DNA of 64,000 bases from Streptomyces sp. NBC_01353. GTDB taxonomy: Bacteria; Actinomycetota; Actinomycetes; Streptomycetales; Streptomycetaceae. The number at the start of each line of letters is the position of its first letter. Within the stretch, counting starts at the first letter, position 1. A program made the translations under genes and the position numbers. The stretch is taken from positions 8,333,501-8,397,500 of the forward strand of contig NZ_CP108352.1 in NCBI RefSeq assembly GCF_036237275.1. Direction: 5' to 3'. A model generated the notes under the pieces. That model made no database searches, had not been told where the DNA came from, and was given only the letters and a program-made list of their open reading frames with translations. Positions 1 to 64,000 of this stretch are shown piece after piece.

Positions 1-713
1 CGTGGCAGCCCCTTGGCGCGGGCGGTACGGATATACGGCTCCGCCATCGTCTCGATCATCGAACTGCGGCTCTGGCGCGCGTACATGGCGGCGTACAGGA
101 CGGCCAGTGCCAGCCAGGGCAGCAGCAGGTTCGACGCCCAGTCGAGCGGGTCGGAGCCGAAGGGGACGTACTGCGGATAGGGCAGCAGCCCGGCCACCCG
201 GATCAGCCCGTAGATGAGCATCACCGAGGTGAAGTAGACGGGCAGCGAGGCGGCGGCGACCGCGCCGACCATGAGGACGCGGTCGGTGAGGGAGTCCTTG
301 CGCAGGGCCGCGGTGACGCCCGCGGAGAGCCCCAGGAGAAGCCAGATCGCGGCGGAGCCCAGGGCGAGCGACGCGGAGACGGGCAGACGGTCGAGCAGCA
401 GGTCCCACACGCCCTGGCTGTTCTCGTACGAGTAGCCCAGGCACGGGAAGTCGCAGTGCAGGGCGTACTGGCCGCTGCCCATGGTGCGGCCGGTGAAGAT
501 CCCGGAGACGAACTCCGCGAATTGCCGCCACATCGGCTGGTCCAGGCCCATGTGGGCACGGATCGCCGCCAGGCGCTCCGTGCTGCACGACTTTCCGCAG
601 GCCGCGGCGGCGGGGTCGGAAGGCAGGACGTAGAAGATGGTGAAGGTGACGGCGGCGATGGCGATCAGGACGCCGACGACACCGAGCAGCCGGCGGCCGA
701 GGTAGAGGATCAC
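1..713 (-). CDS. Peptide ABC transporter permease (DppB-type), 3' end outside window
   Basis: This is an inner-membrane permease of a dipeptide/oligopeptide ABC importer and probably pairs with the DppC-type permease just upstream. The GTG start at 713 is followed by a first membrane helix, then the DppB-type long periplasmic region, then several further helices. Near the window edge a segment reading YIRTARAKGLP is the EAA loop that contacts the ATPase. The reading frame runs off the window at base 1, so the C-terminus is missing. The start overlaps the stop of the upstream permease by 4 bases (GTGA), which indicates translational coupling. Family assignment is firm. The substrate is inferred from the neighbours to be collagen-derived, hydroxyproline-containing peptides. 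The ATPase genes expected for such a system are not in view and may follow outside the window. Confidence 0.88.
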   Translation of the reverse strand, partial: MILYLGRRLLGVVGVLIAIAAVTFTIFYVLPSDPAAAACGKSCSTERLAAIRAHMGLDQPMWRQFAEFVSGIFTGRTMGSGQYALHCDFPCLGYSYENSQGVWDLLLDRLPVSASLALGSAAIWLLLGLSAGVTAALRKDSLTDRVLMVGAVAAASLPVYFTSVMLIYGLIRVAGLLPYPQYVPFGSDPLDWASNLLLPWLALAVLYAAMYARQSRSSMIETMAEPYIRTARAKGLP

Positions 714-1636
714 GTACGGCTTCCTCTCGGGTCGAGGATGTCGCGCAGCGCGTCGCCGAGCAGGGTGAACGCGAGCACCGTGAGGAAGAGGCAGAGGCTC
801 GGGACGACGAAGTACATGGGGTCCGTGTCGTAGTAGGCGACGCTCTCGGCGATCATCTGACCCCAGGACGGGGTGGGCGGGCGGACCCCGACGCCCAGAT
901 AGCTGAGGGCCGCCTCGGTGGCGATCATCCCGGGGATGATCAGGGTCGTGTACGCGATGACCGGCCCGGCGACACCCGGGAGGATGTCCCGGGTCAGGAT
1001 CCGCCAGGGGCCCGAGCCGCCGACGCGGGCGGCGTCTACGTACTCGCGGTGCTTGAGCGAGAGGGTCTGGCCGCGTACGACGCGGGCGATCCCGGGCCAG
1101 CCGAAGAGGCCGATGACGGCCGTCATCAGCACGATCCTGTTGACATCCCGCGCCACCGACATCATCGCGATCATGAAGATGAGGGAAGGAAAGGACATCG
1201 TGAGGTCCATCAGCCGGGAGAGCACGGTGTCGGTGCGGCCGCCGAAATAGCCGGCCGCGATCCCGGCCGCGGTCCCCGCGACGACGACGATCGCTGTCGC
1301 GGAGAAGGCGATGAGGAGGGAGACCTGGGCGCCGTGCACGACGCGGGCGAACAGGTCGCGGCCGGTGACGGGCTCAACGCCGAGCCAGTGCTCGGCCGAG
1401 ACGCCACCGAGCGGGCCGATGGGCTGGCCGCCCAGGTACGGATCGACGGCGCTCTTGTCGAACTCCTCGGGCCCCCAGCCGCCCAGCGCGCTGAGCAGCG
1501 GGGCGGCCACGGCCATGAGCGCGAAGAGCGCGACGACGACGAGGGAGATCTTCACGGAGGGTCGGCGGTGCAGTTCCGCGCGGGCGAGCTGCCAGGGACC
1601 GCTGCCCTGATGCAAGGGCGGGGAGGTGGTGGACAT
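710..1636 (-). CDS. Peptide ABC transporter permease (DppC-type)
   Basis: This is the second membrane permease of the peptide importer, about 308 residues. I chose the ATG at 1636 (MSTTSPP) because the DppC-type N-terminal segment follows it directly and a GAGGG sequence lies about 10 bases upstream, overlapping the end of the binding-protein gene. The protein has an N-terminal cytoplasmic tail, one helix, an extracytoplasmic loop with the DppC-typical WLG motif and GRDLFAR segment, then a five-helix permease core. An EAA-like loop (YVDAARVGG) lies in the second half. The gene sits 13 bases after the solute-binding protein and overlaps the next permease by 4 bases, so the three form one minus-strand operon. 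Longer upstream starts in this frame only give proline/arginine-rich shadow sequence. Confidence 0.9.
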   Translation of the reverse strand: MSTTSPPLHQGSGPWQLARAELHRRPSVKISLVVVALFALMAVAAPLLSALGGWGPEEFDKSAVDPYLGGQPIGPLGGVSAEHWLGVEPVTGRDLFARVVHGAQVSLLIAFSATAIVVVAGTAAGIAAGYFGGRTDTVLSRLMDLTMSFPSLIFMIAMMSVARDVNRIVLMTAVIGLFGWPGIARVVRGQTLSLKHREYVDAARVGGSGPWRILTRDILPGVAGPVIAYTTLIIPGMIATEAALSYLGVGVRPPTPSWGQMIAESVAYYDTDPMYFVVPSLCLFLTVLAFTLLGDALRDILDPRGSRT

Positions 1637-1649
1637 GAGTGAGTGACCC

Positions 1650-3395
1650 TCAGTTTTCGCTCTTGGAGGGGTCCTTGAGGCCGATCGTCGCGTAGTCGAT
1701 CTGTCCGCCGAAGGAGGTGTGGCCGAAGGCGCCGGCGATGTTCGTGCCGAGCACCAGAGGCCAGCGCTCGATGATGGTGGGGGCGGTCGGAGCCTTGGCG
1801 AGGATCTCGCCGTCCAGGTCCTGCCAGGCCTTGTTGGCCTGTGCGGCATCCGTCATGGCGGCGATCTCGTCCATCCGCTTCATGGTCGCCTGGTCGCGGA
1901 ACAGCGAGTGGTTGCCGGAGTTGCCCTTCTCCTTGATGAAGCGGCCGTCGAAGACGAAGGGCAGGAACGTGGAGCCGGAGGGGTAGTCCGGGCACCAGCC
2001 CGTGAAGACGAGGTCGGTACGGTTCCTGGTGTCGCCGACGGTGTCGTAGAAGGCCGACGGGTCCACGGTCTCGATGGTGACCTTGATCCCCGCCCGGCCG
2101 AGGGACTGCTGGATCGCCTCGCCGATTCCCTTGTCGCCGTTGGAGACGGTGATGCTGGTGGCGAAGCCGTCCGATTTGCCGGCCTCCTTGAGTAGCTGCT
2201 TGGCCTTCTCCACGTCACCGGTGACGGGGATGTTCAGGGCGTCCGGCTGCTTGCCCCCGAAGAGCGAGCCCGGCATGAGGGCCGTGGACAGGTCGTTGAG
2301 CGCCGGACCGCCGTTCGCGGTCAGGATGGCCTCGCGGTCGAGGGCGTACTGCACCGCCTGGCGGACCTTGATGTTGTCGAACGGCGCACGGCCGGTGTGC
2401 ATCTGCACCATGTCGTGGCAGTTGCTGGACTCGGCCAGAAGACGTGCCTTCACCTCGGGCTTGGTAAGCACCTTGGGCGTGCTCTCGGGGCGCAGCTTGC
2501 CCCAGGGCACGGCGGAGGCGTCGGCGCCCGTACCGGCGATGACCCGGTCGTCGATCTGGTTCTGCTTGAGCCCCATCGTCACGACGATCTTGTCGGGGTA
2601 AGCCTTGCGCACGCTGTCGGTCTTCGGGTCCCAGTGCGGGTTGCGCACCAGCACCATCTGCTTGTCCCGGGCGTACGACTCGATCTTGTAAGGGCCCGAG
2701 GAGAAGGGGCGGCTGTCGTACCGGGGGCCGTTGTCCTTCGACTTCGGCACCGGGGCGAAGGTCGGCAGCACGGCGGCGTAGGGGAACTCGGCGAAGGGCT
2801 TGCGCAGTTCGAAGACGATCGTGTGGTCGTCGGGGGTCCTGATGGAGTCGAGGTGCTTTCCCTGGGCCGGCCCCTGGTAACCCTCGACGCCGGCGAGGTA
2901 GCGAGCCGCGTAGTCGGGGCCACCGGTGAGGTCGGGCGAGAAGGACCGCTCCACGTTGTACTTGACGTCCTGAGCGGTGATGGGCGAGCCGTCCTCGTAC
3001 TTCAGCCCCTTCTTGAGCCTGAACGTCCAGGTCTTGGTGCCGTTGGAGGGGGTGCCGAGGTCCTCGGCGAGGTCGGGGGTCAGCTCCCCGCCCTTGGCGC
3101 CGGGCTCCGCCTTGTACGTCACGAGGGTGCGGTAGAGCAGCCGCGTGCCGAAGTCCATCTCGTTCATGACCCAGTTGCGGGCGGGGTCGAGGTGCTGGAA
3201 GTCCTGGTTGGACAGGACGGTCAGGGTGCCGCCCTTCTGCGGAGTCCCGCCGACCACCGCGCCGTTGTTGGCGGTCGCGGGGTTCTTGCGGTCCCGACCG
3301 TCGTCGGTCTTCTTTCCTCCGGAACACCCGGCAACGCCGAGGGTGAGGGTCGCCGCCAGGGCGGTGGCCAGGGTGGTGCAGGTGCGCTTGTCCAT
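1650..3395 (-). CDS. Peptide ABC transporter substrate-binding lipoprotein (SBP family 5)
   Basis: This is an extracytoplasmic binding protein of the peptide importer, 581 residues. Residues 1-24 form a lipoprotein signal ending in the lipobox GVAGC, so Cys24 should be lipidated and anchored to the outer membrane face. The body matches SBP family 5 (DppA/OppA): it has NWVMNEMDF and LLYRTL near the N-terminus, TWTFRLKKGLKYEDGSPI in the first lobe, and the VRQAVQYALDREAI segment in the middle. A GGAG lies about 9 bases before the ATG. The gene is transcribed divergently from the D-hydroxyproline dehydrogenase genes. The roughly 200-base intergenic region holds two copies of the locus motif. Hydroxyprolyl peptides as ligand are an inference from context. 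Confidence 0.92.
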   Translation of the reverse strand: MDKRTCTTLATALAATLTLGVAGCSGGKKTDDGRDRKNPATANNGAVVGGTPQKGGTLTVLSNQDFQHLDPARNWVMNEMDFGTRLLYRTLVTYKAEPGAKGGELTPDLAEDLGTPSNGTKTWTFRLKKGLKYEDGSPITAQDVKYNVERSFSPDLTGGPDYAARYLAGVEGYQGPAQGKHLDSIRTPDDHTIVFELRKPFAEFPYAAVLPTFAPVPKSKDNGPRYDSRPFSSGPYKIESYARDKQMVLVRNPHWDPKTDSVRKAYPDKIVVTMGLKQNQIDDRVIAGTGADASAVPWGKLRPESTPKVLTKPEVKARLLAESSNCHDMVQMHTGRAPFDNIKVRQAVQYALDREAILTANGGPALNDLSTALMPGSLFGGKQPDALNIPVTGDVEKAKQLLKEAGKSDGFATSITVSNGDKGIGEAIQQSLGRAGIKVTIETVDPSAFYDTVGDTRNRTDLVFTGWCPDYPSGSTFLPFVFDGRFIKEKGNSGNHSLFRDQATMKRMDEIAAMTDAAQANKAWQDLDGEILAKAPTAPTIIERWPLVLGTNIAGAFGHTSFGGQIDYATIGLKDPSKSEN

Positions 3396-3441
3396 CAGTG
3401 GTCACTCCGAGAGCAGTCGGACAGCCGATGGCGGCTGGAAT

Positions 3442-3473
3442 GTGACCTGTAACATAGTAATGTGAAATTGCAC
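3442..3473. promoter_or_regulatory. Operator-like sites in front of the binding-protein operon
   Basis: GTGAAATTGCAC at 3462-3473 is a near-palindrome (GTG-n-AATT-n-CAC). It is the best match to a motif that recurs at the other promoters of the locus. A weaker copy, GTGACCTGTAAC at 3442-3453, begins 20 bases away, about two helical turns. Both lie 47-80 bases upstream of the binding-protein start, where a repressor or activator could act. The GntR/FCD protein encoded at 10112-10792 is the obvious candidate. Seen: the repeats. Inferred: the regulator. Confidence 0.55.
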
Positions 3474-3561
3474 TGACAAGGCGTCGGAAGGTCCGTTACG
3501 CATCCGTGTCCGAGAAGGTGCGGGGTGCGAGGGAGGGTGGGGGGAACCCCGGCCGAGGTCC

Positions 3562-3592
3562 TTGGCAAGCTCGGTGCCATGTGAAATATTAC
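3562..3592 (+). promoter_or_regulatory. Candidate promoter and operator for a leaderless dehydrogenase transcript
   Basis: TTGGCA at 3562-3567, a 17-base spacer and AATATT at 3585-3590 resemble a sigma-70 type promoter. The expected transcription start falls at or next to the GTG at 3597, and no ribosome-binding site precedes that GTG. The motif copy GTGAAATATTAC (3581-3592) lies over the -10 element, as expected for a repressor site. This is a pattern call only. Confidence 0.45.
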
Positions 3593-3596
3593 TGCC

Positions 3597-4754
3597 GTGC
3601 TCACGAGAAATGCCTCGGATGTCATCGTCGTCGGCGCCGGAATCGTCGGCGCCGCTTGCGCCCACTACGCCGCCCACGCCGGCCTCACCGTCACCGTTGT
3701 CGATCGCGGGCCCGTCGCCGGCGGCACAACGGGTGCGGGTGAGGGGAACCTCCTGGTCTCCGACAAGGAACCGGGCCCCGAACTCGAACTCGCCCTGCTG
3801 TCCACCGGGTTGTGGCAGGAGCTGGCAGACCTGCTCCCGCCGCGGATCGAGTACGAACCCAAGGGCGGCCTCGTCGTCGCCTCGAGCGAGCCCGGGATGC
3901 GCGCCCTGCGCGACTTCGCGGCCCGCCAGGAGAAGGCGGGCGTCACGGCGCAGGAGGTCCCGGGGGACCGGCTCCACGACCTGGAGCCCCATCTCGCCCC
4001 CGGACTGACGGGCGGCTTCCGCTATCCCCAGGACGCCCAGGTCATGCCCGCCCATGCCGCCGCGCACCTGCTGCGCACGGGCGGCGACCGAATCCGCCTG
4101 CGACTCGGGGAGGAGGTCACCGGCCTGCTGACCGGTGCGACCGGAGAGATCCGCGGAGTGCGCACCGCGACCGGCGACATCCACGCCCCGTACGTGGTCA
4201 ACGCCGCCGGGACCTGGGGCGGCGCACTCGCCGACCTCGCGGGGGTGCACCTTCCGGTGCTGCCTCGGCGGGGTTTCGTCCTCGTCACCGAACCGCTGCC
4301 GCGCGTCGTGCGCCACAAGGTGTACGCCGCCGACTACGTGGCGGACGTGGCCTCCGGCTCCGCCGCACTGCAGACCTCGGCGGTCGTCGAGGGCACTCCG
4401 GCGGGCCCGGTCCTGATCGGCGCCAGCCGGGAAAGGGTCGGCTTCGACCGGACGCTCTCCACCGAGGTCCTGCGCCGCCTCGCCGCAGGGGCCACCGCGC
4501 TGTTCCCGGTCCTCGGCACCGTCCGGGCGATGCGGACCTACCCGGGCTTCCGCCCGTACCTGCCGGATCACCTGCCGGCGATCGGACCCGACCCGCGCGT
4601 CCCCGGACTGCTGCACGCCTGCGGTCACGAAGGGGCGGGGATCGGACTGGCGCCGGTGACCGGGCTGATCGTCGCGGCGTGCCTGACCGGCGGTGAAATG
4701 CCCCTCGACATCCACCCGTTCAGACCCGAGCGGTTCGCTCCGCCCGAGCCCTGA
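3597..4754 (+). CDS. FAD-dependent oxidoreductase, catalytic subunit of D-hydroxyproline dehydrogenase (LhpB-like)
   Basis: This is a DadA/DAO-family flavoenzyme of 385 residues. The FAD dinucleotide motif GAGIVGAACA begins about residue 13. The segment GTTGAGEGN near residue 45 and the C-terminal GHEGAGIGLAP motif close the flavin site. In the known hydroxyproline pathway D-hydroxyproline is oxidised to pyrroline-4-hydroxy-2-carboxylate by an enzyme built from this kind of subunit plus the small [2Fe-2S] and FAD/BFD subunits encoded next door. The GTG at 3597 is the only start that leaves the Rossmann motif intact, yet it has no Shine-Dalgarno, so the message may be leaderless. Activity on sarcosine or another D-amino acid cannot be excluded, but the epimerase, deaminase and semialdehyde dehydrogenase downstream make D-hydroxyproline the best fit. 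Confidence 0.85.
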   Translation: MLTRNASDVIVVGAGIVGAACAHYAAHAGLTVTVVDRGPVAGGTTGAGEGNLLVSDKEPGPELELALLSTGLWQELADLLPPRIEYEPKGGLVVASSEPGMRALRDFAARQEKAGVTAQEVPGDRLHDLEPHLAPGLTGGFRYPQDAQVMPAHAAAHLLRTGGDRIRLRLGEEVTGLLTGATGEIRGVRTATGDIHAPYVVNAAGTWGGALADLAGVHLPVLPRRGFVLVTEPLPRVVRHKVYAADYVADVASGSAALQTSAVVEGTPAGPVLIGASRERVGFDRTLSTEVLRRLAAGATALFPVLGTVRAMRTYPGFRPYLPDHLPAIGPDPRVPGLLHACGHEGAGIGLAPVTGLIVAACLTGGEMPLDIHPFRPERFAPPEP

Positions 4755-4820
4755 GGTTCCCCACGTCCCGAGGCACCCCTAACGCTCTGAGGTACCCATA
4801 ACGCCCTGAGCACCACCTAC
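4753..4820 (+). repeat. Imperfect 17-19 bp tandem repeats between dehydrogenase subunit genes
   Basis: GAG-containing units start at about 4753, 4770, 4789 and 4808, each followed by a C-rich stretch. The last full pair shares AACGCYCTGAG. They fill most of the gap between the FAD subunit gene and the ferredoxin-like subunit gene. Function is unknown; this may be chance slippage. Confidence 0.4.
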
Positions 4821-4839
4821 CGTCACGAGAGGAGGGCCC

Positions 4840-5154
4840 GTGGCCCGCACCCCCACCGACCTGGTCGGAGCACAGCCCGATCCGCCGTTCGAGATCACCT
4901 TCGACGGCCGCAGCGTCACCGCACTGCCCGGCCAGTCTGTCGCCGCCGCCCTGTGGGGTGCCGGCATCCTGGCCTGGCGAACCACCCGCGATGGCGGCCG
5001 GCCACGCGGCGCGTTCTGCGGCATCGGCCAGTGCTACGACTGCCTCGCCACCGTCAACGGAGAGCCCAACCGGCGGGCCTGCCTGGTCCCCGCCCACCCC
5101 GGGGACGCGATCACCACCCAGGAAGGGCACGGCCATGACCGCCTCGGTGTCTGA
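4840..5154 (+). CDS. Small [2Fe-2S] subunit of D-hydroxyproline dehydrogenase (HcnA/LhpF-like)
   Basis: This is a ferredoxin-fold protein of 104 residues. Residues 15-45 match the start of the fer2 fold (FEITFDGRSVTALPGQSVAA). The cysteines in FCGIGQCYDC and RRAC, around residues 59-80, are the cluster ligands of the HcnA/SoxA-alpha type N-terminal domain. Such small subunits pass electrons between the FAD subunit and the larger FAD/BFD subunit in heteromeric D-hydroxyproline, opine and cyanide-forming dehydrogenases. It starts at GTG 4840 after a strong GAGAGGAGG site. Its 3' end overlaps the next gene by 20 bases, supporting a fixed subunit ratio. The first cysteine of a canonical plant-type site is absent, as is usual in this subfamily. 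Confidence 0.85.
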   Translation: MARTPTDLVGAQPDPPFEITFDGRSVTALPGQSVAAALWGAGILAWRTTRDGGRPRGAFCGIGQCYDCLATVNGEPNRRACLVPAHPGDAITTQEGHGHDRLGV

Positions 5155-6616
5155 ACCATCGGGACTTTACGACCTCGTGGTCGTCGGCGCCGGCTCGGCC
5201 GGGCTCGCCGGTGCCGTCATCGCCTCCGAACTCGGCCTGTCCGTGGCCCTGGTGGATGCCTCCACCCAGTCCGGCGGGCAGTTCTACCGGCATCCGGCGC
5301 CCGCTCTGGGCGCGGTGCGACCCGAGGCCCTGCACCACGACTGGTCCACCTTCTCCAACCTGCGACGGCGCCTGGGAGCAAGCGGCATCGCCCACCTCAC
5401 CGGGCATCACGTGTGGTCCCTCGCGAAGGAAGCCGACGAGACGTGGACGGTGCACGCCGTCACCGGCGCCGACGGCACTGCGAAACGGCCTGTCCGGATA
5501 CGGGCCCGGACGCTGCTGCTCGCCACGGGGGCGTACGAGCGTCAACTGCCCTTTCCCGGCTGGACCCTGCCCGGTGTCGTGGGCGCCGCGGGAGCGCAGG
5601 CCATGCTCAAGTCCGGTCTCGTGCTGCCCGGCCGGCGCATCGTCGTGGCCGGCAGTGGGCCCCTCCTGCTCGCCGTCGCCGCGTCGCTCGCCGCAGCCGG
5701 TGCGCGAGTGCCGACCGTGGTCGAGGCAGCCGGCTATCTGCGGTACGCCCGTACGCCCCGAGCTCTCGTGGCCAACCCGCAGAAAGCTGCCGAAGCTCTG
5801 GTCCACGGCGCCGCACTGCTCAGGCACCGGGTGCGCGTACGGCTGCGCAGTGCGGTCACCGAGGTGCACGGCACCGACAGGGTGGAGGCCGTCACCGTCA
5901 CCCGCCTCGACCGCGACTGGCGGCCCGTGCCGGGAACGGGCCGGCGGATCGCGTGCGACGCGCTCGCCGTCGGCCACGGGCTGGTCCCTCAGATCGAGCT
6001 GGCCACCGCCCTCGGCTGCGCCACCCGGCCGCTGCCCGACTGCACCCTGGGCCTCGCCCTGGACGGCCTCCAGGAGACCTCGGTGCGTGGCCTGTGGGCA
6101 GCGGGTGAGACCGGAGGCGTGGGCGGAGCCGAACTCGCCTGGACCGAGGGTGAGTTGGCAGGGCGGGCGGTCGTCGCGCGGCTCCTGGGCCGCCGTTCCG
6201 ACGCAGGGCGGATCGCTGGACTCCAGCGCCGTCGGGACCGGATGCGCGCCTTCGCCGACGTGATGGCCTCGGCCCACGCTCCCGGCCCCGGATGGCCCGT
6301 GTGGCTGACCGACGACACGGACGTGTGCCGCTGCGAAGAGGTCACCGTGGGGTGTGTCCGCGAGGCGGTCGCCGATCTCGGGGCGCGCGACGCGCGGACC
6401 GTCAAACTCCTCACCCGGGCCGGCATGGGCTGGTGCCAGGGGCGGATGTGCGGGACAGCCGTGGCCTGCCTCGCGGCACGCGACGGTGTCGCCGAACCGC
6501 CCTCCGAGCGCCGCCCGTTCGCCGTCCCCGTCTCGCTGTCGACGCTCGCCGCACTCGACGAGCCCGCCGAACCGGGGGGCGTGGAGGCCGAAGCCTCCTC
6601 GATCGAAGGCCCTTAG
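5135..6616 (+). CDS. FAD/NAD(P)-binding and BFD-type [2Fe-2S] subunit of D-hydroxyproline dehydrogenase (HcnB/LhpE-like)
   Basis: This is a pyridine-nucleotide-disulphide-oxidoreductase fold protein of about 493 residues. It has an N-terminal FAD motif GAGSAGLAGAVIASELG near residue 17, a middle ATGAYERQLPFPGW segment, a second nucleotide site (VAGSGPLLLAVAASLAAAGA), and a C-terminal BFD-like cluster domain with CRCEE and CQGRMC ligands. The ATG at 5135 is preceded by AGGAAGGG and overlaps the ferredoxin-like subunit gene. Longer starts in the same frame duplicate coding sequence of that gene in the wrong frame. With the two upstream genes it forms the likely electron-transfer half of the D-hydroxyproline dehydrogenase. 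After it comes a 78-base gap with a motif copy. Confidence 0.87.
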   Translation: MTASVSEPSGLYDLVVVGAGSAGLAGAVIASELGLSVALVDASTQSGGQFYRHPAPALGAVRPEALHHDWSTFSNLRRRLGASGIAHLTGHHVWSLAKEADETWTVHAVTGADGTAKRPVRIRARTLLLATGAYERQLPFPGWTLPGVVGAAGAQAMLKSGLVLPGRRIVVAGSGPLLLAVAASLAAAGARVPTVVEAAGYLRYARTPRALVANPQKAAEALVHGAALLRHRVRVRLRSAVTEVHGTDRVEAVTVTRLDRDWRPVPGTGRRIACDALAVGHGLVPQIELATALGCATRPLPDCTLGLALDGLQETSVRGLWAAGETGGVGGAELAWTEGELAGRAVVARLLGRRSDAGRIAGLQRRRDRMRAFADVMASAHAPGPGWPVWLTDDTDVCRCEEVTVGCVREAVADLGARDARTVKLLTRAGMGWCQGRMCGTAVACLAARDGVAEPPSERRPFAVPVSLSTLAALDEPAEPGGVEAEASSIEGP

Positions 6617-6660
6617 GCCGGCGCCTGACGAAGACTCTCTTGTGGTCTTCTCGGGAATCA

Positions 6661-6672
6661 ATAAAATGTCAC
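6661..6672 (+). promoter_or_regulatory. Operator-like motif upstream of the deaminase gene
   Basis: ATAAAATGTCAC is the reverse complement of GTGACATTTTAT, the most diverged copy of the locus motif. It lies 23 bases before the ATG at 6695 and just upstream of a GAAAGG ribosome-binding site. It suggests a second regulated start inside the plus-strand operon. Confidence 0.45.
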
Positions 6673-6694
6673 ACACTACAGAAAGGCCGTCGAC

Positions 6695-7603
6695 ATGACC
6701 TCCACCACCTGGAACAGTGCCCGCCCCTGGCGCGGCATCATGGTCGCCACCACCCTCCCCTTCCGCGAGGACCTGTCCGTCGACTACGACGCGTACGCCG
6801 AGCACGTCCGCAGGCTGATCGACAACGGCTGCGACGGCGTCGTACCCAACGGCTCCCTCGGCGAGTACCAGACCCTCACCGACGACGAGCGGGGCCGTGT
6901 CGTCCGTACCGCCGTCGAGGCGGCCGGCGACGGCGCACGGGTCATGCCGGGCGTCGCCGCCTACGGCAGCGCCGAGTCCCGCCGCTGGGCCGAACAGGCC
7001 GCCGAGGCCGGCTGCGGCTCGGTCCTGCTCCTGCCGCCGAACGCCTACCGCGCCGACGAGTCGGCCGTACGTGCTCACTACCGGGAGGTGGCCGGGGCCG
7101 GCATCCCGGTCGTCGCGTACAACAACCCCATCGACACCAAGGTCGATCTCACCCCTGACCTGCTGGCGCGGCTGTACGAGGACGGCGGCATCGTCGCGGT
7201 GAAGGAGTTCAGCGGCGACGTCCGCAGGGCGTACGAGCTGGCCGAGCTCGCCCCGGAACTCGACCTGCTGATCGGGGCCGACGACGTCCTTCTGGAGCTG
7301 GCCGTGGCGGGCGCGGTCGGGTGGATCGCCGGCTACCCCAACGCCTTCCCGGCCTCCTGCGCGGAGCTGTACCACGCCGCGGTCGCGGGCGACCTGGCCA
7401 CCGCGCTGCCGCTGTACAAGTCCCTCCACTCTCTGCTGCGTTGGGACTCGAAGACCGAGTTCGTCCAGTCGATCAAGCTGTCCATGGACCTGATCGGCAT
7501 GCGCGGCGGCCCCACCCGCCCGCCGCGGCTCCCGCTCACCGGCGAGACCGAGGCCGGAGTGCGGACCGCCACCGAGAAGGCCGTCGCCGACGGTCACCGC
7601 TGA
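6695..7603 (+). CDS. 1-Pyrroline-4-hydroxy-2-carboxylate deaminase-like (DHDPS/NAL family)
   Basis: This is a TIM-barrel class I aldolase-type protein of 302 residues. The Schiff-base lysine lies in VAVKEFSGD (about residue 169), the family tyrosine in VVAYNNP (about residue 148), and the substrate loop in GVVPNGSLGEYQ. In the hydroxyproline pathway this branch of the dihydrodipicolinate synthase superfamily deaminates pyrroline-hydroxycarboxylate to 2-oxoglutarate semialdehyde. The start ATG follows GAAAGG at a good distance. It is followed 71 bases later by the epimerase gene. Other members of the superfamily are true dihydrodipicolinate synthases or sialate lyases; the context argues against both here. 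Confidence 0.85.
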   Translation: MTSTTWNSARPWRGIMVATTLPFREDLSVDYDAYAEHVRRLIDNGCDGVVPNGSLGEYQTLTDDERGRVVRTAVEAAGDGARVMPGVAAYGSAESRRWAEQAAEAGCGSVLLLPPNAYRADESAVRAHYREVAGAGIPVVAYNNPIDTKVDLTPDLLARLYEDGGIVAVKEFSGDVRRAYELAELAPELDLLIGADDVLLELAVAGAVGWIAGYPNAFPASCAELYHAAVAGDLATALPLYKSLHSLLRWDSKTEFVQSIKLSMDLIGMRGGPTRPPRLPLTGETEAGVRTATEKAVADGHR

Positions 7604-7674
7604 CGACCGTCACGGCCGACCATGGCACCGGTCACCCCGCCCCTCCGCCCCGTCCGCCCACCGAAAGGAAGTCC

Positions 7675-8679
7675 GTGCGTACGCGTCATGTCTTTCACGC
7701 CGTCGACTCGCACACCGAGGGCATGCCCACACGCGTGATCACCGGTGGTGTCGGGGTGATCCCCGGCGCCACCATGGCCGAGCGCAGGCTGCACTTCATC
7801 GAGCATCTGGACCACCTCCGGACGCTCCTGATGTACGAACCGCGAGGGCACGCCGCGATGAGCGGCGCCATTCTCCAGCCGCCTACCCGCCCCGACGCCG
7901 ACTACGGCGTCCTCTACATCGAGGTCTCGGGACTGCTGCCGATGTGCGGCCACGGCACGATCGGTGTGGCCACCGTCCTCGTCGAGACCGGCATGGTGCC
8001 GGTGACCGAACCGGTCACGACCGTGCGGCTCGACACCCCGGCCGGCCTGGTCACCGTCGACGTCCGAGTGACGGACGGCGCGGCGAGGTCGGTCACGCTC
8101 ACCAACGTGCCCGCATTCTGTGTGGGCCTGGACCGTAAGGTGACCGTCCCCGGATACGGGACGGTCACCTACGACCTTGCGTTCGGCGGCAACTTCTACG
8201 CGTTCGTCGGCCTGGACGCGCTGGGGCTGCCGTTCGATCGCGACCGCAAGGACGACCTCCTCGCGGCCGGACTCGCCGTGATGGACGCGATCAACGCCTC
8301 GCCGGACCGGCCCGTGCACCCCACGCAGCCGGAGATCGCCGGGGTCAAACACGTCTACCTCGCGGCGCCCGGCTCCGACGCCCGGCACTCGCGGCATGCG
8401 ATGGCCATCCACCCCGGGTGGTTCGACCGCTCTCCGTGCGGCACCGGCACCTCGGCCCGGATGGCCCAACTGCACGCCCGGGGCGAGCTGCCGCTCGACC
8501 GTGACTTCGTCAACGAGTCCTTCATCGGGACCCGGTTCACCGGCAGGCTGACCGGCGAGACGGAGGTCGGCGGTGTGCCCGCCGTCGTCCCGACGGTCAC
8601 CGGCCGGGCCTGGATCACCGGCACCGCTCAGTACTTCCTCGACCCGGACGACCCCTTCCCCGGAGGTTTCCTCCTGTGA
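7675..8679 (+). CDS. 4-Hydroxyproline 2-epimerase (proline racemase family)
   Basis: This is a PLP-independent epimerase of 334 residues. Both catalytic cysteines are present: Cys91 in MCGHGTIG and Cys255 in SPCGTGTS. The first acts as base on one face and the second on the other, so a full racemase/epimerase is expected rather than a dehydratase, which would carry Ser or Thr in place of a Cys. It should convert trans-4-hydroxy-L-proline to cis-4-hydroxy-D-proline, the substrate of the dehydrogenase encoded upstream. The GTG start at 7675 follows GAAAGGAAG. The stop overlaps the aldehyde dehydrogenase start by 4 bases. Proline racemase activity is possible, but the pathway context favours hydroxyproline. 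Confidence 0.9.
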   Translation: MRTRHVFHAVDSHTEGMPTRVITGGVGVIPGATMAERRLHFIEHLDHLRTLLMYEPRGHAAMSGAILQPPTRPDADYGVLYIEVSGLLPMCGHGTIGVATVLVETGMVPVTEPVTTVRLDTPAGLVTVDVRVTDGAARSVTLTNVPAFCVGLDRKVTVPGYGTVTYDLAFGGNFYAFVGLDALGLPFDRDRKDDLLAAGLAVMDAINASPDRPVHPTQPEIAGVKHVYLAAPGSDARHSRHAMAIHPGWFDRSPCGTGTSARMAQLHARGELPLDRDFVNESFIGTRFTGRLTGETEVGGVPAVVPTVTGRAWITGTAQYFLDPDDPFPGGFLL

Positions 8680-10064
8680 CCACCGCCGCCGTTCCCGACA
8701 TCACCTCTCGTAACCCGGCCGCCCCGGCCGACGTCCTCGTGCGGATCCCAGCCCCCGGCGCCTTCGCGACGGCCGACGCCGTCGAACGGGCCCGTGCCGC
8801 GCAGCCCGGCTGGCTGCTCGCCGGGGCGGCTGCCCGCTCCTCAGCCCTCGGCGCGGTCGCCGCCGCCCTCCACGACGCGGCCGACGAACTGGCGGCGCTC
8901 GCCGTACGCGAGGTGGGCAAGCCGCTTGCCGAGGCCAGAGCCGAGGTCGCGCGCGCGGCCGCGATCTGGCGCTACTACGCCCAAGCACCCTTCGAGCCCA
9001 CCGGCGCCGTCCACGAGCCCGCGGCCGGCCCGGGGCTGCTCCTGACCCGGCGTCGCCCGCACGGCGTGGCAGGGCTCATCACACCCTGGAACTTCCCCTT
9101 CGCGATCCCGAGCTGGAAGGCCGCCCCGGCGCTCGCGGTCGGCAACACGGTCGTCCTCAAGCCAGCCCCCGAGGCCACCGCGTGCGCCCAGCGCCTGGCC
9201 GAGATCGTCCAACAGGCCGTCCCGGCAGCGGTGTTCACCGTTCTCCCCGGAGGGGCGACCGAGGGCAACGCGCTCGTCTCCGCCGCCGACGTCGTCTCCT
9301 TCACCGGCTCCACCCCCGTCGGCCGGGCCGTGGCCGGCGCCGCGACCGCCCGGGGCGTCCCGGTCCAGGCCGAGATGGGCGGCCTGAACGCGGCGCTCGT
9401 CCTGCCGGACGCCGACATCGAGCAGGCGGCGGGCCACATCGCAGCCTCCATCGCCGGCTACGCGGGCCAGAAGTGCACGGCCACCAGCCGCGTCATCGCC
9501 GTCGGCACCGCCCTCGCCCCCCTGCGCGAGGCCCTCTCCGAAGCACTGCGGGCCGTCCCCGTCGGCGACCCGGCCGACGCGGTCACGGTGTGCGGGCCGC
9601 TCATCCACGAGGGCGCACGAGATCAGGTCGTCGACGCCTGGAAGGGACTGCCCACGCTCGCGGGCGGCACCATGCCCGAGGGGCCCGGATGGTTCGCGGA
9701 ACCGACCCTGGTCGAGAAGGTTTCCCCGGGACACCGGCTGCTGCGCGAAGAGGTCTTCGGCCCCGTCGCGGCCCTGATGCCCGCCGACGATCTCGCCCAC
9801 GCTGTACGGATCACCAATTCCGTACCGTACGGCCTGGTCACTTCGGTCCACACGGCCGACGTGAACACGGCCCTGCAGGGGCTCGACCTGCTCGACACCG
9901 GGATGATCCGGATCAACGCCCCGTCCACCGGCGTCGATTTCCACCTGCCGTTCGGCGGCTCCAAGGCGTCCAGCCACGGGCCGCGAGAACAGGGACGGGC
10001 CGCTCTGGAGTTCTACACCTCCGGCCGGACGTACACCGTGGCACCCGCGGGCCGCGCGACGTGA
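8676..10064 (+). CDS. Aldehyde dehydrogenase, likely 2-ketoglutarate semialdehyde dehydrogenase
   Basis: This is an NAD(P)-dependent aldehyde dehydrogenase of 462 residues. It shows PWNFPFAIP and KPAPEAT for cofactor binding, FTGSTPVG, the general-base region EMGGLN (a variant of ELGGK), the catalytic cysteine in GQKCTATSR, and EEVFGPV. The likely reaction is oxidation of 2-oxoglutarate semialdehyde to 2-oxoglutarate, the last step of hydroxyproline breakdown. It starts with GTG at 8676 in a GTGA overlap with the epimerase gene. A copy of the locus motif overlaps its stop codon, immediately before the regulator gene. Confidence 0.9.
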   Translation: MTTAAVPDITSRNPAAPADVLVRIPAPGAFATADAVERARAAQPGWLLAGAAARSSALGAVAAALHDAADELAALAVREVGKPLAEARAEVARAAAIWRYYAQAPFEPTGAVHEPAAGPGLLLTRRRPHGVAGLITPWNFPFAIPSWKAAPALAVGNTVVLKPAPEATACAQRLAEIVQQAVPAAVFTVLPGGATEGNALVSAADVVSFTGSTPVGRAVAGAATARGVPVQAEMGGLNAALVLPDADIEQAAGHIAASIAGYAGQKCTATSRVIAVGTALAPLREALSEALRAVPVGDPADAVTVCGPLIHEGARDQVVDAWKGLPTLAGGTMPEGPGWFAEPTLVEKVSPGHRLLREEVFGPVAALMPADDLAHAVRITNSVPYGLVTSVHTADVNTALQGLDLLDTGMIRINAPSTGVDFHLPFGGSKASSHGPREQGRAALEFYTSGRTYTVAPAGRAT

Positions 10065-10072
10065 CATCGTAC
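10061..10072 (+). promoter_or_regulatory. Operator-like motif in front of the GntR gene
   Basis: GTGACATCGTAC differs from the consensus GTGAMATTGYAC at one position. It overlaps the aldehyde dehydrogenase stop and lies 40 bases before the GntR start, a position suited to autoregulation. Confidence 0.5.
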
Positions 10073-10111
10073 GGTGGTGATGCGTACCGGAACGAAGGGA
10101 TCACCACCGTC

Positions 10112-10792
10112 ATGGGGCACCTGACCCGCCGCGACCTCAATGCAACCCGCGAGCGGCTGCGCGACCAGGTCGCCCATGCTCTGCGAGCCGCCCTGATCTC
10201 GGGCGAGCTGCGGCCGGGGGCGGTGTACTCGGCGCCGACGCTGGCCGAGGACTTCGGCATCTCCGCCACCCCGGTCCGTGAGGCGATGCTCGACCTGGCC
10301 CGAGAGGGTCTGGTCGAGCCCGTCCGCAACAAGGGGTTCCGGGTCACCGCGGTCGACGAACGCGACCTCGACCAGTACACCGAGATCCGCGCGCTCATCG
10401 AGATCCCGATGGTCGTCCGGATCACCCGCACCGCAGCCCGTGAGGATCTCGAGGCGCTGCGGCCGGTCGCCGTTGAGATCGTGCGCGCGGCCCGTGAGCA
10501 CGATCTCATCGGCTATCTGGAGGCCGACCGGCGGTTCCACCTCACGCTGCTCGGCCTCGCGGGCAACGAACGCCTCGTCGAGACCGTCGGTGACCTGCGC
10601 AAACGGTCCCGCCTGTACGGACTCACCGCCCTGGACGAGCGTGGCGACCTCATCCCGTCCGCCGAGGAGCACCTGGAGCTGCTCGACCTGATGCTCGCCG
10701 GGGACGCCAAGGGCGCGGAGAAGTGCATGACCAGGCACCTGGGGCATGTCCGGTCCCTGTGGGCCAAGGGTGGTCGGCAGGGCAGGGCATAG
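10112..10792 (+). CDS. GntR-family regulator with FCD domain, candidate controller of the locus
   Basis: This is a cytoplasmic DNA-binding regulator of about 226 residues. An N-terminal winged helix spans residues 10-75, with LRPGAVYSAPTLAEDFGIS and TPVREAMLDLAREGLV typical of GntR. The C-terminal all-helical FCD domain contains the metal/ligand residues in DRRFHLTLLGLAGN and EEHLELLDLM and the late H in TRHLGHV. The ATG at 10112 has GAAGGGA upstream. It is the last gene of the hydroxyproline operon, and FCD regulators commonly bind GTG/CAC-type palindromes such as the motif found around it. A hydroxyproline-pathway intermediate is the likely effector, by inference. Confidence 0.88.
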   Translation: MGHLTRRDLNATRERLRDQVAHALRAALISGELRPGAVYSAPTLAEDFGISATPVREAMLDLAREGLVEPVRNKGFRVTAVDERDLDQYTEIRALIEIPMVVRITRTAAREDLEALRPVAVEIVRAAREHDLIGYLEADRRFHLTLLGLAGNERLVETVGDLRKRSRLYGLTALDERGDLIPSAEEHLELLDLMLAGDAKGAEKCMTRHLGHVRSLWAKGGRQGRA

Positions 10793-10850
10793 CACGGGGT
10801 TATGCGCGGCTGAGGGCTCCTCGCACCGGCGTGGGCAGTTCACACTGAAC

Positions 10851-10862
10851 GTGCAATGTCAC
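10851..10862 (+). promoter_or_regulatory. Operator-like motif before the aminopeptidase-M6 protease unit
   Basis: GTGCAATGTCAC (reverse complement GTGACATTGCAC) is a full match to the consensus. It lies 34 bases before the aminopeptidase ATG and ties the peptidase unit to the catabolic operon. Confidence 0.55.
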
Positions 10863-10895
10863 ACATCACCCTCTTTCCGGCCGTGAAAGGGATCC

Positions 10896-12161
10896 ATGAA
10901 CCCCGCGTACGCGACCGTCGACCACACCTTCACGGTTCCCCTGGACCACGAGGCCCCCGACGGCCCCACCATCGAGATCTTCGCCCGCGAGGTCGCCGAT
11001 CCGGCCCGCGCGGGCGAGCAACTGCCCTGGCTGCTCTATCTCCAGGGCGGCCCGGGCGGCAAGTCCCCCCGTCCGTCATCCGGTTCGCCCAGCTGGCTGG
11101 CCCAAGCCTTGAAGACCCACCGGGTGCTGTTCCTCGACCAGCGCGGCACCGGCCGCTCCACCCCGGTCACCGCGCGCTCCGCCGCCCGGTTCGCCTCGCC
11201 GGACCACCTCGCCGCGCATCTGGTCCACTTCCGCGCCGACGCCATCGTCGCCGACGCGGAACTGATCCGCCGCCGACTCTGCGGGGACACCCCCTGGGAG
11301 ACGCTCGGGCAGAGCTACGGTGGCTTCATCACCCTCACCTACCTCTCCCGGGCCCCCGAGGGCCTGCGGGCCTGCTACGTCACCGGTGGCCTGCCCGGCC
11401 TCACCGCCACCGCCGACGACGTGTACATCCGCACCTACCCCCGCGTCCGCGACCGCGTCCTCGACTTCTACGCCCGCTACCCCGAGGACGCTCCCCGCCT
11501 GCGGAAGATCGCCGACCTCCTCGCGGCCGGCGACATCCGCCTGCCGGACGGGGACCGGCTCACCCCGCACCGCCTGCGCAGCCTCGGACTCGCGCTCGGC
11601 ATGGGCGACGGATTCGAGCGCGTTCACTGGCTGCTCGACGAATCTCTCGGCACGGACGGCGAGTTGACCGACACCTTCCGCCACCAGGTGATGGTCCTCA
11701 CCGGCTTCACCGACAACCCGCTGTTCGCCGTCATGCAGGAGACGCTGTACGGGCAGGGCGCCGGCCCGACCGGCTGGGCGGCCTCCCGGACGCTCGCCGG
11801 CTTCCCTGAGTTCGGCGAGGACGCGGACCCCCTCCTGCTCACCGGAGAGATGATCTACCCCTGGATGTTCCGGGAGATCACGGGCCTGCGCCCCTTCGCG
11901 GACGCCGCCGACCTACTGGCCGCGCGCACCGACTGGCCGCCCCTGTACGACCCGCACCGTCTCGCCGCCAACGAGGTCCCGCTCGCAGCGATCGTCTACC
12001 ACGACGACATGTACGTCGACGCGGGCCTGTCCCTGCGCACCGCGCGCGAGGTCGGCGCCACCCGCGTCTGGGTCACCAACGAGTGGGAGCACGACGGCGT
12101 CTCCGCCTCCGGCGGCCGCGTCCTCGCCCGCCTGATGGACCTGGCTGCCGGCCGCGCGTAG
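10896..12161 (+). CDS. Prolyl aminopeptidase-like alpha/beta hydrolase (S33 family)
   Basis: This is a cytoplasmic serine peptidase of 421 residues with no signal peptide. LQGGPGG near residue 50 is the S33 oxyanion motif (HGGPG type), DQRGTGRS follows, the nucleophile elbow is GQSYGGF near residue 145, and a late WEHDGV supplies the histidine. Length and order of motifs match the larger type of proline iminopeptidase, which removes N-terminal proline or hydroxyproline from peptides. That fits release of imino acids after peptide uptake. The ATG at 10896 follows GAAAGGGA. The M6 protease gene follows after 49 bases, so the two probably share a transcript. Confidence 0.85.
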   Translation: MNPAYATVDHTFTVPLDHEAPDGPTIEIFAREVADPARAGEQLPWLLYLQGGPGGKSPRPSSGSPSWLAQALKTHRVLFLDQRGTGRSTPVTARSAARFASPDHLAAHLVHFRADAIVADAELIRRRLCGDTPWETLGQSYGGFITLTYLSRAPEGLRACYVTGGLPGLTATADDVYIRTYPRVRDRVLDFYARYPEDAPRLRKIADLLAAGDIRLPDGDRLTPHRLRSLGLALGMGDGFERVHWLLDESLGTDGELTDTFRHQVMVLTGFTDNPLFAVMQETLYGQGAGPTGWAASRTLAGFPEFGEDADPLLLTGEMIYPWMFREITGLRPFADAADLLAARTDWPPLYDPHRLAANEVPLAAIVYHDDMYVDAGLSLRTAREVGATRVWVTNEWEHDGVSASGGRVLARLMDLAAGRA

Positions 12162-12210
12162 CCCCTCGTTCCTGCTCCGATCCCTGCCCTCCGCCTCCGA
12201 CGGGAGAGAC

Positions 12211-13398
12211 ATGCCCGCCCTGCCACGCCGCCTGCGCACCCTCGCTGCGGCCCTCGTCCTCGCCTCCTGCCTGGCCACTCCTCCCGCGGCGAACGCGTCC
12301 GCTCCGGCCGCCCCGGCCGCTCCCGCCGTCGACTGCGCGCTGCCCGGCAGGACCGGCTGGACCGACGAGGGCCACGACACGGACCGCGCCCAGTTCCAGC
12401 CGTCCACCGGAACTCGCCCTGTCCTGACTCTGTTCGTCGACTTCCCCGACGCGCCGGCCGGCGAAGCCACCGAGCCGTACGCCGCCCAACTCGCCCCCGC
12501 CGCCGACTGGATGCGGACGGCCAGCTACGGCCGCTCCCGCCTCGCCATCAGCTCGCTGCACCGGTGGATCCGCATGCCCGCGGACTCGACCTCGTACGGA
12601 TTCACTCGCGGCCTCACCTTCGAAACCCACGAGAAGTACGTGCGCGACGCCATCGCGGCCGCCGACCCGTACGCGGACCTCTCCCGCCACGACATGGTCT
12701 ACATCGTCCCCACCCGGGCGGCGGCCGCGATCCCGTTCTCCCCGACCTACCTCTACGACCCCGCCACGCCGGGCGTGAGCGCCGACGGTACGCGACTGAA
12801 GTGGGCCGTGACCTTCGGTCAGGACATGTGGCGCTGGGGCCACAAGGTCGTCGCCCACGAGACCGGTCACACCTTCGGCCTGCCGGACCTGTACTCCTTC
12901 ACCGGTGCCACCCACCAGTACGCAGGTGGCTGGGACGTCATGGGCAACATCGCGGGGCCCGCCCCGCAGTACCTCGGCTGGCACTCGTGGAAGCTGGGCT
13001 GGACCCGTGACGCCCAGGTCGCCTGCGTCTCGGGGCTCGGGCAGCGCACCGTACGGCTGACTCCCGTGGAACGCCCTGGCGGCACCAAGATCGCCGTACT
13101 GCGCACCGGCGAGACCACGGCGTACGTCGCCGAGTCCCGCCGCGCCGAGGGCAACGACCGGTCCGCCTGCTCGACCGGTGTCCTCATCTACCGGATCGAC
13201 TCCGCGACCCCGACTGGCGAGGGCCCGGTCCGGATCATGAACGGCAACCCGGACACGACTCCGCCCGTCGGTTGCACTGCGCTCGACCTCGGGGCGTACA
13301 CACCGGGCCGGACCTTCACCGACCCGGACACCGGAGTCCGCATCGACGTCCTCGCGGGCGGCCCGGCCGGGGACGTGGTCAGGCTCAGCCGATCCTGA
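12211..13398 (+). CDS. Secreted M6-family metalloprotease
   Basis: This is an exported zinc protease of 395 residues. Residues 1-33 form a Sec-type signal (RRLRT, hydrophobic core, PPAANASA). The zinc site HETGHTFGLPD near residue 216 has the HExxHxxGxxD form of immune-inhibitor-A-like M6 proteases. The conserved GGWDVMG follows. No C-terminal binding domain is apparent. Its cognate targets are unknown; inferred from context, it would trim collagen or gelatin fragments. A GGGAGAG site lies 3-9 bases before the ATG. The 3' end abuts the remnant of a GlxA-like regulator on the other strand. Confidence 0.85.
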   Translation: MPALPRRLRTLAAALVLASCLATPPAANASAPAAPAAPAVDCALPGRTGWTDEGHDTDRAQFQPSTGTRPVLTLFVDFPDAPAGEATEPYAAQLAPAADWMRTASYGRSRLAISSLHRWIRMPADSTSYGFTRGLTFETHEKYVRDAIAAADPYADLSRHDMVYIVPTRAAAAIPFSPTYLYDPATPGVSADGTRLKWAVTFGQDMWRWGHKVVAHETGHTFGLPDLYSFTGATHQYAGGWDVMGNIAGPAPQYLGWHSWKLGWTRDAQVACVSGLGQRTVRLTPVERPGGTKIAVLRTGETTAYVAESRRAEGNDRSACSTGVLIYRIDSATPTGEGPVRIMNGNPDTTPPVGCTALDLGAYTPGRTFTDPDTGVRIDVLAGGPAGDVVRLSRS

Positions 13399-13660
13399 AC
13401 CAGACCTGAGCAGGGTCGGCTGCGAAGGACACCGCTTCGGTGGGTGATCCGTAGAGCGCGGACGGATCGAAGTCGGTGCCGGGAAACCGCTCGGCCAGCG
13501 CGTCGGCGAACCGCCGGCGTGTCGTCGCCCGACGCCTCTCCAGAAGCCCGGCGTGCGCCAGCGCGAAGGCCCCTCAGATGGAAGCGATCCGGGCTACGCC
13601 GGCCGACGGGTTGGCCGCCAGGCAGAGCGCGGCGGCTCCGGCTGACACGGTCACCGTCGC
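13385..13660 (-). pseudogene. Fragment of a GlxA-type AraC regulator (DJ-1/PfpI domain)
   Basis: Read on the minus strand, this stretch gives VARIASI, a stop, then GAFALAHAGLLERRRATT and FADALAERFPG. That is the diagnostic segment of the DJ-1-like domain of GlxA/AraC regulators, where the stop replaces the Cys of the ICTGAF-type motif. There is no start, no N-terminal half and no AraC helix-turn-helix, so this is debris. The last 25 residues before the final stop may come from a different sequence. Confidence is moderate because only about 60 residues can be compared. Confidence 0.5.
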
Positions 13661-13709
13661 CGCGAGTCATCCGCATGCGGTCGCGGGTTGGCGCCCCACT
13701 CAGATAGGG

Positions 13710-14105
13710 GACGCAAGGGGCGCACTACAGGCGGATCTCCAAGACCCTGCACATCGTGAGCCTGGCCGACGAGCGCGGATACCGCCTACAAACCAAGGTG
13801 CAGGCCGATCTTCAGGAGGGCCGCCACTTCCTCGCGCGGAAGATCTCCACGGCAAACGGGCAGTTGTACCAGCGCTTCCAGGACGGCATAGAGGACCGGA
13901 TCGGCGCCCTCAGCCTGGTCCTCAACGCCCTCGTACGCTTCAGCACCAGGTACATGGGCGCCGCGGTCACGCAGTTGCGCGCGAGCGGTTTCGACGTCCG
14001 CGAAGAGGATGTGGCCCGTCTCCCGCCGTGCCTGCAGCATCACATCAACATGCTCGGCCGGTACTCGTTCCGGCTCCCCGATCTGCCCGAATGGTCATGC
14101 CCTCG
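13710..14105 (+). pseudogene. C-terminal remnant of a Tn3-family transposase
   Basis: The frame through HYRRISKTLHIVSLADERGY, then LQEGRHFLARKI, then VLNALVRFSTRYMGAAVTQL and HHINMLGRYSF, is the C-terminal end of Tn3-family TnpA proteins. Nothing of the other 800-odd residues remains and no 38-bp inverted repeat was recognised. The remnant lies between the M6 protease and collagenase genes and may mark a past insertion or rearrangement there. Confidence 0.75.
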
Positions 14106-14323
14106 GCGTGGTGCGGCAGGAGCCGGGTCCCGTACCCATATCGCTGTCGTACCACCGGGATTGCTCGCCCGCGCCACCCGCGCGGTCCGGGGGCGGAATC
14201 CGCGCACCAGAGCGGGGATGGATGGGCACCGGCTCCGCGGATCAAGGCTCCGACAGGACCCCGCTCTGACGGTTCATCAGCTTCTTCTTTTGCTTGCAAT
14301 CCTCTTTCACTGCCATGTGAACT

Positions 14324-14335
14324 GTGAAATTGTAC
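14324..14335 (+). promoter_or_regulatory. Operator-like motif upstream of the collagenase gene
   Basis: GTGAAATTGTAC matches the consensus fully and lies 121 bases before the collagenase ATG. It sits inside a wider imperfect dyad, TGTGA (14316-14320) and TCACA (14338-14342). The intact site beyond the transposon debris supports co-regulation of collagenase with hydroxyproline catabolism. Confidence 0.55.
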
Positions 14336-14456
14336 GGTCACACTTTCCGCGAGCATGACAGCTCCGTGAGTGCTCAACTTCCGTTGCCATCACGGTCCGC
14401 ACCCCCCACCGCCGTGCCCCCACGCACGGCTGCCGACCGGCCTGGAGGCCATCGCT

Positions 14457-16430
14457 ATGCGCAAACCCCCCACATTCAAGAAACTCGCCCAACTGCTGAT
14501 ACCTACCGTGGCCGCAGCAGGCCTGGGGCTCACCATGCTCGCCCCCCATGGCGTGGCGACCCCGGCCGACGTCGGGGCACCCAAGCCGACACCGAGGTCG
14601 GCCCCCGCCCCACAGCCCGCCGCCGCCACCGTGCTTGCGGCCGATCTCGTACCCGGACACGCCGCCGACCCCGCGCGATCGGCCGCGAAGACCTCGAACC
14701 CCGCGCAACGCGCTCCGTTCCCCGCGGCCCAGAACGCCGCAGAGCGCAAGCAGGCCGGCTCTGCGGCGAAGGCCGCGGCGGACTGCAACGTCAGCGACTT
14801 CACCTCGAAGACCGGCGCAGCGCTGGTCGAGCAGATCAAGCAGTCGGAAAACACCTGCATCAACGCGATGTTCAACGTGACCGGTGAGGACTCCAAGGCC
14901 CTCTTCCGCGAGGAACAGATGGTCACGGTGGCGAACGCACTCAAGGATGTCGCGACCAACTACCCCGGGGACAACAGCACTTCCGCAACCCAGGTGGTGC
15001 TGTACCTGCGCGCCGGCTACTACATCCAGTACAACCAGCCGGAGAACGTCGGCGAATACGGCCCGACGCTGAAGAGCGCCATTCAGGGCGCCCTGGACGC
15101 CTTCTTCGGCTCGTCCCACGCCTTCGACGTCACCGAGGCCAACGGAGAAACCCTCGCCGAGACGGTCACCCTGATCGACAGCTCCGGAGAGAACGCCCGC
15201 TACCTCGGCGTGGTCAAGCGTCTGCAGAAGGACTACAACTCGTCGTACGACCAGTTCTACGGGATGCTCGCGGCGGTCAACAACACCTACACCGTGCTCT
15301 TCCGTGGCCACCAACTGCCGGAGTTCGTGGAAGCCGTGAAGGCGGACCCGAGCGTCCTCACCGGACTGCGTGACTTCGCCGTCGCCCACGACGATCTGCT
15401 CGGCACCGACAAGTCCTACCTGGCAAGCAACGCCGGACGCGAACTCGGCCGCTTCCTGCGGCACGCCGACCTCAAGGACACCGTCAAGCCGTTGGTCAAA
15501 GAGCTGCTCGGCCGCAGCGAGATCACTGGCCGCACCGCCCCGCTCTGGGTCGGCCTCGCCGAGATGACGAACGAGTTCGACAAGGAGAACTGCGCTGAGT
15601 ACGACACCTGTGACCTGCAGAACCGCGTGCGCGACGCCGTGTTGACGGTCAAGCACGCATGCGGTCCGAGTGCGAAGATCCTCGCGCAGGAGCTGACCGC
15701 GTCCGAACTGTCGGCCACGTGCGACAGCGTCCTCAAGCAGGACCCGGTCTTCCACGACATCGTCAAGGACAACGGCCCGGTCAAGGACGACAACAACGCC
15801 AGCATCGAGATCGTCGCCTTCAACTCCAGTACCGACTATAAGACCTACGCCGGTGTCGTCTTCGGCATCGACACCAACAACGGCGGCATGTACCTGGAGG
15901 GTGACCCGGCCGCTGAGGGCAACCAGCCGCGCTTCATCGCCTACGAGCAGCCGGCCCAGGACGGCGCCTTCCAGATCTGGAACCTCAATCACGAGTACAC
16001 CCACTACCTCGACGGCCGCTACGACATGTACGGCGACTTCACAGCCGGGCAGACCACCCCGACCGTGATGTGGATCGAGGGTTTCGCCGAGTACGTCTCC
16101 TACTCGTACCGCGGCATCACCTACGACAGGGCGATCGAGGAGGCGGGCAAGAACACCTACAAGCTCAGCCAGCTCTTCGGGACCACCTACGACAACGCCG
16201 ACACCACCCGTATCTACCAGTGGGGTTATCTGGGCGTCCGTTACATGCTCCAGTCGCACCCCGAGGACGTGGCCACCCTGCTCGGCCGCTACCGCGCAGG
16301 CGAGTACGACGCGGCGCACAGCCTGCTCCGCGACACCATCGGCACCAAGTACGACGCCGACTTCGCCGACTGGCTGAGCAAGTGCGCCGGCGGCGACTGC
16401 GGCCAACTGCCGGCCCGGAGCGGCCGGTGA
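14457..16430 (+). CDS. Secreted microbial collagenase (peptidase family M9)
   Basis: This is an exported zinc collagenase of about 657 residues. Residues 1-38 form a signal peptide (MRKPPTFKKLAQ then a hydrophobic core). An Ala/Pro-rich linker follows, then the helical activator-type region with its HQLPEFVEAV segment, then the peptidase domain. The zinc motif is HEYTH at residues 512-516, followed by YLDGRYD and the glutamate in WIEGFAEYVSY, matching M9 enzymes. The ATG at 14457 has GGAGG upstream; earlier ATGs give only shadow sequence. The protein ends soon after the peptidase domain, with no PKD or collagen-binding domain, so it is a minimal collagenase. The hydroxyproline pathway nearby would consume its main product. 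Confidence 0.92.
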   Translation: MRKPPTFKKLAQLLIPTVAAAGLGLTMLAPHGVATPADVGAPKPTPRSAPAPQPAAATVLAADLVPGHAADPARSAAKTSNPAQRAPFPAAQNAAERKQAGSAAKAAADCNVSDFTSKTGAALVEQIKQSENTCINAMFNVTGEDSKALFREEQMVTVANALKDVATNYPGDNSTSATQVVLYLRAGYYIQYNQPENVGEYGPTLKSAIQGALDAFFGSSHAFDVTEANGETLAETVTLIDSSGENARYLGVVKRLQKDYNSSYDQFYGMLAAVNNTYTVLFRGHQLPEFVEAVKADPSVLTGLRDFAVAHDDLLGTDKSYLASNAGRELGRFLRHADLKDTVKPLVKELLGRSEITGRTAPLWVGLAEMTNEFDKENCAEYDTCDLQNRVRDAVLTVKHACGPSAKILAQELTASELSATCDSVLKQDPVFHDIVKDNGPVKDDNNASIEIVAFNSSTDYKTYAGVVFGIDTNNGGMYLEGDPAAEGNQPRFIAYEQPAQDGAFQIWNLNHEYTHYLDGRYDMYGDFTAGQTTPTVMWIEGFAEYVSYSYRGITYDRAIEEAGKNTYKLSQLFGTTYDNADTTRIYQWGYLGVRYMLQSHPEDVATLLGRYRAGEYDAAHSLLRDTIGTKYDADFADWLSKCAGGDCGQLPARSGR

Positions 16431-16467
16431 CCGGGGCCTCGGGCACCGGCAAGAACTGAGCCAGGAG

Positions 16468-16510
16468 AGCCTGGTGTCCCGCGCATCGTTCGTGCGCGGG
16501 ACACCAGGCT
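16468..16510 (+). terminator. Strong stem-loop after the collagenase gene
   Basis: A perfect 18-bp inverted repeat (16468-16485 with 16493-16510) has a 7-base loop and starts 37 bases after the collagenase stop. It closes the collagen/hydroxyproline region. Confidence 0.85.
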
Positions 16511-16564
16511 TCTGGGGCACCGGCCGGACGTAGAGGACGAACGCACACCCTAGGGCCCGATCGT

Positions 16565-16780
16565 GAACATGCGGGCGCTCAAAGGGGGGACCTGACGGTC
16601 CGAATCCTGCCGCCAGGGGCAAGAAGCGCTCGAAGATCCACTTGATCACCCAGCGGACCGGTGTGCCCCTGTCGATCGGCATCTCTGGTGCGAACCTGCA
16701 CGACAGCCAGGCTCTCGAGCCCCTGGTCCGGGGCATCCCGCCCATCCGTTCACGCCGAGGGCCACGCCGTGTACGGACGT
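16565..16780 (+). pseudogene. IS5-family transposase fragment
   Basis: NMRALKGG, then after a frameshift GKKRSKIHLITQRTG and GISGANLHDSQAL, is the middle of an IS5-family DDE transposase. A base appears lost near 16600 and both ends of the gene are missing. The following bases up to about 16960 hold no gene that I recognise. Confidence 0.7.
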
Positions 16781-16964
16781 GGTGGCGGTCGCCTGGGCGC
16801 CGGCCGGTTGTCTTTCGTTGACACGACCCTTGACGTCTCTCAGGAGAACGGCACCGTCGGCGTCTTCGTGATCGCCACCGTAGTCAACACCCGATCCCCC
16901 GACCAGTCGTCGGCCTCGTCGCCCGAGTCGGCGGGGCGCACTTTGGTGCTGGAATACCTCGGCG

Positions 16965-17297
16965 TCAACGTTCGATATCTGGGCGAGCGCGGCGAGCCCC
17001 GTTCAGTACGGAGTCGAGCAGGCCGGGGAACAGCGTGTCCAGGTCGTCTCGGCGCAGCCGCACAAGCCGTGATCGGCCCTGGACGGTGGTCCAGGTAACT
17101 CCCGACTCGCGCAGCACCCGGTAGTGGTGGGACAAGGTCGTCTGGTGGACGTCCAGGTCGCCGCCGATGGCGTTGCAGCTCTCCTCGCCGGTCACGGCGA
17201 GCCGTTGGACGATCTCCAGCCGCACCGGATCGGCCAGCGCACGCAGCACCTCCACCATCCGGATCGCCTCGGTCGCCGGCTGGGACACCTCACGCAT
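16965..17297 (-). CDS. ArsR-family transcriptional regulator
   Basis: This is a small winged-helix repressor of 110 residues. VEVLRALADPVRLEIVQRL and TTLSHHYRVLRESG are the characteristic ArsR/SmtB segments, followed by a short wing (VQGRSRLVRL). No clear metal-binding cysteine pair such as CxC is present, only Cys41, so it may respond to something other than a metal. It is divergent from the MFS transporter gene. An inverted repeat sits between the two, so it probably represses the transporter and itself. Confidence 0.88.
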   Translation of the reverse strand: MREVSQPATEAIRMVEVLRALADPVRLEIVQRLAVTGEESCNAIGGDLDVHQTTLSHHYRVLRESGVTWTTVQGRSRLVRLRRDDLDTLFPGLLDSVLNGARRARPDIER

Positions 17298-17345
17298 CTT
17301 CGCTTCCCTCCGCTCGTGTCAAGACCCGAGCCTACGCACTCATTG

Positions 17346-17369
17346 ATACATGGACAAGCATCCATGCAT
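17346..17369. promoter_or_regulatory. Inverted repeat between ArsR and MFS genes
   Basis: ATACATGG (17346-17353) and CCATGCAT (17362-17369) form a dyad with one mismatch and an 8-base spacer. This suits binding by the ArsR dimer. The repeat contains an in-frame ATG at 17350, which argues that translation of the transporter begins further down. Confidence 0.5.
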
Positions 17370-17424
17370 TGAGTACGGTGCCGATCACCTACCTCAACGG
17401 CGCTCCGGAAAGGCGGAACGATCC

Positions 17425-18678
17425 TTGTTGAAACGACTCCTCCCCCTGGCCTTGGCGACGTTCGCCGTCGGCACCGACGGCAACGTCATCGCGGGCCTGC
17501 TCCCTTCCATTGCTGCAGACCTGGAGGTCTCCACCCCAGCGGCCGGTCAGTTAGTGACAGCCTTCGCCTTGACGCTGGCGTTGTCCGCGCCGCTCATGGG
17601 AGCCCTCACCAGTGCCCTGGACCGGCGGTCGGCGCTGCTGATCGCCTTGACTGTGTTCGTGATCGGCAATGCCGTCACCGCGTTGGGGACCAGTTACGAG
17701 GTGGTGATGGTCTCCCGCATCGTCACCGCTGTGGGAGCGGGCATCATTACCGCCGCCGCCTCCAGCACCGCGGCGGCCATCGCACCACCGGAACGCCGTG
17801 GCCGGGCCCTGGCCTTCGTGCTGGGCGGCCTGACCTTGGCGACCGCACTGGGGCTGCCGCTCGGCACGCTGATCGGCCGCACGGACTGGCACATCACCCT
17901 GTGGGCCGTCGCCGGGATCGGCCTGCTCGCGGCCGTCGGCATCGCCGCCGGCCTCCCCAAGGTGACGCTTCCCGCAGCCTCGCTGACCGACCGCCTGCGC
18001 CCGCTCAAGCAGGGCCGCTTGCTGGCTCTGCTGGCGGTCACCTCCCTCACTTTCCTCGGCACGTACACCCTCTACACGTACATCGGCCCGACCCTGCGAG
18101 ACGCCACCAGCGGCAACGACGCGCTGCTGACCCTGATCCTGCTGGCCTGGGGCATCGGCACCCTCGCCGGGAACATCACAGCCGGACGCCTGGTCGACCG
18201 CTACGACTCCGCCCTCATTCTCACCGGCGCCCTCGCCTTCACCACCCTCACCCTGGCCCTGACCCCCCTCGCAACCCGTACCCTCGCCACCACCCTCGTC
18301 TGGGCGGTTGTCTGGGGCGTCACCGTCGGCATCATCGTCGTCCCCCAGCAGCACCGGCTCATCGCCCTCAGCCCGACCGCCGCACCGGTGCTCCTCGGCC
18401 TCAACTCCTCCGCTCTCTACGTCGGGGTCGCTCTCGGCGGCGGATTCGGCGGACTGGCGCAGAAATGGCTCGGGCTCGCCCCCGCCGAACTGGGGCCAGT
18501 GGCCGCAGGCATCACCGCCCTTACTTTCCTCTGGCACCTGGGAGCCACACGCCGCGCCACCACGACCGCCCCCATGGCGCCTGCGGCGGCGTCGACCCCA
18601 ACCTCGTCACCCAACGGACACCCTTCCGCGCAGCCGCCAAGCCAGCAGCGTGGAGGAGCGACCCGGCACGCCAACTAG
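17425..18678 (+). CDS. MFS efflux transporter (AraJ/CmlR-like)
   Basis: This is a twelve-helix drug:H+ antiporter-type protein of about 417 residues. The first helix begins LLKRLLPLALATFAVGTDG. Motif A-like residues GALTSALDRRSALL follow helix 2, and SRIVTAVGAGI marks helix 4. The TTG at 17425 (or the adjacent TTG at 17428) is preferred because GGAAAGG lies about 12 bases upstream. The ATG at 17350 lies inside the inverted repeat and would add 25 polar residues not expected in this family. The tail after helix 12 is Ala/Thr/Pro-rich and disordered. Substrate is unknown; ArsR control suggests induction by a toxic compound. Confidence 0.85.
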   Translation: MLKRLLPLALATFAVGTDGNVIAGLLPSIAADLEVSTPAAGQLVTAFALTLALSAPLMGALTSALDRRSALLIALTVFVIGNAVTALGTSYEVVMVSRIVTAVGAGIITAAASSTAAAIAPPERRGRALAFVLGGLTLATALGLPLGTLIGRTDWHITLWAVAGIGLLAAVGIAAGLPKVTLPAASLTDRLRPLKQGRLLALLAVTSLTFLGTYTLYTYIGPTLRDATSGNDALLTLILLAWGIGTLAGNITAGRLVDRYDSALILTGALAFTTLTLALTPLATRTLATTLVWAVVWGVTVGIIVVPQQHRLIALSPTAAPVLLGLNSSALYVGVALGGGFGGLAQKWLGLAPAELGPVAAGITALTFLWHLGATRRATTTAPMAPAAASTPTSSPNGHPSAQPPSQQRGGATRHAN

Positions 18679-18739
18679 GCAGTGATTGAGATGTGCAGTC
18701 CCAGACTGCCCGGTCCGCCGGCTGCTTATCCTTGTGGCC

Positions 18740-19357
18740 ATGACTGCCCAGCCTCCGGAGCCCTCTCCGCACCCTGCTCCATCGGGAGAACTCCGCGCCT
18801 CTCACGACGACCGGGAAGCAGTGGTGGAGCAGCTGCGCGATGCGGCAGCCGAGGGGCGCATCGATCTCGATGAGCTGGGTTCGCGCCTGGAGCAGGCGCT
18901 GAAGTCCAAGACTCACGCCGAGTTGGCGGTCCTGACCGCCGACTTGCCGAGGCTGAATTCCTCTGAGAGCCTGCCGCCGCTGGTGCTCAAGGGTGGCATG
19001 TACGGCGCGTCTCGAGGCCCCGGGCGCTGGGAGGTTCCCGGGCACGTGATCGCTCGCGGAGGCGTGGGGGGTGTGAAGGTTGACTTCACCCGGGTTGAGT
19101 GCCGCCTCAGGGAGGTCGCGGTGGAGGCGTACGGGGAGACATCTGGTGTCGCGATCGTCATCCCCGACGGCTGGGCCGTAGACACCAGCGGCATGGATCC
19201 CGGCGTCGGCGGCCTGACGGACGAGACCACTCCCGACCGGCTCCCGGGAACTCCGCTGATCCGGCTCACTGGGTCCTGTGGCGCGGGAGGAGTAGTCATC
19301 CGCCACCCCAACCGCCGGGAGCGGCGCAAGCTGTACAGCAACCCGACGCAGGGCTAG
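18740..19357 (+). CDS. DUF1707 domain protein
   Basis: This is a soluble protein of about 205 residues. The DUF1707 segment is clear: LRASHDDREAVVEQLRDAAAEGRIDLDELGSRLEQAL, shortened here as LRASHDDRE (near residue 17) through GRIDLDEL to LEQAL, and it is often found at the N-terminus of actinobacterial membrane or wall-stress proteins. The remaining part is a beta-rich domain with VDFTRVECR and AIVIPDGWAVDTSGM, similar to cell-wall-active antibiotic response proteins (LiaF-like C-terminus). There is no membrane helix. GTG at 18734 is an equally possible start. Role unknown. The gene stands alone between the transporter and IS debris. Confidence 0.8.
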   Translation: MTAQPPEPSPHPAPSGELRASHDDREAVVEQLRDAAAEGRIDLDELGSRLEQALKSKTHAELAVLTADLPRLNSSESLPPLVLKGGMYGASRGPGRWEVPGHVIARGGVGGVKVDFTRVECRLREVAVEAYGETSGVAIVIPDGWAVDTSGMDPGVGGLTDETTPDRLPGTPLIRLTGSCGAGGVVIRHPNRRERRKLYSNPTQG

Positions 19358-19378
19358 GACGCGTGCCGAGGTGTTGAT

Positions 19379-19399
19379 CAAGATCTGAAAACGATCTTG
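19379..19399. repeat. Short perfect inverted repeat
   Basis: CAAGATC and GATCTTG (19379-19385 and 19393-19399) flank a 7-base spacer, just after the DUF1707 gene and just before the IS5 fragment. It could be a weak terminator or an IS end. Confidence 0.35.
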
Positions 19400-19414
19400 A
19401 AAAGCCACGCGGCG

Positions 19415-19905
19415 ATCTGACGGACGAACAGTGGGCGTGGCTGGAGCGGCTGTTGCCGCACCGATACCGACGATGGGGCGACCGCTACGGGATCGGCGGC
19501 AGATCTTCGATGGGATCTGGTGGCGCGCTCGCACGGACTCGCCGTCGCGGGACATACCTGAGCGGTACGGTCCGTGGGAGACCGCATACGCGCTCTTCCG
19601 CCGCTGGCAGACCGACGGCACTTGGGCCAGAGTCTTGAAGAAGTTGCAGGTCAAGGCCGATGCTGCCGGGCACCTCGTGTGGGAGGTATCGGTCGATACC
19701 ACGATCTGCCGGGCCCACCAGTGCGCCGCTGGGGCGAGGAAGTGGAGGGCTGATGATCCTGGCCGGGCGACTCCTGGCGGCCTGGCGGCCGAGCCGGACG
19801 GCCGCGCGCTTGGCCGCTCACGAGCCGGCCTGACCACCAAGATTCGCCTGGCTGCCGACACCTCATTTCACGTCCTGGCCGCCGTGGTCACCGCTGGGCG
19901 CCGGG
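19415..19905 (+). pseudogene. Broken IS5-family transposase
   Basis: The start DLTDEQWAWLERLLPHRYR is in one frame. The continuation RRQIFDGIWWRARTD, PERYGPWETAYALFRRW and VSVDTTICRAHQC is in another, and GLTTKIRLAADTSFHVLAAV follows a further gap. The order is that of an IS5/IS1647-like transposase with at least one frameshift and loss of the 3' third. Confidence 0.75.
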
Positions 19906-19911
19906 CCGGAA

Positions 19912-20175
19912 ATGCCCTACACCGAGGCCCAGATGGAAGACGCCATGGGGTACCTCCTGGCCAGCATGGTGCCCCTGGCGCAGCGCACCGGCGGGAGGAT
20001 CGAAGAGATCGTCGAATCCGACGTCTTCAGCCTCCTCGCCCTGGCATACGTCGTGGCCCTGCGCACCAACCCGCCGCTCCCCAAGACGGGCCCGGCCAAG
20101 GAACTCGACGCGCTGGCTGCCTTCTCCTTCTGCATGGGCGCCCAGGCCCGCGCCGTGCGGCTCGTCCAAGACTGA
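19912..20175 (+). CDS. Small unknown protein, perhaps a 3' fragment
   Basis: This is an 87-residue reading frame with good codon use. It has no motif that I recognise. It is mostly helical in appearance (AQMEDAMGYLLASMVPL, DVFSLLALAYVVALR) with a final AFSFCMGAQARAVRLV. It begins exactly where the IS5 fragment ends, so it may be the surviving 3' part of a longer gene whose start was lost. A GGAA lies 1-4 bases before the ATG, too close for a good ribosome site. Function unknown. Confidence 0.45.
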   Translation: MPYTEAQMEDAMGYLLASMVPLAQRTGGRIEEIVESDVFSLLALAYVVALRTNPPLPKTGPAKELDALAAFSFCMGAQARAVRLVQD

Positions 20176-20339
20176 CCCACCCCCGGGGTGCAGCCGACCC
20201 GCTGCGCCCCACCTCGGCTGCGGGGGAGTGGCACCCCTGCAGCCACCGACCACACACCCCGAGGAGCACCCATAGGAGCCTGGAACCCGGTCTGGGGCCG
20301 GCCGCCGGCCCGTACGGCGACGGAGTGGAACGAGCGCAG

Positions 20340-20540
20340 GCCCCCTGTCGTGGTGACGGTTGCCTCCGGCCGATTCGCCCCGGGTGACCTGGGCAGCGGC
20401 ACCGGGAGCGGCCGGCTGGGCGCACGCCGGGTGATCGGCAGCGGCGGCTTGAACGCCATGGTCTCCCTCGCTGCTGTCGGTGACTCGTCCCGCGACGGCT
20501 GTCCGAACCTCCTGGCAGTGCGCGACTACGACTGCTCGTC
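20340..20540 (+). pseudogene. FG-GAP/VCBS-repeat protein fragment
   Basis: One frame reads RRVIGSGGLNAMVSLAAVGD, then SSRDGCPNLLAVRDYD. This is the pattern of a single FG-GAP/VCBS beta-propeller blade (xxIGxGWNAMxxLxAVGDxxxDGxPDLLARD), as found in secreted Streptomyces enzymes. No start, signal peptide or other blades are present. Confidence 0.45.
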
Positions 20541-20545
20541 AAGAC

Positions 20546-21113
20546 GACTCTGCAGTCCAAGCCTCTATCGCTGAGCACGCCGGTCACCAGCGCACGCGTG
20601 CTGGCACGCCATCGCGCTCCGCGACGACAGCAAGGCGCACCTCCCGGCAGGAGAGGCCGGCCACAGCCATACGGGACCGGATTCGGCGCGCGTATGCGCT
20701 CGATCAGTGCTTGGCACGGTGCTTCCCCACTGAGGCTCCACGCGCCCCGGCAACGGCCATGTCAGATCTGACGAAAAACACGGGCACATGCGGAGCAGGA
20801 CTCCGGCGCGCCTTGGATTCCCCTGGCCGCGCGGCGTGGACGCGCGACACCGAGGAGGAACGGCGTACGTGGCTAGCCGCCAGTGACCGTAGCCCTTCAG
20901 GCAGCAGGGCGAGCTGATCCACTCCGTAGTGGGCATGTCTGAGCGCCTGGCCATGGAGCCACCCTGGCAGGCCTGGAATTCTCCTGGGTCACCGACGAGA
21001 TGCCCACGTCGCTCCCATGGTCTGGGACGTACGGCTCCACCCGGCATCTTGATAGTGAGCCTTGCGCGGGGCGCGTCCTCGCCGACTCACCGGTGGCGGG
21101 CGCCCTGGCGTGT
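20546..21113. other. Intergenic stretch without a recognisable gene
   Basis: All six frames give short, arginine-rich or low-quality peptides. I see no conserved motif or hairpin here. Confidence 0.5.
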
Positions 21114-21125
21114 ATGAACGCGGGT

Positions 21126-21689
21126 ATGACAACGACACCTGACCCGCGACCTCAGACCGCTGCCGGCAAGGTGCTCTGGCACTTCACGATGTCGCTCGAC
21201 GGCTTCATCGCCGGCCGGAACCACTCATTCGACTGGCTGTCCGGGGTCTCCGGGCGGCCGGGTCTCGAGGAGGAATACGGTGCGACCTGCGGCGCCGTAA
21301 TCGGCGGCCGGGACAGCTATGACGTGCTTCCCGACGCCCGCCCCTACAGCGACTCCTGGAAGGGCCGAGTCTTCATCCTCACCCACCACCCCGAGGACGC
21401 CACGCCGGCCGACGACATCACCTTCCGGTCCTGCGACGTCGCCGAGGCCGTACGGATCGCGCTGGACGCCGCGGACGGCAAGAACGTCGAGGTGCAGTCG
21501 GCCAAGATCGGGGCGCAGCTGCTCGAACGCGGCCTGATCGACGAGATCGACCTGCATATCGCGCCGGTCCTGCTCGGCGACGGCATCCGCCTGTTCGACA
21601 ACCCCGGCGGCGCGCCGGTGCGCCTCACACGCGAACACGACGGCGACCCGAACGCGGTGCTCAGCGTGCGCTTCCACCCCGTGCGCTAA
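21126..21689 (+). CDS. RibD C-terminal/dihydrofolate-reductase-like protein
   Basis: This is a cytosolic reductase-fold protein of about 187 residues. FTMSLDGFIAGRNHSFDWL near the N-terminus, CGAVIGGRDSYD, GRVFILTHHP, VEVQSAKIGAQLL and the C-terminal ERGLIDEIDLHIAPVLLGDG are the family landmarks (YwjB/YyaP-like). They are usually described as dihydrofolate-reductase-like, with unproven physiological reaction. ATG at 21114 is an alternative start four residues earlier. The last 183 bases of this gene recur at 45737-45919. The stop is followed at once by a truncated IS5-like end. Confidence 0.85.
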   Translation: MTTTPDPRPQTAAGKVLWHFTMSLDGFIAGRNHSFDWLSGVSGRPGLEEEYGATCGAVIGGRDSYDVLPDARPYSDSWKGRVFILTHHPEDATPADDITFRSCDVAEAVRIALDAADGKNVEVQSAKIGAQLLERGLIDEIDLHIAPVLLGDGIRLFDNPGGAPVRLTREHDGDPNAVLSVRFHPVR

Positions 21690-21815
21690 GCGTGTTGCAC
21701 AAGGCTGTGAACTGGGCATTTGACGGGTATGGCTGGGGTGTTGCGGACTGAACCGTTGTGCGTGGAGACGTTCACCGGGCTGCGGATGGCGGCGTTCGGG
21801 CGGCTGTTCGGTCAC
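21690..21815 (+). pseudogene. 5' end of an IS5-type element, related to the one at 61.5 kb
   Basis: GCGTGTTGCA, AAGGCTGTGA and CTGGGCATTT match the right end of the element at 61465-62310, read on its minus strand. A start like MAGVLRTEPL follows, with ETFTGLRM, which parallels the first residues of that transposase. The copy ends after about 30 codons. Confidence 0.75.
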
Positions 21816-22371
21816 GCTGGAGACGCCGCCATCAGCCACCGAGCCCAGCTCAGCCACTACCGACGCCGCGGTCACCGACCCCCGTAACCGCGACTGCAGT
21901 ATGGGTGGGCCACCAGCGGGGGCCGGTCGTGGCCCTAAGGAGCTCGCGGCGCTGGTGGGCGACTCACCCTGCGTCCCATGAATCTTGAACCGGCGCACCG
22001 CCGAGTGCCACCCATCTCCGGTTGCGCGCTCCGCTGGTCGAACTTGGGTGCCGTTCCTCCAATGCCCATTCAGTCGGGGCCGGCTGCGTTGTCACTCGAG
22101 GAGTTCGGCCATTCCTCGATGCGCATCACCGGCTGGGAGGCCGTGGGAGCTCGGCGGCTGCCGGTCGTCCTCATGGAGTGAGATGACGTGCCGGTGGGCG
22201 GGTTCCCGTCGCTGTCGGCCACGCACCCGCTGGATTGGTACGAGGGCATGTCCATCATGACAGGTCAGCGGCGTTTTTCGTAGGACGGAACGCACAGTTC
22301 GCGAGCCTTGTCCGGTCCGCCTACGGACTCCCAGAATCTCCTTCGTGAATCACTCGGAGGACAGGGGGAAC
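21816..22371. other. Mosaic intergenic region
   Basis: 21841-21901 resembles 45927-45987 and belongs to the same duplicated block as the reductase 3' end. Around 22100 one frame reads EEFGHSSMRIT, which resembles the LGHSS box of tyrosine recombinases, but only a dozen residues can be compared. Nothing else is recognised. Confidence 0.4.
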
Positions 22372-23544
22372 ATGGGGAAGATCGATCACGACGCGGTGCT
22401 GCGGGCACGGGTGCTGCTGTTGGGTTCCGGCCGGGTGCGCCTGCTCGAACAGGTCCACGCGTACCGGGTTCTGGCGGAGGTGAGCCCGATGGCGTATCGG
22501 CCGAAGCTGGTCGACGCGCTCCTCTCGATGTACTACCGCAGCCGGGACCCAAAGGTGGACCTGACGCTGGCTGCCGAAGCGGTCGAGGCCGCGCGGAGGA
22601 TCGAGGCCGGGGCGCCGACCCGGGCGGAACGGCTGTGCAGGGCCCTGGACGCCTACCAGGCGGCCCTGTTCGCTCTCGGACGCCGATCCGAAGGGCGCGC
22701 GGCCTGCGAGGAAATGGCGGAGGCCGGACAGAGCGGGCGGCTGGCGAACATCCTGGCCGAGGAGGGGCGGTTCCGGGAGGCCGCGGAGCTCAACGAGAAG
22801 GCGGCCCGGAACGCCGTACCGGAGCACTCCTTCTGGAGGATGGTCGAGTGGGCGGCGAACCTGGAGGGCGCGGGCCTGCATGACGAGGCGATGGCCGTCT
22901 TCGGCGAACTCCTCGACGAGACGCGGCGCAAGGCCGCCGGGCAGCGCGCGTCGCTGGCCATCCTCACTTGGGAGCTGGTACACGTCTCCCGGATGCGTGA
23001 GGCCGCCGGGCACGGGGCGGACGCGACGGCCACTCGGCGGGAGGCTCTGACCGTCCTGGAGGAGCTGGCGACGACGGGCGAGCCGAAGAACTGGAGCTGC
23101 ATCCTCGATTGGTGGGTGACCCTGTTCGCCCTGTCGGGGCGGGCCGACGAGCCGGCTGCGAGCGCCGAGTCCCCGATGCCGCCGTTCGGCACCCACCTCG
23201 GATGGTCGAGCGACACGCGGAATGCGTTTCTCGGCACCCTGACAGGGCTTGAAACGGAGGCGGCGGGGCTGCGTGGGGCAGGCCGCCTGCCCGAACTGGT
23301 GGATGTCCAGCGCAGAATCAGCATCCGCGTGACCCTCCGCGAAGGCAGCCACCCCTATCGGTTCGGGGAGCGGTTCAAGCCGTACTTCGACGAAGGCGTG
23401 GCGCTCGCCCGCCGCCTGCCCGACGACCCTGCACGCCTCGCCCGGGCCCTGACGGACCGCTCGATGTTCCTCGTCGCCGCCCGGACCTTCGAGCCCGCGT
23501 ACGCCGACTTCGCCGAGGCCGTCGCCCTCCTCGACGCGCGGTAG
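22372..23544 (+). CDS. TPR-like helical repeat protein of unknown function
   Basis: This is a soluble, entirely helical protein of about 390 residues. Repeated A/L/E-rich helix pairs (for example [15 protein letters not shown] and [15 protein letters not shown]) resemble tetratricopeptide repeats. No enzymatic motif, signal peptide or membrane segment is visible. The ATG at 22372 is chosen because of the upstream ACAGGGGGA site; ATG 22345 would add nine residues. The C-terminus ([21 protein letters not shown]) keeps the repeat pattern. It is convergent with the broken SARP gene. Proteins of this appearance are common beside regulators in Streptomyces and may be protein-binding scaffolds; I cannot name a partner. 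Confidence 0.7.
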
Positions 23545-23559
23545 TCCCGGCAGCGTTTC

Positions 23560-24120
23560 AGTCTGCCGCCCGGCCGGGACAGTGCACGCAGCTGCACGAC
23601 GCGAAGCCGCTCCCGCAGCGGGTGGCGGATCGCAAGCTCACCCAACTCGCCAAGCAAGGCGTGGTGTTCCCCCAGCTCAGGGCGTGTCTCGGCGAGCGCC
23701 TCCAGGGCGATCAGGCGCTGCTCCTCAAGGCGTCGGCCGCGGTGCGCAGGAACTCCATGTCGCCCAGGTCGGCGAAGGCCTCCCCCTTCCACAGCGCCAG
23801 AGCGTCGTTCAACAGGTCCGCCTTGGTGCGCGGGTCCGCGGTGCCGTACGCGATGGCGGTCAGGTCGGTCAACAGGTCCGAGTACCCGTCCTGAGGGCTG
23901 ATACGCAGCAGATGTCCCGGGGGCCTCGACTCCGCCAGCGTCTCGGCTGCGGGTTCAGCCCGTGCCAGGGCATGGCTCAGCCGCGGGGCTTCCGTCTGCA
24001 GGGCACCGGCCGGGTTTCGGGTCAGCTGCTCGCCCCGGAGAGCGTCCACGAGCCGGTCGGCCGATGCAGCCCTCTGCCACGACCGGATGTGAGACAGAGA
24101 CGAACCGTCGACACTCTCCA
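23560..24120 (-). pseudogene. Broken SARP-type regulator (winged helix plus BTAD)
   Basis: On the minus strand, ADRLVDALRGEQ and AGALQTEAPRLSHAL come from the OmpR-like winged helix. [15 protein letters not shown] and [14 protein letters not shown] come from the BTAD domain. After a frameshift near 23720, [21 protein letters not shown] and HPLRERL finish BTAD. The gene lacks a proper start and has a frame break, so it should be inactive. SARPs normally activate secondary-metabolite clusters. Confidence 0.75.
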
Positions 24121-24391
24121 GGGACCGCCCGACGTCGCAGACAGCGGCGTGATGAGGGTCCGTGCCTCCGGCGCCCGGTCCGGCACGAGGAGCGTCGGTG
24201 TCTGCCGGGCGCGGGGCGGGTGTCCTCCGGAGTCGGAGGACCGGACCCTGCCCTACCCCCATCTGGTGCCTTCTGAAGCTCAAATGCAGGAGTCGCGGCG
24301 CGTATTTCCTGTTAATCCCCTTATATGGAGCCTAGGCGTGGTTTCCGCTGTTCCAGGCCTATGTACGTTCATGTCGAAGAGAGTGGAGAAC

Positions 24392-24763
24392 ATGAAGCAG
24401 TCGCTGAGATGGAGAACCGTCCTGGTCCCGGTCGCCACCGCTGCTGCGCTCGTCGCAGCGCCGCTTGTCGGCACGGGTGTCGCCTACGCGACGGACAACC
24501 CCTACCCGCCGCACTCGACGGGTCATCCGTACCCGCCGAAGCCGCACGAGCCGCATGAGCCCGACCATCAGTACCCGCCGAAGCCGCACGAGCCCGGGCA
24601 CGGGGACTCGCACCACGACGGCGGTCACGAGCCGGGCAAGCCGCATCTGGCGGACACGGGTGGCGACAGCACCAAGGAACTCGTGCTGGGCGGCATTGCG
24701 GCTGGTCTGGTGGCCGCGGGTGTGGGCGCCGCGTGGGTCGCCCGCCGTCGCCGCACTTCGTGA
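24392..24763 (+). CDS. Sortase-anchored His/Pro-rich surface protein (LAXTG)
   Basis: This is a secreted small protein of about 123 residues. It has an N-terminal signal (KQSLRWR and hydrophobic stretch ending TGVAYA) and a mature part rich in Pro, His and Glu with repeated YPPKPHEP units. A C-terminal sorting signal follows: LADTG near residue 88, a hydrophobic helix (LVLGGIAAGLVAAGVG) and RRRR. LAXTG is the motif used by class E sortases of Streptomyces, so the protein should be linked to peptidoglycan. The many histidines could bind metal. A GTGGAGA site precedes the ATG. The stop overlaps the start of the DUF4012 gene (TGATG), so both are translated together. Confidence 0.82.
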   Translation: MKQSLRWRTVLVPVATAAALVAAPLVGTGVAYATDNPYPPHSTGHPYPPKPHEPHEPDHQYPPKPHEPGHGDSHHDGGHEPGKPHLADTGGDSTKELVLGGIAAGLVAAGVGAAWVARRRRTS

Positions 24764-26634
24764 TGATGGCTCTGCCACGTATGACCTTCCGGAAGCGTCC
24801 CGAGTCCGCTCGGGACGCCCACCGGGAACGCAGGCGCGTCCATGGCCCCCGGGGCAAGTACGTGCTGTCGGCCGCCGCCGCCTTGTCGGTGGCGGCCGGC
24901 GCCTGGATCGGTATTACGGGCTGGATGGCCCGCGACGAACTCCTCGCTGCCCAGGGTGACCTGAACGCACTGCGCGAGTCCCTTGCGACCGCGGTCGCAA
25001 GGGACGGTGCGCCGGCTGTTGCTGCGGGGTCGGCGGGCGAGTCTGATCAGGAGCGCCTGGTGCGGTCCGCCGCCGACCATGCTGAGCGCGCACACGACCT
25101 GACGACCGGGCCTGCCTGGTACGCCGTCGCGCAGCTCCCCTTCGTCGGCGAGCCTTTCAGGACCGTACGCGGTGTCGCGCGGGCCTCGGACGGTTTGGCG
25201 GGCGACGTGCTACCGCCGCTGGTGCGCGCTTTTCCCCGGCTCAAGGCGGGCGCGCAGGCGGGCGGCATGTCGCGGGTTCTGTCGGAACTGGAGCGTCAGG
25301 CACCCGCGTTCGACCGGGCCGGGCGGGTCGCGGCCGGGGTGCAGGAGGACACCCGGCGACTGCCCGGCTCGACCTGGCTGCCGGCGGTCGACCGGGCTCG
25401 TGCCCAGCTGGCGCGGCAGCTCGACCGGCTCGTCTCGCAGACGGACGACGCCGCCTTCGCGGCCCGCACGGTGCCCCCCCTGCTCGGGGCGCATGGACCA
25501 CGGCGCTACATCCTTGTCTTCCAGAACACCGCTGAGGCACGGGGCACCGGTGGCCTGCCGGGAGCCTTCGCCGTGCTGCGGGCCGACCGGGGGCGGCTGG
25601 CATTCGAGCGCTTCGGCAACGACACGGACATGGACGGCGTGCGCGCGGACGTGAACCTCGGGACCGAGTTCGCTGCCATGTACGGGAACAACGCACCCGG
25701 CAGGCTCTTCGTGAACTCCAACATGAGCCCGCACTTCCCGTACGCAGCCCGCCTCTGGACGGCCTATGGCGAGAAGCTCACCGGTCAGCGGCTGGACGGT
25801 GCGATCGCCACCGACCCGGCCGCGCTCGGCCTTCTGCTGCGCGCCACAGGACCGGTCGACATGCCCGACGGCACGACCATCACTGCGGACAACGCCGTGG
25901 ACATCACGGAGCGGACCAGCTACGTGAAGTACTCGGATTTCGCCCAGCGCAAGGCGTTCTTCATCGAGGTCGCTCGTGCCGCCGCCATGCGGCTCATGAA
26001 CGGGATCGACGACCCGCAGGGGTTCCCCGCGCTGCTGAGCGCCCTTGACGACGTGCAGGATGAGGGCCGTGTCCAGATGTGGAGCGCACACCCGGCGGAG
26101 CAACGCCTCTTGGCGGCACGGCCGTTGGGAGGAGTGGTGCCAGATGCGCACGGTCCCTTCGCGGGGCTCGTGGTGAACAACGCGGCCGGCTCCAAGCTGG
26201 ACTACTACCTCGACCGGAGCCTGGTCTGGGCGCCCGGCGCCTGCACGGACACCGGCCGGTCGGTCACCGCGACCGTGTCGCTCACCAGTCGGGCACCGGC
26301 CTCGAAGCTCCCCGCCTACGTCACCACACGGGCCGACGCCCCGCCCTACCCCACTCGGCCGGGCGACAACCGGCTCCTGGTGTCGTACTACGCCGGTTCG
26401 GGTGCGAGTCTGACGGGGGCCACACTGGACGGCCGCCCGGTCAAGCCGATCCCCGGCTTCGAACGCGGCCATCCGACGTACACGCTCGACCTGGAGCTTC
26501 CCCGGCAGACCAGCCGCACGTTGGTGCTGCATCTGATCGAGCCCGAGGCCGACAGCGCCCCGAAGGTTCTACGGCAGGCCCTGGTGACCCCGCTGCGAAC
26601 CACGGTGGAGCCCGCCCGGCCGTGCCGCGGCTGA
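24763..26634 (+). CDS. DUF4012 membrane-anchored protein
   Basis: This is a protein of about 623 residues with a basic N-terminal tail (RKRPESARDAHRERRR). One membrane helix near residues 28-52 (YVLSAAAALSVAAGAWIG) follows, and the rest is expected outside the cell. The DUF4012 segment is visible as RRYILVFQNTAEARGTGGLPG around residue 245 and continues with the GNNAPGRLFVNSNMSPHFP region. DUF4012 proteins occur beside polysaccharide gene clusters in actinobacteria and are thought to act at the envelope, but no reaction is established. The start overlaps the sortase substrate gene. A long hairpin separates it from the convergent phosphatase gene. Confidence 0.82.
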   Translation: MMALPRMTFRKRPESARDAHRERRRVHGPRGKYVLSAAAALSVAAGAWIGITGWMARDELLAAQGDLNALRESLATAVARDGAPAVAAGSAGESDQERLVRSAADHAERAHDLTTGPAWYAVAQLPFVGEPFRTVRGVARASDGLAGDVLPPLVRAFPRLKAGAQAGGMSRVLSELERQAPAFDRAGRVAAGVQEDTRRLPGSTWLPAVDRARAQLARQLDRLVSQTDDAAFAARTVPPLLGAHGPRRYILVFQNTAEARGTGGLPGAFAVLRADRGRLAFERFGNDTDMDGVRADVNLGTEFAAMYGNNAPGRLFVNSNMSPHFPYAARLWTAYGEKLTGQRLDGAIATDPAALGLLLRATGPVDMPDGTTITADNAVDITERTSYVKYSDFAQRKAFFIEVARAAAMRLMNGIDDPQGFPALLSALDDVQDEGRVQMWSAHPAEQRLLAARPLGGVVPDAHGPFAGLVVNNAAGSKLDYYLDRSLVWAPGACTDTGRSVTATVSLTSRAPASKLPAYVTTRADAPPYPTRPGDNRLLVSYYAGSGASLTGATLDGRPVKPIPGFERGHPTYTLDLELPRQTSRTLVLHLIEPEADSAPKVLRQALVTPLRTTVEPARPCRG

Positions 26635-26648
26635 AACGCGTCCGCGTG

Positions 26649-26689
26649 CAACGGGGGCGCACCGCGCAGTGCGCGGTGCGCCCCCGTTG
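26649..26689. terminator. Bidirectional terminator hairpin
   Basis: A 20-base arm (26649-26668) is perfectly complementary to 26670-26689 around one central base, so the real loop uses the innermost pairs. It lies between convergent genes and ends one base before the phosphatase stop, so it can serve both strands. Confidence 0.85.
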
Positions 26690-27262
26690 TCACGGAGCCA
26701 GGATCCCGGCCAGCGTGCGGACGGCGTCCCGGACCTCCAGGGCCCGTGCCCGGTGCACCTTGGGAGAGGCGCCGACCGGATCGGCGATGCCGTCCGACTC
26801 GTCCGCCGGGGGAATCACCGTGCCACGTCGCGACGCGGCCAGCCGCACGGCCTCGTGCGGCGTGTCGGCCCTGGTCCCGTCTGCGAGGCGGATGAACTCC
26901 CGGAGGGTGAAACAACGGCGTAGCGCCAGGGGGCGCAGCCGCACCGCGGCCTCCCGGTGGCACCGTTCGAGACCGAGTACCAGATCGGCCTGTTCGATCT
27001 GACCGGCGTCCAGCCGCAGTGTGGCGAACCCGTTGGCGTCGCCGCCGAGTTCATCGAGGATCGCGCGGGTGACCGGGTCCAGCGGCATCGGCCGGGCAGC
27101 GGTGCCCGCGCTGCGCACCCGGAAGCCCGGCTGGGGCAGCGTGGCGGCCAGCAGCCGCTCCGCGACGGGCGAGCGGTGCAGATTGCCGGTGCAGACGAAC
27201 AACACCTCGAAGCCGTTCATCGAACCACCACTCTTTCCGGTGACCGCCGACTGGCCACTCAT
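26690..27262 (-). CDS. Low-molecular-weight protein tyrosine phosphatase (Wzb-like)
   Basis: This is a cytosolic phosphatase of about 190 residues. The P-loop CTGNLHRSP has the Cx5R-S/T form near residue 24, and the acid-loop aspartate is probably in ADPVGAS near residue 168. In capsule systems this enzyme dephosphorylates the BY-kinase encoded directly upstream. The ATG at 27262 overlaps the kinase stop by ATGA, which favours it over ATG 27220. The region between the P-loop and the D-loop (RRGTVIPPADES) is longer than in minimal 150-residue members. Substrate beyond the kinase is unknown. Confidence 0.88.
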   Translation of the reverse strand: MSGQSAVTGKSGGSMNGFEVLFVCTGNLHRSPVAERLLAATLPQPGFRVRSAGTAARPMPLDPVTRAILDELGGDANGFATLRLDAGQIEQADLVLGLERCHREAAVRLRPLALRRCFTLREFIRLADGTRADTPHEAVRLAASRRGTVIPPADESDGIADPVGASPKVHRARALEVRDAVRTLAGILAP

Positions 27263-28995
27263 GATTTACCGACGGTGGTCGGCGAGGCGGGCTCCTCCGA
27301 TGTGCCGACGGTGGTCCGCGAGGCGGGCTTCTTCGGCTTGCCGACGGCCGTCGGCGAGGCCGGCTTCTTCGGTTTGCCGACGGTGGTCGGCGAGGCCGGC
27401 TTCGGTTTGCCGACGGCGGTCGGCGAGGCGGGCTCCTCCGATGTGCCGAGGGTGGTCGGCGAGGCCGGCTCCTTCGGTTCGGCGTGGGTGGTCGGCGAGG
27501 CGGGTTCTTCTGATGTGCCGAGGGTGGTAGGCGAGGCGGGCTCCTCCGATGTGCCGAGGGTGGTCGCCGAGGCCGGCTCCTCGGTGTCGGTCGCCGGCCG
27601 GGGCATCGGCAGTTCCGCCGGGGCGTAGCCGTAGCCGTAGCCGTACCCCTTGCCCTTGTAGGCGGAGGACATGTTGAGAGTTGTCCCAATGACGGGTACG
27701 CCGATCCGGCTCAGCGATCCGGCTGCGTCGACGATCTGGTCGCGTCCGGTCTTGGACGCGCTCACGACGAGCAGCACCCCGTCGGTGAGCGGGGACAGGC
27801 CGAGGGTGTCGGCCACCGGTAGCAGTGGGGCGCTGTCGACGATGACGATGTCGTAGGTGTCGGCGAGTTCCCGCAGCACCTCCGCCATCCGGCCGCAGGA
27901 GAGCAGCTCGGTCGGGTTCGGCGGCAGGGTGCCGCTGGTGAGCACCGCGAGTCGGCCTGCGGCCTCCTGCACCACGTCCTCGATGCGGGCCTGGCCGATG
28001 AGCACCGTGGTCAGTCCGGCGCCCTCGACAAGTCCGAAGGTGGGGGCCACTGACGGGCGACGCAGGTCCGCGTCGACCAGGCAGGTCCGCAGGCCGGCAT
28101 CGGCGAGGGACAGCGCCAGGTTGACGGAGGTGGTGGTCTTCCCCTCGCCCGGCAACGGGCTGGTCACGACGATCACCCGTGGCGGGTCGTCGACCTGGGC
28201 GAATTGCAGGTTGGCACGCAGCTTGCGGAAGGCTTCGGCGCGCGCGGAGGTACTGGCCGCCTCGATCGCGATCCTCTTCCGGCCCGCGCTCCTGTCGTAA
28301 GGGATGGAGCCGAGCACCGGCAGGGAGGTGAGTTCCCCGAGTGCCTCGCTGGTCTTGACGGTGGTGTCGAGCGCCTCGCGCAACGCAACGATTCCGGCAC
28401 CGAGCAGCAGGCCGCCGAGCACTCCGAGCGCGAGACCGAGCAGCCGGTTCGGTGACACCGGTTTCTTGGGGACGGCTGCCTTCTCCGTGACACCGAGTGA
28501 GACGGGTGAGACGGGGGAGGCGCTCTCCTTCTTGCCGGCGGACGTGAGCGCCTTCTTCGGCGTCTCCAGCCGTTCGACAAGGCCGACGAAGCGATCCGCG
28601 ACCGCGTCGGCGATCAGCGCCGCACGTGCCGGATCTGTGTCGCGCACCTTGATGTTGATGAGGACGGTGTTGAGCGGAGCCTCGGCGGTGATGCGGGACG
28701 CGAGTTCCGTCGGCGTGTACGGCAGCTTCAGCTGGCGCACGACGGGTTGAGTCACCTGGCGCGTGGCGACGATCGCCGAGTACGACTGCACCCGCGCCTG
28801 CGAGAAGCTCTGGCCCTGATTCAGTTCGGAGGTGTCCGCGCCGGTCCGGGTGGCCACGAAGAGCTGGGTGCGGGCCTCGTAGACCGGTGTTCTCACCGCC
28901 GTGACGACCTCTGCCGCGACGATGCCGAGCAGCAGACAGATCAGGACGGTCGGCCAGCGTCTGGCCAGTAGCTTGATGTATCCACGAAGATCCAA
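27259..28995 (-). CDS. Polysaccharide co-polymerase / BY-type tyrosine kinase (Wzz-Wzc-like)
   Basis: This is a membrane protein of about 578 residues controlling exopolysaccharide chain length. It has an N-terminal Wzz domain with a helix near residues 15-32, an extracellular part, a second helix (LLGLALGVLGGLLLGAG) and a cytoplasmic BY-kinase. The kinase motifs are Walker A in PGEGKTTT, Walker A' in LVDADLRRPS and Walker B in VIVDSAP. Beyond it lies YGYGYGY and a tail of nine 12-residue units. TTG at 28995 is preferred because GAAGGGG precedes it by about 8 bases; GTG at 29034 would add 13 residues. The downstream gene is its phosphatase. A classical Tyr cluster is replaced by GY repeats. 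Confidence 0.88.
   Translation of the reverse strand: MDLRGYIKLLARRWPTVLICLLLGIVAAEVVTAVRTPVYEARTQLFVATRTGADTSELNQGQSFSQARVQSYSAIVATRQVTQPVVRQLKLPYTPTELASRITAEAPLNTVLINIKVRDTDPARAALIADAVADRFVGLVERLETPKKALTSAGKKESASPVSPVSLGVTEKAAVPKKPVSPNRLLGLALGVLGGLLLGAGIVALREALDTTVKTSEALGELTSLPVLGSIPYDRSAGRKRIAIEAASTSARAEAFRKLRANLQFAQVDDPPRVIVVTSPLPGEGKTTTSVNLALSLADAGLRTCLVDADLRRPSVAPTFGLVEGAGLTTVLIGQARIEDVVQEAAGRLAVLTSGTLPPNPTELLSCGRMAEVLRELADTYDIVIVDSAPLLPVADTLGLSPLTDGVLLVVSASKTGRDQIVDAAGSLSRIGVPVIGTTLNMSSAYKGKGYGYGYGYAPAELPMPRPATDTEEPASATTLGTSEEPASPTTLGTSEEPASPTTHAEPKEPASPTTLGTSEEPASPTAVGKPKPASPTTVGKPKKPASPTAVGKPKKPASRTTVGTSEEPASPTTVGKS
27262..27582 (-). repeat. 36-bp in-frame tandem repeats at the kinase C-terminus
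   Basis: Nine units encode variants of EEPASPTTLGTS; one unit lacks a codon. Two subtypes alternate, one ending GTSEE and one ending GKPKK, so net charge varies along the tail. All units keep frame, as expected for a coding minisatellite that can change copy number. Confidence 0.9.
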
Positions 28996-29177
28996 CGTTT
29001 TACCCCTTCGCAGGGCAAGAAGTGCCCAATTCACCCAATTTCCTGCTGATTTTCCCGATCACCATAGACGCAGAGGGGCCATACATCCGGCAGCGACGGC
29101 GGCGAGGGCACCCCGACCGGCCTATCGTTCGGACGTGTTGCGCCGGATGCGCCCCACCGACCGGCAGGGTGAGCCCC

Positions 29178-30566
29178 ATGGACAGGCAGATTTCTACGCA
29201 CAGGACCCCTCTTCGGATCGTGCTGGTCGCTTTCGCCTGCGACCCGACCCGCGGCAGTGAACCCGCCATCGGGTGGGGCTGGGCCGAAGCGCTGGCGAGT
29301 CGCGGCCACACCGTTGAGGTCCTCACGCACCCCGTGGACGACAACCTGCGGGCCATCCAGCGCCGAGTGGGGGAGCTCGGGGCGGTGGGCGAGCGCATCC
29401 GACCGCACGTCATTCCCCTGCCGCCGACGCCCGCGTGGACCAGACTGCTGCCCCCTCCGCTGAGAGACATGGCCGCGGAGGTCCGGCGCTACGACGCCTG
29501 GCAGCATCGGGCCCTGGCCCACGCCCGCGGCCACGGTCTCGACGCGGCCGACGTGGTGCATCACGTGTCCTACGGATCCTTGCAGGGGGGCTCCGCATTG
29601 CGCCGCTTGGGACCGCCCCTGGTGTTCGGCCCCGTCGGTGGCGGCCAGATCGCCCCGCACAGCCACCGGCGCTACCTGGGCGTGGCGTACTGGCAGGAGG
29701 CGCTGAGGACCCTGGTGTGGGCGCGCTGCCTCAGTCGCCGGCCGGCGTGCCGCCGGACGGTCCGCGAGGCGGCGGTGGTGCTGGCCACCAATCGCGACAC
29801 GCTACGGCTGGCTCGTCGTCTGAGCCGTACCGACGCCCGGCTGATGCTGGCCGACGGCATCCAGGAGTCGCTGATCCGGGAATCGATCGAGGACCGACGG
29901 GAGCGGCCCGACCGGCCGCCCACCGTTCTCTGGGTCGGCAGACTGCACCCGCGCAAGACCCCCGATCTCGCGCTGCGGGCGCTTGTGCATGTGCGGTCGG
30001 ACATCCCCGAGGCACGTCTCGTCGTCATCGGCGACGGCCCTCTGCGGTCGGCACTGGAACGGCTCGCGCTCCGTCTGGGCGTGAGCGGAGCCGTCGACTT
30101 CCGTGGGCGGCTGCCCCGGGAAGAGGTCTTCGCGGCCTGCGACGACGCCGACGCGTTCTTGATGACCAGCCTGCGGGACTCCTCCAGCACCCAGACGCTG
30201 GAAGCGTGGGCAAGGGGCCTGCCCGTGGTCCACCTTGGCCACCACGGCATCAGCGACTTCTCAGCGCCCGGTGGAGCGGTCTCTGTGCCCCTGGGTGACC
30301 CCGGCGACCTGCCTCAACGCCTCGCGTGGGCGCTCAGCGGTGTGCTGGGCGGCCAGCAGGCCCGCCAAGGCATGGCATGGGCCGCCGTGGAGTGGGCACG
30401 CAGGCACACCTACGCGGCGAAGGCGGAGATCGCCGAACAGCTCTACCGCACCGCCCTCGGCTCAACCGGGGGCCGGCCGCGAACGGCGACGCGGCCGGAC
30501 CGCCCGGATGCTCCCTCTGCTCCTGTGGCAGCAGCCGTATCGGCTCAGCCCCGGCCCGCGGAGTAG
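29178..30566 (+). CDS. GT4-family glycosyltransferase
   Basis: This is a cytoplasmic or membrane-associated glycosyltransferase of about 462 residues with a GT-B fold. The N-terminal acceptor domain starts with LRIVLVAFACDPTRGSEPAIGWGWAEAL, of which GSEPAIGWGW is the characteristic part. The C-terminal donor domain has VLWVGRLHPRKTPDLALRA (short form GRLHPRKTPD) and the E-rich motif SSSTQTLEAWARGLPVV. The ATG at 29178 has GGGTGAG upstream. It is divergent from the kinase gene. The 3' end overlaps the UDP-glucose dehydrogenase gene by 22 bases tail to tail. Sugar specificity cannot be read from the sequence. Confidence 0.85.
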   Translation: MDRQISTHRTPLRIVLVAFACDPTRGSEPAIGWGWAEALASRGHTVEVLTHPVDDNLRAIQRRVGELGAVGERIRPHVIPLPPTPAWTRLLPPPLRDMAAEVRRYDAWQHRALAHARGHGLDAADVVHHVSYGSLQGGSALRRLGPPLVFGPVGGGQIAPHSHRRYLGVAYWQEALRTLVWARCLSRRPACRRTVREAAVVLATNRDTLRLARRLSRTDARLMLADGIQESLIRESIEDRRERPDRPPTVLWVGRLHPRKTPDLALRALVHVRSDIPEARLVVIGDGPLRSALERLALRLGVSGAVDFRGRLPREEVFAACDDADAFLMTSLRDSSSTQTLEAWARGLPVVHLGHHGISDFSAPGGAVSVPLGDPGDLPQRLAWALSGVLGGQQARQGMAWAAVEWARRHTYAAKAEIAEQLYRTALGSTGGRPRTATRPDRPDAPSAPVAAAVSAQPRPAE

Positions 30567-31930
30567 ACCGGCGACATATGGCCGACGGCCGCCTGCTGGG
30601 CCGGCAGCGCGGGCGGCGCCGGCCTCCCCAGCGCACGCAGGGTCCAGCCGGCGGACTGCCACCGCGCCACGTCGAGGGCGTTGCGCGCGTCGAGGATTCT
30701 GCGCGCGGGCGTCACGGCCGCGAGCGCTACCGGGTCGAGGCAGCGGTAGGCGGACCACTCGGTCAGATGCAGGACGAGGTCGGCCCCCGCACACGCTTCG
30801 TCCACGTCGGGCACGTAGTCGATCAGCGGTAGCACGGCCCGCGCGTTGTCCATGCCCTCAGGGTCGTGCAGCCGGATCTGCGCGCCTTCGCGATGGATCG
30901 CGGCCGCGACGGCCAGGGCGGGCGAGTCACGGACGTCGTCACTGTCGGGCTTGAACGTGGCGCCGAGGACGGCGACACGACGTCCGGCGAATCCGCCGCC
31001 CGCCATGTCCCGGGCGATGTCCACGGTGCGGCGCCGCTGCCGCGCGTTGATCTCGTCGATCTCGTGGAGGAACGTCACCGCCCCGCCGACGCCGAGTTCG
31101 TCCGCGCGGGCCGCGAGCGCCCTGATGTCCTTGGGGAGGCATCCGCCGCCGAACCCCAGCCCGGCGGACAGGAAACGACGGCCGATCCGGCTGTCGTGGC
31201 CGAGGGCGTCGGCCAGGGTGGTCACATCGGCGCCCGCGGCGTCGCAGACCTCGGCCATGGCGTTGATGAACGAGATCTTCGTCGCGAGGAACGCGTTCGC
31301 CGCTGACTTCACCAGCTCGGCGGTCGCCGGATCGGTGCAGATGTAAGGCACGTCGGCGCTCAGCATCGGCGCGTACACCTCGCGCAGGACATCGTCGGCC
31401 CGCTGCGACAGCACTCCTGCCACGATCCGCTCCGGGCGCAGCGTGTCCTGGACGGCGAAGCCCTCCCGCAGGAACTCGGGGTTCCAGGCCACCTCGACGT
31501 CCGCGCCTTGTGGGGCGAGTTCGTGGACGCGCGCCGTGAGCCGGTCCGTCGTCCCCACCGGAACCGTGGACTTGCCCACGATCAGACAGCGACGGCGCAA
31601 CAGGGGCGCCAGCCCGTCGATGACGGCGTCGACCGCCCGCAGGTCGGCGGATGGTGCGTCCCGGCGCTGCGGGGTGCTCACACAGACGAAGTGCACCTCG
31701 CCGAACTCGGCGGCCTCGGCAAGGGAGGTGGTGAAGCGCAGCCGGCCGGAGCCGACGGCTCTGCCGAGCACCTCCTGCAGACCTGGTTCGTGGAACGGGG
31801 CCACACCCTTGCCGAGGGCCGCGATCTTCTCGGCGTCGATGTCGACGCCGAGGACCTCGTGCCCGATGTCCGCCATGCACGCGGCGTGCACGGCGCCCAG
31901 GTATCCCGTTCCGATGACGGTCAGTCGCAT
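30545..31930 (-). CDS. ugd: UDP-glucose 6-dehydrogenase
   Basis: This is an NAD-dependent dehydrogenase of about 461 residues that oxidises UDP-glucose to UDP-glucuronate. It has an N-terminal GTGYLGAVHAACMADIGH Rossmann motif, NPEFLREG, the lysine-containing KSAANAFLATKISFIN helix, and the catalytic cysteine in GFGGGCLPKD. TFKPDSDDVRDSPA marks the C-terminal domain. ATG 31930 follows GAAG-type sequence; upstream in-frame ATG 32023 lies in non-coding-looking sequence. It lies 38 bases after galE on the minus strand, with the decarboxylase gene first in the unit, so the genes can make UDP-glucuronate and UDP-xylose. A GDP-mannose dehydrogenase role is less likely beside UXS. Confidence 0.88.
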   Translation of the reverse strand: MRLTVIGTGYLGAVHAACMADIGHEVLGVDIDAEKIAALGKGVAPFHEPGLQEVLGRAVGSGRLRFTTSLAEAAEFGEVHFVCVSTPQRRDAPSADLRAVDAVIDGLAPLLRRRCLIVGKSTVPVGTTDRLTARVHELAPQGADVEVAWNPEFLREGFAVQDTLRPERIVAGVLSQRADDVLREVYAPMLSADVPYICTDPATAELVKSAANAFLATKISFINAMAEVCDAAGADVTTLADALGHDSRIGRRFLSAGLGFGGGCLPKDIRALAARADELGVGGAVTFLHEIDEINARQRRRTVDIARDMAGGGFAGRRVAVLGATFKPDSDDVRDSPALAVAAAIHREGAQIRLHDPEGMDNARAVLPLIDYVPDVDEACAGADLVLHLTEWSAYRCLDPVALAAVTPARRILDARNALDVARWQSAGWTLRALGRPAPPALPAQQAAVGHMSPVYSAGRG

Positions 31931-31968
31931 GTCACTCGCTTCTTCTAGGATGTGGTCCGGTTCATGGG

Positions 31969-32997
31969 TCAGGCCGGATAGCCGGAGGGGTTGAGCTCCT
32001 GGAACCGCCACGCGTCCTCGCACATCGCGGTGAGGTCCCTCGTCGCGGTCCAGTTCCAGGCCCGGGCCACGGCGCTCGGGTCGGCGACGAGGGCCGGCAC
32101 GTCGCCCGGGCGGCGGTCGGTGATCTCGTACGGGATCGGCGTACCGCAGGCGCGCTGAAAGGCCGCGACGAGTTCCAGTACCGAAGTGCCTTGTCCCGTA
32201 CCGAGGTTGAGTACGCGCATGCCGTGCTCGTCATCGAGGTGTTCCAGTGCCACACGGTGGCCTTCGGCGACGTCCATCACATGGACGTAGTCACGGACGC
32301 CGGTGCCGTCGGCGGTGGGGTAGTCGCCGCCGAAGACCCGGAGCTGCGGGAGCCGGCCCGCGGCGACCTGGGCGAGATAAGGCATCACGTTGCCTGGCGT
32401 GCCCCGGGGCACTTCGCCGAGCAGTCCGCTGGGGTGCGCGCCGACCGGGTTGAAGTAGCGCAGCGACAGCACGGACAGCTCGGGCAGATACCGGCAGGTG
32501 TCGGCGAGCACCTGCTCGCACAGCCACTTCGAGGTGGCGTACGGGTTGGTGGGGTCCGCCGGGTCCGCTTCGGTGAGCGGCACCCTGGCAGCGTTTCCGT
32601 AGATCGAGCAGGACGAGGAGAACACCAGACGGTGCACTCCGTGGTCGTGCATGGCGCGCAGCAGTGCCGTGGTGCCGCCGACGTTGGTGTCGTAGTACGT
32701 GATGGGCAGGTCCACGGACTCGCCGACGGCCTTCTTCGCGGCGAAGTGGATGACCGCGTCGATGGCGTGCTCGTCGAACACGCGGGAGAGCGCGCGCCGG
32801 TCGTGCAGGCCGATCTCGTACACGGCGGCCGGCGGGCGACCGGCGATCTTCGCGACGCGTTCCAGCGCGCCGGGCGAGCTGTTGGAGTAGTCGTCGACGA
32901 CCACCACGTCATAGCCGTGGTCGAGGAGTTCGACGCAGGTGTGGCTGCCGATGAATCCGGCGCCACCGGTCACCAGCACAGTGGTGCCACCGGGCAT
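31969..32997 (-). CDS. galE: UDP-glucose 4-epimerase
   Basis: This is an extended SDR of 342 residues. The NAD motif is GGAGFIGSH, the SSSCSIYG motif carries the active-site Ser, and YATSK supplies Tyr and Lys. GDYPTADGTGVRDYVHVMD is the GalE signature region (GTGVRDYVHV). It should interconvert UDP-glucose and UDP-galactose for the polysaccharide. It is the middle gene of the minus-strand UXS-galE-ugd unit. It may also act on UDP-GlcNAc or UDP-xylose; the sequence alone does not decide this. Confidence 0.9.
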   Translation of the reverse strand: MPGGTTVLVTGGAGFIGSHTCVELLDHGYDVVVVDDYSNSSPGALERVAKIAGRPPAAVYEIGLHDRRALSRVFDEHAIDAVIHFAAKKAVGESVDLPITYYDTNVGGTTALLRAMHDHGVHRLVFSSSCSIYGNAARVPLTEADPADPTNPYATSKWLCEQVLADTCRYLPELSVLSLRYFNPVGAHPSGLLGEVPRGTPGNVMPYLAQVAAGRLPQLRVFGGDYPTADGTGVRDYVHVMDVAEGHRVALEHLDDEHGMRVLNLGTGQGTSVLELVAAFQRACGTPIPYEITDRRPGDVPALVADPSAVARAWNWTATRDLTAMCEDAWRFQELNPSGYPA

Positions 32998-33049
32998 GGG
33001 TCACCTCTCTTGATGCCGTCAGGAGTGTGAGGGTGCGCAAGGCGCTCGG

Positions 33050-33976
33050 TCAGGTGGCGCGGAACCATTCCACGGTCCAGCGCACGCCGTCCTCGACCGG
33101 TACCTCCGGTCGCCAGCCGAGGTGTTCCAGGGCGCGTGTGATGACCGGGCGGCGGCGGACCGGGTCGTCCGTGGGGAGTGGGTGGTACCGGATCTCCGAG
33201 TCCGAGCCCGTGATGTCCAGTACGAGTTCGGCGAGGTCGTGCACCGTCCACTCCTCGGGGTTCCCGAGGTTGACGGGCCCGGTCTCCGACGAGTCCAGCA
33301 TCGCCACGAGACCGCGAACGAGATCACTGACGTAGCAGAAGCTGCGTGTCTGCTTGCCGTCGCCGTAGATCGTCAGGGGTTCGCCGCGGAGAGCCTGGTT
33401 GATGAAGCTGGAGACCACCCGGCCGTCGTGCGGACGCATGCGCGGGCCGTAGGTGTTGAAGATCCGGACGATGCCCACGTCGACGCCCAGGGTGCGGTGG
33501 TGGGCGAGCGAGACGGCCTCCGCGTAGCGCTTGGCCTCGTCGTAGACGCTGCGCGGTCCGACGGGATTGACGTGCCCCCAGTACTCCTCGTCCTGCGGGT
33601 GGATCTGCGGATCGCCGTAGACCTCACTGGTCGAGGCGAGCAGGAAGCGGGCGTCGTTGCGCCGGGCCAGTTCGAGGGCGTTCTCGGTGCCACGGCTGCC
33701 CACGGCCAGGGTCTGCAGCGGCAGCCGCAGATAGTCCGGCGGCGACGCGGGACTTGCGAGATGGGCGACCGCATCGACAGGACCGGGCACGTCCGCGGCG
33801 ACGCTCACGTCCGCGTGGATGAACTCGAACCCGGGATACGTCCGAAGGTGCGCGAGATTCTCCGGCTGCCCCGTGCTCAGGTCGTCCAGGCACACCACGG
33901 CGTCTCCACGCCGCAGCAGTGCCTCGCACAGATGTGAACCAAGAAAACCGCACCCGCCAGTCACAGCTACGCGCAT
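33050..33976 (-). CDS. UDP-glucuronate decarboxylase-like (UXS) NAD-dependent epimerase/dehydratase
   Basis: This is an extended SDR of 308 residues. [15 protein letters not shown] binds NAD and STSEVYGDP gives the catalytic Ser/Thr region. The pair [10 protein letters not shown] is Tyr-xxx-Lys. [22 protein letters not shown] is the typical UXS stretch (NTYGPRM). The predicted reaction is UDP-glucuronate to UDP-xylose via UDP-4-keto-xylose. It is the first gene in a unit with galE and ugd, so its substrate is made by its neighbour. Its promoter region contains the 14-bp motif shared with the other divergent promoter of the cluster. Confidence 0.88.
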
Positions 33977-34038
33977 GATTCATCTCCATGAATGCAGGAA
34001 GGGACGGAGATTTCCTTCCCGAAAGAAGGGGATAACCT

Positions 34039-34052
34039 CCCGAAACATCGGA
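34039..34052. promoter_or_regulatory. 14-bp motif shared by two exopolysaccharide promoter regions, copy 1
   Basis: CCCGAAACATCGGA contains the small dyad CCGA-N4-TCGG. It lies 63 bases upstream of the UXS start and 263 bases before the flippase ATG. The identical 14 bases recur at 37579-37592. Confidence 0.5.
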
Positions 34053-34314
34053 AGGATATGATCTGATTTCGCCACATCTTTCGCGCGGGAAGCCTGCTGT
34101 GCACCGTTTGGCCGGTATCCCGATCCGATGGAATTCCGGAGCATGAGCGCGCATCCCGGACGTGACCGATGAGCAGACAATCCTTCCGCACGTGGGCCGA
34201 TCACTCGTACGTGTGAAAGGGCACCTCGCGCGTCGGGCGCGGGAAGGCTTGCCGCCGTGCAAAGGTGCGCACCTGACGCAGATCTTTCGTGACGAAGGTG
34301 AGAGCGACCACCCC

Positions 34315-35805
34315 ATGACGCAGCTTGGTTCCGTCACCGTCCGGGGCATGCGCTGGACCTATCTCGCCAGCGTGGCCGGGATCGTCCTGCAGCTCCCCTA
34401 CGCGGCGGTGATGGCCCGCCTGCTCACCCCCCAGGACTTCGGGCTGATGGCCCTGGCCCACCTGGTGCTGCGCTTCGCCCACCACTTCGCCCAGGGCGGC
34501 CTGCGCTCCGCGGTGGTTCAGCGAGCCTCGATCACGGACCGCGACGTCCGGGTGATCTTCACGCTGGCGCTCGCCGTCGGCACCTGTTCCTTCGCGGCGG
34601 TCTGGTGCGTGGCGCCGTATGCCACCGAGTTGGTCCGCGGTCCCGCCGAACTGACCCGTGTGATCCGGGCGACCGCGCTGATGCTGGTGTTCATGGCCCT
34701 GGGCGCCCCCGCCGCCGGACTGCTGGCCCGCGCCATGCGGTACCGGGCCGTCGCCCTCACCGACTTCTTCTCCTTCGCCGTCGGCTACTGCGTCGTCGGA
34801 TTTACGTCCGCCCTGTTCGGCGCGGGCGTGTGGAGCCTCGTGTACGGCACGCTCTGCTGGTATTTCCTGCAGGCCCTGCTGCCCTGTCTTCTGGTCAGGC
34901 ACTCGCTGCTTCCGCTGTTCGACGTACCAGCCATGCGGGACATCCTGGGCTTCGGCGGCAAGATTTCCGTGAACGGGTTCCTGGAATACCTGACGGAGGA
35001 CTTCGGCAAGCTCGCCATCGGCCGTTACGTGGGGGTCACGGCCGCCGGGCTCTATGACCGCGCCGCACTCCTGGCATCACTGCCGCTGTACCAGATCCAG
35101 GCGGCGGCGAGCAAGGTTCTCCTTCCCGCGTTCAGCCGCATCCGGCACGAGACCGGTCGGCTCGGCGCCTCGTACGCCGACTGCGTCTCTCTGACCACCC
35201 AGAGCCTCTTTCCCCTGTGGGCGGTGATCGGCGCGAGCAGCGAACAGCTGGTGGCGCTGCTGCTCGGCGGGCAGTGGCGCGGCAGCGCGGAACTGGTGCC
35301 TTTGCTGGGCCTGGTCAGCGTGCTCGCTCTGGTGGCGCAGTTCTTGGGCACGCTGGTGGAGGCCATGGGGGTGGTGGGGCCCAAGGTGGTCATCCATCTG
35401 GTGCAACTGGCGGTTCTCGTCGGCGGCACGGCCGTCGCGCTGGTCGTCGGCGGCGGGATCTACGCGTTGATGGTGGTGGTGTTGATCGGGCAGGTCGTCA
35501 GACTCGCCCTGTTCCAGGCATGGCTGAGCCGGCTCTTCCCCGCGACCCGGCGACCGGTCGCGGTGGCATACGCACAGGCGGCCTTTCTGGCAACCCTGAC
35601 CTGGGCTGTGCTGTGGTCCGTTCAGCACGTGCTCGGGAGCAGGTGTCCTTCGGCGCTGCTCCTCGCGATCAAGCTGGTGACCGCGGGTGTGCTGGTGGTG
35701 TGCTGTGTGCGGTACGGCGGGAGCCTGCAGGGCGTGCGGGTCGCCCGGGAGCGCGGTCTGCTTCCTGCCGTGCTCACGGGGCGCCGGCCCGCAGGCGGTC
35801 AGTAG
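34315..35805 (+). CDS. Polysaccharide flippase (Wzx/RfbX-type)
   Basis: This is an integral membrane protein of about 496 residues with some twelve to fourteen helices. The N-terminal GMRWTYLASVAGIVLQLPYAAVMARLLTPQDFGL is the pattern seen in MOP-superfamily exporters (ARLLTPQDFGLMA). It should move lipid-linked repeat units across the membrane. The ATG at 34315 has AAGGTGAG about 14 bases upstream; earlier starts give low-quality sequence. The 3' end overlaps the sugar transferase gene by 7 bases, tail to tail. The approximately 340-base upstream region is shared with the divergent UXS gene. Confidence 0.88.
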   Translation: MTQLGSVTVRGMRWTYLASVAGIVLQLPYAAVMARLLTPQDFGLMALAHLVLRFAHHFAQGGLRSAVVQRASITDRDVRVIFTLALAVGTCSFAAVWCVAPYATELVRGPAELTRVIRATALMLVFMALGAPAAGLLARAMRYRAVALTDFFSFAVGYCVVGFTSALFGAGVWSLVYGTLCWYFLQALLPCLLVRHSLLPLFDVPAMRDILGFGGKISVNGFLEYLTEDFGKLAIGRYVGVTAAGLYDRAALLASLPLYQIQAAASKVLLPAFSRIRHETGRLGASYADCVSLTTQSLFPLWAVIGASSEQLVALLLGGQWRGSAELVPLLGLVSVLALVAQFLGTLVEAMGVVGPKVVIHLVQLAVLVGGTAVALVVGGGIYALMVVVLIGQVVRLALFQAWLSRLFPATRRPVAVAYAQAAFLATLTWAVLWSVQHVLGSRCPSALLLAIKLVTAGVLVVCCVRYGGSLQGVRVARERGLLPAVLTGRRPAGGQ

Positions 35806-37289
35806 GCACCGTTGCCTTCGACGACGGCGCGCACCGTGCGGCGCAGGATGCCGAAGTCGACGGCGGGCGACCAGTTGTCGACATAGCGCAGGTCCAGGGC
35901 GACGGTCTCGTCCCAGGACAGGTCGGAGCGCCCGCTGACCTGCCACAGTCCGGTGAGCCCCGGCTTGACGCTCAGTCGTCGCAGCTCCACGTCGGTGTAC
36001 TGCGCGACTTCGCTCGGCAGCGGCGGTCTCGGACCCACCAGGGACATGTGTCCCCGCAACACGTTGTAGAGCTGAGGGAGCTCGTCCAGTGAGAAGCGGC
36101 GCAATACCCGGCCCACGCGGGTGATCCGGGGGTCACGGCGGATCTTGAACATGAGGCCGTCGTGCTCATTGGTCCGGGTGAGTTCCTCCCTCATCTGCTC
36201 GGCGGCGGAGACCATGGTGCGGAACTTCACCAAGTTGAACCGGCGGCCGCCCCGCCCGACGCGGATCTGACGGTGCAGCACCGTTCCGGGCGAGTCCAGG
36301 CGCACGGCGACGGCCACCGCGGCCAGCGCCGGGGTGAGCAGCACCAGGAGCAGTGCGGCACCCACCAGGTCCGTAACCTCCTTCAGCAGCACGGCGGCGC
36401 CGCGGCGGACGGGCGGAGCCACGTGCAGCAGCGTCAGACCGGCCACGGACGTGATGTCGACCCGGCGCTGGGTCACCTCGGTCAGGCCCGGCACGACGAC
36501 GAGGGGGCGACCGTCCTCGTGCACGGCCCAGGACAGTCGGCGCAGGCGCTCACCGGCCATGCTGGGCCCGGACATGACGAAGACCAGATCGGGGTCGAGT
36601 GCGCGGGTCGCTGCCAGCACCGGCGAGGCGTCACCGGACAGTTGCGCTGGGGCCTGCTTCTCCAGCCGTGCCAGGACCGGGGCCACGGAATCGGGGGAGT
36701 CGTCGCCGATCGGGCACACTCCGACCACGACGAACTCGTGGTCGGTACGGCGGGCGAGATGACGGAGCAGATCGTGCAGAGCGGCCGCCTCACCGATCAC
36801 CAGCGCACGGCGGACGGACCGGCCGGCGCGGCGTTGCGCCACCAGATGGCGGTGTGTCAGGTTCTGGCAGACGGCGGTGACCGCGAGGCACACGAGGAGG
36901 CCGCTCAGCACCGGCAGAAGGGGGGAATCCTCGCCGGTCGCCACTCTCACCGCGGTGAGCAGCGCCAGCAGGACCACCCAGTCCCGCAGCAGGGTGTCGG
37001 CGTTCCGGCGCTCCCCCAGGTTGCGCCATGCGTAGCGCGTGCGCGAGCCCCGGACGAGAACCCAAGCCACGGCCACCGCCGCCGCGTACCACAGGGCATA
37101 CGCCTCGCCGGCGAGGCGGAGGCCCGTGTACATCGGCACGGACGCCCCCACGGCGTCGACGGCGATCGCTGCCGGCCGGTACCAGGTGGGTTTGCGGCGT
37201 CGTCGCTTGCGGTTCGGTGGCTCGCGGTCGGGCTGCTCCTGGTGGTGCCCCGACAGCGGCACATGAGGTACCTCTCCCCGAACAGTCAC
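35799..37289 (-). CDS. Exopolysaccharide priming sugar transferase (polyisoprenyl-phosphate glycosyl-1-P transferase)
   Basis: This membrane enzyme of about 496 residues starts repeat-unit assembly by moving a sugar-1-phosphate to undecaprenyl phosphate. Four or five N-terminal helices and a CoA-binding-like domain (RRALVIGEAAALHDLL) are followed by the catalytic bacterial sugar transferase domain with KFRTM, RFSLDELPQLYNVLRG, VGPRPPLP and KPGLTGLWQVSGRS. GTG at 37289 is preferred because GAGAGGGG lies just upstream; ATG 37337 would add 16 residues. It is convergent with the flippase and divergent from the GT4 operon. The sugar may be glucose or galactose. Confidence 0.9.
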   Translation of the reverse strand: MTVRGEVPHVPLSGHHQEQPDREPPNRKRRRRKPTWYRPAAIAVDAVGASVPMYTGLRLAGEAYALWYAAAVAVAWVLVRGSRTRYAWRNLGERRNADTLLRDWVVLLALLTAVRVATGEDSPLLPVLSGLLVCLAVTAVCQNLTHRHLVAQRRAGRSVRRALVIGEAAALHDLLRHLARRTDHEFVVVGVCPIGDDSPDSVAPVLARLEKQAPAQLSGDASPVLAATRALDPDLVFVMSGPSMAGERLRRLSWAVHEDGRPLVVVPGLTEVTQRRVDITSVAGLTLLHVAPPVRRGAAVLLKEVTDLVGAALLLVLLTPALAAVAVAVRLDSPGTVLHRQIRVGRGGRRFNLVKFRTMVSAAEQMREELTRTNEHDGLMFKIRRDPRITRVGRVLRRFSLDELPQLYNVLRGHMSLVGPRPPLPSEVAQYTDVELRRLSVKPGLTGLWQVSGRSDLSWDETVALDLRYVDNWSPAVDFGILRRTVRAVVEGNGAY

Positions 37290-37578
37290 GGTGCCCCTCT
37301 CTAACGGGTTCCAGCGGATCGTTGTCGGTCCGCGCACCTGTCCACGTCATGAGACCGACGCCGGATAGCCGTGCGGGCCAGGGCATCTTTCGCGGTGTGG
37401 CGGAACGGCGGACGGTATCGAGTGTGTCCGCCGGGCACCCGCAGACGCTGCCGACGGCGCTCGTCCGCGCTGAACTATCACCCGATGAGCAGCATGGCGT
37501 GAGACCGCGCCGATTCCGCGACCGGGTGGCCCGACCCGTCGCACTCGGCCAAGCGGGTGGGCTCAGCGCGCGGATCTC

Positions 37579-37592
37579 CCCGAAACATCGGA
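37579..37592. promoter_or_regulatory. 14-bp motif shared by two exopolysaccharide promoter regions, copy 2
   Basis: CCCGAAACATCGGA is identical to 34039-34052. It lies in the 457-base divergent region between the priming transferase and the GT4 operon, 155 bases before the GT4 ATG. The rest of this region shows no further gene. Confidence 0.5.
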
Positions 37593-37746
37593 GACGACCA
37601 CTTAGTGCGCGAATTTGTCTGTTGGCCCGCCTGGTTCTGCCTGCTCTTGTCCGACATGTTGGGGCGAGGGCAGCGGCAGACCGGCGCCCGCCCGTCCCTG
37701 CCGACGACGACGAGAAGCCAATGCCGACGACCAAAGGTGCCCTGTC

Positions 37747-38907
37747 ATGAAGATCGCGGTGGTCCACAGCTTCTACACCGCGGGGAAGCCCAGCGGAGAG
37801 AACCAGCTCGTAAAGGACCAGGTGCGCGCGCTGCGCACTGCGGGCCACGCGGTGGAACTGTTCGCCGCACACACCGACGAACTGGCACGTGATCCGCTCT
37901 ACCCGTTGCGGGCGGCGGCACGCGTCGCATCCGGCCGCGGCAACAACCCGCTCGCCCGTCTGCGCGCCTACGGCCCCGAGGTGGTGCACGTCCACAACCT
38001 CTTCCCCAACTTCGGGCGCTCCTGGGTCAGGCACTGGGACGGCCCGCTCGTCGCGACCCTGCACAACTACCGGCCGATGTGCGCCGCAGCGACCCTCTAC
38101 CGTGCCGGCGCCGTGTGCACGCGCTGCCCCGACGGCGAGCCCTGGGCGGCGCTGAAGCTCGGCTGCTACCGCGGCTCCCGGGCCGCGACCCTCCCTCTGG
38201 CCTGGGCCGGACGAAACGGCCCGACGCGAGACCCGCTGCTCGCCCGCGCCGACCGGATCGTCGTGAACTCCCGGCTGAGCGAGCAGACGTACCAGCGTGC
38301 CGGCGTGCCCGCAGAACGCCTGACGCTCGTACCCAACTTCGTCGACGCGCCGCAAACCGGTGAAGCGCCGGGCGACGACACCGGCCGCTGGCTCGTCGCC
38401 GCCCGCCTGTCGGCCGAGAAGGGCGTCCTGGAACTGCTGCGTCAGTGGCCGGCCCACGAGCCGCTGGACATCGTCGGCGACGGCGAACTCCTCGCCGAGT
38501 GCCGGGCGGCAGCCCCCTCCTCCGTCCGCTTCCTCGGCCAAGTCGACCGCACCGAACTGTGCCGGCGAATGGCGACCTGGCGCGGCCTGGTCTTCCCAAG
38601 CCGCTGGTACGAGGTCCAGCCCTGCGTCCAGATCGAAGCACTGGCGGCAGGGCTCCCGACCCTCGCCTTCGACGGCTCGTCGGTGGCCGAGTCGGTCCGC
38701 ACACACGGCACCGGCCTGGTCACCGGATGGGACAAGCCCCTGGCCCCGGTCCTGGCCGAGGCGGCCACCCTCTTCCCCTCGCTGCGCGCCCACTGCCGGC
38801 AGGTCTACGCCGACCACTTCACGGAGCAGGCCTGGCTCTCCCGTATCACCACGGTGTACGAGGAGGCGGCACGGATCGCGGGCGGCCGCGCCCTGACCAC
38901 CGCATGA
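37747..38907 (+). CDS. GT4-family glycosyltransferase
   Basis: This is a GT-B fold glycosyltransferase of 386 residues. The N-terminal domain shows [20 protein letters not shown] and [11 protein letters not shown]. The cysteines in RCPDGEPW and KLGCYRGS belong to the middle part of this subfamily. The donor domain has [17 protein letters not shown] and [21 protein letters not shown] (short form SRWYEVQP). It heads a plus-strand operon of four genes joined by overlaps or short gaps. AAAGGTG is upstream of the ATG. Its role is to add a sugar to the lipid-linked unit; specificity unknown. Confidence 0.88.
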
Positions 38908-40301
38908 GCACACACCCGGCGCACCCGGGATGCGGCGTGGCCCACCCCGCGGGCACCGCCCTCCGCCCGCCCCCGCCCACGGCGGCCACCTGCGAACCCG
39001 CCGGCGACAACAGGCTGATCGCCGGGGTCGTGGTCGTCGCCGCCATGCTCACCGGCGGCCGGTGGCTCTCGCACATGCAAGTGGGGCCGCTCTACATCGG
39101 CGACATCCTGTTGGCAGCGGCCTTCCTGCACGCCCTGTGGTTGATCCCTCTGTCCGGGAAACGGCAACAGCGCATCCACGGGCCGGGAATCGCGCTCGGG
39201 CTGCTGCTGCTGGTGACCGGGGCGCAGCTGCTCACCGTCCACGGCGACCTGCGCACGGCCGCCCGCGACGCGGCGCCGTTCGTCTACGCCGCGATCGCGT
39301 ATCTCGCCGCGAGCGGCTACCAGAGGGTGAGCGAGCGCGGCAGGCAACGCACCGTCCGGCTCCTGCACGGCGCCCTGGTGCTGCACCTCGCGTGGATGAC
39401 CGTGGCGACACTCGCACCGGCGTACGTCGCCACCCTGCCCGAGGTGGGCCGCACCCGCATCTTCGAGATCAGGACCGACTTCGACGTGGCCGTGCTCGGT
39501 GTGCTGGCGGGCCTGTCGATCCTGCGGATCAGACGGGGCCGGGTCTGGCTGCACGCTTCGCTGGCTGCCGCCGCACTCGTGACGGGCCTGGCCCAGGTGA
39601 ACCGGGCAGGCCTCTTCTCGTGCTGTGCGTGCGTGCTGGTGGCGACCCTGTTCCGGGCGGGCAAGAACGGCCGTATCACCCCCCGCGCGGTGCTGCTCTC
39701 GGCGACCGCGCTGCTCACCTTGGTCGTGGCGCTGCCGATGTCCCCGGCCGGCCAGCGCCTCCTCGCTCTGAGCACGGACACGACGGCCGCCCCCGAGCTG
39801 GTACAGAACGCCCACGGCACCACGCACGCACGGCTGTTCGCATGGGAGCGTGTCGTGACCTATACCCTCGACGACCCCTCCCGCACAGCCGTCGGCGTCG
39901 GCTTCGGGCCGGACTTCCTCCAGGAGTCCGACGGCGACCTCCCCATCGGCCGGGGAATGGGCGTGCGCTCCCCGCACAACTACCTGCTCACCGTCTTCGC
40001 CCGGCTCGGCCTCGTCGGTCTCGTCCTCGTCGTCTCAACTCTGACCAGTCTCCTGCTCATCACCATCCGAACCATCCGCAGAGGACCGCCCGACGAGCTG
40101 ACGTCCGTGTGCGTCCTGCTCGTGATCTCACTTCTCATCGTCGCCCTGCTGGGCGTGATCCTGGAGTCGCCCTTCGGCGCCGCTCCCTTCTTCTGGGCGG
40201 CCGGAATCCTGCTCGCGGGAGACAGGTCGCGACGCAGTCAACTCCGCCGGAAACCGGAACAGAAAACCTTGGTCAGCTCCTCTCGGAAAGTGATGGTATG
40301 A
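38904..40301 (+). CDS. O-antigen ligase/polymerase-like membrane protein (Wzy-type)
   Basis: This is a membrane protein of 465 residues with about ten to twelve helices. A long non-membrane loop precedes the last helices and contains [10 protein letters not shown] and [19 protein letters not shown]. The HNxxL element and the preceding R are typical of Wzy_C/O-antigen ligase family proteins. It should polymerise repeat units or transfer chains to an acceptor outside the membrane. It starts with ATGA overlapping the GT4 stop, and its own stop overlaps the epimerase start. Which of polymerase or ligase it is cannot be settled from sequence. Confidence 0.82.
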
Positions 40302-41371
40302 GCGTCGCTGTGGTGACCGGCTCAGCCGGTCTCATCGGATCAGAAGCGGTACGGCACTTCAGCCGCCTGGGACTTGACGTCGCCGGCATCGACAACGACA
40401 TGCGGGCACGGTTCTTCGGACCGGAGGCGTCCACCGCGTGGAACGTCACACGCCTGTCCGCGGACCTCGGCCCGGTCTACACCCACCACGACGTGGACAT
40501 CCGCGACCGGGATGCACTGGCCTCACTCTTCCGCCACTACGGCCAGGACATCGCCGTCGTCATCCACACCGCCGCGCAACCGTCCCACGACTGGGCGGCA
40601 CGCGACCCGTTCCTGGACTTCGACATCAACGCCGTAGGCACCCTCAACATCCTGCAGAACGTACGCGAGCACTGCCCCGAAGCCCCCGTGATCCACTGCT
40701 CCACGAACAAGGTGTACGGCGACCGCCCCAACTCCCTGCCGTTCGTGGAACAGGAGACGCGCTGGGAGATCGCTCCAGATCACCCCTACGCGGCCGGCAT
40801 CGACGAGAACATGTCGATCGACACCTGCCTGCACTCGGTCTTCGGCGCCTCGAAGACGGCCGCGGACATCCTGGTCCAGGAGTACGGCCGCTACTTCGGA
40901 CTCCGGACGGCGTGCTTCCGTGGCGGTACCCTCACCGGACCCGGCCACTCCGCCACCGAACTGCACGGATTCCTCGCCTACGTGATGCGCTGCGCCATGG
41001 AGAGGCGCACCTACAAACTCATCGGCTACAAGGGCAAACAAGTCAGGGACGCCATCCACAGTCACGACGTGGTCGCCGCGTTCGAGGCGTTCTTCCGTGC
41101 CCCACGCAGCGGCGAGGTGTACAACCTGGGCGGCGGCCGGCACTCCAACGCCTCCAACCTCGAAGCGATCGCGCTGGCAGAGAAGATCTCGGGGAACGAG
41201 ATGCTCGTCGAGCAGGTGGAGACGCCCCGAACCGGCGACCACATCTGGTGGATCAGCTCCAACGCACGTTTCGAACAGCACTACCCAGGCTGGCAGTTGA
41301 CGCACGACGTGCCCATGATCATGCAGGAGATCCATGAGGCCAACGTGGACAGATGGGCACCGGCCCGGTGA
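40298..41371 (+). CDS. NAD-dependent sugar epimerase (CDP-paratose 2-epimerase-like)
   Basis: This is an extended SDR of 357 residues. The NAD motif is [12 protein letters not shown], followed by a long variable loop (AWNVTRL). [13 protein letters not shown] gives the Ser/Thr region. The Tyr-Lys pair is shifted: [10 protein letters not shown] and [20 protein letters not shown] resemble CDP-tyvelose/paratose 2-epimerases, where Tyr is not directly followed by xxxK in the usual spacing. [13 protein letters not shown] and [13 protein letters not shown] confirm the family. The substrate here need not be a CDP sugar. It overlaps both neighbours, so it belongs to the polysaccharide operon. Confidence 0.78.
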
Positions 41372-42162
41372 AGCGGAACGTTCTCGGCGTCCTCGTCGAC
41401 GTGACCAGTTACGGGGAAGCAGTGGGCGCCGTGGTCGCCGCAGCCCGGCAGGGCCGCCCCTTCGCGCTGACCGCGCTTGCCGTCCACGGCGTGATGACGG
41501 GCGTGCTCGACCATGAACACGGCGCCCGGCTCAACTCCTTCGACCTGGTGACTCCGGACGGCCAGCCTGTGCGCTGGGCGCTGAACGCGCTGCACCGCGC
41601 GGGCCTGACCGAGCGGGTGTCCGGCCCGACCCTGACGCTCCAGGTGCTGCGTGCGGCAGCCAACGAGGGTCTACCGGTGTATCTGTACGGCTCCACGGAG
41701 CAGACGCTGGACCGCCTGGCGCTGAACCTGCAGAACACGCTCCCGGCACTGAAGATCGCCGGTCGGGAGGCATCCAAGTTCCGCACGGCCCGCCCTGGCG
41801 AGGACCGGGAGATCGCCGACCGGATCACCGCCTCCGGGGCCAAGATCGTCCTGGTCGGGCTCGGCTGCCCGCGTCAGGAGATCTTCGTGCACGCCATGCG
41901 CCCGCTGCTGCCGATGCCCCTGCTCGCGATCGGTGCCGCGTTCGACTTCCACGCAGGGATCCTGCGCAGGCCACCCGTGTGGATGCGGCGTCACGGGCTG
42001 GAGTGGCTGTGGCGGCTGGCCTCGGAACCGAGCCGGCTGTGGCGCCGGTACCTGATGCTCAACCCCCACTACCTCCTGTTGATCTCAGCCCAAAAGACCG
42101 GGCTGAAACGCCCCGTCCCGCCGCCCCCGTCGACGGAGCGCCCGGCCGCGTTCCCTGTGTGA
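41353..42162 (+). CDS. WecG/TagA/CpsF-family glycosyltransferase
   Basis: This is a GT26 family enzyme of 269 residues. [21 protein letters not shown] and [11 protein letters not shown] are the classic motifs of this family; [31 protein letters not shown] is the C-terminal signature, in short form GAAFDFHAG and LEWLWRL. Enzymes of this type add N-acetylmannosamine-type or glucose residues to lipid carriers. It overlaps the epimerase gene by 19 bases and is the last gene of the operon. No terminator hairpin is obvious after it. Confidence 0.9.
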
Positions 42163-42369
42163 ACCGCGGCCTGGCGTCGTTCTGGGGGTTGGTTGAGAAG
42201 GACGGGGAAAGCGGTTCGGGCTGGCAGGCGGTGGTGCGGCTTGGGCCTGTCTGGATCGTGTTGAGAAGTGCTGTGGTTGTTGAAGGCGGCGTCCGGGCCT
42301 AAAGGTCCGGACGCGTCTTTGCCGGTCGAGGGTGTGCTGTCTTGGTCGTGGTCGCAGACAGGGGTCAGC

Positions 42370-42457
42370 GCCGCCGCCCTGCATGCCTCGCCCAAGGCCT
42401 CCAGCGCCCGCCGCCGCGCATGCCTCGCCCAGGGCCTCCAGCACCCGCCGCCGCGCT
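42370..42457 (+). repeat. 37-bp imperfect tandem repeat
   Basis: Two near-identical units start GCATGCCTCGCCC at 42381 and at 42418, with a partial third CGCCGCCGCGC. The repeat lies in a non-coding stretch of about 470 bases after the WecG-like gene, where nothing else is recognised. Confidence 0.7.
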
Positions 42458-42636
42458 GTGGTGTTCGGGTGGGTGCACGGGGGCCTCGCTCACGGCCACA
42501 ACGCCCTCGCCCCAGCCGTCCTCGAGCACCGGCCCCCGAGCGCCTGGCCTCGCCATGCCGTCCAGCGCTACCACCTAGTCTCCAGTCCGTAGATCGTGAT
42601 CATGGATGCGGAGGCCGCTCGCCGTTAGCCAGCCGC

Positions 42637-43080
42637 GTGGCTGAGACCTGGAACGAAGAGCAGTTGATAGCGGACGGCTTCGAGCGTGTGTACGCCGAGT
42701 TGGAGTGGTACGACGGACCGCGCGTCGGCCTTGCTGACATCAACGGGAAGCCCCACTACTTCCAGAACCACGACTACGACCACGCCGACGAAGCCGATGA
42801 GTACCAGGTCTGGCCCGCGAGCGAGGCCGTGGTGGAGCTGGAACGCGAGCAGTGGGCGATCTTCGCCAGGTGGAACGAGCGTCGTGAGGCCGGCGAGGTC
42901 GGACCGGAGAGCCATCCGGACCACGGCGGGATCGACGCCCGTCATGACGAGCTGGAGCTGCTGCTGGCGCCGTACCGCCAGGCGCCGGACAGCGCGCGTC
43001 GGCTTGTGGGCGAGCTGCGGTTCGTTGCCGGCGCTCGCTACCGGGTCGAGGGGCTCGACTACTGGTTCCGCCGCACGCGG
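42637..43080 (+). pseudogene. Unknown gene truncated by IS701-type sequence
   Basis: From GTG 42637 the frame codes for a plausible soluble protein with good codon use: WNEEQLIADGFERVYAEL, a DYDHADEADEYQVWP segment and RHDELELLL helix. It resembles unknown Streptomyces proteins with an acidic N-terminal domain. After about residue 148 it runs into the transposase sequence and out of frame, so the original C-terminus is lost. It could still be expressed as a fusion of about 340 residues, but I treat it as broken. Confidence 0.55.
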
Positions 43081-43083
43081 ACA

Positions 43084-43690
43084 AGCAGCCATCGAACGGG
43101 CCCTGTATGTGCCGCGCTCATGGACCGAGGACCCGGAACGCTGCCGAGGCGCCGGCATCCCCGACGGTCTGGCCTTCGCCACCAAGCCCCAGCTCGCCGC
43201 CCGGATGGTCGCCCGGACCTGGACGCGGGAACCCCCGCCCGCTGGGTCGCGGGAGACGAGGTCTACGGCGACAACCCGCACCGTCGGGCATCGCTTGAAG
43301 ACCGACGGACCGGCTATGTCCTGGCCGTGTCCAGCACCCACCCTCTCGTCACCCACGCCGGGAAGTCCAGGCGAAGGCCCTCGCCGCGCGGATCCCCAAG
43401 CGGGCCTGGCAGCTCCTCTCGGCCGGTGCGGGCGCGAAGGGCGAGCGGTATCACGACGGAACCGAGGTCGACATCCACAGCCAGTCGGGAGCCTCGGCCA
43501 CTGGCGCCTGCTGGTCCGCCGCAACCGCCGAACAGGCGAACTCGCCTTCTTCTGCTGCTTCTCGCCTGGCACCGATGGGTCACCCTCGCGATGCTTGCCC
43601 ACGCCTTCCTCACCGTCACCGCAGCCGCCGAACGCCGTAACCGCCCGCCCCTCATGGCCTGATTCCCTTGACCGGCAACGAAATCCAGCA
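43084..43690 (+). pseudogene. IS701-family transposase remnant
   Basis: In successive frames there are ERALYVPRSWTEDPERC, LAFATKPQLAARMV, WVAGDEVYGDNPH and GYVLAVSSTHP, then ALAARIPKRAWQLLSAGAGA, and finally WHRWVTLAMLAHAFLTV. The order matches an IS701 transposase. At least two frameshifts and an internal deletion are present, and the N-terminal half is missing. Confidence 0.75.
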
Positions 43691-43814
43691 CTTGGGTGGT
43701 GGCAGTGACGGGTCGTCGGCCGGGTGTGTCTGTGCCGGTGGTGTGACGTGGGGGTGTGATCGTCACTGACCCTGGAGTGGTTTTTGGCTTACGTTGACGG
43801 CCCGGTGGCCGACC

Positions 43815-44555
43815 TCAGTTTGGCTTGCGCCACACGGAGATGTGCTTCGCGGAGTCCTGGGTGAACGGCGCCCCATCCCAGTCTGCGACGCGACGTTCCA
43901 TCTCGAGCCCAGCGATCCGTGCCATCAGGTCGAGCTCTGCCGGCCAGGCGTAGCGGTGCCGGGAGTTGTCGCGACGATACCGGCCGTCGTCGCCGTCGCG
44001 GGTGAAGTGGTGCGAGACGAGAATCTGCTCGACGAGGTCGAAGGTGTCGAAGCCGACATGCTGCTCGGAGACGTCGAACGGCACCGCGACCTGGCCGGGC
44101 GGCAGGAACCGCAGCGGCGGCACGCCCAGCTCGATGACGAATCGGCCGCCGGGCTCCAGATGACGTGCGGCGTTGCGGAAGCACTCGACCTGCTCGTCCT
44201 GCGTGAGCAGGTTCGTGATGGTGTTGTAGACGAGATAGACCAGGGTGAACTCGCCGGGAACGACGGTGGTGGCCATGTCCCCGATGACTACCGGGAGCGT
44301 GTCCTCGTCGATCTTGCGCCGCAGCACCGCTGCCATGTGCTCGGACAGTTCGATGCCCACTACCGGCAGGCCGCGTTCCCGGAGCGGGACGCCCACTCGT
44401 CCGGTCCCGATGGCGAACTCCAGTGCCCGGCCGTCTCCGGCGAGCTCGGCGAGGAAGGCGAGAGTCGGTCCGAGAACGGCGGCCGAGGACGTCTCGGTCT
44501 CCTCGGCGTCGTAGCGGTCGGCGGTCGCACGGGTCCACAGCTCACTGCTCGTCAC
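43815..44555 (-). CDS. SAM-dependent methyltransferase (class I)
   Basis: This is a soluble methyltransferase of about 246 residues. The SAM-binding motif I is LEFAIGTGRVGVPL, the following acidic residue lies in VVGIELSEHM, and the VYLVYNTITNLLTQDEQ segment is typical of the class with a small lid. GTG 44555 is chosen because the domain begins shortly after with LWTRATADRYDAEE, as in relatives. The upstream frame extension to 44921 looks non-coding. Substrate is unknown. It stands alone between IS debris and an unknown gene on the same strand. Confidence 0.85.
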   Translation of the reverse strand: MTSSELWTRATADRYDAEETETSSAAVLGPTLAFLAELAGDGRALEFAIGTGRVGVPLRERGLPVVGIELSEHMAAVLRRKIDEDTLPVVIGDMATTVVPGEFTLVYLVYNTITNLLTQDEQVECFRNAARHLEPGGRFVIELGVPPLRFLPPGQVAVPFDVSEQHVGFDTFDLVEQILVSHHFTRDGDDGRYRRDNSRHRYAWPAELDLMARIAGLEMERRVADWDGAPFTQDSAKHISVWRKPN

Positions 44556-44634
44556 GGGCGGCCACTTTGCCGGGTACCGAGGGGCGCTGTCGACGCATTT
44601 ACCTTCCACCGGTGACGGCCGCCGGTTCTCTGAA

Positions 44635-45390
44635 CTACCGAGGAGCGACCGGGGCTGGCTGCTCTCCCGATGCTGATGCCAGCCAGGTCCGCCAGGCATG
44701 GCGTGTGTTCGGTACCTCAGGCCGATCGAGAAGCCAGAGAAGGTAGCTGGCGTGCAGCCGAGCCCAGGGATTGTCCGAATAGACCGCCGTACCGAGCCTT
44801 CGGCGCAGGTCCTCGCTGTCGACTGCCCGGGCAACGCGAACGTACTCGCGATCCTTGCACCGGTACGCCCGCTGGACGACGATTTCGACGAGGCGAGTGA
44901 GTTTCGCCCTGACCGTCTCATTGTGGTCGGGGACAGCCACGCTGCGGATGAGGGCCTGCTTGGTTCCCCAAGCCTTGGCGTGCTCTGTCCATTCCTGCGG
45001 ATACCGCGCTTCCCACTCCAGAAAGAGAAGCGCGTACGGCAGACCCGGCCAGGACTTGATACCCACCCCGCCGGTTCCTTCCCACAATCCGTCGGGAAGG
45101 CAGTGTCTGCGAACGTCGTAGTAATGCTCGCGCGCCCGCTTGAAGGCCGACTCCCGGTACTGCTCCTCCGTCCCCAGCGGCAACGTCAGCTGCCACAACT
45201 CGTTGGACCGATCAAGAGCGTCCCAAGTGTTCCTCCTGGCCTTCTCCAGGTGGGCAACCGCCGCTGCTCGGGCAACAGGATCATCCGCTATGAGATCAAA
45301 TGCCCACCCCAACCGGGCGCTCCAGGCACGGGCATCATCGTCGCCTGAGCCCGCTACTGCCCCCACATCGTTCGTCACGGCGGAGATCAT
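44635..45390 (-). CDS. Unknown soluble helical protein
   Basis: This is a protein of 251 residues with no motif known to me. It is helix-rich, with many Trp and Arg residues (WSARLGWAFDLI, AFKRAREHYYDVRRH, WPGLPYALLFLEWEARYP). A late Arg/Leu-rich stretch could be a HEAT-like repeat (RKDREYVRVARAV type sequence). No signal or membrane segment is visible. Codon use is typical of the host. The gene ends 80 bases upstream of the methyltransferase start on the same strand, so they may be cotranscribed. Function unknown. Confidence 0.65.
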   Translation of the reverse strand: MISAVTNDVGAVAGSGDDDARAWSARLGWAFDLIADDPVARAAAVAHLEKARRNTWDALDRSNELWQLTLPLGTEEQYRESAFKRAREHYYDVRRHCLPDGLWEGTGGVGIKSWPGLPYALLFLEWEARYPQEWTEHAKAWGTKQALIRSVAVPDHNETVRAKLTRLVEIVVQRAYRCKDREYVRVARAVDSEDLRRRLGTAVYSDNPWARLHASYLLWLLDRPEVPNTRHAWRTWLASASGEQPAPVAPR

Positions 45391-45573
45391 CTCCCAGGCA
45401 GAGCAATACGTACATCAGTTTCTGACTCCCACCCGCCGCGGGGCTTCACCGATGCCGTTCGACGCGGTGAGGCGGCAGTCCAGGCGCCCCCAGGCGCCGG
45501 ATCCTGCCGCCCGAGGGTGAAGACACTCCTTCGCCGTGCCGCCCGGCTCGGAGGACAGGTCAAAAGGCGTATC

Positions 45574-45738
45574 TCAGTACCCTCTTCCCTCTGGCGGTCG
45601 GAAGGCGACGGTGGGCATACCGAGGTCGACGATGTGGCTGGGGCGAGCAAGATCGTCGTCCAGCTGGGCGAGTTTGTCGTTGGCTCCGGTGAGGCTGACT
45701 TCGAGTCCTTCGATCTCGCCGAGCCAGCCCTCGCGAAT
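45574..45738 (-). pseudogene. Possible integrase C-terminal tail
   Basis: EGWLGEIEGLEVSLTGANDK followed by VDLGMPTVAFRP and a stop resembles the C-terminal tail of actinobacterial tyrosine integrases. Only about 50 residues remain. The coding stretch switches abruptly into the duplicated reductase fragment at 45737. Confidence 0.4.
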
Positions 45739-45919
45739 CGGGGCACAGCTGCTCGAACGCGGCCTGATCGACGAGATCGACCTGCACATCGCGCCGGTCC
45801 TGCTCGGCGACGGCATCCGCCTGTTCGACAACCCCGGCGGCGCGCCGGTGCGCCTCACACGCGAACACGACGCCGACCCGAACGCGGTACTCAGCGTGCG
45901 CTCCCACCCCGTGCGCTAA
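45737..45919 (+). pseudogene. Second copy of the reductase 3' end
   Basis: These 183 bases align without gaps to 21507-21689, with five differences by eye, and include the stop codon. The N-terminal two-thirds of the gene is absent. A further block, 45927-45987, aligns to 21841-21901. Confidence 0.9.
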
Positions 45920-45989
45920 AGCGTGCGAGCCCGGCTCAGCCACTACCGACGCCGCGGCCACCGCCCCCCGCAACTGCGGCTGCAGTACT

Positions 45990-46299
45990 AGATGGACGCC
46001 TGGTCACAGCCGATGCCTTCTGCGGCGTTGTCCTCCCACTTCTTGCCCCGCCGACGTCTCCGAGGAGACCGGGAGTTCTGGACCAGCAGCCGGGTGCCGA
46101 GCATCCGGTTGCTTGGCTGGCTCTGTCCACGAGAAGGAGCAGCAATTCGACGTCGGTTGGGGAGGCACACTCGGCCAGGGAGCGCGTCGCAATGTTCACG
46201 AGAACTGACAGCACCGGGCCTCTCCCGCATGGCCGTCGGCGAAGCGGGATGGGCTCCTCGATCTTGATCTTCGCGCGGCCACCCGTTCATGATCGTCGC
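45990..46299. other. Intergenic stretch without a recognisable gene
   Basis: A minus-strand frame reading ATRSLAECASPTDVELLLL looks protein-like but matches no family that I know and is short. I see no hairpin. Confidence 0.4.
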
Positions 46300-46830
46300 A
46301 TGAGTCACCACTCGGTAACCTTGGACAAGATCGTTTTGGACGACTGGCCGGCCGTTCACTCGTGGGCGTGCCTCCCGGAGGCCTGCCGCTATCAGTCCTG
46401 GGGGCCGAACACAGAGGACCAGACTCAGGACTTCGTGGACTCCGCGGTCAAGGCCTGGTCGGATACCCCTCAGCGCCGGTTCCCATATGTCGCCCGCGTC
46501 GGGCGGGATGTGGTGGGCATGGGCGAGCTGAATGTCCGCAGTCATAAGCAGCGCCAGGGCGAGATCTCATACATCGTGCATCCGCGGGTATGGGGGCAGG
46601 GCATCGGCACAGAAATCGGTCGGCAGCTGCTCGCGCACGGGTTCGACGAGCTGGGGCTTCATCGGATCCATGCCACCTGTGACCCGAGGAATCTCGGCTC
46701 CTCCCGAGTGCTGTCCAAGATCGGTATGACGTACGAGGGACGCCTGCGCCACACGGCGCAGCTCCACGACGACTGGCGAGACTCCATGATCTTCAGCAGC
46801 CTCGAAGGGGAATGGCGCTCCACTGCGTAA
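46300..46830 (+). CDS. GNAT-family N-acetyltransferase (RimJ/RimL-type)
   Basis: This is a cytosolic acetyltransferase of about 176 residues. LDDWPAVHSWAC near the N-terminus, GMGELNVRSHKQRQGEISYIVHP as the central strands (short form GELNVRSH), the acetyl-CoA loop in WGQGIGTEIG and the C-terminal IHATCDPRNLGSSRVLSKIGM (short form RNLGSSRVL) are typical of RimJ/RimL-like GNATs. The ATG at 46300 lacks a strong ribosome site, and upstream sequence in frame is non-coding. Targets may be a ribosomal protein, an amine or an antibiotic. Confidence 0.85.
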   Translation: MSHHSVTLDKIVLDDWPAVHSWACLPEACRYQSWGPNTEDQTQDFVDSAVKAWSDTPQRRFPYVARVGRDVVGMGELNVRSHKQRQGEISYIVHPRVWGQGIGTEIGRQLLAHGFDELGLHRIHATCDPRNLGSSRVLSKIGMTYEGRLRHTAQLHDDWRDSMIFSSLEGEWRSTA

Positions 46831-47351
46831 CCCCGCCAGCGGGTGCTGTCGTTGCTCGGGTTCTGGCGCACGTTCCGTGAAGGATCTTGAAGTCTCGCTA
46901 CTGGGCGGCTTCCATCTGCTGGCTGACCAGTATCAACACCGTACAGATGGAACTGGTTGAGTCTGCCGCCGAGTTCGTTCACGGTATGTGTGCAAGAGCC
47001 GTTTCTCGTGAACATCGGCCTCGGCGCCCACGGCGCCTTCCAAACCCGTGAACAACTCACTTCACAACGCGTGAAGAAAGCCCGTACGGGGTGCCGGACC
47101 CAGCTGGGTACCTGGACACCAGGGAACGGTGGGTCGCTGCGTGGAAGTCGTCTCACGGCGAGGTCATCTGCTCAATGCGGGCTCTCTCTGGCCTTCGCGT
47201 GGCAGGCGTCGCACACCGCAGGGATGCGCGCCAAGTTGAAACGCCTGGTCATCGCAGCATTCTTACCGAACCAAAACCCGAACCCGAACCCGAACCCGAA
47301 CCCGGTCTGTTCACCCTCACCCAGCCGGCACCGGCTGCTCCAGAGACTGGC
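46831..47351. other. Intergenic region with hexamer repeat
   Basis: AACCCG is repeated five times at 47275-47304. TTCAC-N5-GTGAA at 47061-47075 is a small perfect inverted repeat. No gene is recognised. Confidence 0.5.
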
Positions 47352-48281
47352 TCAAGTTGAAGCGTTCTCCGGCGGGAGGTGTGTGGTGCGATCCTGCCGC
47401 GCGGCTGTGCGCAACGCTGCGATGACGGCTGTGGTCGTCGGGTTCGCGGTCTCGGTGTGACGGGTCGCGGCGAACAGGAGGCGCAGGATCGGGCGGTCCT
47501 CGATGGATGCCGTGCGGATTCCGGGCGTGGTCGGGTCGATGGCCGTCCGGGGGACGAGCGCGGTGGCGAGACCGGCCCGCGCGAGGGTGAGCTGGGCGGC
47601 GATGTCGGCGGTGACGTAGCGGGGCGTGGGTGTGAAGCCGGCTTGGTGGCAGGCCTGCAGGATGGCCTGTCCGCAGTCCGTGGTCGGCGGCGGCACGGCG
47701 AGATTGTGCGTGGCCAGTTCCCGCAGGGCGACGGGCCGCTCGTCGGCTTGGTCGGCCGCGGTGACGACGAGCAGCGGATCGTCGAGCAGCGGCGAGACAT
47801 CGATACCGCGGGGTGTCGCATCGGGCAGGTGGCGATACCGCTGTCCCAGCACGACATCGACGGTGCCGAGCGTGAGTTCCCGCAGTTGCGCCTGGTCGGT
47901 GACAAGACAGGTCAGGGTGAGCTGCGGGTGGTGTGAGCCCAGTGCGGCCAGCGCGGGGGCCACGATCCTGGCGACAGTGGACGGCAGCGCGGCGAGCGTG
48001 GCGGTGGCGCCGACGGTGCCCTTGACCGCCGCGAGGGCGCTCTCGGCTTCCTCCATGGCGGCGAGGATCCGGTCGGCGTGTTCGAGGAGTACCCGGCCCG
48101 CCTCCGTCAGTGCCACGGTTCGCCCGTCGGGGCGCAGCAGATCGACTCCCACGTCGTGCCGCAGAGCGGACAGCTGCTGGGACACGGCACCGGCGGACAG
48201 CGCCAGGGACTGGGCGGCCGCGGCGATGGAACCGCGGGCGGCGACGGTCTTGAGCATGTGCAGACGGCGGATATCCAGCAT
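47352..48281 (-). CDS. LysR-family transcriptional regulator
   Basis: This is a regulator of 309 residues. An N-terminal winged helix-turn-helix occupies residues 1-60 (RLHMLKTVAARGSIAAAAQSL, LSAGAVSQQLSAL). The C-terminal periplasmic-binding-like effector domain begins near residue 90 and has DVVLGQRYRHLPD as a hinge region. It is divergent from the SCO6745-like gene, with about 80 bases between them, which suggests it controls that gene. Effector unknown. Confidence 0.9.
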   Translation of the reverse strand: MLDIRRLHMLKTVAARGSIAAAAQSLALSAGAVSQQLSALRHDVGVDLLRPDGRTVALTEAGRVLLEHADRILAAMEEAESALAAVKGTVGATATLAALPSTVARIVAPALAALGSHHPQLTLTCLVTDQAQLRELTLGTVDVVLGQRYRHLPDATPRGIDVSPLLDDPLLVVTAADQADERPVALRELATHNLAVPPPTTDCGQAILQACHQAGFTPTPRYVTADIAAQLTLARAGLATALVPRTAIDPTTPGIRTASIEDRPILRLLFAATRHTETANPTTTAVIAALRTAARQDRTTHLPPENAST

Positions 48282-48360
48282 GACTCGATAGATTACCTAA
48301 AGGATTCGCTCAGAAATCATCCCCTTGACCTACCGAGTCGGGGTGAGTGACCTTCAGCGC

Positions 48361-49098
48361 ATGGAAATCTTCGACTGCATCGCCGCGGTTGCCCGGCCCA
48401 TCCACGATTTCGGTGACGAGTTCATGTCCGACGAGGCGACCGCCGCCGTCGGCCTGCGTGCCGGGTTTCTCCCAGGGCGCGGCTTCTACTGCCGCGGACG
48501 GTTCGGGGTGCTCGGCGAGGCACCGGCCTCGGTGGTCCAAGCGGTACAGGGCTTCCTCGGCCCCCACCTCGTTACCGCGGGCTGGCTGGCGGGACGGCCC
48601 GTGATGCCGGCGGAGGAAGCCGCCGCCTGCTATGCGCTGGCCGTCCGGACGTGGGGACGCGCCCACATCCCCGGCGACGTCGACGTGGAGCACTTCAACC
48701 ACCTGGCACAGCGGCTGATCGAGGCCGCCGACGCCGACGCACTGCCCCTGTTCGCCGGCTGGCGCGCGCAACCCTGCCCCGGCAACGACCCGGTCGGCGC
48801 GGCCATGCAGCGCGTACACGTACTACGGGAACACCGTGGCGCCTGCCATCTGGCGGCGGTGCGCCTGTGTGGGTTGAGCGCCCAAGCGGCCATGGTCATC
48901 AACCTCGGTGTCGAGCAGGCAACCCACTACGGCTGGCAACAGCCGCATGCCGTTGCCACGACACAGGTCCTCCGGCGGCAGCGTGCCGAGCGACTCACCG
49001 ACGAGATGCAGGCGCCGCTCTACGCCACACTGACCGACCGGCAACGTACCGAGTTCGCCCAGCTCATCAACGCGTTGACCGTCTCTCTGATTCCGTGA
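48361..49098 (+). CDS. SCO6745-like helical protein
   Basis: This is a helical protein of about 245 residues of the kind annotated as SCO6745/SalK-like in Streptomyces. It has MEIFDCIAAVARPIHD at the start, a GLRAGFLPGRGFYCRGRFGVLGEAP segment (short form GRGFYCRGRFG) and a repeated aromatic/histidine pattern (AHIPGDVDVEHFNHL). The usual family members have a helix-turn-helix-like fold and no known reaction. The start may instead be GTG 48343. It is divergent from a LysR gene. Confidence 0.7.
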   Translation: MEIFDCIAAVARPIHDFGDEFMSDEATAAVGLRAGFLPGRGFYCRGRFGVLGEAPASVVQAVQGFLGPHLVTAGWLAGRPVMPAEEAAACYALAVRTWGRAHIPGDVDVEHFNHLAQRLIEAADADALPLFAGWRAQPCPGNDPVGAAMQRVHVLREHRGACHLAAVRLCGLSAQAAMVINLGVEQATHYGWQQPHAVATTQVLRRQRAERLTDEMQAPLYATLTDRQRTEFAQLINALTVSLIP

Positions 49099-49268
49099 CC
49101 GGCGTCGAGAACACCGACCGGAGCACGAGGCCCAGCCGGTCGTCACCACCCGTCCCAGATGGCCGAGGAGGATCCTGCGTTGGTGGGCGCCTGGTGTTGG
49201 GATGCCTGGTCGGAGTGGAAGGCGTGACGAGGGGCCCGCGCGTCGATCGTTGTCGAGCTCCGGCCCGG

Positions 49269-50144
49269 CTACGACTCGAGGAATTCGAGCGCCTGTGAGA
49301 CGAATTCGTCGTGGTACTGGAAGATCCCTCCGTGTCCGGCGTCGGAGTACAGGGGTACGAGTTCGCCCTGGGGCAGCCGTGCGGCCAGGTCGAGGGTGTT
49401 TTCGCTTGGCACCATCCGGTCGCTTTCACCGTTTGCCACCAGGGCCGGATGGTGAATGCGCGACAGGTCTGCCGGCGCCTGGAGGCCCCATCGGTGGATG
49501 GCCTTCAGCTGGGCGCGGAACGACGACAGTGAGATGGCTTTGTCGCGGTCGTCCATGCGTTCCTTCAGCCGTTCCAGGAAGGCGCGCCCTGCCCGTCGGC
49601 CGCCGTCGGTGTCGGTGAAGAAGAGGTACTGCTTCGGGTCCTTGCGGGTCAGGGCGCCCTGCAGCGTGGCTCGGATGGTGAGTGCGGTGACTTTGTCGAT
49701 GCCGGGGCCTCCGGCGGGGCCCGTGCCCGCGAGGGCGATCTTGCGTACGAGGTGTGGTTCCTCTGCTGCGACGACCTGGGCGATGAAGCCGCCCATCGAC
49801 AGGCCGAGCAGGTCGACCTGGTCGAATCCCAGGGCCCTGATGAACAGCACGGTGTCGTGGGCCATCGCCTCGATGGTGTCGGGCGTGGAGCCGCCTGACG
49901 CACCGACTCCGCGGTTGTCGAAGGTGATCACTGGGCGTCGGGCGGCGAGTCCGTCGATGACGCGTGGGTCCCAGTTGTCCAGAACCGCGGCCAGGTGGTT
50001 CAGGAGGATCAGCGGTACGCCGTCCTGCGGACCGAGCTGCCGGTAGACGAAGTCGACGCCGCGCACGGACACGGAACGGGTCGGCGCTCTCTGGTACGAC
50101 GACGGGGTGGGGGTGGGGCTGGGGGAACTCCGCGGTGCACTCAT
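49269..50144 (-). CDS. Alpha/beta hydrolase
   Basis: This is a soluble hydrolase of 291 residues. LILLNHLAAVLDNWDP contains the oxyanion region, TFDNRGVGASGG follows, the nucleophile serine is in GLSMGGFIAQ (about residue 117), the acid is probably in ANGESDRMVP, and the histidine is in SDAGHGG. Such proteins resemble haloperoxidase/lactonase-type enzymes. It is the last of four minus-strand genes, 80 bases after the quinone-oxidoreductase-like gene. Substrate unknown. Confidence 0.87.
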   Translation of the reverse strand: MSAPRSSPSPTPTPSSYQRAPTRSVSVRGVDFVYRQLGPQDGVPLILLNHLAAVLDNWDPRVIDGLAARRPVITFDNRGVGASGGSTPDTIEAMAHDTVLFIRALGFDQVDLLGLSMGGFIAQVVAAEEPHLVRKIALAGTGPAGGPGIDKVTALTIRATLQGALTRKDPKQYLFFTDTDGGRRAGRAFLERLKERMDDRDKAISLSSFRAQLKAIHRWGLQAPADLSRIHHPALVANGESDRMVPSENTLDLAARLPQGELVPLYSDAGHGGIFQYHDEFVSQALEFLES

Positions 50145-50224
50145 GACCGGGTCCTAGGGATAGTGGGGGCGGGAATCTTGTTGCTGGAGGGGTCTTGACA
50201 CGGTTGCCTGGTGCGGGGCCGCCC

Positions 50225-51229
50225 TCACCTCATCGTGACGACGACCTTGCCGGCCTTCGCGCGGCCCTTCTCGACGTACTCCATGGCTTCCCGCGTCTGA
50301 TCGAACGGGAAGACACGGTCGACGACGGGACGGATCTTCCCGGCCTCGATGAGCGACGTGAGTTCGCGCAGCTGGTCGCCACTGGCCTTCATGAACAGGA
50401 ACGAGTACGTCACGTTGCGGCGCTGGGCGCGGCGCCGGGTCTTGAAGCTCAACGCGCTCATCGCCAGACGGAGGATCGCATTCGCGCCCAGTTCGCGGGC
50501 GAAGGCCACATCGGGCGGGCCTGCGACGCTGATGACCACCCCGCCGGGCTTGAGTACCCGCAGGGACTTCTCGAGCGTCTCGCCGCCCAGGCTGTCGAGG
50601 ATGACGTCGTAGCCGTCGAGGACCTCTTCGAAATCCTGCTTCCTGTAGTCGACGACGACGTCCGCGCCGAGCTTCTTCACCAGGTCGACCTTGGCCGTGC
50701 TCGCGGTGGCGGCCACGTGCGCGCCCAGCTGCTTCGCCAGCTGGACGGCGATGGTGCCGAGGCCGCCGGAGCCCGCGTGGATCAGGACCTTCTGGCCCGG
50801 CTGCACCTTTGCCCGTTCGACCAGTGCCTGCCAGGAGGTCAGGGCGACCAGGGGCAGGGACGCGGCCTCCTGCATGGTGAGCGTGGCCGGTTTGATCGCC
50901 ACGTCGTCCTGGTGGACGGCGATGAGTTCGGCGAACGTGCCGATGCGGTCCTTGTCGGGCCGGGCGTAGACCTCGTCGCCCACCGCGAACCGTGTGACGG
51001 CCGATCCCGCCCGGACCACCACCCCGGCGAGGTCGTTGCCCAGGATGAGCGGGAGACGGTACGGCAGGATCGCCTTGAAGTCCCCGTCGCGGATCTTGAG
51101 GTCCAGCGGGTTGATGCTCGCCGCGTGGATCCGGACCAGGACGTCGTCGGCAGCCACTTGCGGGTCGGGCATCTCGGCGGCCTGCACGCCGGCCTTGTCG
51201 CCGTACCGCTCGATCATGAAGGTCTTCAT
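50225..51229 (-). CDS. NADP-dependent quinone-oxidoreductase-like protein (MDR family)
   Basis: This is a zinc-independent medium-chain dehydrogenase/reductase of 334 residues. AASINPLDLKIRDG and GNDLAGVVVRAG are in the N-terminal GroES-like domain. The NADPH motif HAGSGGLGTIAVQLAKQLGA (short form AGSGGLGTIA) is in the Rossmann part. It should reduce quinones or enones. Catalytic zinc ligands are missing, as normal for this subfamily. The gene follows the IS5-type transposase gene, which separates it from the aldo-keto reductase gene with which it may have been cotranscribed. Confidence 0.88.
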   Translation of the reverse strand: MKTFMIERYGDKAGVQAAEMPDPQVAADDVLVRIHAASINPLDLKIRDGDFKAILPYRLPLILGNDLAGVVVRAGSAVTRFAVGDEVYARPDKDRIGTFAELIAVHQDDVAIKPATLTMQEAASLPLVALTSWQALVERAKVQPGQKVLIHAGSGGLGTIAVQLAKQLGAHVAATASTAKVDLVKKLGADVVVDYRKQDFEEVLDGYDVILDSLGGETLEKSLRVLKPGGVVISVAGPPDVAFARELGANAILRLAMSALSFKTRRRAQRRNVTYSFLFMKASGDQLRELTSLIEAGKIRPVVDRVFPFDQTREAMEYVEKGRAKAGKVVVTMR

Positions 51230-51417
51230 CGTCGTCTCCGTTGCCCGTCCGCGTGGGGCGGGATCTCTGTCCGTCCCGGGCTTCTCCCGGTACGAAGCAC
51301 TTTCTGGTATTTAGAGCGACCGGCAATAGGTGTCGGCGAGGTGGCCCGGGCGGTAGAACGGGCACGGGTCCACGTGATCATGGAGTTCTCTACGCTCAGT
51401 GATCACGAAGGACAGCC

Positions 51418-52269
51418 GTGCCCGCGCTGCCATCTTGTCTGCTCGAACCCCTCTGGGACCAGTTCGCCGCACTCCTACCCACACGGCCGGAGTTCGCCGC
51501 GGGGCACCCGCTCGGCTGCCACCGCCGCAGAATCCCCGACCGGACCGTGTTCGAACACGTGGTGCTCGCGCTGGTCCACGGCTCGGGTTACGAGCGCCTG
51601 TCCAGTCCCGGATGCTCCGACCGCACCATCCGCCGACGGCTCAAAGAGTGGGCTGCGCAAGGGATTTCCGAGGCCGTCCACGCCATCGCGCTCCAGGCGT
51701 ACGACCGCATGATCGGCCTGGAGCTGTCCGAGATATCCGTCGACGGCTGCATCACCAAGGCCCCGTGCGGCGGCGAGTGCGCAGGCCGGTCCCCGGTCGA
51801 CCGCGGGAAGCAGGGCCTGAAGCGCTCGCTCGCCTCCGACGCGTGCGGCGTCCCGCTCGGCCTGGTCGCCGCAGGGGCCAACCGCCACGACTCGCCTCTC
51901 CTCGGCCCGACCCTCGAAGCGGCCATCGGACAGGTGGGACCCCTGCCCGAGGATGTGAACGTCAACCTCGACCGGGGCTACGACAACAACAAGTCCCGCA
52001 CTCTGCTCGGGGAGTTGGACTTCACCGGTGAGATCGCCCGCAAGGGCGTACCCGCCCCGATCCAGGCCGGCAAGCGGTGGACCGTGGAACGGACGCACTC
52101 GTGGATGAACGGCTACGGCAAGCTCCGGCGCTGCACCGAGAGGAACGGCGCGGTCGTCTCGTTCTACCTCCACCTTGCCGCGACTCTCGTCACGCTCCGC
52201 ATGCTCATCCGACGCTCGACGAGCCGCTACCGCTGGGACGGCCGCCCCACCACCCGACGCCTCAAGTGA
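51418..52269 (+). CDS. IS5-type transposase
   Basis: This is a transposase of 283 residues that appears intact. The DDE signature includes the first Asp in SVDGCITKAP (about residue 108), the second in NLDRGYDN and the Glu in WTVERTHSWMNGYGKLRR (short form ERTHSWMNGY). GTG at 51418 has AAGGAC upstream. It lies in reverse orientation inside a run of minus-strand oxidoreductase genes. I could not define convincing terminal inverted repeats or a target duplication, so the element boundaries are not given. Confidence 0.85.
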   Translation: MPALPSCLLEPLWDQFAALLPTRPEFAAGHPLGCHRRRIPDRTVFEHVVLALVHGSGYERLSSPGCSDRTIRRRLKEWAAQGISEAVHAIALQAYDRMIGLELSEISVDGCITKAPCGGECAGRSPVDRGKQGLKRSLASDACGVPLGLVAAGANRHDSPLLGPTLEAAIGQVGPLPEDVNVNLDRGYDNNKSRTLLGELDFTGEIARKGVPAPIQAGKRWTVERTHSWMNGYGKLRRCTERNGAVVSFYLHLAATLVTLRMLIRRSTSRYRWDGRPTTRRLK

Positions 52270-52328
52270 TCCATCTGCCGGTCGGTCTTACTTCGGTTCT
52301 TTGGAGCCCCTCGCCGATGGGGGAGGCG

Positions 52329-53384
52329 TCAGCCCACCGGTGCGGCCGGGGCGATGACTCGGTTGGTGTCGCCTCCCTGGATGCCGCCCAGGGACCCGGC
52401 GATCGCCTCGTGGGGAACTCCGAGGGGCACCGCGCTGACTTCCGAGAGTCGGGCGAACTGCTGCGGTGTCAGGTGGGCGTCGAGAGCGCCCAGGTAGTGG
52501 TCGAGCTGGGTGAGGTCGCGCGGCCCGATGATCGGGACGAGCGAGGTCGCGGACCGGGCGGCACGCTCCCGCACCCAGGCCACCGACACCTGGGCGGGCG
52601 TTACGCCGGTCTCCTCGGCGATGGCCAGGACGGCGTCGACGACGGCGGTCTTTTGGTCGGTGCTCTCCATGTGGATGACCGCTCCGAGGTCGCTGAGGCG
52701 CCCCTTGGTGCTGTGGCGGTACTTTCCGGTGAGCAGTCCGCCGCCGAGCGGGGACCACAGGGCGGCGCCGAGTCCGAGGCTCTCGGCCATCGGCAGCAGC
52801 TCGCGGTCGGCGGTCCGCTCGACGAGGCTGTACTCGTTCTGGATGCCCACGATGGGTGCCCAGTTCTTCAGGTCCGCGAGCGTCACGGCGCGCGAGACGC
52901 GCCAGGCGGGGAAGTTGGACAGGGCGGCGTGGTGGATTTTGCCGGCACTCACCAGATCGTCGAGCCCGCGCAGGATCTCGTCCATGGGGGTGAGCTCGTC
53001 GGGGAAGTGCACCCAGAGCAGGTCGATGTAGTCGGTGCCCAGGCGCTTCAGGCTGGCCTCCACTGACGCGACCATGTTCTTACGGCTGTTGCCCGTCCGG
53101 GAGACGCTCGGCTGGGGCGCGGCCCCGAGGGCGAACTTGGTGGCAAGGACGAAGTGGTTACGGTCGGCGGCGATGAACTTGCCCGTCAGTTCTTCCGACT
53201 CGCCGAACTGGTAGGTGTCCGCGGTGTCGAGGAAGGTGCCGCCCGCTTCGGCGAACCGGTCGAAGATACGGCGTGCCTCGTCCGGCTCGGCGCCGGCACC
53301 CCAGCCGGTGCCGAAGTTCGCCGTGCCGAGCGCAAACTCGGACACACGCAGTCCGGTCTGGCGTCCGAAGGTCGTGTAACGCAT
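52329..53384 (-). CDS. Aldo/keto reductase
   Basis: This is a TIM-barrel NADPH-dependent reductase of 351 residues. FALGTANFGTGWG is at the N-terminus. The catalytic Asp-Tyr pair lies in FLDTADTYQFGESEE, the lysine in LATKFALG, and the histidine in DYIDLLWVHFPD. NADPH-binding motifs VPIIGPR and LVSAGKIHHAALSNF (short form ALSNF) follow. It is 55 bases downstream of the SDR gene on the same strand. Substrate unknown. Confidence 0.9.
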   Translation of the reverse strand: MRYTTFGRQTGLRVSEFALGTANFGTGWGAGAEPDEARRIFDRFAEAGGTFLDTADTYQFGESEELTGKFIAADRNHFVLATKFALGAAPQPSVSRTGNSRKNMVASVEASLKRLGTDYIDLLWVHFPDELTPMDEILRGLDDLVSAGKIHHAALSNFPAWRVSRAVTLADLKNWAPIVGIQNEYSLVERTADRELLPMAESLGLGAALWSPLGGGLLTGKYRHSTKGRLSDLGAVIHMESTDQKTAVVDAVLAIAEETGVTPAQVSVAWVRERAARSATSLVPIIGPRDLTQLDHYLGALDAHLTPQQFARLSEVSAVPLGVPHEAIAGSLGGIQGGDTNRVIAPAAPVG

Positions 53385-53439
53385 CAGGTGTCCTTACTTC
53401 ATGAAATGGATGAGAGGGAGCGGTGCGGCGGTGTGCGCC

Positions 53440-54117
53440 TCACGCCGCATTCGGCAAAGCGGCCAGGCTCTGCCCGACGTACCGGGTGGTCTGGTCGGCG
53501 AGGATCTCGGGCATGCCCATCTCGATGCCGTACAGGGCCTGGGCGGCGACATCGGCGGGGTCTGTCTTCTGATCGGCGGGAACGCCCGCGGCCATGTCGG
53601 TGTCCATGTATCCGACGTGCAGCGCCGAGACGGCGATGCCGTGGGGCGCCATTTCCTCCCGGGCCGCGTCGGTCAGCGCCCATGCCGCGGCCTCGGCCGC
53701 GGCATGGGACCCGAGATCGGCCGGGTGCAGCCAGGACAGGACGTTGAGAACGGCGCCGCCGCCGTTGCCCTCGATGACGGGGGCGAAAGTCCGCGTCACG
53801 GCGAGCGGACGGAAGAAGTTCGTCTCCATCTCCAGACGTACCGCGTCCAGGCCGCCCGCGATCAGCGGCGTGGCGGTGGAGATGCCCGCGTTGTTCACCA
53901 GCGGCGTCGCGTCGGATGCGGCGCGGGCCGCGATCGGGATCGACTCCTTGTCCGTCACGTCCAACCGCAGCGGGATGACGCCGGGCAGGTCCACGGTCTC
54001 GGGGCGGCGGGCCGCCGCGTACACCTTCGCCCCGCGTTCCACGAGCTGGATGGCCGGATGGCGCCCGAGCCCCCGGTTCGCGCCGGTGACCACCGCGACC
54101 GCTTCCTTCGGTTCCAT
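53440..54117 (-). CDS. SDR-family protein lacking the catalytic Tyr/Lys
   Basis: This short-chain dehydrogenase/reductase-fold protein has about 225 residues. The cofactor motif TGANRGLGR and the NNAG motif (LVNNAGIS) are intact. In the active-site helix, where YxxxK is expected, the sequence reads HAAAEAAAW, so Tyr is His and Lys is Glu; NVLSW precedes it. It may be inactive, bind a ligand, or have a changed reaction. ATG 54117 is preferred over the upstream starts. It begins the minus-strand unit and is divergent from a TetR regulator. Confidence 0.82.
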   Translation of the reverse strand: MEPKEAVAVVTGANRGLGRHPAIQLVERGAKVYAAARRPETVDLPGVIPLRLDVTDKESIPIAARAASDATPLVNNAGISTATPLIAGGLDAVRLEMETNFFRPLAVTRTFAPVIEGNGGGAVLNVLSWLHPADLGSHAAAEAAAWALTDAAREEMAPHGIAVSALHVGYMDTDMAAGVPADQKTDPADVAAQALYGIEMGMPEILADQTTRYVGQSLAALPNAA

Positions 54118-54158
54118 GCCTACTCCCAGCGTTGCGGGCGACAAGCGACCCACGCGAG

Positions 54159-54212
54159 TTAGATTGCGACTGAAATCTAAATCCCAGTCTAGAATAGATG
54201 TCAATCGACATC
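54159..54212. promoter_or_regulatory. Two inverted repeats between SDR and TetR genes
   Basis: TTAGATT/AATCTAA (54159-54165, 54174-54180) with an 8-base spacer, and GATGTC-AATC-GACATC at 54197-54212, are perfect dyads in a 112-base divergent region. They are natural candidates for the TetR operator and promoter elements. Confidence 0.6.
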
Positions 54213-54229
54213 CACTCGGGAGGTGGCTG

Positions 54230-54790
54230 ATGGGCCGCGTATCGCAGGCGGAAGCGGAGGAGAACCGCCGGCGGGTCGTGGAAGCCGCCTCCCGGCTGTT
54301 CCGGGAGCAGGGAACCCACGTCAGCGTCGCCGACCTCATGAAGGCGGCCGGCCTGACCCACGGCGGCTTCTACAAGCAGTTCGCCTCCAAAGGGGCGCTC
54401 ATCGACGAAGCCACCGCGCACTCGTTCGATGAACTCACCCGGCTCCGCAACGACGGACTCGAGCAGCATGCAGGGCAGCGCGACGCCGCCCAGCAGGAGC
54501 TGATCGATACCTACCTCTCGATCGAGCACCGCGACAGCGCGGCGACCGGGTGCCCCGCCGCCGCACTCGCCGGCGACATGGCGCGCGAGCCCGGAGATGG
54601 CGAGGCCCGCCGCGTCTACACCGAGGGAGTGGGCGACTTCGCGGAGTGGCTCGCCACCGAGGACCAGGACGGCATCACCCGGCTGTGCACGATGGTCGGC
54701 GCACTCGTCCTGGCCCGCGCCACCGAGGGCACCCCGCTCTCGGAGGAGATCCTCACCGCCGCGCGCGCGGCATTGACGGCGACCAGCTGA
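54230..54790 (+). CDS. TetR/AcrR-family regulator
   Basis: This is a regulator of about 186 residues. The N-terminal helix-turn-helix is clear: ENRRRVVEAASRLFREQG, VSVADLMKAAGLTHGGFYKQF (short form MKAAGLTHGGFYKQF) and SKGALIDEA. The remainder is a helical ligand domain with GCPAAALAGDMAREP, as in the AcrR group that controls redox-active compounds. GGGAGG precedes the ATG. It is divergent from the SDR gene, so it probably represses that minus-strand unit. Confidence 0.9.
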   Translation: MGRVSQAEAEENRRRVVEAASRLFREQGTHVSVADLMKAAGLTHGGFYKQFASKGALIDEATAHSFDELTRLRNDGLEQHAGQRDAAQQELIDTYLSIEHRDSAATGCPAAALAGDMAREPGDGEARRVYTEGVGDFAEWLATEDQDGITRLCTMVGALVLARATEGTPLSEEILTAARAALTATS

Positions 54791-55229
54791 TCAAGGCCAC
54801 GGTGCCGGGCAGCGCACCGCAGGCACTCACGGCGCGGCCGACGCGTGGCGATCCCGACGCTCGGCATCGGATGCCGAAAGCGGCTGCGACGCACAAGTGC
54901 TGCTCTGGGCGGCCGGTGAAGGCCCGAGGCAATCCGAGGTAATCCGAGGGCCGACGGGTGATCCGCCGCTGGCCGGCAGCGCCACCCGAAGCCCCTCCCC
55001 ACCGATCACCAACACCCGTGACCCGGCGGGCACTTCGTCGGCGCCTCCACCGCGTACGGGATCGCCTCCCCGCCCGCGGGGCGAGTCGCCGGGCTCGCAG
55101 GCGCGTCCGGGCCATGTGCCGACCGGATCGCGGCAGCGCTCTGGGCATCTGTGCCGAGGAACGTGTCACGGAACGAGCTGGATATCGGGTATCCCGACGG
55201 CGGAGGGTTGCTGGAACAGCCTCCAGTCC

Positions 55230-55458
55230 TAGTGCCGCCCGGCGCTGGAACGGTAACCGCCACCGCTTCAACGACTACCGCCTCGCCGGCCGGGCCACGG
55301 TCCGGATCCACACCGGCGAGGGGCGCGACACCCGTACCGACCTGTTCCAGGGCCGCCGCGACTACGTGTGGGACAACAATCGCGACAAGGCCACCCTCCG
55401 CGACGACCGCGGCCGGGTCGTGGCCAGCAAGTCCTGGGGCAACCACCACCGCCGCTAA
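55230..55458 (+). pseudogene. Lamin-tail-domain protein fragment
   Basis: RWNGNRHRFNDYRLAGRATV, then IHTGEGRDTRTDLFQGRRDY, then NRDKATLRDDRGRVVASKSW and a stop give the C-terminal end of actinobacterial lamin-tail (LTD) proteins. The upstream frame is low quality and no signal peptide is found. The rest of the 54791-55742 stretch shows nothing else that I recognise. Confidence 0.55.
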
Positions 55459-55742
55459 CCCCCTCGGCCGGCCCTGCCATCCCCTCCAGAGGGGACAGCA
55501 GCACCGGCCGACACCCCTGAAACCGCGTGTGTCGGGCAGTCTGACCTGCTCAGCACACGCACGTATCCCGCCCCCTGCGGGCCCGTCACGCCCGCAATAC
55601 GAGCGCTTGGTCGATGGGCCGGTGGAGAATGCCCGTGGCTGTGTGGAGGCCACACTGGCTGGCGGTGAGAGGCGTTAACCCGACAGAGGACCGGATTGCG
55701 CCGTGGCGGGCAACCGAGGCGCTTCGGACGGAGGCGGTGGTG

Positions 55743-56159
55743 ATGGTGGCAGACGGAGAGTCTTCGGGCCCAGCAGACGGGGGTCCGGTGCCTCGGGTTC
55801 TGTTCGAGACCGCAATGCTGGATGCGCTCGATCCGGCTACTACCGGTGCGGTGTGGCGGTTGGCGGAGCCCGGCCGCCAGGTCGATGCCAATGTCGTCCG
55901 GATCCCGCCCGAACGGGGCGTCGACCCCCATATCGAGCCGGATTTGGACGTCCTCCTGCTGGTCGTGGCCGGAGAGGGCACCTTGGTCACCTCCGAGGGA
56001 ACGTGTCCGCTGAGCGAAGGCAGCCTCGTCTGGCTGCCCCACGGCTCCACCCGCGGTCTTGTCGCGGGCGAGCGGGGTATGGCGTACCTGACCGTTCACC
56101 GGCGCCGTCCCGGGATGCGGATCCAGCCCGCCTCCGCAAGCCGGAACCTGCAGCCCTGA
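55743..56159 (+). CDS. Cupin-fold protein
   Basis: This is a small beta-barrel protein of about 138 residues. The cupin core is visible as PPERGVDPHIEPDLDVLLLVVAGEGTLV (short form VDPHIEPDLDVLLLV) and later GSLVWLPHGSTRGLVAGERG (short form LPHGSTRG). The histidine and glutamates could hold a metal. Members of this subfamily often act as sensors or with quercetinase-like reactions. The start ATG 55743 was chosen after in-frame upstream sequence of poorer quality; no strong ribosome site is visible. The neighbours give no clue. Confidence 0.75.
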   Translation: MVADGESSGPADGGPVPRVLFETAMLDALDPATTGAVWRLAEPGRQVDANVVRIPPERGVDPHIEPDLDVLLLVVAGEGTLVTSEGTCPLSEGSLVWLPHGSTRGLVAGERGMAYLTVHRRRPGMRIQPASASRNLQP

Positions 56160-56627
56160 CCATGGCCGGACTGGCTTGCGCACCTTGATCCGCACGGGAT
56201 CCCGGCCCGCGGGAACAGAGGGCATGCCCGCCTATCGGCTCGCCGCCGCCCAGGCGCTCGCGAGGGACTCGATCCCGACGACTGCCGGCGGCGCCCCGTC
56301 GTCGAGCTTATGGACGAGTCGATCGATCGCGCCCGTGCGGGCCTTGAGGCGAGCGGCGACACTGCGGTACGTCACACGCCGTTACAGGCCCAATCCGCTC
56401 TCGGTCCGTCACACTGACCCCGCCGAGAACGGGCTGTGGTCGAGATGGGCCAGCAGGTCCGCAGGATCGCTGTCCCCAAGCGACAGCGCCCGCCTACTCC
56501 AGGCCGCGCGCGGGATCCCGCCGCAGCGTAGCCCCACACAGTTCACGCCCGCGCGGGTGGCGGCTTTCATGTCCCACACGGCATGTGGGCCTCGACCCAG
56601 GCGTACCCGGCCAGGCGACGTACTTGG
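56160..56627. other. Intergenic stretch without a recognisable gene
   Basis: Frames are short or low quality. One frame near 56320 reads VVELMDESIDRARAGLEASGD but cannot be assigned. Confidence 0.45.
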
Positions 56628-57584
56628 TCAGGCGGTAAACGCGGGCAGGACCTTGTCGCGGTAGCCGTTGAAGAAAGCCGACTGGTCAGGGCCGATCTGG
56701 CCGACATAGACCTCGTCGAAACCCGCCTCGACATAGGCGCGGATCGCGTTCACATGCTCATCCGGGTCCGCGCCGCACGGAACCGATTCGGATACCTGGC
56801 TCCGGGCGACGAGCCCGGCGGCCTGCTCGAAATGGGCCGGGGTCGGCAGGATCTGGTTGAGCTCTCCCGGCAGCTGCTCCGTGGGCCACAGACGATGGGC
56901 GGTGGACACCGCCGCTTCCCGGTCGTCGCCCCAACACACTTTCAGACCGCCGACCACCGGCTTCCCCGCACCGCCCGCGTCCCTGAACCGGCCGATGGCG
57001 TCCTCGTCCGGGCTCATGGTGACGAAGCCGTCGCCGATGCGTCCGGCCAGCTGGGCAGCCTTCGGCCCGAAGGCGGAGACGAGGATCGGCAAGGGCCCAT
57101 CGGGGGCGGTGTAGAGGCGGGCGTTGTCGACCGTGTAGTGCCGGCCGCGGTGGCTGACCTGCCGTCCGGTGAACAGGCGCCGCATCACTTCGACCGCCTC
57201 CTCCAGCATGTCCGCCCGCTCGTCGAACGAGGGCCACCGGTCCCCGTGCACGTGCTCGTTGAGGGCTTCTCCGGTGCCCACGCCCAGCGTGAAACGGCCT
57301 CGGAGCAGCACGCTGGAGGTCGCTGCGGCCTGCGCCGTCACCGCTGGGTGCAGGCGCATGACGGGGCAGGTGACCAGTGTCGTCACCGGCAGGTCCGTGG
57401 TCTGCGAGAGTGCGCCGATCATCGACCACACGAAGGGACTGTGGCCCTGGGCGTCGGTCCACGGGTGGAAGTGGTCGGAGATGGCAAGCCTGGTGAATCC
57501 GGCGTCGGTAGCCAGGCTTGCCTGCTCCATCAGCTGTCGCGGGGTGAATTCCTCGCAGGCCAGGAAGTACCCGAAGGACGTCAT
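56628..57584 (-). CDS. LLM-class F420-dependent oxidoreductase
   Basis: This is a TIM-barrel oxidoreductase of about 318 residues. FGYFLACEEFTPRQLMEQA at the start, SDHFHPWTDAQGHSPFVWSMIGAL (short form SDHFHPW), TCPVMRLHPAVTAQAAAT (short form MRLHPAV) and GRFTLGVGTGEALNEHV (short form GVGTGEALNEH) match the TIGR03557-type F420 family. The C-terminus AAYVEAGFDEVYVGQIGPDQ (short form GFDEVYVGQ) is also typical. GGAGGG precedes ATG 57584. The substrate is not known; in actinobacteria such enzymes oxidise or reduce alcohols, sugars or xenobiotics with F420. Confidence 0.88.
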   Translation of the reverse strand: MTSFGYFLACEEFTPRQLMEQASLATDAGFTRLAISDHFHPWTDAQGHSPFVWSMIGALSQTTDLPVTTLVTCPVMRLHPAVTAQAAATSSVLLRGRFTLGVGTGEALNEHVHGDRWPSFDERADMLEEAVEVMRRLFTGRQVSHRGRHYTVDNARLYTAPDGPLPILVSAFGPKAAQLAGRIGDGFVTMSPDEDAIGRFRDAGGAGKPVVGGLKVCWGDDREAAVSTAHRLWPTEQLPGELNQILPTPAHFEQAAGLVARSQVSESVPCGADPDEHVNAIRAYVEAGFDEVYVGQIGPDQSAFFNGYRDKVLPAFTA

Positions 57585-57675
57585 GGCACTCCATCCCTCC
57601 AGAACAGTCAGGTCTTTGAACACCACGGAGCGGGCCGGTCTCGAACTACCTCGGTCCGGCCGACTGAGCCGGGCT

Positions 57676-57999
57676 TCAGTGGCCGAGGGCGCGCTTGAGT
57701 TCCGCTTTGTCCATCTTCGAGCGGCCCTCGATGTTGCGCTGCTTCGCCTCGTTGTAGAGCTGCTCCTTGGTGGGTCCCTGCGAGCCGCTGTGGGAACGCT
57801 GCCCGCCGCGCTTGGAGGACGACATGTCCTGCGTCGAGGAACGGCTCGCGGTCTTCGACTCGCCGGAGCGCGCGCGTTCCTTGTTGACGGTGCGCGCGGC
57901 GATCTCCTTGGCCCGCTTGAAGCTCTCGCCGCGCTCCTCGGCACTCTCCTTGATGTGCTCGTACTGACGCTCTCGTTTGGGGCTGGAACCGCGAGGCAT
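57676..57999 (-). CDS. Small basic protein, Rho-N-like C-terminus
   Basis: This is a highly charged protein of 107 residues. The first half is rich in Lys/Arg/Glu and likely helical (KRERQYEHIKESAEERGESF). The second half, GPTKEQLYNEAKQRNIEGRSK and MDKAELKRALG, resembles the SAP/Rho termination factor N-terminal helix motif found in nucleic-acid-binding proteins. It is often annotated as plasmid stabilisation protein, without proof. AGGAG precedes ATG 57999. It lies between F420 oxidoreductase and channel genes. Confidence 0.78.
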   Translation of the reverse strand: MPRGSSPKRERQYEHIKESAEERGESFKRAKEIAARTVNKERARSGESKTASRSSTQDMSSSKRGGQRSHSGSQGPTKEQLYNEAKQRNIEGRSKMDKAELKRALGH

Positions 58000-58196
58000 G
58001 GTCACTCCTTGACTCGTGTGCGATCTCCATTGCGAATCCGACTATCCCGCTGAGCCGGATCCCGATCCGGCCCGCAGCGGGAAGGCGCAGGCGGGCGCGA
58101 GTCTCTGGCGGGCCCCTGTTGCGCGCCGTCCAGGGTGTGCTCCGCGCCTACCCGGGCAGGTGGGGCGCATTCGCCGGTTCGCCCTAGAGCTCGGAT

Positions 58197-59087
58197 CTAG
58201 CGGGGACGGGGCTCGCTTCTCCCCGCCCGCCGGCCGTGATCGCGCGTGTAGGCATCCAGCGCCTGCCGGGGCGGACCGTGCGTGTGCAGGAAGCGCTGGT
58301 CCAGGATGTCGGCCAGATCCTCCAGCGCTGTGCGCAGGACCGTTCCCGCGGCGCGAACGTCGGGCTGCTGGGCATCTGCGGCCTGATCCGCGGTGCGCAC
58401 GGCCCATCCGACGTGGCGGGCGAGGGAGGTGCGGTCGTCTCCGTCGTAGAAGTAGTAGGACTCCGGGTACTGAAGGAAGTCGACGGACACGACCGAGACT
58501 CCGGCGGCCAGGTCGAGGAGCAGCGCCGCCCCTGCGGGGGAGTCGATCCGCTGTGGCGAATAGGCGCGCAAGAGGTGGGAGATGCGCAGGGCAAAGGCAC
58601 GGCGTCGGGCCAGTGCGGGATAGATGCCGAGAATCCACGAGACGGTCGCGGTCAGGAGAGCGAAACCGACCAGACCCTCCATCGGAGCAACGACGCGCAG
58701 CCACCCCTCGGTGGGCGCGATGTCACCCAGACCGAGAGTGGAGAGCGTGACCAGCGAGACGTACACGGCGTCGAGCAGGCCCACGCGATCGGCGGGGCGC
58801 AGGACGTCGGAGTACACGAACCCCTCGGGCAGGTGCGGCCAGTAGATCAGCGTCCAGCCGGCGACCACTGTCATCACCCAGAGGGCGACGACCGACACCA
58901 GTCCGAGGGGTCCGGTGAGCCCTGACGCGCCCAGGCGCGGGCCGAGGGCGGCCGACAACTTCCAGATCGCCGTCATGACCAGGCGGCTCAGCCCCCCGTG
59001 ACTCGTCGGATGCCACAGGGTGTGGAAGACATCCCGCAGGATCAGCAGCACCATGGCAGCGCCCGCGCCTGTCACCAACCACTGCAT
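58197..59087 (-). CDS. Two-pore-domain-like ion channel protein with unusual filter
   Basis: This is a membrane protein of 296 residues. An N-terminal helix (AAMVLLILRDVFHTLW), two further helices and a pore region with TLSTLGLGDIAPT near residue 117 resemble potassium channels, but the filter is GLGD rather than GYGD. A helix follows (LVGFALLTATVSWILGIYPAL), then a cytoplasmic domain of about 140 residues with helical character. No RCK (TrkA-N) motif is visible. It may pass K+ or another cation, or be gated by the soluble tail. Neighbouring genes include stress-type small proteins. Confidence 0.75.
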   Translation of the reverse strand: MQWLVTGAGAAMVLLILRDVFHTLWHPTSHGGLSRLVMTAIWKLSAALGPRLGASGLTGPLGLVSVVALWVMTVVAGWTLIYWPHLPEGFVYSDVLRPADRVGLLDAVYVSLVTLSTLGLGDIAPTEGWLRVVAPMEGLVGFALLTATVSWILGIYPALARRRAFALRISHLLRAYSPQRIDSPAGAALLLDLAAGVSVVSVDFLQYPESYYFYDGDDRTSLARHVGWAVRTADQAADAQQPDVRAAGTVLRTALEDLADILDQRFLHTHGPPRQALDAYTRDHGRRAGRSEPRPR

Positions 59088-59412
59088 CGGGTACTCCTCT
59101 CCCGCCGCGGACGCACCCGAACGTACTTTTCACGCTGACATAGGGATGACACGCTGCACCATGCATCCGTCGGACGCGGAGTGGGTGGCCGACGCCACCC
59201 TTGGTGGCCCGACTCTTGCGGCGCCGAGTCGACGGTCGTCACCCGGCTCAGCAGTCTGGGTTCCAGGCCGATGACCGGGAGAGAAGACGGCGCCGTCGCT
59301 CAGTGGTCTCCAAGCGGCGCAGGGCAGAGGGTGGCCGAAGCAGGCGAGCGCGGCACGGACAGGAACTGCCCCTGGTTCAGGCCGAAGCCATGTGGCTGCC
59401 ACGGTCACGCCG
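59088..59412. other. Intergenic stretch without a recognisable gene
   Basis: No frame of reasonable quality and no hairpin were recognised between the channel and PRC-barrel genes. Confidence 0.45.
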
Positions 59413-59766
59413 CTACATGTGCGGCTGCCGGTAGTAGCGGGCGAACTGCTCCAGGTAGCTGGGATTGCCGGTGTGCTTCATCTCGTCGAACTCGGGAGCG
59501 TCCTTGATCTGGTCCTTCGTCCGGTCGACGTGGACCGTCTCCCCGGCGGCGTCGATCAGCTTGATCGTTCCGGCAGGCAGCAGAACGTGCTTGCCGAAGA
59601 TCCACACCCCGGTGTCGACGACGAGGTAGGAGGCTCCGACCTCTTCGGAATGCTTGCTGACCTTCCCAATGGCACCGTCGGTGGCCTCGACCTTGTAGCC
59701 GATGAGGTCGTTCCCCTGCTGGTATCCCGCGGCCGGTTGGTAGACCCAGATGTCGAATTCGCTCAT
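59413..59766 (-). CDS. PRC-barrel domain protein
   Basis: This is a small protein of about 117 residues. The PRC-barrel core is clear: DLIGYKVEATDGAIGKVSKHSEEV (short form GYKVEATDGAIGKV), YLVVDTGVWIFGKHVLLPAGTI (short form VDTGVWIFGKHVLLPAG) and VHVDRTKDQIKDAPEFDE (short form VHVDRTKDQIKDAP). Such proteins in actinobacteria are linked with stress responses but have no fixed reaction. ATG 59766 is chosen because GGAAAGG is about 7 bases upstream. It is followed by YLEQFARYYR at the C-terminus. Confidence 0.88.
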   Translation of the reverse strand: MSEFDIWVYQPAAGYQQGNDLIGYKVEATDGAIGKVSKHSEEVGASYLVVDTGVWIFGKHVLLPAGTIKLIDAAGETVHVDRTKDQIKDAPEFDEMKHTGNPSYLEQFARYYRQPHM

Positions 59767-60017
59767 AGCCATGCCTTTCCGGATATGAAGTGGCAGATCG
59801 TTGAGAATCTGCCGGGCTTCACCAGAGGCGAAACGGAAGTGCGGAACTCCCACCCGGCTGCCTGCCCTTCCATCGAGCAGCCGGGCTGAGATCTGTGGTC
59901 CTCATCGGCAAGGAAGGGGTTCCGTGGCCGCGGGTGTGGGCCCTGGCCACGGGCGGGGCTGTGGTTGACCTCCTGAGCGACCCATCGGCGGACGCATCGG
60001 TGGGCCGGGTAGCGGGT

Positions 60018-60293
60018 TCAGGTGTGCAGTCGGCTGTTGGGGCCGTCCCAGCCGTCGGCGGCCTCGTCGTTGAACCAGTAGTCGCCGGCCGCCAGATATC
60101 GGAAGGAGTGGCTGGTCCTTCGGGGGAGCGCCACCGTCACGGCCCGCGTCTGGTCCTCCCGGACGTGGAGGGGGTGGGCATGCGGGTCCCAGCCGTTGAA
60201 GTCACCCACGACGCTGACCGGGCCGGGCGGGCTGTCGGCGGGAAGCACGAAGGTGATGTCGGTCCGGTTCTTGCGCTGCTTGCGTTCGAGCAT
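60018..60293 (-). CDS. Isoamylase early-set / glycogen-binding domain protein
   Basis: This is a small protein of 91 residues. DITFVLPADSPPGPVSVVGDFNGWDP (short form VSVVGDFNGWDP) and SHSFRYLAAGDYWFNDEAADG (short form FRYLAAGDYWFNDE) are the AMPK-beta / isoamylase N-terminal E-set fold, which binds carbohydrate. There is no catalytic domain. Single-domain proteins like this are seen in actinobacteria near stress genes. GGAGAGC is located upstream of ATG 60293. Ligand and role are unknown. Confidence 0.85.
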   Translation of the reverse strand: MLERKQRKNRTDITFVLPADSPPGPVSVVGDFNGWDPHAHPLHVREDQTRAVTVALPRRTSHSFRYLAAGDYWFNDEAADGWDGPNSRLHT

Positions 60294-60553
60294 GGGGAGC
60301 TCTCCTGTCGGCGCCGGAGGGGCAAGCGGGGAAACGTGTCCCATCCTGCTCTCGCCTGCCGTACCGCCACGCCGACACGGCCGATCGGTCACACGGCCAG
60401 ACCCACTGAGCTGATGCGTTGCGTCAGGTGAGGGGGAGCCTTGCGCAGGTCGGCGTTCGTTGTCGTGCGCCGTCTTCGGTTCCATCGAGCTGCCGGTCGA
60501 GTTTCCGTGGGGCGGGCGAGCTTGGCAGCGGACGCGCAGGGCAGACGGGATTC

Positions 60554-60973
60554 ATGACTGTGCCCAAGACCAGTGTCCTCGTCCTCGACTCCACCGACCC
60601 GGAACCCCTGGCGCGGTTCTACGCGACCTTGCTGGGCGCCGCCGTGGAGCCCGCCGGAGGCGACTCGGACCTGCTGCTTGTCTCCGGCCATTCCGGTGTC
60701 GTGCTGGGGATCCGCCGGGACCTCGGGCAGGCGCCACCGAGCTGGCCCCGCCCCGAGGACTCCCAACAGGCACACCTGCACATCCTCGTGGCACCGGACG
60801 CCCTCGACGAGGCGGAGCGCGAGGCGGTCTCGCTCGGCGCACGGCCCGTGGCAGCCACGCTCAACGGCACCCTCGACCGGCGCACGGACCTGCGCCGCTA
60901 CACCGACCCGGCCGGCCACTCCTTCGTCCTGGCCGTGACATTCCCCGCCCAGGACAGCCCGCCCCGGGCCTGA
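60554..60973 (+). CDS. VOC-family (glyoxalase-like) protein
   Basis: This is a cytosolic protein of about 139 residues with one VOC beta-alpha-beta-beta-beta pair in each half. VLDSTDPEPLARFYATLLGA, HLHILVAPDALDEAERE, LGARPV and YTDPAGHSFVLAV fit the family. Metal ligands are suggested by His75 and the final Glu-like position but are not certain. ATG 60554 with GCAGACGG upstream. It has no clear partner nearby. Reaction unknown. Confidence 0.8.
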   Translation: MTVPKTSVLVLDSTDPEPLARFYATLLGAAVEPAGGDSDLLLVSGHSGVVLGIRRDLGQAPPSWPRPEDSQQAHLHILVAPDALDEAEREAVSLGARPVAATLNGTLDRRTDLRRYTDPAGHSFVLAVTFPAQDSPPRA

Positions 60974-61157
60974 TCAGCCACCCGCCGGTCGCCATCGTGT
61001 TCACCGAACCGGTGAGCCCCCGGTGCTGGAGCGCCGTATCGCCGCGCCCCGGGAAGCGTCGCGCGAGCACTGGGCGGCGCCGTGGACTACGCGGGCCGCG
61101 CCGCCGGAGTCCAGCCGCAAAGTTCGCCGATGGCCGCATGGGCGAGGAGCCGCTCGT

Positions 61158-61193
61158 CCTTGGGGTCACCCGTCTTGTCGGGTGACCCCAAGG
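61158..61193. terminator. Strong stem-loop between VOC gene and broken gene
   Basis: A perfect 15-bp stem (61158-61172 with 61179-61193) with a 6-base loop. It lies at the 3' side of both the VOC gene and the minus-strand broken gene, so it can be bidirectional. Confidence 0.85.
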
Positions 61194-61202
61194 TGGTGAT
61201 AG

Positions 61203-61464
61203 TCAGCGGTTGTTGCTGTAGGCGATGATGCCGCCGACGACCAGGCCGCGGCCACGGGCGGTGCGGAACTCTTCACAGCAGCTTGGCATCGGTGTACTGG
61301 TCCGGCGTGCTTTCCGGCGGGGCGCGCACACCGAACTGCGGGCCGTAGAAGCACACCACGTACCCGTGGTGCAGGGCGGCTAAGTACCAGTCGGGCGAGG
61401 CGGAGACGGTGATGGGGGAGTAGACGCCGCCGTCCAGGGATCGCAGTTTGAAACGATCGTTGGC
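61203..61464 (-). pseudogene. Secreted unknown gene truncated by the IS5 element
   Basis: On the minus strand, FANDRFKLRSLDGGVYSPIT, WYLAALHHGYVVCFYGPQFG and STPDQYTDAKLL are in one frame. After a one-base shift, CCEEFRTARGRGL and VGGIIAYSNNR finish the protein. The N-terminus is cut off by the IS element. No function is known to me. Confidence 0.7.
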
Positions 61465-62310
61465 GAAGGCTGTGTCTGGGCAGGTCAGGGTCGTGCTCGT
61501 GCCTGTCTGGTCATGCGGCGAGGGCGAGGTTGTGCATGTGGGCGACGGCTTGGACTGCGTGATGGAGGCCGGTGCCGCGTTGCCGGCAGTCGCGGAGGAT
61601 CTTGTAGTGCTTCATGCGGGCGAAGGCGTGCTCGACGCGGGCGCGGACCCGTCGGTGCTCGGCGTTGTCCGCTTCCTCTCCGGGGAGCAGGTCCCGGCCG
61701 GGTCGTTTGCGGTGTGGGACGACGAGTCCGGTGTTGATGTAGGCGCCGTCGCCCAGCACGGTGACACCCTCGCAGTGCTCGGCGAGGCCGGAGTTCCGCC
61801 AGACCTGGGCGTCGGCCTTGTTGCCCGGGGCCGGTCGTGCCGCGGCGACCACGAGTTTGGTGTCGGCATCGATGATGACCTGCACGTTCGCCGAGAAGCG
61901 GTAGTTGCGTGAGGAGGCTCCGAGGGTGCGGTCGCGGACCGGGATCAGGGGTCCGTCCACGATCCACAGCCGCTCGACCGCGTCGGCCGGGCGGGAGGCG
62001 GGCTCGATGGCGAGGAGGGGCCGCAGCCGCTTGATGACCCGGCGCACCGTCGCGGGCGAGACGCCGAACAGCGGCGCGAGCTGCCTCATGGTGAGGTTCG
62101 TGCGGTAGTAGACAGCGACCAGCAGCACCCGGTCAGCCAGCGGCAGACACCACGGACGGCCGCCACCGGGCCCATTCCTGCTCCGCTCGCGCAGCACCTT
62201 CAACAACCGATCGAACTGCCGCATCCGCAACCCCGTGAACGTCTCCACCCACAACGACTCAGCCCTCAACACCCCACGCATACAAGGGAAATGCCCAGAT
62301 CACAGCCTTC
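61465..62310 (-). mobile_element. IS5-type insertion sequence
   Basis: Ends GAAGGCTGTG (61465-61474) and CACAGCCTTC (62301-62310) are perfect inverted repeats. An inner pair (CTGGGCA) continues the similarity. The element is 846 bp and encodes one transposase. A truncated relative is found at 21690-21815. No target duplication was seen. Confidence 0.85.
61511..62281 (-). CDS. IS5-family transposase
   Basis: This is an intact transposase of 256 residues. An N-terminal region with ETFTGLRMRQFDRLL and a winged-helix-like segment (TMRQLAPLFGVSPATVRRVI) precedes the DDE domain. Catalytic Asp residues are in IVDGPLIPV and LGDGAYINT, and Glu in RARVEHAFARMKHY. It fills the 846-bp element. ATG 62281 lies near the right inverted repeat. 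It should cut and join the ends given for the mobile element. Confidence 0.92.
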   Translation of the reverse strand: MRGVLRAESLWVETFTGLRMRQFDRLLKVLRERSRNGPGGGRPWCLPLADRVLLVAVYYRTNLTMRQLAPLFGVSPATVRRVIKRLRPLLAIEPASRPADAVERLWIVDGPLIPVRDRTLGASSRNYRFSANVQVIIDADTKLVVAAARPAPGNKADAQVWRNSGLAEHCEGVTVLGDGAYINTGLVVPHRKRPGRDLLPGEEADNAEHRRVRARVEHAFARMKHYKILRDCRQRGTGLHHAVQAVAHMHNLALAA

Positions 62311-62324
62311 TGCAACACGCTTTA

Positions 62325-63465
62325 TTGATCTTTTCGTTTGTTCGGTGGGTGTGGCGGAGTTGTTGGTGGGATCCTGGTGCGGTGTCTTTCAAGCCTTCGT
62401 CTGTTGTTCCTCCTTTGACGCGGCCGCAGTTGTCCGAGGCCCGGCGTGTGCGGGCGGCCGAGTTGTTCGATCAGGGATGCTCGGGTGCTGAGATCGCACG
62501 GATGCTGGGGGTCAGTGACGAGAGTGTGCGGCGGTGGAAGCGGGTCTGGGAGAAGGCCGGCGCCGATGCTCTGCGCCGGCGCCCGGCCACCGGTCGCCCG
62601 CCCAAACTGGACGATGCCCAGGTTGAGCAGGTGCGGGCTGCGCTGGAGCAAGGAGCCCAGGCCCATGGCTTCGAGGCCGACCTGTGGACTCTGGAACGAG
62701 TCGGCCTGGTGGTCGACCGGGTGACAGGGGTAACGCTGTCGAAGGCCTCGGTGTGGCGGCTGCTGACCGGCCGGCTCGGATGGAGTCTGCAGCGGCCCGA
62801 ACGTCGGGCGGTCGAGCGCGACGAGTCCGAGATCGCCCGTTGGGTCGCGCACGAGTGGCCGCGGATCAAAAGGGGCGGTGAACACACGTGCCTGGATCGT
62901 CTTCCTCGACGAATCGGGAGTCTCGCTGCTGCCGCAGGTCCGCCGCACTTACGCACCCCGCGGCCGCACCCCGCTTCTGCGGCACCGGCTGAACTGGAAG
63001 CGCGCGTCGATGGCCGGGGCCCTGGGATTCCACGCCGCCGACCCCGATCGCGGGCCTCGCCTGTGCTTCCACCTCAAGCCCGGCAGCTACGACACCGCCG
63101 GACTCATCGAGGTCTTGGAGCAGATGAAGACGTTCTACCGCGGCGAGCGGGTGGTCCTGGTCTGGGACGGGCTGTCGGCTCACTGGAGCTGGGCGATGCG
63201 GGCCTGGGTCGCCGAGCAGGACTGGCTCACCCTGGAGCGATTACCGGCTTACGCTCCTGAGCTCAACCCGGTGGAACTGCTGTGGTCCTCGCTCAAGAAA
63301 CGCGAGCTCGCCAACCTCGCCGGCGACCACCTCGCCGATGTCGCCGACGCCACCGAACAAGGCATCCACCGCATCAACGACAACCCCCAACTGCCCTGGT
63401 CCTTCCTCGCCCACACCGGCCTCACCCTCCATACACCAACCCCACTGAACTAACGAAAAGATCAG
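62325..63465 (+). mobile_element. IS630-family insertion sequence
   Basis: Left end TGATCTTTTCGTTTGTTC (62326-62343) and right end reversed TGATCTTTTCGTTAGTTC (63464-63447) match, and the similarity extends to 24 bases with two mismatches. TA dinucleotides flank the element at 62323-62324 and 63466-63467, as expected for IS630, which inserts at TA. It lies about 14 bases from the right end of the IS5 element. Confidence 0.92.
62382..63453 (+). CDS. IS630-family transposase in two overlapping frames
   Basis: The first frame, from GTG 62382, holds the helix-turn-helix part (GCSGAEIARMLGVSDESVRRW, short form EIARMLGVSDESVRRW) and ends in meaningful sequence near RIKRGG. The second frame, from about 62878 to 63453, holds the DDE domain: FLDESG, VLVWDGLSAH and LNPVELLWS. 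The frames meet at AAAAGGGG (62868-62875). A +1 shift there gives a continuous protein of about 357 residues. This could be programmed frameshifting or a mutation. Both parts are otherwise free of stops. Confidence 0.82.
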
Positions 63466-63675
63466 TAGGGGTGTTCTGAAAGTCCCGCACAGCACCCACG
63501 GGCGTTAGCGGCCGCCCACCCAAAGAACACGGCCCGGGACCGGCCAGCGACGACCGCGCACCCCTCGTCGCTCACCGAAGCCGACCGTCACGAGTTCTGC
63601 GTTTGACGACAGCCCGGCACGGGGCTGCACTGGATTCATGGACGCTGCGGCGACTCCGTCCTAGGGAGAGCAGCG

Positions 63676-64000
63676 ATGACAACCATGGAATCGTTCAACC
63701 TTCTACAGCCGTACAAGATCGCCGAGGAGACGTTCGTCATCCCGTGGGCCCTCGAGGCCCCGCCGGTCGGCCACTTCCCGATGAACTCGATGGTGATCCG
63801 AGGAACCGAACCGATCCTCGTGGACACCGGGGCGCCCGCAGTGCGCTCCCAGTGGCTGGAGGCAGCCTGGTCCGTCGTGGATCCCCTGGACGTACGGTGG
63901 ATCTTCCTCACCCACGACGACCGCGACCACGCCGGCAACCTCCTGGCGGTCCTCGCGGAATGCCCGAACGCGACCCTGCTGACGACATGGTTCTCCATCG
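63676..64000 (+). CDS. Metallo-hydrolase of the ODP/beta-lactamase-like fold, 3' end outside window
   Basis: The first 108 residues of a beta-lactamase-fold metalloprotein are visible. YKIAEETFVIPWAL and PMNSMVIRGTEPILVDTGAP lead to the metal motif FLTHDDRDHAGN near residue 76, which has HxDxDH form as in flavodiiron-type ODP domains rather than the HxHxDH of most hydrolases. ATG 63676 follows GGGAGAG. The frame is open at base 64000. Oxygen/NO-reactive di-iron function is a possibility, not proven. It follows the IS630 element. Confidence 0.85.
   Translation, partial: MTTMESFNLLQPYKIAEETFVIPWALEAPPVGHFPMNSMVIRGTEPILVDTGAPAVRSQWLEAAWSVVDPLDVRWIFLTHDDRDHAGNLLAVLAECPNATLLTTWFSI

Follow-up and report, generated by a model that had tools for sequence, protein, structure and literature searches.

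The window analysed here, a 64-kb stretch of contig NZ_CP108352.1 of Streptomyces sp. NBC_01353, carries what looks, from its predicted genes, like a complete kit for the extracellular digestion of collagen, the import of the resulting pieces and the breakdown of hydroxyproline. Searches with Pfam, NCBIfam and motifs, in which Pfam matches were counted over cut-off and the translations were inspected by eye for signal peptides and the lipobox, recovered all the genes that a sequence-only reading had named at this place, each through its families, its motifs or an open frame; just left of the window lie the genes of two importer ATPases and of a second M6 protease.

Gene content of the locus

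The importer is encoded on the minus strand by an OppB-type permease that runs out of the window (3..713; PF19300, PF00528), an OppC-type permease (710..1636; PF00528, PF12911) and a peptide-binding lipoprotein (SBP) of the SBP_bac_5 family with a VAGC lipobox recognized by eye (1650..3395; PF00496, 254 bits), which the tree and the genome searches place in the collagen-locus SBP clade. The sequence-only reading had listed the lipoprotein and the two permeases, and these are indeed present, but two members needed for a full Opp/Dpp ABC set (SBP_5, two permeases and two ATPases), OppD and OppF, are encoded just outside the window, to its left (L003); the best models of the two ATPases are those of oligopeptide/dipeptide ATPases, with scores below the exact-function cut-offs.

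On the plus strand follow the genes of a three-subunit D-hydroxyproline dehydrogenase, complete according to Pfam, consisting of a DAO beta subunit (3597..4754; PF01266, 220 bits), a Fer2_4 gamma subunit (4840..5154; PF13510, 90.7 bits) and an alpha subunit with Pyr_redox_2 and Fer2_BFD [2Fe-2S] domains (5135..6616; PF07992, PF04324). These are followed, on the same strand, by a DHDPS-family protein, the predicted deaminase (6695..7603; PF00701, 169 bits), a Pro_racemase-family enzyme predicted to be a 4-hydroxyproline 2-epimerase (7675..8679; PF05544, 425 bits), in which both cysteines claimed earlier are found, within MCGHG and DRSPCGTG, and an aldehyde dehydrogenase, predicted to act on 2-oxoglutarate semialdehyde (8676..10064; PF00171, 411 bits; best NCBIfam model NF042993, 364 bits vs a cut-off of 770). 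Directly after the latter lies the gene of a GntR/FCD regulator (10112..10792, plus strand; PF00392, PF07729), a predicted HypR orthologue; this call rests on the gene context and the operators, as in Streptomyces coelicolor (PMC6608401), and not on a sequence comparison with SCO6294.

Three peptidase genes complete the set, all on the plus strand. The product of the first is an S33-like alpha/beta hydrolase (10896..12161; PF00561, Abhydrolase_1) having no signal peptide by eye and probably representing a cytoplasmic prolyl aminopeptidase. The families given by the sequence-only reading are all present, but this particular label is only probable, the protein reaching ~27 bits with each of the prolyl-aminopeptidase models TIGR01249, NF045948 and TIGR01250, whose cut-offs range from 168 to 500; like the epimerase and the aldehyde dehydrogenase, it remains under the curated cut-offs of its exact functional family, and it may function like a prolyl aminopeptidase despite missing these models. 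Its best solved relative is AT3g61540 (8jgn, 366 bits), and its predicted structure (pLDDT 45) is too poor for use. The second is a secreted M6-type metalloprotease (12211..13398; TIGR03296, 120 bits, cut-off 110.8) with HETGH at 12856 in a 420-aa open frame, which is under the Pfam cut-off (PF05547, 16.9 vs 22) and is 59% identical to the product of the second M6 gene, located beside OppD/OppF. The third is a secreted M9 collagenase consisting of the catalytic module only (14457..16430; Peptidase_M9_N, PF08453, 225 bits; Peptidase_M9, PF01752, 395 bits), with HEYTH at 15990 in a 686-aa open frame; the HEYTH motif and Glu541/Glu545 are invariant among 16 aligned sequences. Pfam finds neither a PKD nor a PPC domain in this protein; these C-terminal domains, not required for M9 membership, are present in the relatives L066, L071 and L101 and in the S. 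coelicolor collagenase SCO5912. A longer collagenase frame starting at 14370 is possible.

Predicted HypR operators

A motif built from the published binding sites of S. coelicolor HypR and used with a threshold of 12.5 bits gave eight sites in the scan of the 64 kb, all of them inside the locus, where they precede, as predicted operators, the importer/dehydrogenase, deaminase, regulator, S33 and collagenase genes. Two sites lie between the importer and dehydrogenase operons (3436..3472; 14.4 bits at 3436 on the plus strand and 16.6 bits at 3462 on the minus strand) and a weak one 17 nt upstream of the beta gene (3575..3585, plus strand, 12.9 bits); others are found upstream of the deaminase gene (6662..6672, plus strand, 15.3 bits), where the aldehyde dehydrogenase gene ends, upstream of the regulator gene (10061..10071, minus strand, 15.0 bits), and, as a perfect TGCAATGTCAC of 21.0 bits, 39 nt upstream of the S33 gene (10852..10862, plus strand). 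An inverted pair (14311..14334; 12.9 and 15.3 bits) precedes the collagenase gene, its member at 14311 scoring low, like the site at 3575.

The perfect TGCAATGTCAC occurs once in this genome, as the copy upstream of S33. When one mismatch is allowed, the published 11-mer has 34 genome sites (11 for the reversed-pattern control), 4 of which fall in the two M9–Pro_racemase loci that this genome possesses, ~0.1 being expected; the genome's three remaining TGCMATGTSAC sites neighbour genes that, read by eye, have no evident collagen link. Across 43 sources the motif yields 130 sites vs 4–27 for 12 column-shuffled motifs, and a site is present within 700 nt upstream of M9 in 44 of 77 named loci vs 0–2 with shuffled motifs and 0–9 at random places. 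The deaminase gene is preceded by sites in 15 of the 31 sources having it. The conservation of the sites extends past the 11 bases used for their selection. The operator predicted for Streptomyces has the form of a 17-bp imperfect palindrome, TGCAATGT-S-ACATKNCA, whereas PMC6608401 calls the symmetry unclear for S. coelicolor.

Recurrence in other genomes

In 120 genomes, 23 of the 75 M9 matches have a Pro_racemase match at a distance of 25 kb or less, chance accounting for ~0.6% per pair; these co-location counts, together with the operator counts, place the grouping of the genes above chance. The linkage is optional, since 52 of the 75 matches, some of them on short contigs, are not near Pro_racemase. 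It holds for two distant M9 classes, and among 72 same-genus genomes 45 have both families, 14 only the racemase family, one only M9 and 12 neither (Fisher p 6e-6, ignoring kinship). In related bacteria, subsets of these genes often stay together under what is predicted to be the same regulatory switch.

A comparison of gene order in other actinomycetes, called for by the sequence-only reading, shows that parts of the arrangement recur (M9 with Pro_racemase, importer with M9), but S33 (≥50% identity) or M6 (≥45%) is beside M9 at none of 80 named loci in the fetched stretches, which mostly cover 10 kb on each side and are shorter than 20 kb in 10 of the 80. S33 and M6 next to both M9 and the hydroxyproline operon were met in the window only; in a small number of relatives (L084, L090, L094, L095), one or the other accompanies the hydroxyproline operon or the importer. 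Of the 43 sources, 16 also carry a peptidase of the aminopeptidase P family (one member checked in Pfam). At the 30 named loci outside Streptomyces, at most one hydroxyproline gene is within reach, and a HypR-like site is present at only seven.

In the tree, 27 locus SBPs form a single clade with a support of 100, separate from 33 paralogues. In four out of four other-genus genomes searched, the best match of the window SBP is an M9-adjacent gene, for three of which no HypR-like site was found in the fetched stretch; in Streptosporangium a perfect site is also near two SBP paralogues.

A probable collagen-utilisation regulon and its alternatives

We consider it highly probable that the locus constitutes a regulon for the utilisation of collagen or gelatin, controlled by a GntR repressor of the HypR type. 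The presence of hydroxyproline, or of a product of it, would lift the repression; the secreted M9 collagenase, probably with the help of M6 metalloproteases, would convert collagen or gelatin into Gly-X-Y peptides, and the dedicated Opp-type ABC importer would bring these into the cell. There, proline-specific peptidases (S33 in this locus and, in many relatives, an M24 Xaa-Pro aminopeptidase) would release proline and hydroxyproline, and the epimerase, the three-subunit dehydrogenase, the DHDPS-family deaminase and the aldehyde dehydrogenase would take trans-4-hydroxy-L-proline to 2-oxoglutarate. The analysis shows the gene content, the recurrence of the neighbourhood, the HypR-like sites and the importer clade; the substrate of the importer, the roles of S33, M24 and M6 and the order of the steps are what we infer. 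The premise of a single collagen-scavenging system, put forward by the sequence-only reading, gains computational support from the conserved neighbourhoods and from the HypR-type sites predicted before the gene sets of the locus. Several observations count against the regulon: the optional linkage of M9 and Pro_racemase, the small number of hydroxyproline genes and sites at the loci outside Streptomyces, the three other-genus SBP genes for which no site was found, the scores of epimerase, aldehyde dehydrogenase and S33 under the curated cut-offs, the residue at "site 5" of the epimerase (see below), the low-scoring sites at 14311 and 3575, the TGCMATGTSAC sites near unrelated genes and the perfect sites near SBP paralogues in Streptosporangium.

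Alternatively, a HypR-controlled hydroxyproline operon and a collagenase could be neighbouring but separate modules, S33 and M6 being proteases of general function that merely lie next to them. The lack of S33 and M6 at the 80 named M9 loci, the ~1 kb separating M6 from M9, the low scores of S33 with the prolyl-aminopeptidase models and the fact that S33 has no 12.5-bit site upstream in L090, L094 and L095 speak for this view, which is nevertheless unlikely in light of the position of the sole perfect TGCAATGTCAC before S33, of the 16.6-bit site belonging to the second M6 gene beside OppF and of the location of M6 in two relatives, following S33 in L094 and flanked by OppF and a class-2 M9 in L084. 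That the importer has another cargo, such as unrelated oligopeptides, is improbable: the best solved relative of the SBP is clavulanic-acid oligopeptide-binding protein 2 (2wok, 305 bits), yet members of its clade occur at these Streptomyces loci and next to M9 in Actinomadura, Streptosporangium and Nonomuraea, and HypR-like sites are upstream of SBP in 16 of the 17 sources having it.

It is very improbable that the operon serves for free hydroxyproline or plant hydroxyproline-rich glycoproteins, collagen being incidental. The linkage with both distant M9 classes and the HypR-like sites upstream of M9 genes whose fetched 20 kb contain no such operon (L101–L104) weigh against this possibility, notwithstanding that plant cell walls are described as a known source of hydroxyproline for soil bacteria (PMC6608401) and that 14 of the 72 same-genus genomes have a Pro_racemase match without any M9. 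Finally, it is scarcely credible that the pathway is one of D-proline metabolism, with a proline racemase as its racemase-family enzyme. The best solved relative of this enzyme is AsProR (7pb3, 292 bits), and by our own count the residue at "site 5" is Ile, known HypE having Cys or Tyr (PMC4364671); on the other hand, its best NCBIfam model is that of 4-hydroxyproline epimerase (NF010578, 347.7 bits, just below the cut-off of 376), PMC4113996 assigns the steps of the deaminase and the semialdehyde dehydrogenase to the 4-hydroxyproline route, and the S. coelicolor counterpart is reported to be needed for growth on L-Hyp and not on L-proline (PMC6608401).

The collagen-utilisation regulon has precedents. 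HypR control of the collagenase (SCO5912) and of the hydroxyproline operon (SCO6289–6293) by SCO6294 in S. coelicolor A3(2) was published in 2019, with repression, in vitro binding, an effect of zinc, induction by L-Hyp, a requirement of the epimerase for growth on L-Hyp and an SCO5281-type 2-oxoglutarate decarboxylase/dehydrogenase gene among the targets (PMC6608401). The GntR/FCD repressor, a matching predicted operator, the M9 target and the predicted operon core beta–gamma–alpha–deaminase–epimerase are common to this regulon and the window, whereas according to the same source the S. coelicolor collagenase and semialdehyde dehydrogenase genes are elsewhere on the chromosome, and the annotated targets in its Table 2 include an ABC multidrug-type transporter (SCO6295) and no peptide importer, S33, M6 or M24. 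The ~21-kb collagen-utilisation cluster of the gammaproteobacterial Colwellia MAG BB5, published in 2021, shares with the window, going by predicted function, M9, a transporter, peptidases specific for proline, the epimerase, the D-hydroxyproline dehydrogenase, the deaminase and the semialdehyde dehydrogenase. It is described, however, as relying on MFS and TonB-dependent uptake where the window has an Opp ABC importer, as containing cyclophilin PPIases, and as having PutR and stringent starvation proteins in place of the predicted HypR (PMC7883544); neither a secreted PPIase nor a TonB-dependent receptor was among the Pfam matches of the open frames scanned here (3–20387, small frames in part). 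The pathway genes predicted here, induced by trans-4-hydroxyproline, are also reported for Streptomyces lividans TK24, with no link to collagenase and no occurrence of the word "collagen" in the text available from PMC4113996. As related in PMC6608401, the Lhp cluster of Pseudomonas aeruginosa and the hyp cluster of Sinorhizobium meliloti have an epimerase and a deaminase, as predicted for the window, and the former also the three-subunit dehydrogenase, but differ in the regulator LhpR and in the dehydrogenase HypO, respectively, and no collagenase gene is mentioned there as part of either.

The joining of a collagenase to hydroxyproline catabolism is a known concept (PMC6608401; PMC7883544), and the statement that the full combination had not been described is correct only in part. 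As far as searches show, what is apparently new is the actinomycete locus, the predicted collagen-peptide importer, the extra peptidases of the regulon and the 17-bp palindromic operator. We further lean towards the view that a collagen-scavenging regulon headed by HypR is conserved in actinomycetes, with this predicted palindrome as its operator in Streptomyces and a core that would include a previously unrecognised, dedicated collagen-peptide ABC importer, kept beside M9 in several genera even without an adjacent hydroxyproline operon.

Bacterial collagenases are mostly treated as virulence factors or reagents. Here they would be one end of a nutrient pathway endowed, in soil actinomycetes, with its own importer, peptidases and repressor. 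For an orphan peptide importer the locus points to a substrate that can be tested; it also contains candidate enzymes acting on peptides with hydroxyproline, and HypR would provide a regulatory handle on collagenase production. If this is true, many Streptomyces collagenases would be nutritional enzymes wired to hydroxyproline catabolism, which suggests that animal collagens in soil may be a real source of carbon and nitrogen for these bacteria.

Gene content of the locus and its surroundings

Every gene listed in the sequence-only reading was found in the window (bases 8,333,501–8,397,500 on a replicon of 8.47 Mb, the whole genome measuring 8.57 Mb) by means of Pfam and NCBIfam profiles, open frames and motifs. 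The epimerase is of the Cys-Cys type, the dehydrogenase consists of three subunits (the β subunit DAO, a Fer2_4 protein and a Pyr_redox + BFD protein) and the M9 metalloprotease combines an N-terminal M9 domain with the catalytic one and lacks the PKD/PPC domains present in several relatives, so that it would be expected to attack collagen fibrils weakly. The best named relatives of this enzyme among the matches listed are Streptomyces proteins with 88–89% identity, which makes Streptomyces the most likely origin of the window. Left of the window edge, OppD and OppF complete the importer, whose peptide-binding lipoprotein (SBP) and two permeases (PermC and PermB) lie in the window; beyond them a second M6-like protease gene, 59% identical to the first, adjoins OppF (16462–17694 of the left flank, L003) and is preceded, 70 nt upstream, by a 16.6-bit match to the motif of HypR, the GntR/FCD hydroxyproline repressor of S. 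coelicolor.

The window proteins were mapped on 43 sources (40 fetched stretches, the window region together with the flank to its left, and a second locus of the same genome), amounting to 894 kb picked around M9 and Pro_racemase matches, and all called genes were clustered. The importer set is conserved as SBP-PermC-PermB-OppD-OppF wherever the fetched stretch is long enough; an M24 Xaa-Pro aminopeptidase-type family, one member of which was checked in family libraries, occurs in 16 of the 43 sources, and M6 in the window, its left flank and two other loci (L084 and L094).

The S33 gene (10896–12161), previously read as a prolyl aminopeptidase, is indeed present, but its product, an α/β hydrolase whose closest solved relative is the plant protein AT3g61540 (8jgn, 366 bits), falls below the cut-offs of the prolyl-aminopeptidase models, so that this function is graded as probable only; its predicted structure is poor (mean pLDDT 45.2, pTM 0.43). 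The gene directly follows that of the regulator (10112–10792, the predicted HypR orthologue) in the window and in two other loci (L090 and L095), with one intervening gene in L094.

As to the epimerase, its site-5 residue is Ile by manual count, and the criterion of PMC4364671 does not separate proline racemase from hydroxyproline epimerase in this case. Relatives carry a second, ~37% identical Pro_racemase paralogue (L078:4617–6535 and 12 more loci), immediately 3′ of which a pyrroline-2-carboxylate reductase-like gene (one member checked) is found in 13 of the 43 sources. This paralogue is Cys-Cys wherever the motif was read, save in L071, whose first motif escaped detection; its identification as a trans-3-hydroxyproline dehydratase was rejected, the Thr assigned to that type (PMC4364671) being absent, and proline and 3-hydroxyproline are among its candidate substrates. 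Fragmented Pro_racemase genes, reflecting decay or assembly errors, are seen in two relatives (L072:7761–8238, with hydroxyproline genes still present around it, and G031:C1:5593111–5594202).

Immediately to the right of the locus (17350–20387) are a DUF1707 gene, a DUF4096 transposase of the IS4/5 type and an MFS exporter that resembles chloramphenicol-efflux families at scores under their cut-offs; further on (24781–35805) is an exopolysaccharide-type cluster with DUF4012, a Wzz/tyrosine-kinase-like protein, UDP-glucose dehydrogenase, two sugar epimerases and a flippase-type protein.

Co-location of collagenase, hydroxyproline and importer genes

A profile search for Pro_racemase and M9 in 120 genomes, comprising that of the window and its relatives, yielded 75 M9 matches over the cut-off, spread over 55 genomes; two M9 and eight Pro_racemase rows below the cut-off were left out of the count, as were four short pieces from broken Pro_racemase genes (G019 and G031). 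Within 25 kb of a Pro_racemase match lie 23 of the 75, in 20 genomes, one of these near pairs (G019:C1) depending on a retained fragment of the broken gene, against a chance expectation of ~0.6% per gene pair. By manual division of the list, 23/62 M9 matches are linked within the genus, own genome included, and 0/13 outside it. Within the genus, and again by manual division, linkage concerns 8/35 relatives of the window enzyme and 15/27 members of a divergent class ~25% identical. Among 72 same-genus genomes 45 have both families, 14 Pro_racemase alone, one M9 alone and 12 neither (Fisher p 6e-6, kinship being ignored).

Both M9 classes are present in the genome under study, the usual one in the window and the divergent one (class 2) at 7.98 Mb, where a second locus (L065:8742–15230, i.e., C1:7,983,742–7,990,230) contains M9, epimerase, deaminase and regulator, the last three being 83–87% identical to the window copies, with a HypR-like site between the divergent M9 and the remaining genes. 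Mapping of the window proteins onto this stretch gave only a partial DAO and neither the α nor the γ subunit, and the second locus is apparently in decay. The divergent M9 class (L065:12918–15230 and 14 more loci) displays HEY[TV]H, EGTAEFF and a weak M9_N match.

The best 80 of at least 569 confirmed named M9 candidates were also analyzed, a choice that biases these loci toward proteins related to the window M9. At the identity limits used, M9 is accompanied in the 50 Streptomyces loci by a regulator match in 36, by two or more hydroxyproline genes in 24 and by two or more importer genes in four; regulator, hydroxyproline and importer genes are found in 0/9 Kitasatospora and Embleya loci; in the other actinomycetes the importer occurs in 7/21, the regulator in 1/21 and two hydroxyproline genes in 0/21, L187 having a single epimerase match at the extreme edge of its stretch. 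A very full version, that of Streptomyces sp. SCUT-3 (L183), comprises within ~20 kb an M24-like gene, regulator and importer matches, M9, reductase, two Pro_racemase genes, deaminase and three dehydrogenase subunits.

In all four non-Streptomyces genomes searched (Actinomadura, two Streptosporangium and Nonomuraea) the best match of the window SBP is the M9-adjacent gene (51–57%), the remaining SBPs of these genomes reaching at most 39%, except for one 135-residue piece at 44%; the nearest paralogue in the own genome stands at 40%. In a quick tree 27 locus SBPs, including those of L090 and L094, two hydroxyproline loci whose fetched stretches contain no M9, group in a single clade (support 100) that excludes 33 paralogues from five genomes. 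These results point to a dedicated importer whose ligands would be collagen peptides.

The HypR-like operator

In S. coelicolor, according to PMC6608401, which prints the bound sites, HypR represses the hydroxyproline operon SCO6289–6293 and the distant M9 gene SCO5912. A motif derived from these seven published sites, hence independent of the genome under study, matches the 64-kb window at 12.5 bits or more in eight places, none of which is outside the locus. Seven are intergenic, preceding SBP/DAO (three), the deaminase (one), S33 (one) and M9 (two), and the eighth overlaps the aldehyde dehydrogenase gene at its end, directly 5′ of the regulator. The 43 sources contain 130 sites, as opposed to 4–27 for 12 column-shuffled motifs. 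Counted over the sources that have the gene in question, a site is upstream of SBP in 16/17, of the regulator family in 23/27, of DAO in 18/31, of the deaminase in 15/31 and of M9 in 23/30, and upstream of S33 in the window only.

At the level of the whole genome, the published 11-mer with one mismatch gives 34 sites, as against 11 with the pattern reversed, and the two loci together account for four of the 34, the expected number being 0.1. The pattern TRMAATKTSAC, defined post hoc, has 14 matches (none for the reversed pattern), half of which belong to the two loci; among the seven remaining ones, two are in or beside 23S rRNA and four more appear, from their repeated spacing, to be further rRNA copies. 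No obvious regulon members were found near the genome's three other TGCMATGTSAC sites. An operator variant, TGCAATGTGAC, lies at L111:5497 (C1:7,115,497), flanked on one side by a regulator-like gene and on the other by a dehydrogenase/kinase/aldolase-like set, as judged by eye, with no evident collagen tie.

Among the named M9 loci, 77 of which were counted after omission of three with <600 nt before the M9 match, a site is present within 700 nt before M9 in 44, compared with 0–2 for 20 shuffled motifs and 0–9 for 20 random-place sets. The M9 genes of L101–L104, whose fetched 20 kb contain no hydroxyproline operon, have sites as well. By group, sites were found in 37/50 Streptomyces, 4/9 Kitasatospora and Embleya and 3/21 other actinomycete loci, frequencies indicating an operator common throughout Streptomyces that is weak or missing in other groups. 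The 162 kb around 37 peptide-binding-protein genes of five genomes, 33 of them paralogues and four collagen-locus copies of other genera, contain five sites, three of the four collagen-locus copies having none in the fetched stretch. Two of the five are perfect TGCAATGTCAC sites in two Streptosporangium genomes (L207:164 and L210:182), near a different SBP paralogue gene, a possible further HypR target in that genus.

In an alignment of 110 distinct intergenic contexts conservation runs beyond the 11 selected bases (A 71% at position 12, T 75% at 13, C 62% at 16 and A 52% at 17) and is near background at positions 23–27, so that the operator, its conservation being inflated by shared descent, can be read as an imperfect palindrome of 17 bp, TGCAATGT-S-ACATKNCA. 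This shape fits a dimeric regulator; the symmetry is described as unclear in the 2019 HypR paper (PMC6608401).

Known and new elements of the proposed collagen-scavenging system

The premise that the full combination was undescribed requires qualification. The S. coelicolor HypR regulon (2019, PMC6608401) already ties collagenase to hydroxyproline catabolism, and a Colwellia cluster (PMC7883544) already joins M9, peptidases, transporters and the hydroxyproline pathway. No account tying collagen or collagenase to a peptide ABC transporter in Streptomyces was found in the open-access literature searched and, as far as this literature shows, the new elements are the physical joining of the genes in actinomycetes, the clade formed by the importer SBPs, the palindromic operator, the prediction that importer, M24, S33 and M6 genes are HypR targets, and the common arrangement of two very distant M9 classes.

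The last four steps of the proposed pathway, from epimerase to semialdehyde dehydrogenase, are established in other bacteria; for Streptomyces, support comes from deletion of the epimerase gene (PMC6608401) and from induction of the pathway genes in S. lividans (PMC4113996). Relief of HypR repression by hydroxyproline, acting itself or through a product of it, has been shown in S. coelicolor (PMC6608401). By extension, HypR would repress the genes of the locus until hydroxyproline lifts the repression; secreted M9, presumably aided by M6, would cleave collagen or gelatin, the importer would take up the resulting products, its putative ligands being peptides, and proline-specific peptidases, probably S33 here and M24 in relatives, would release Pro and Hyp, the latter being converted by epimerase, dehydrogenase, deaminase and semialdehyde dehydrogenase into 2-oxoglutarate.
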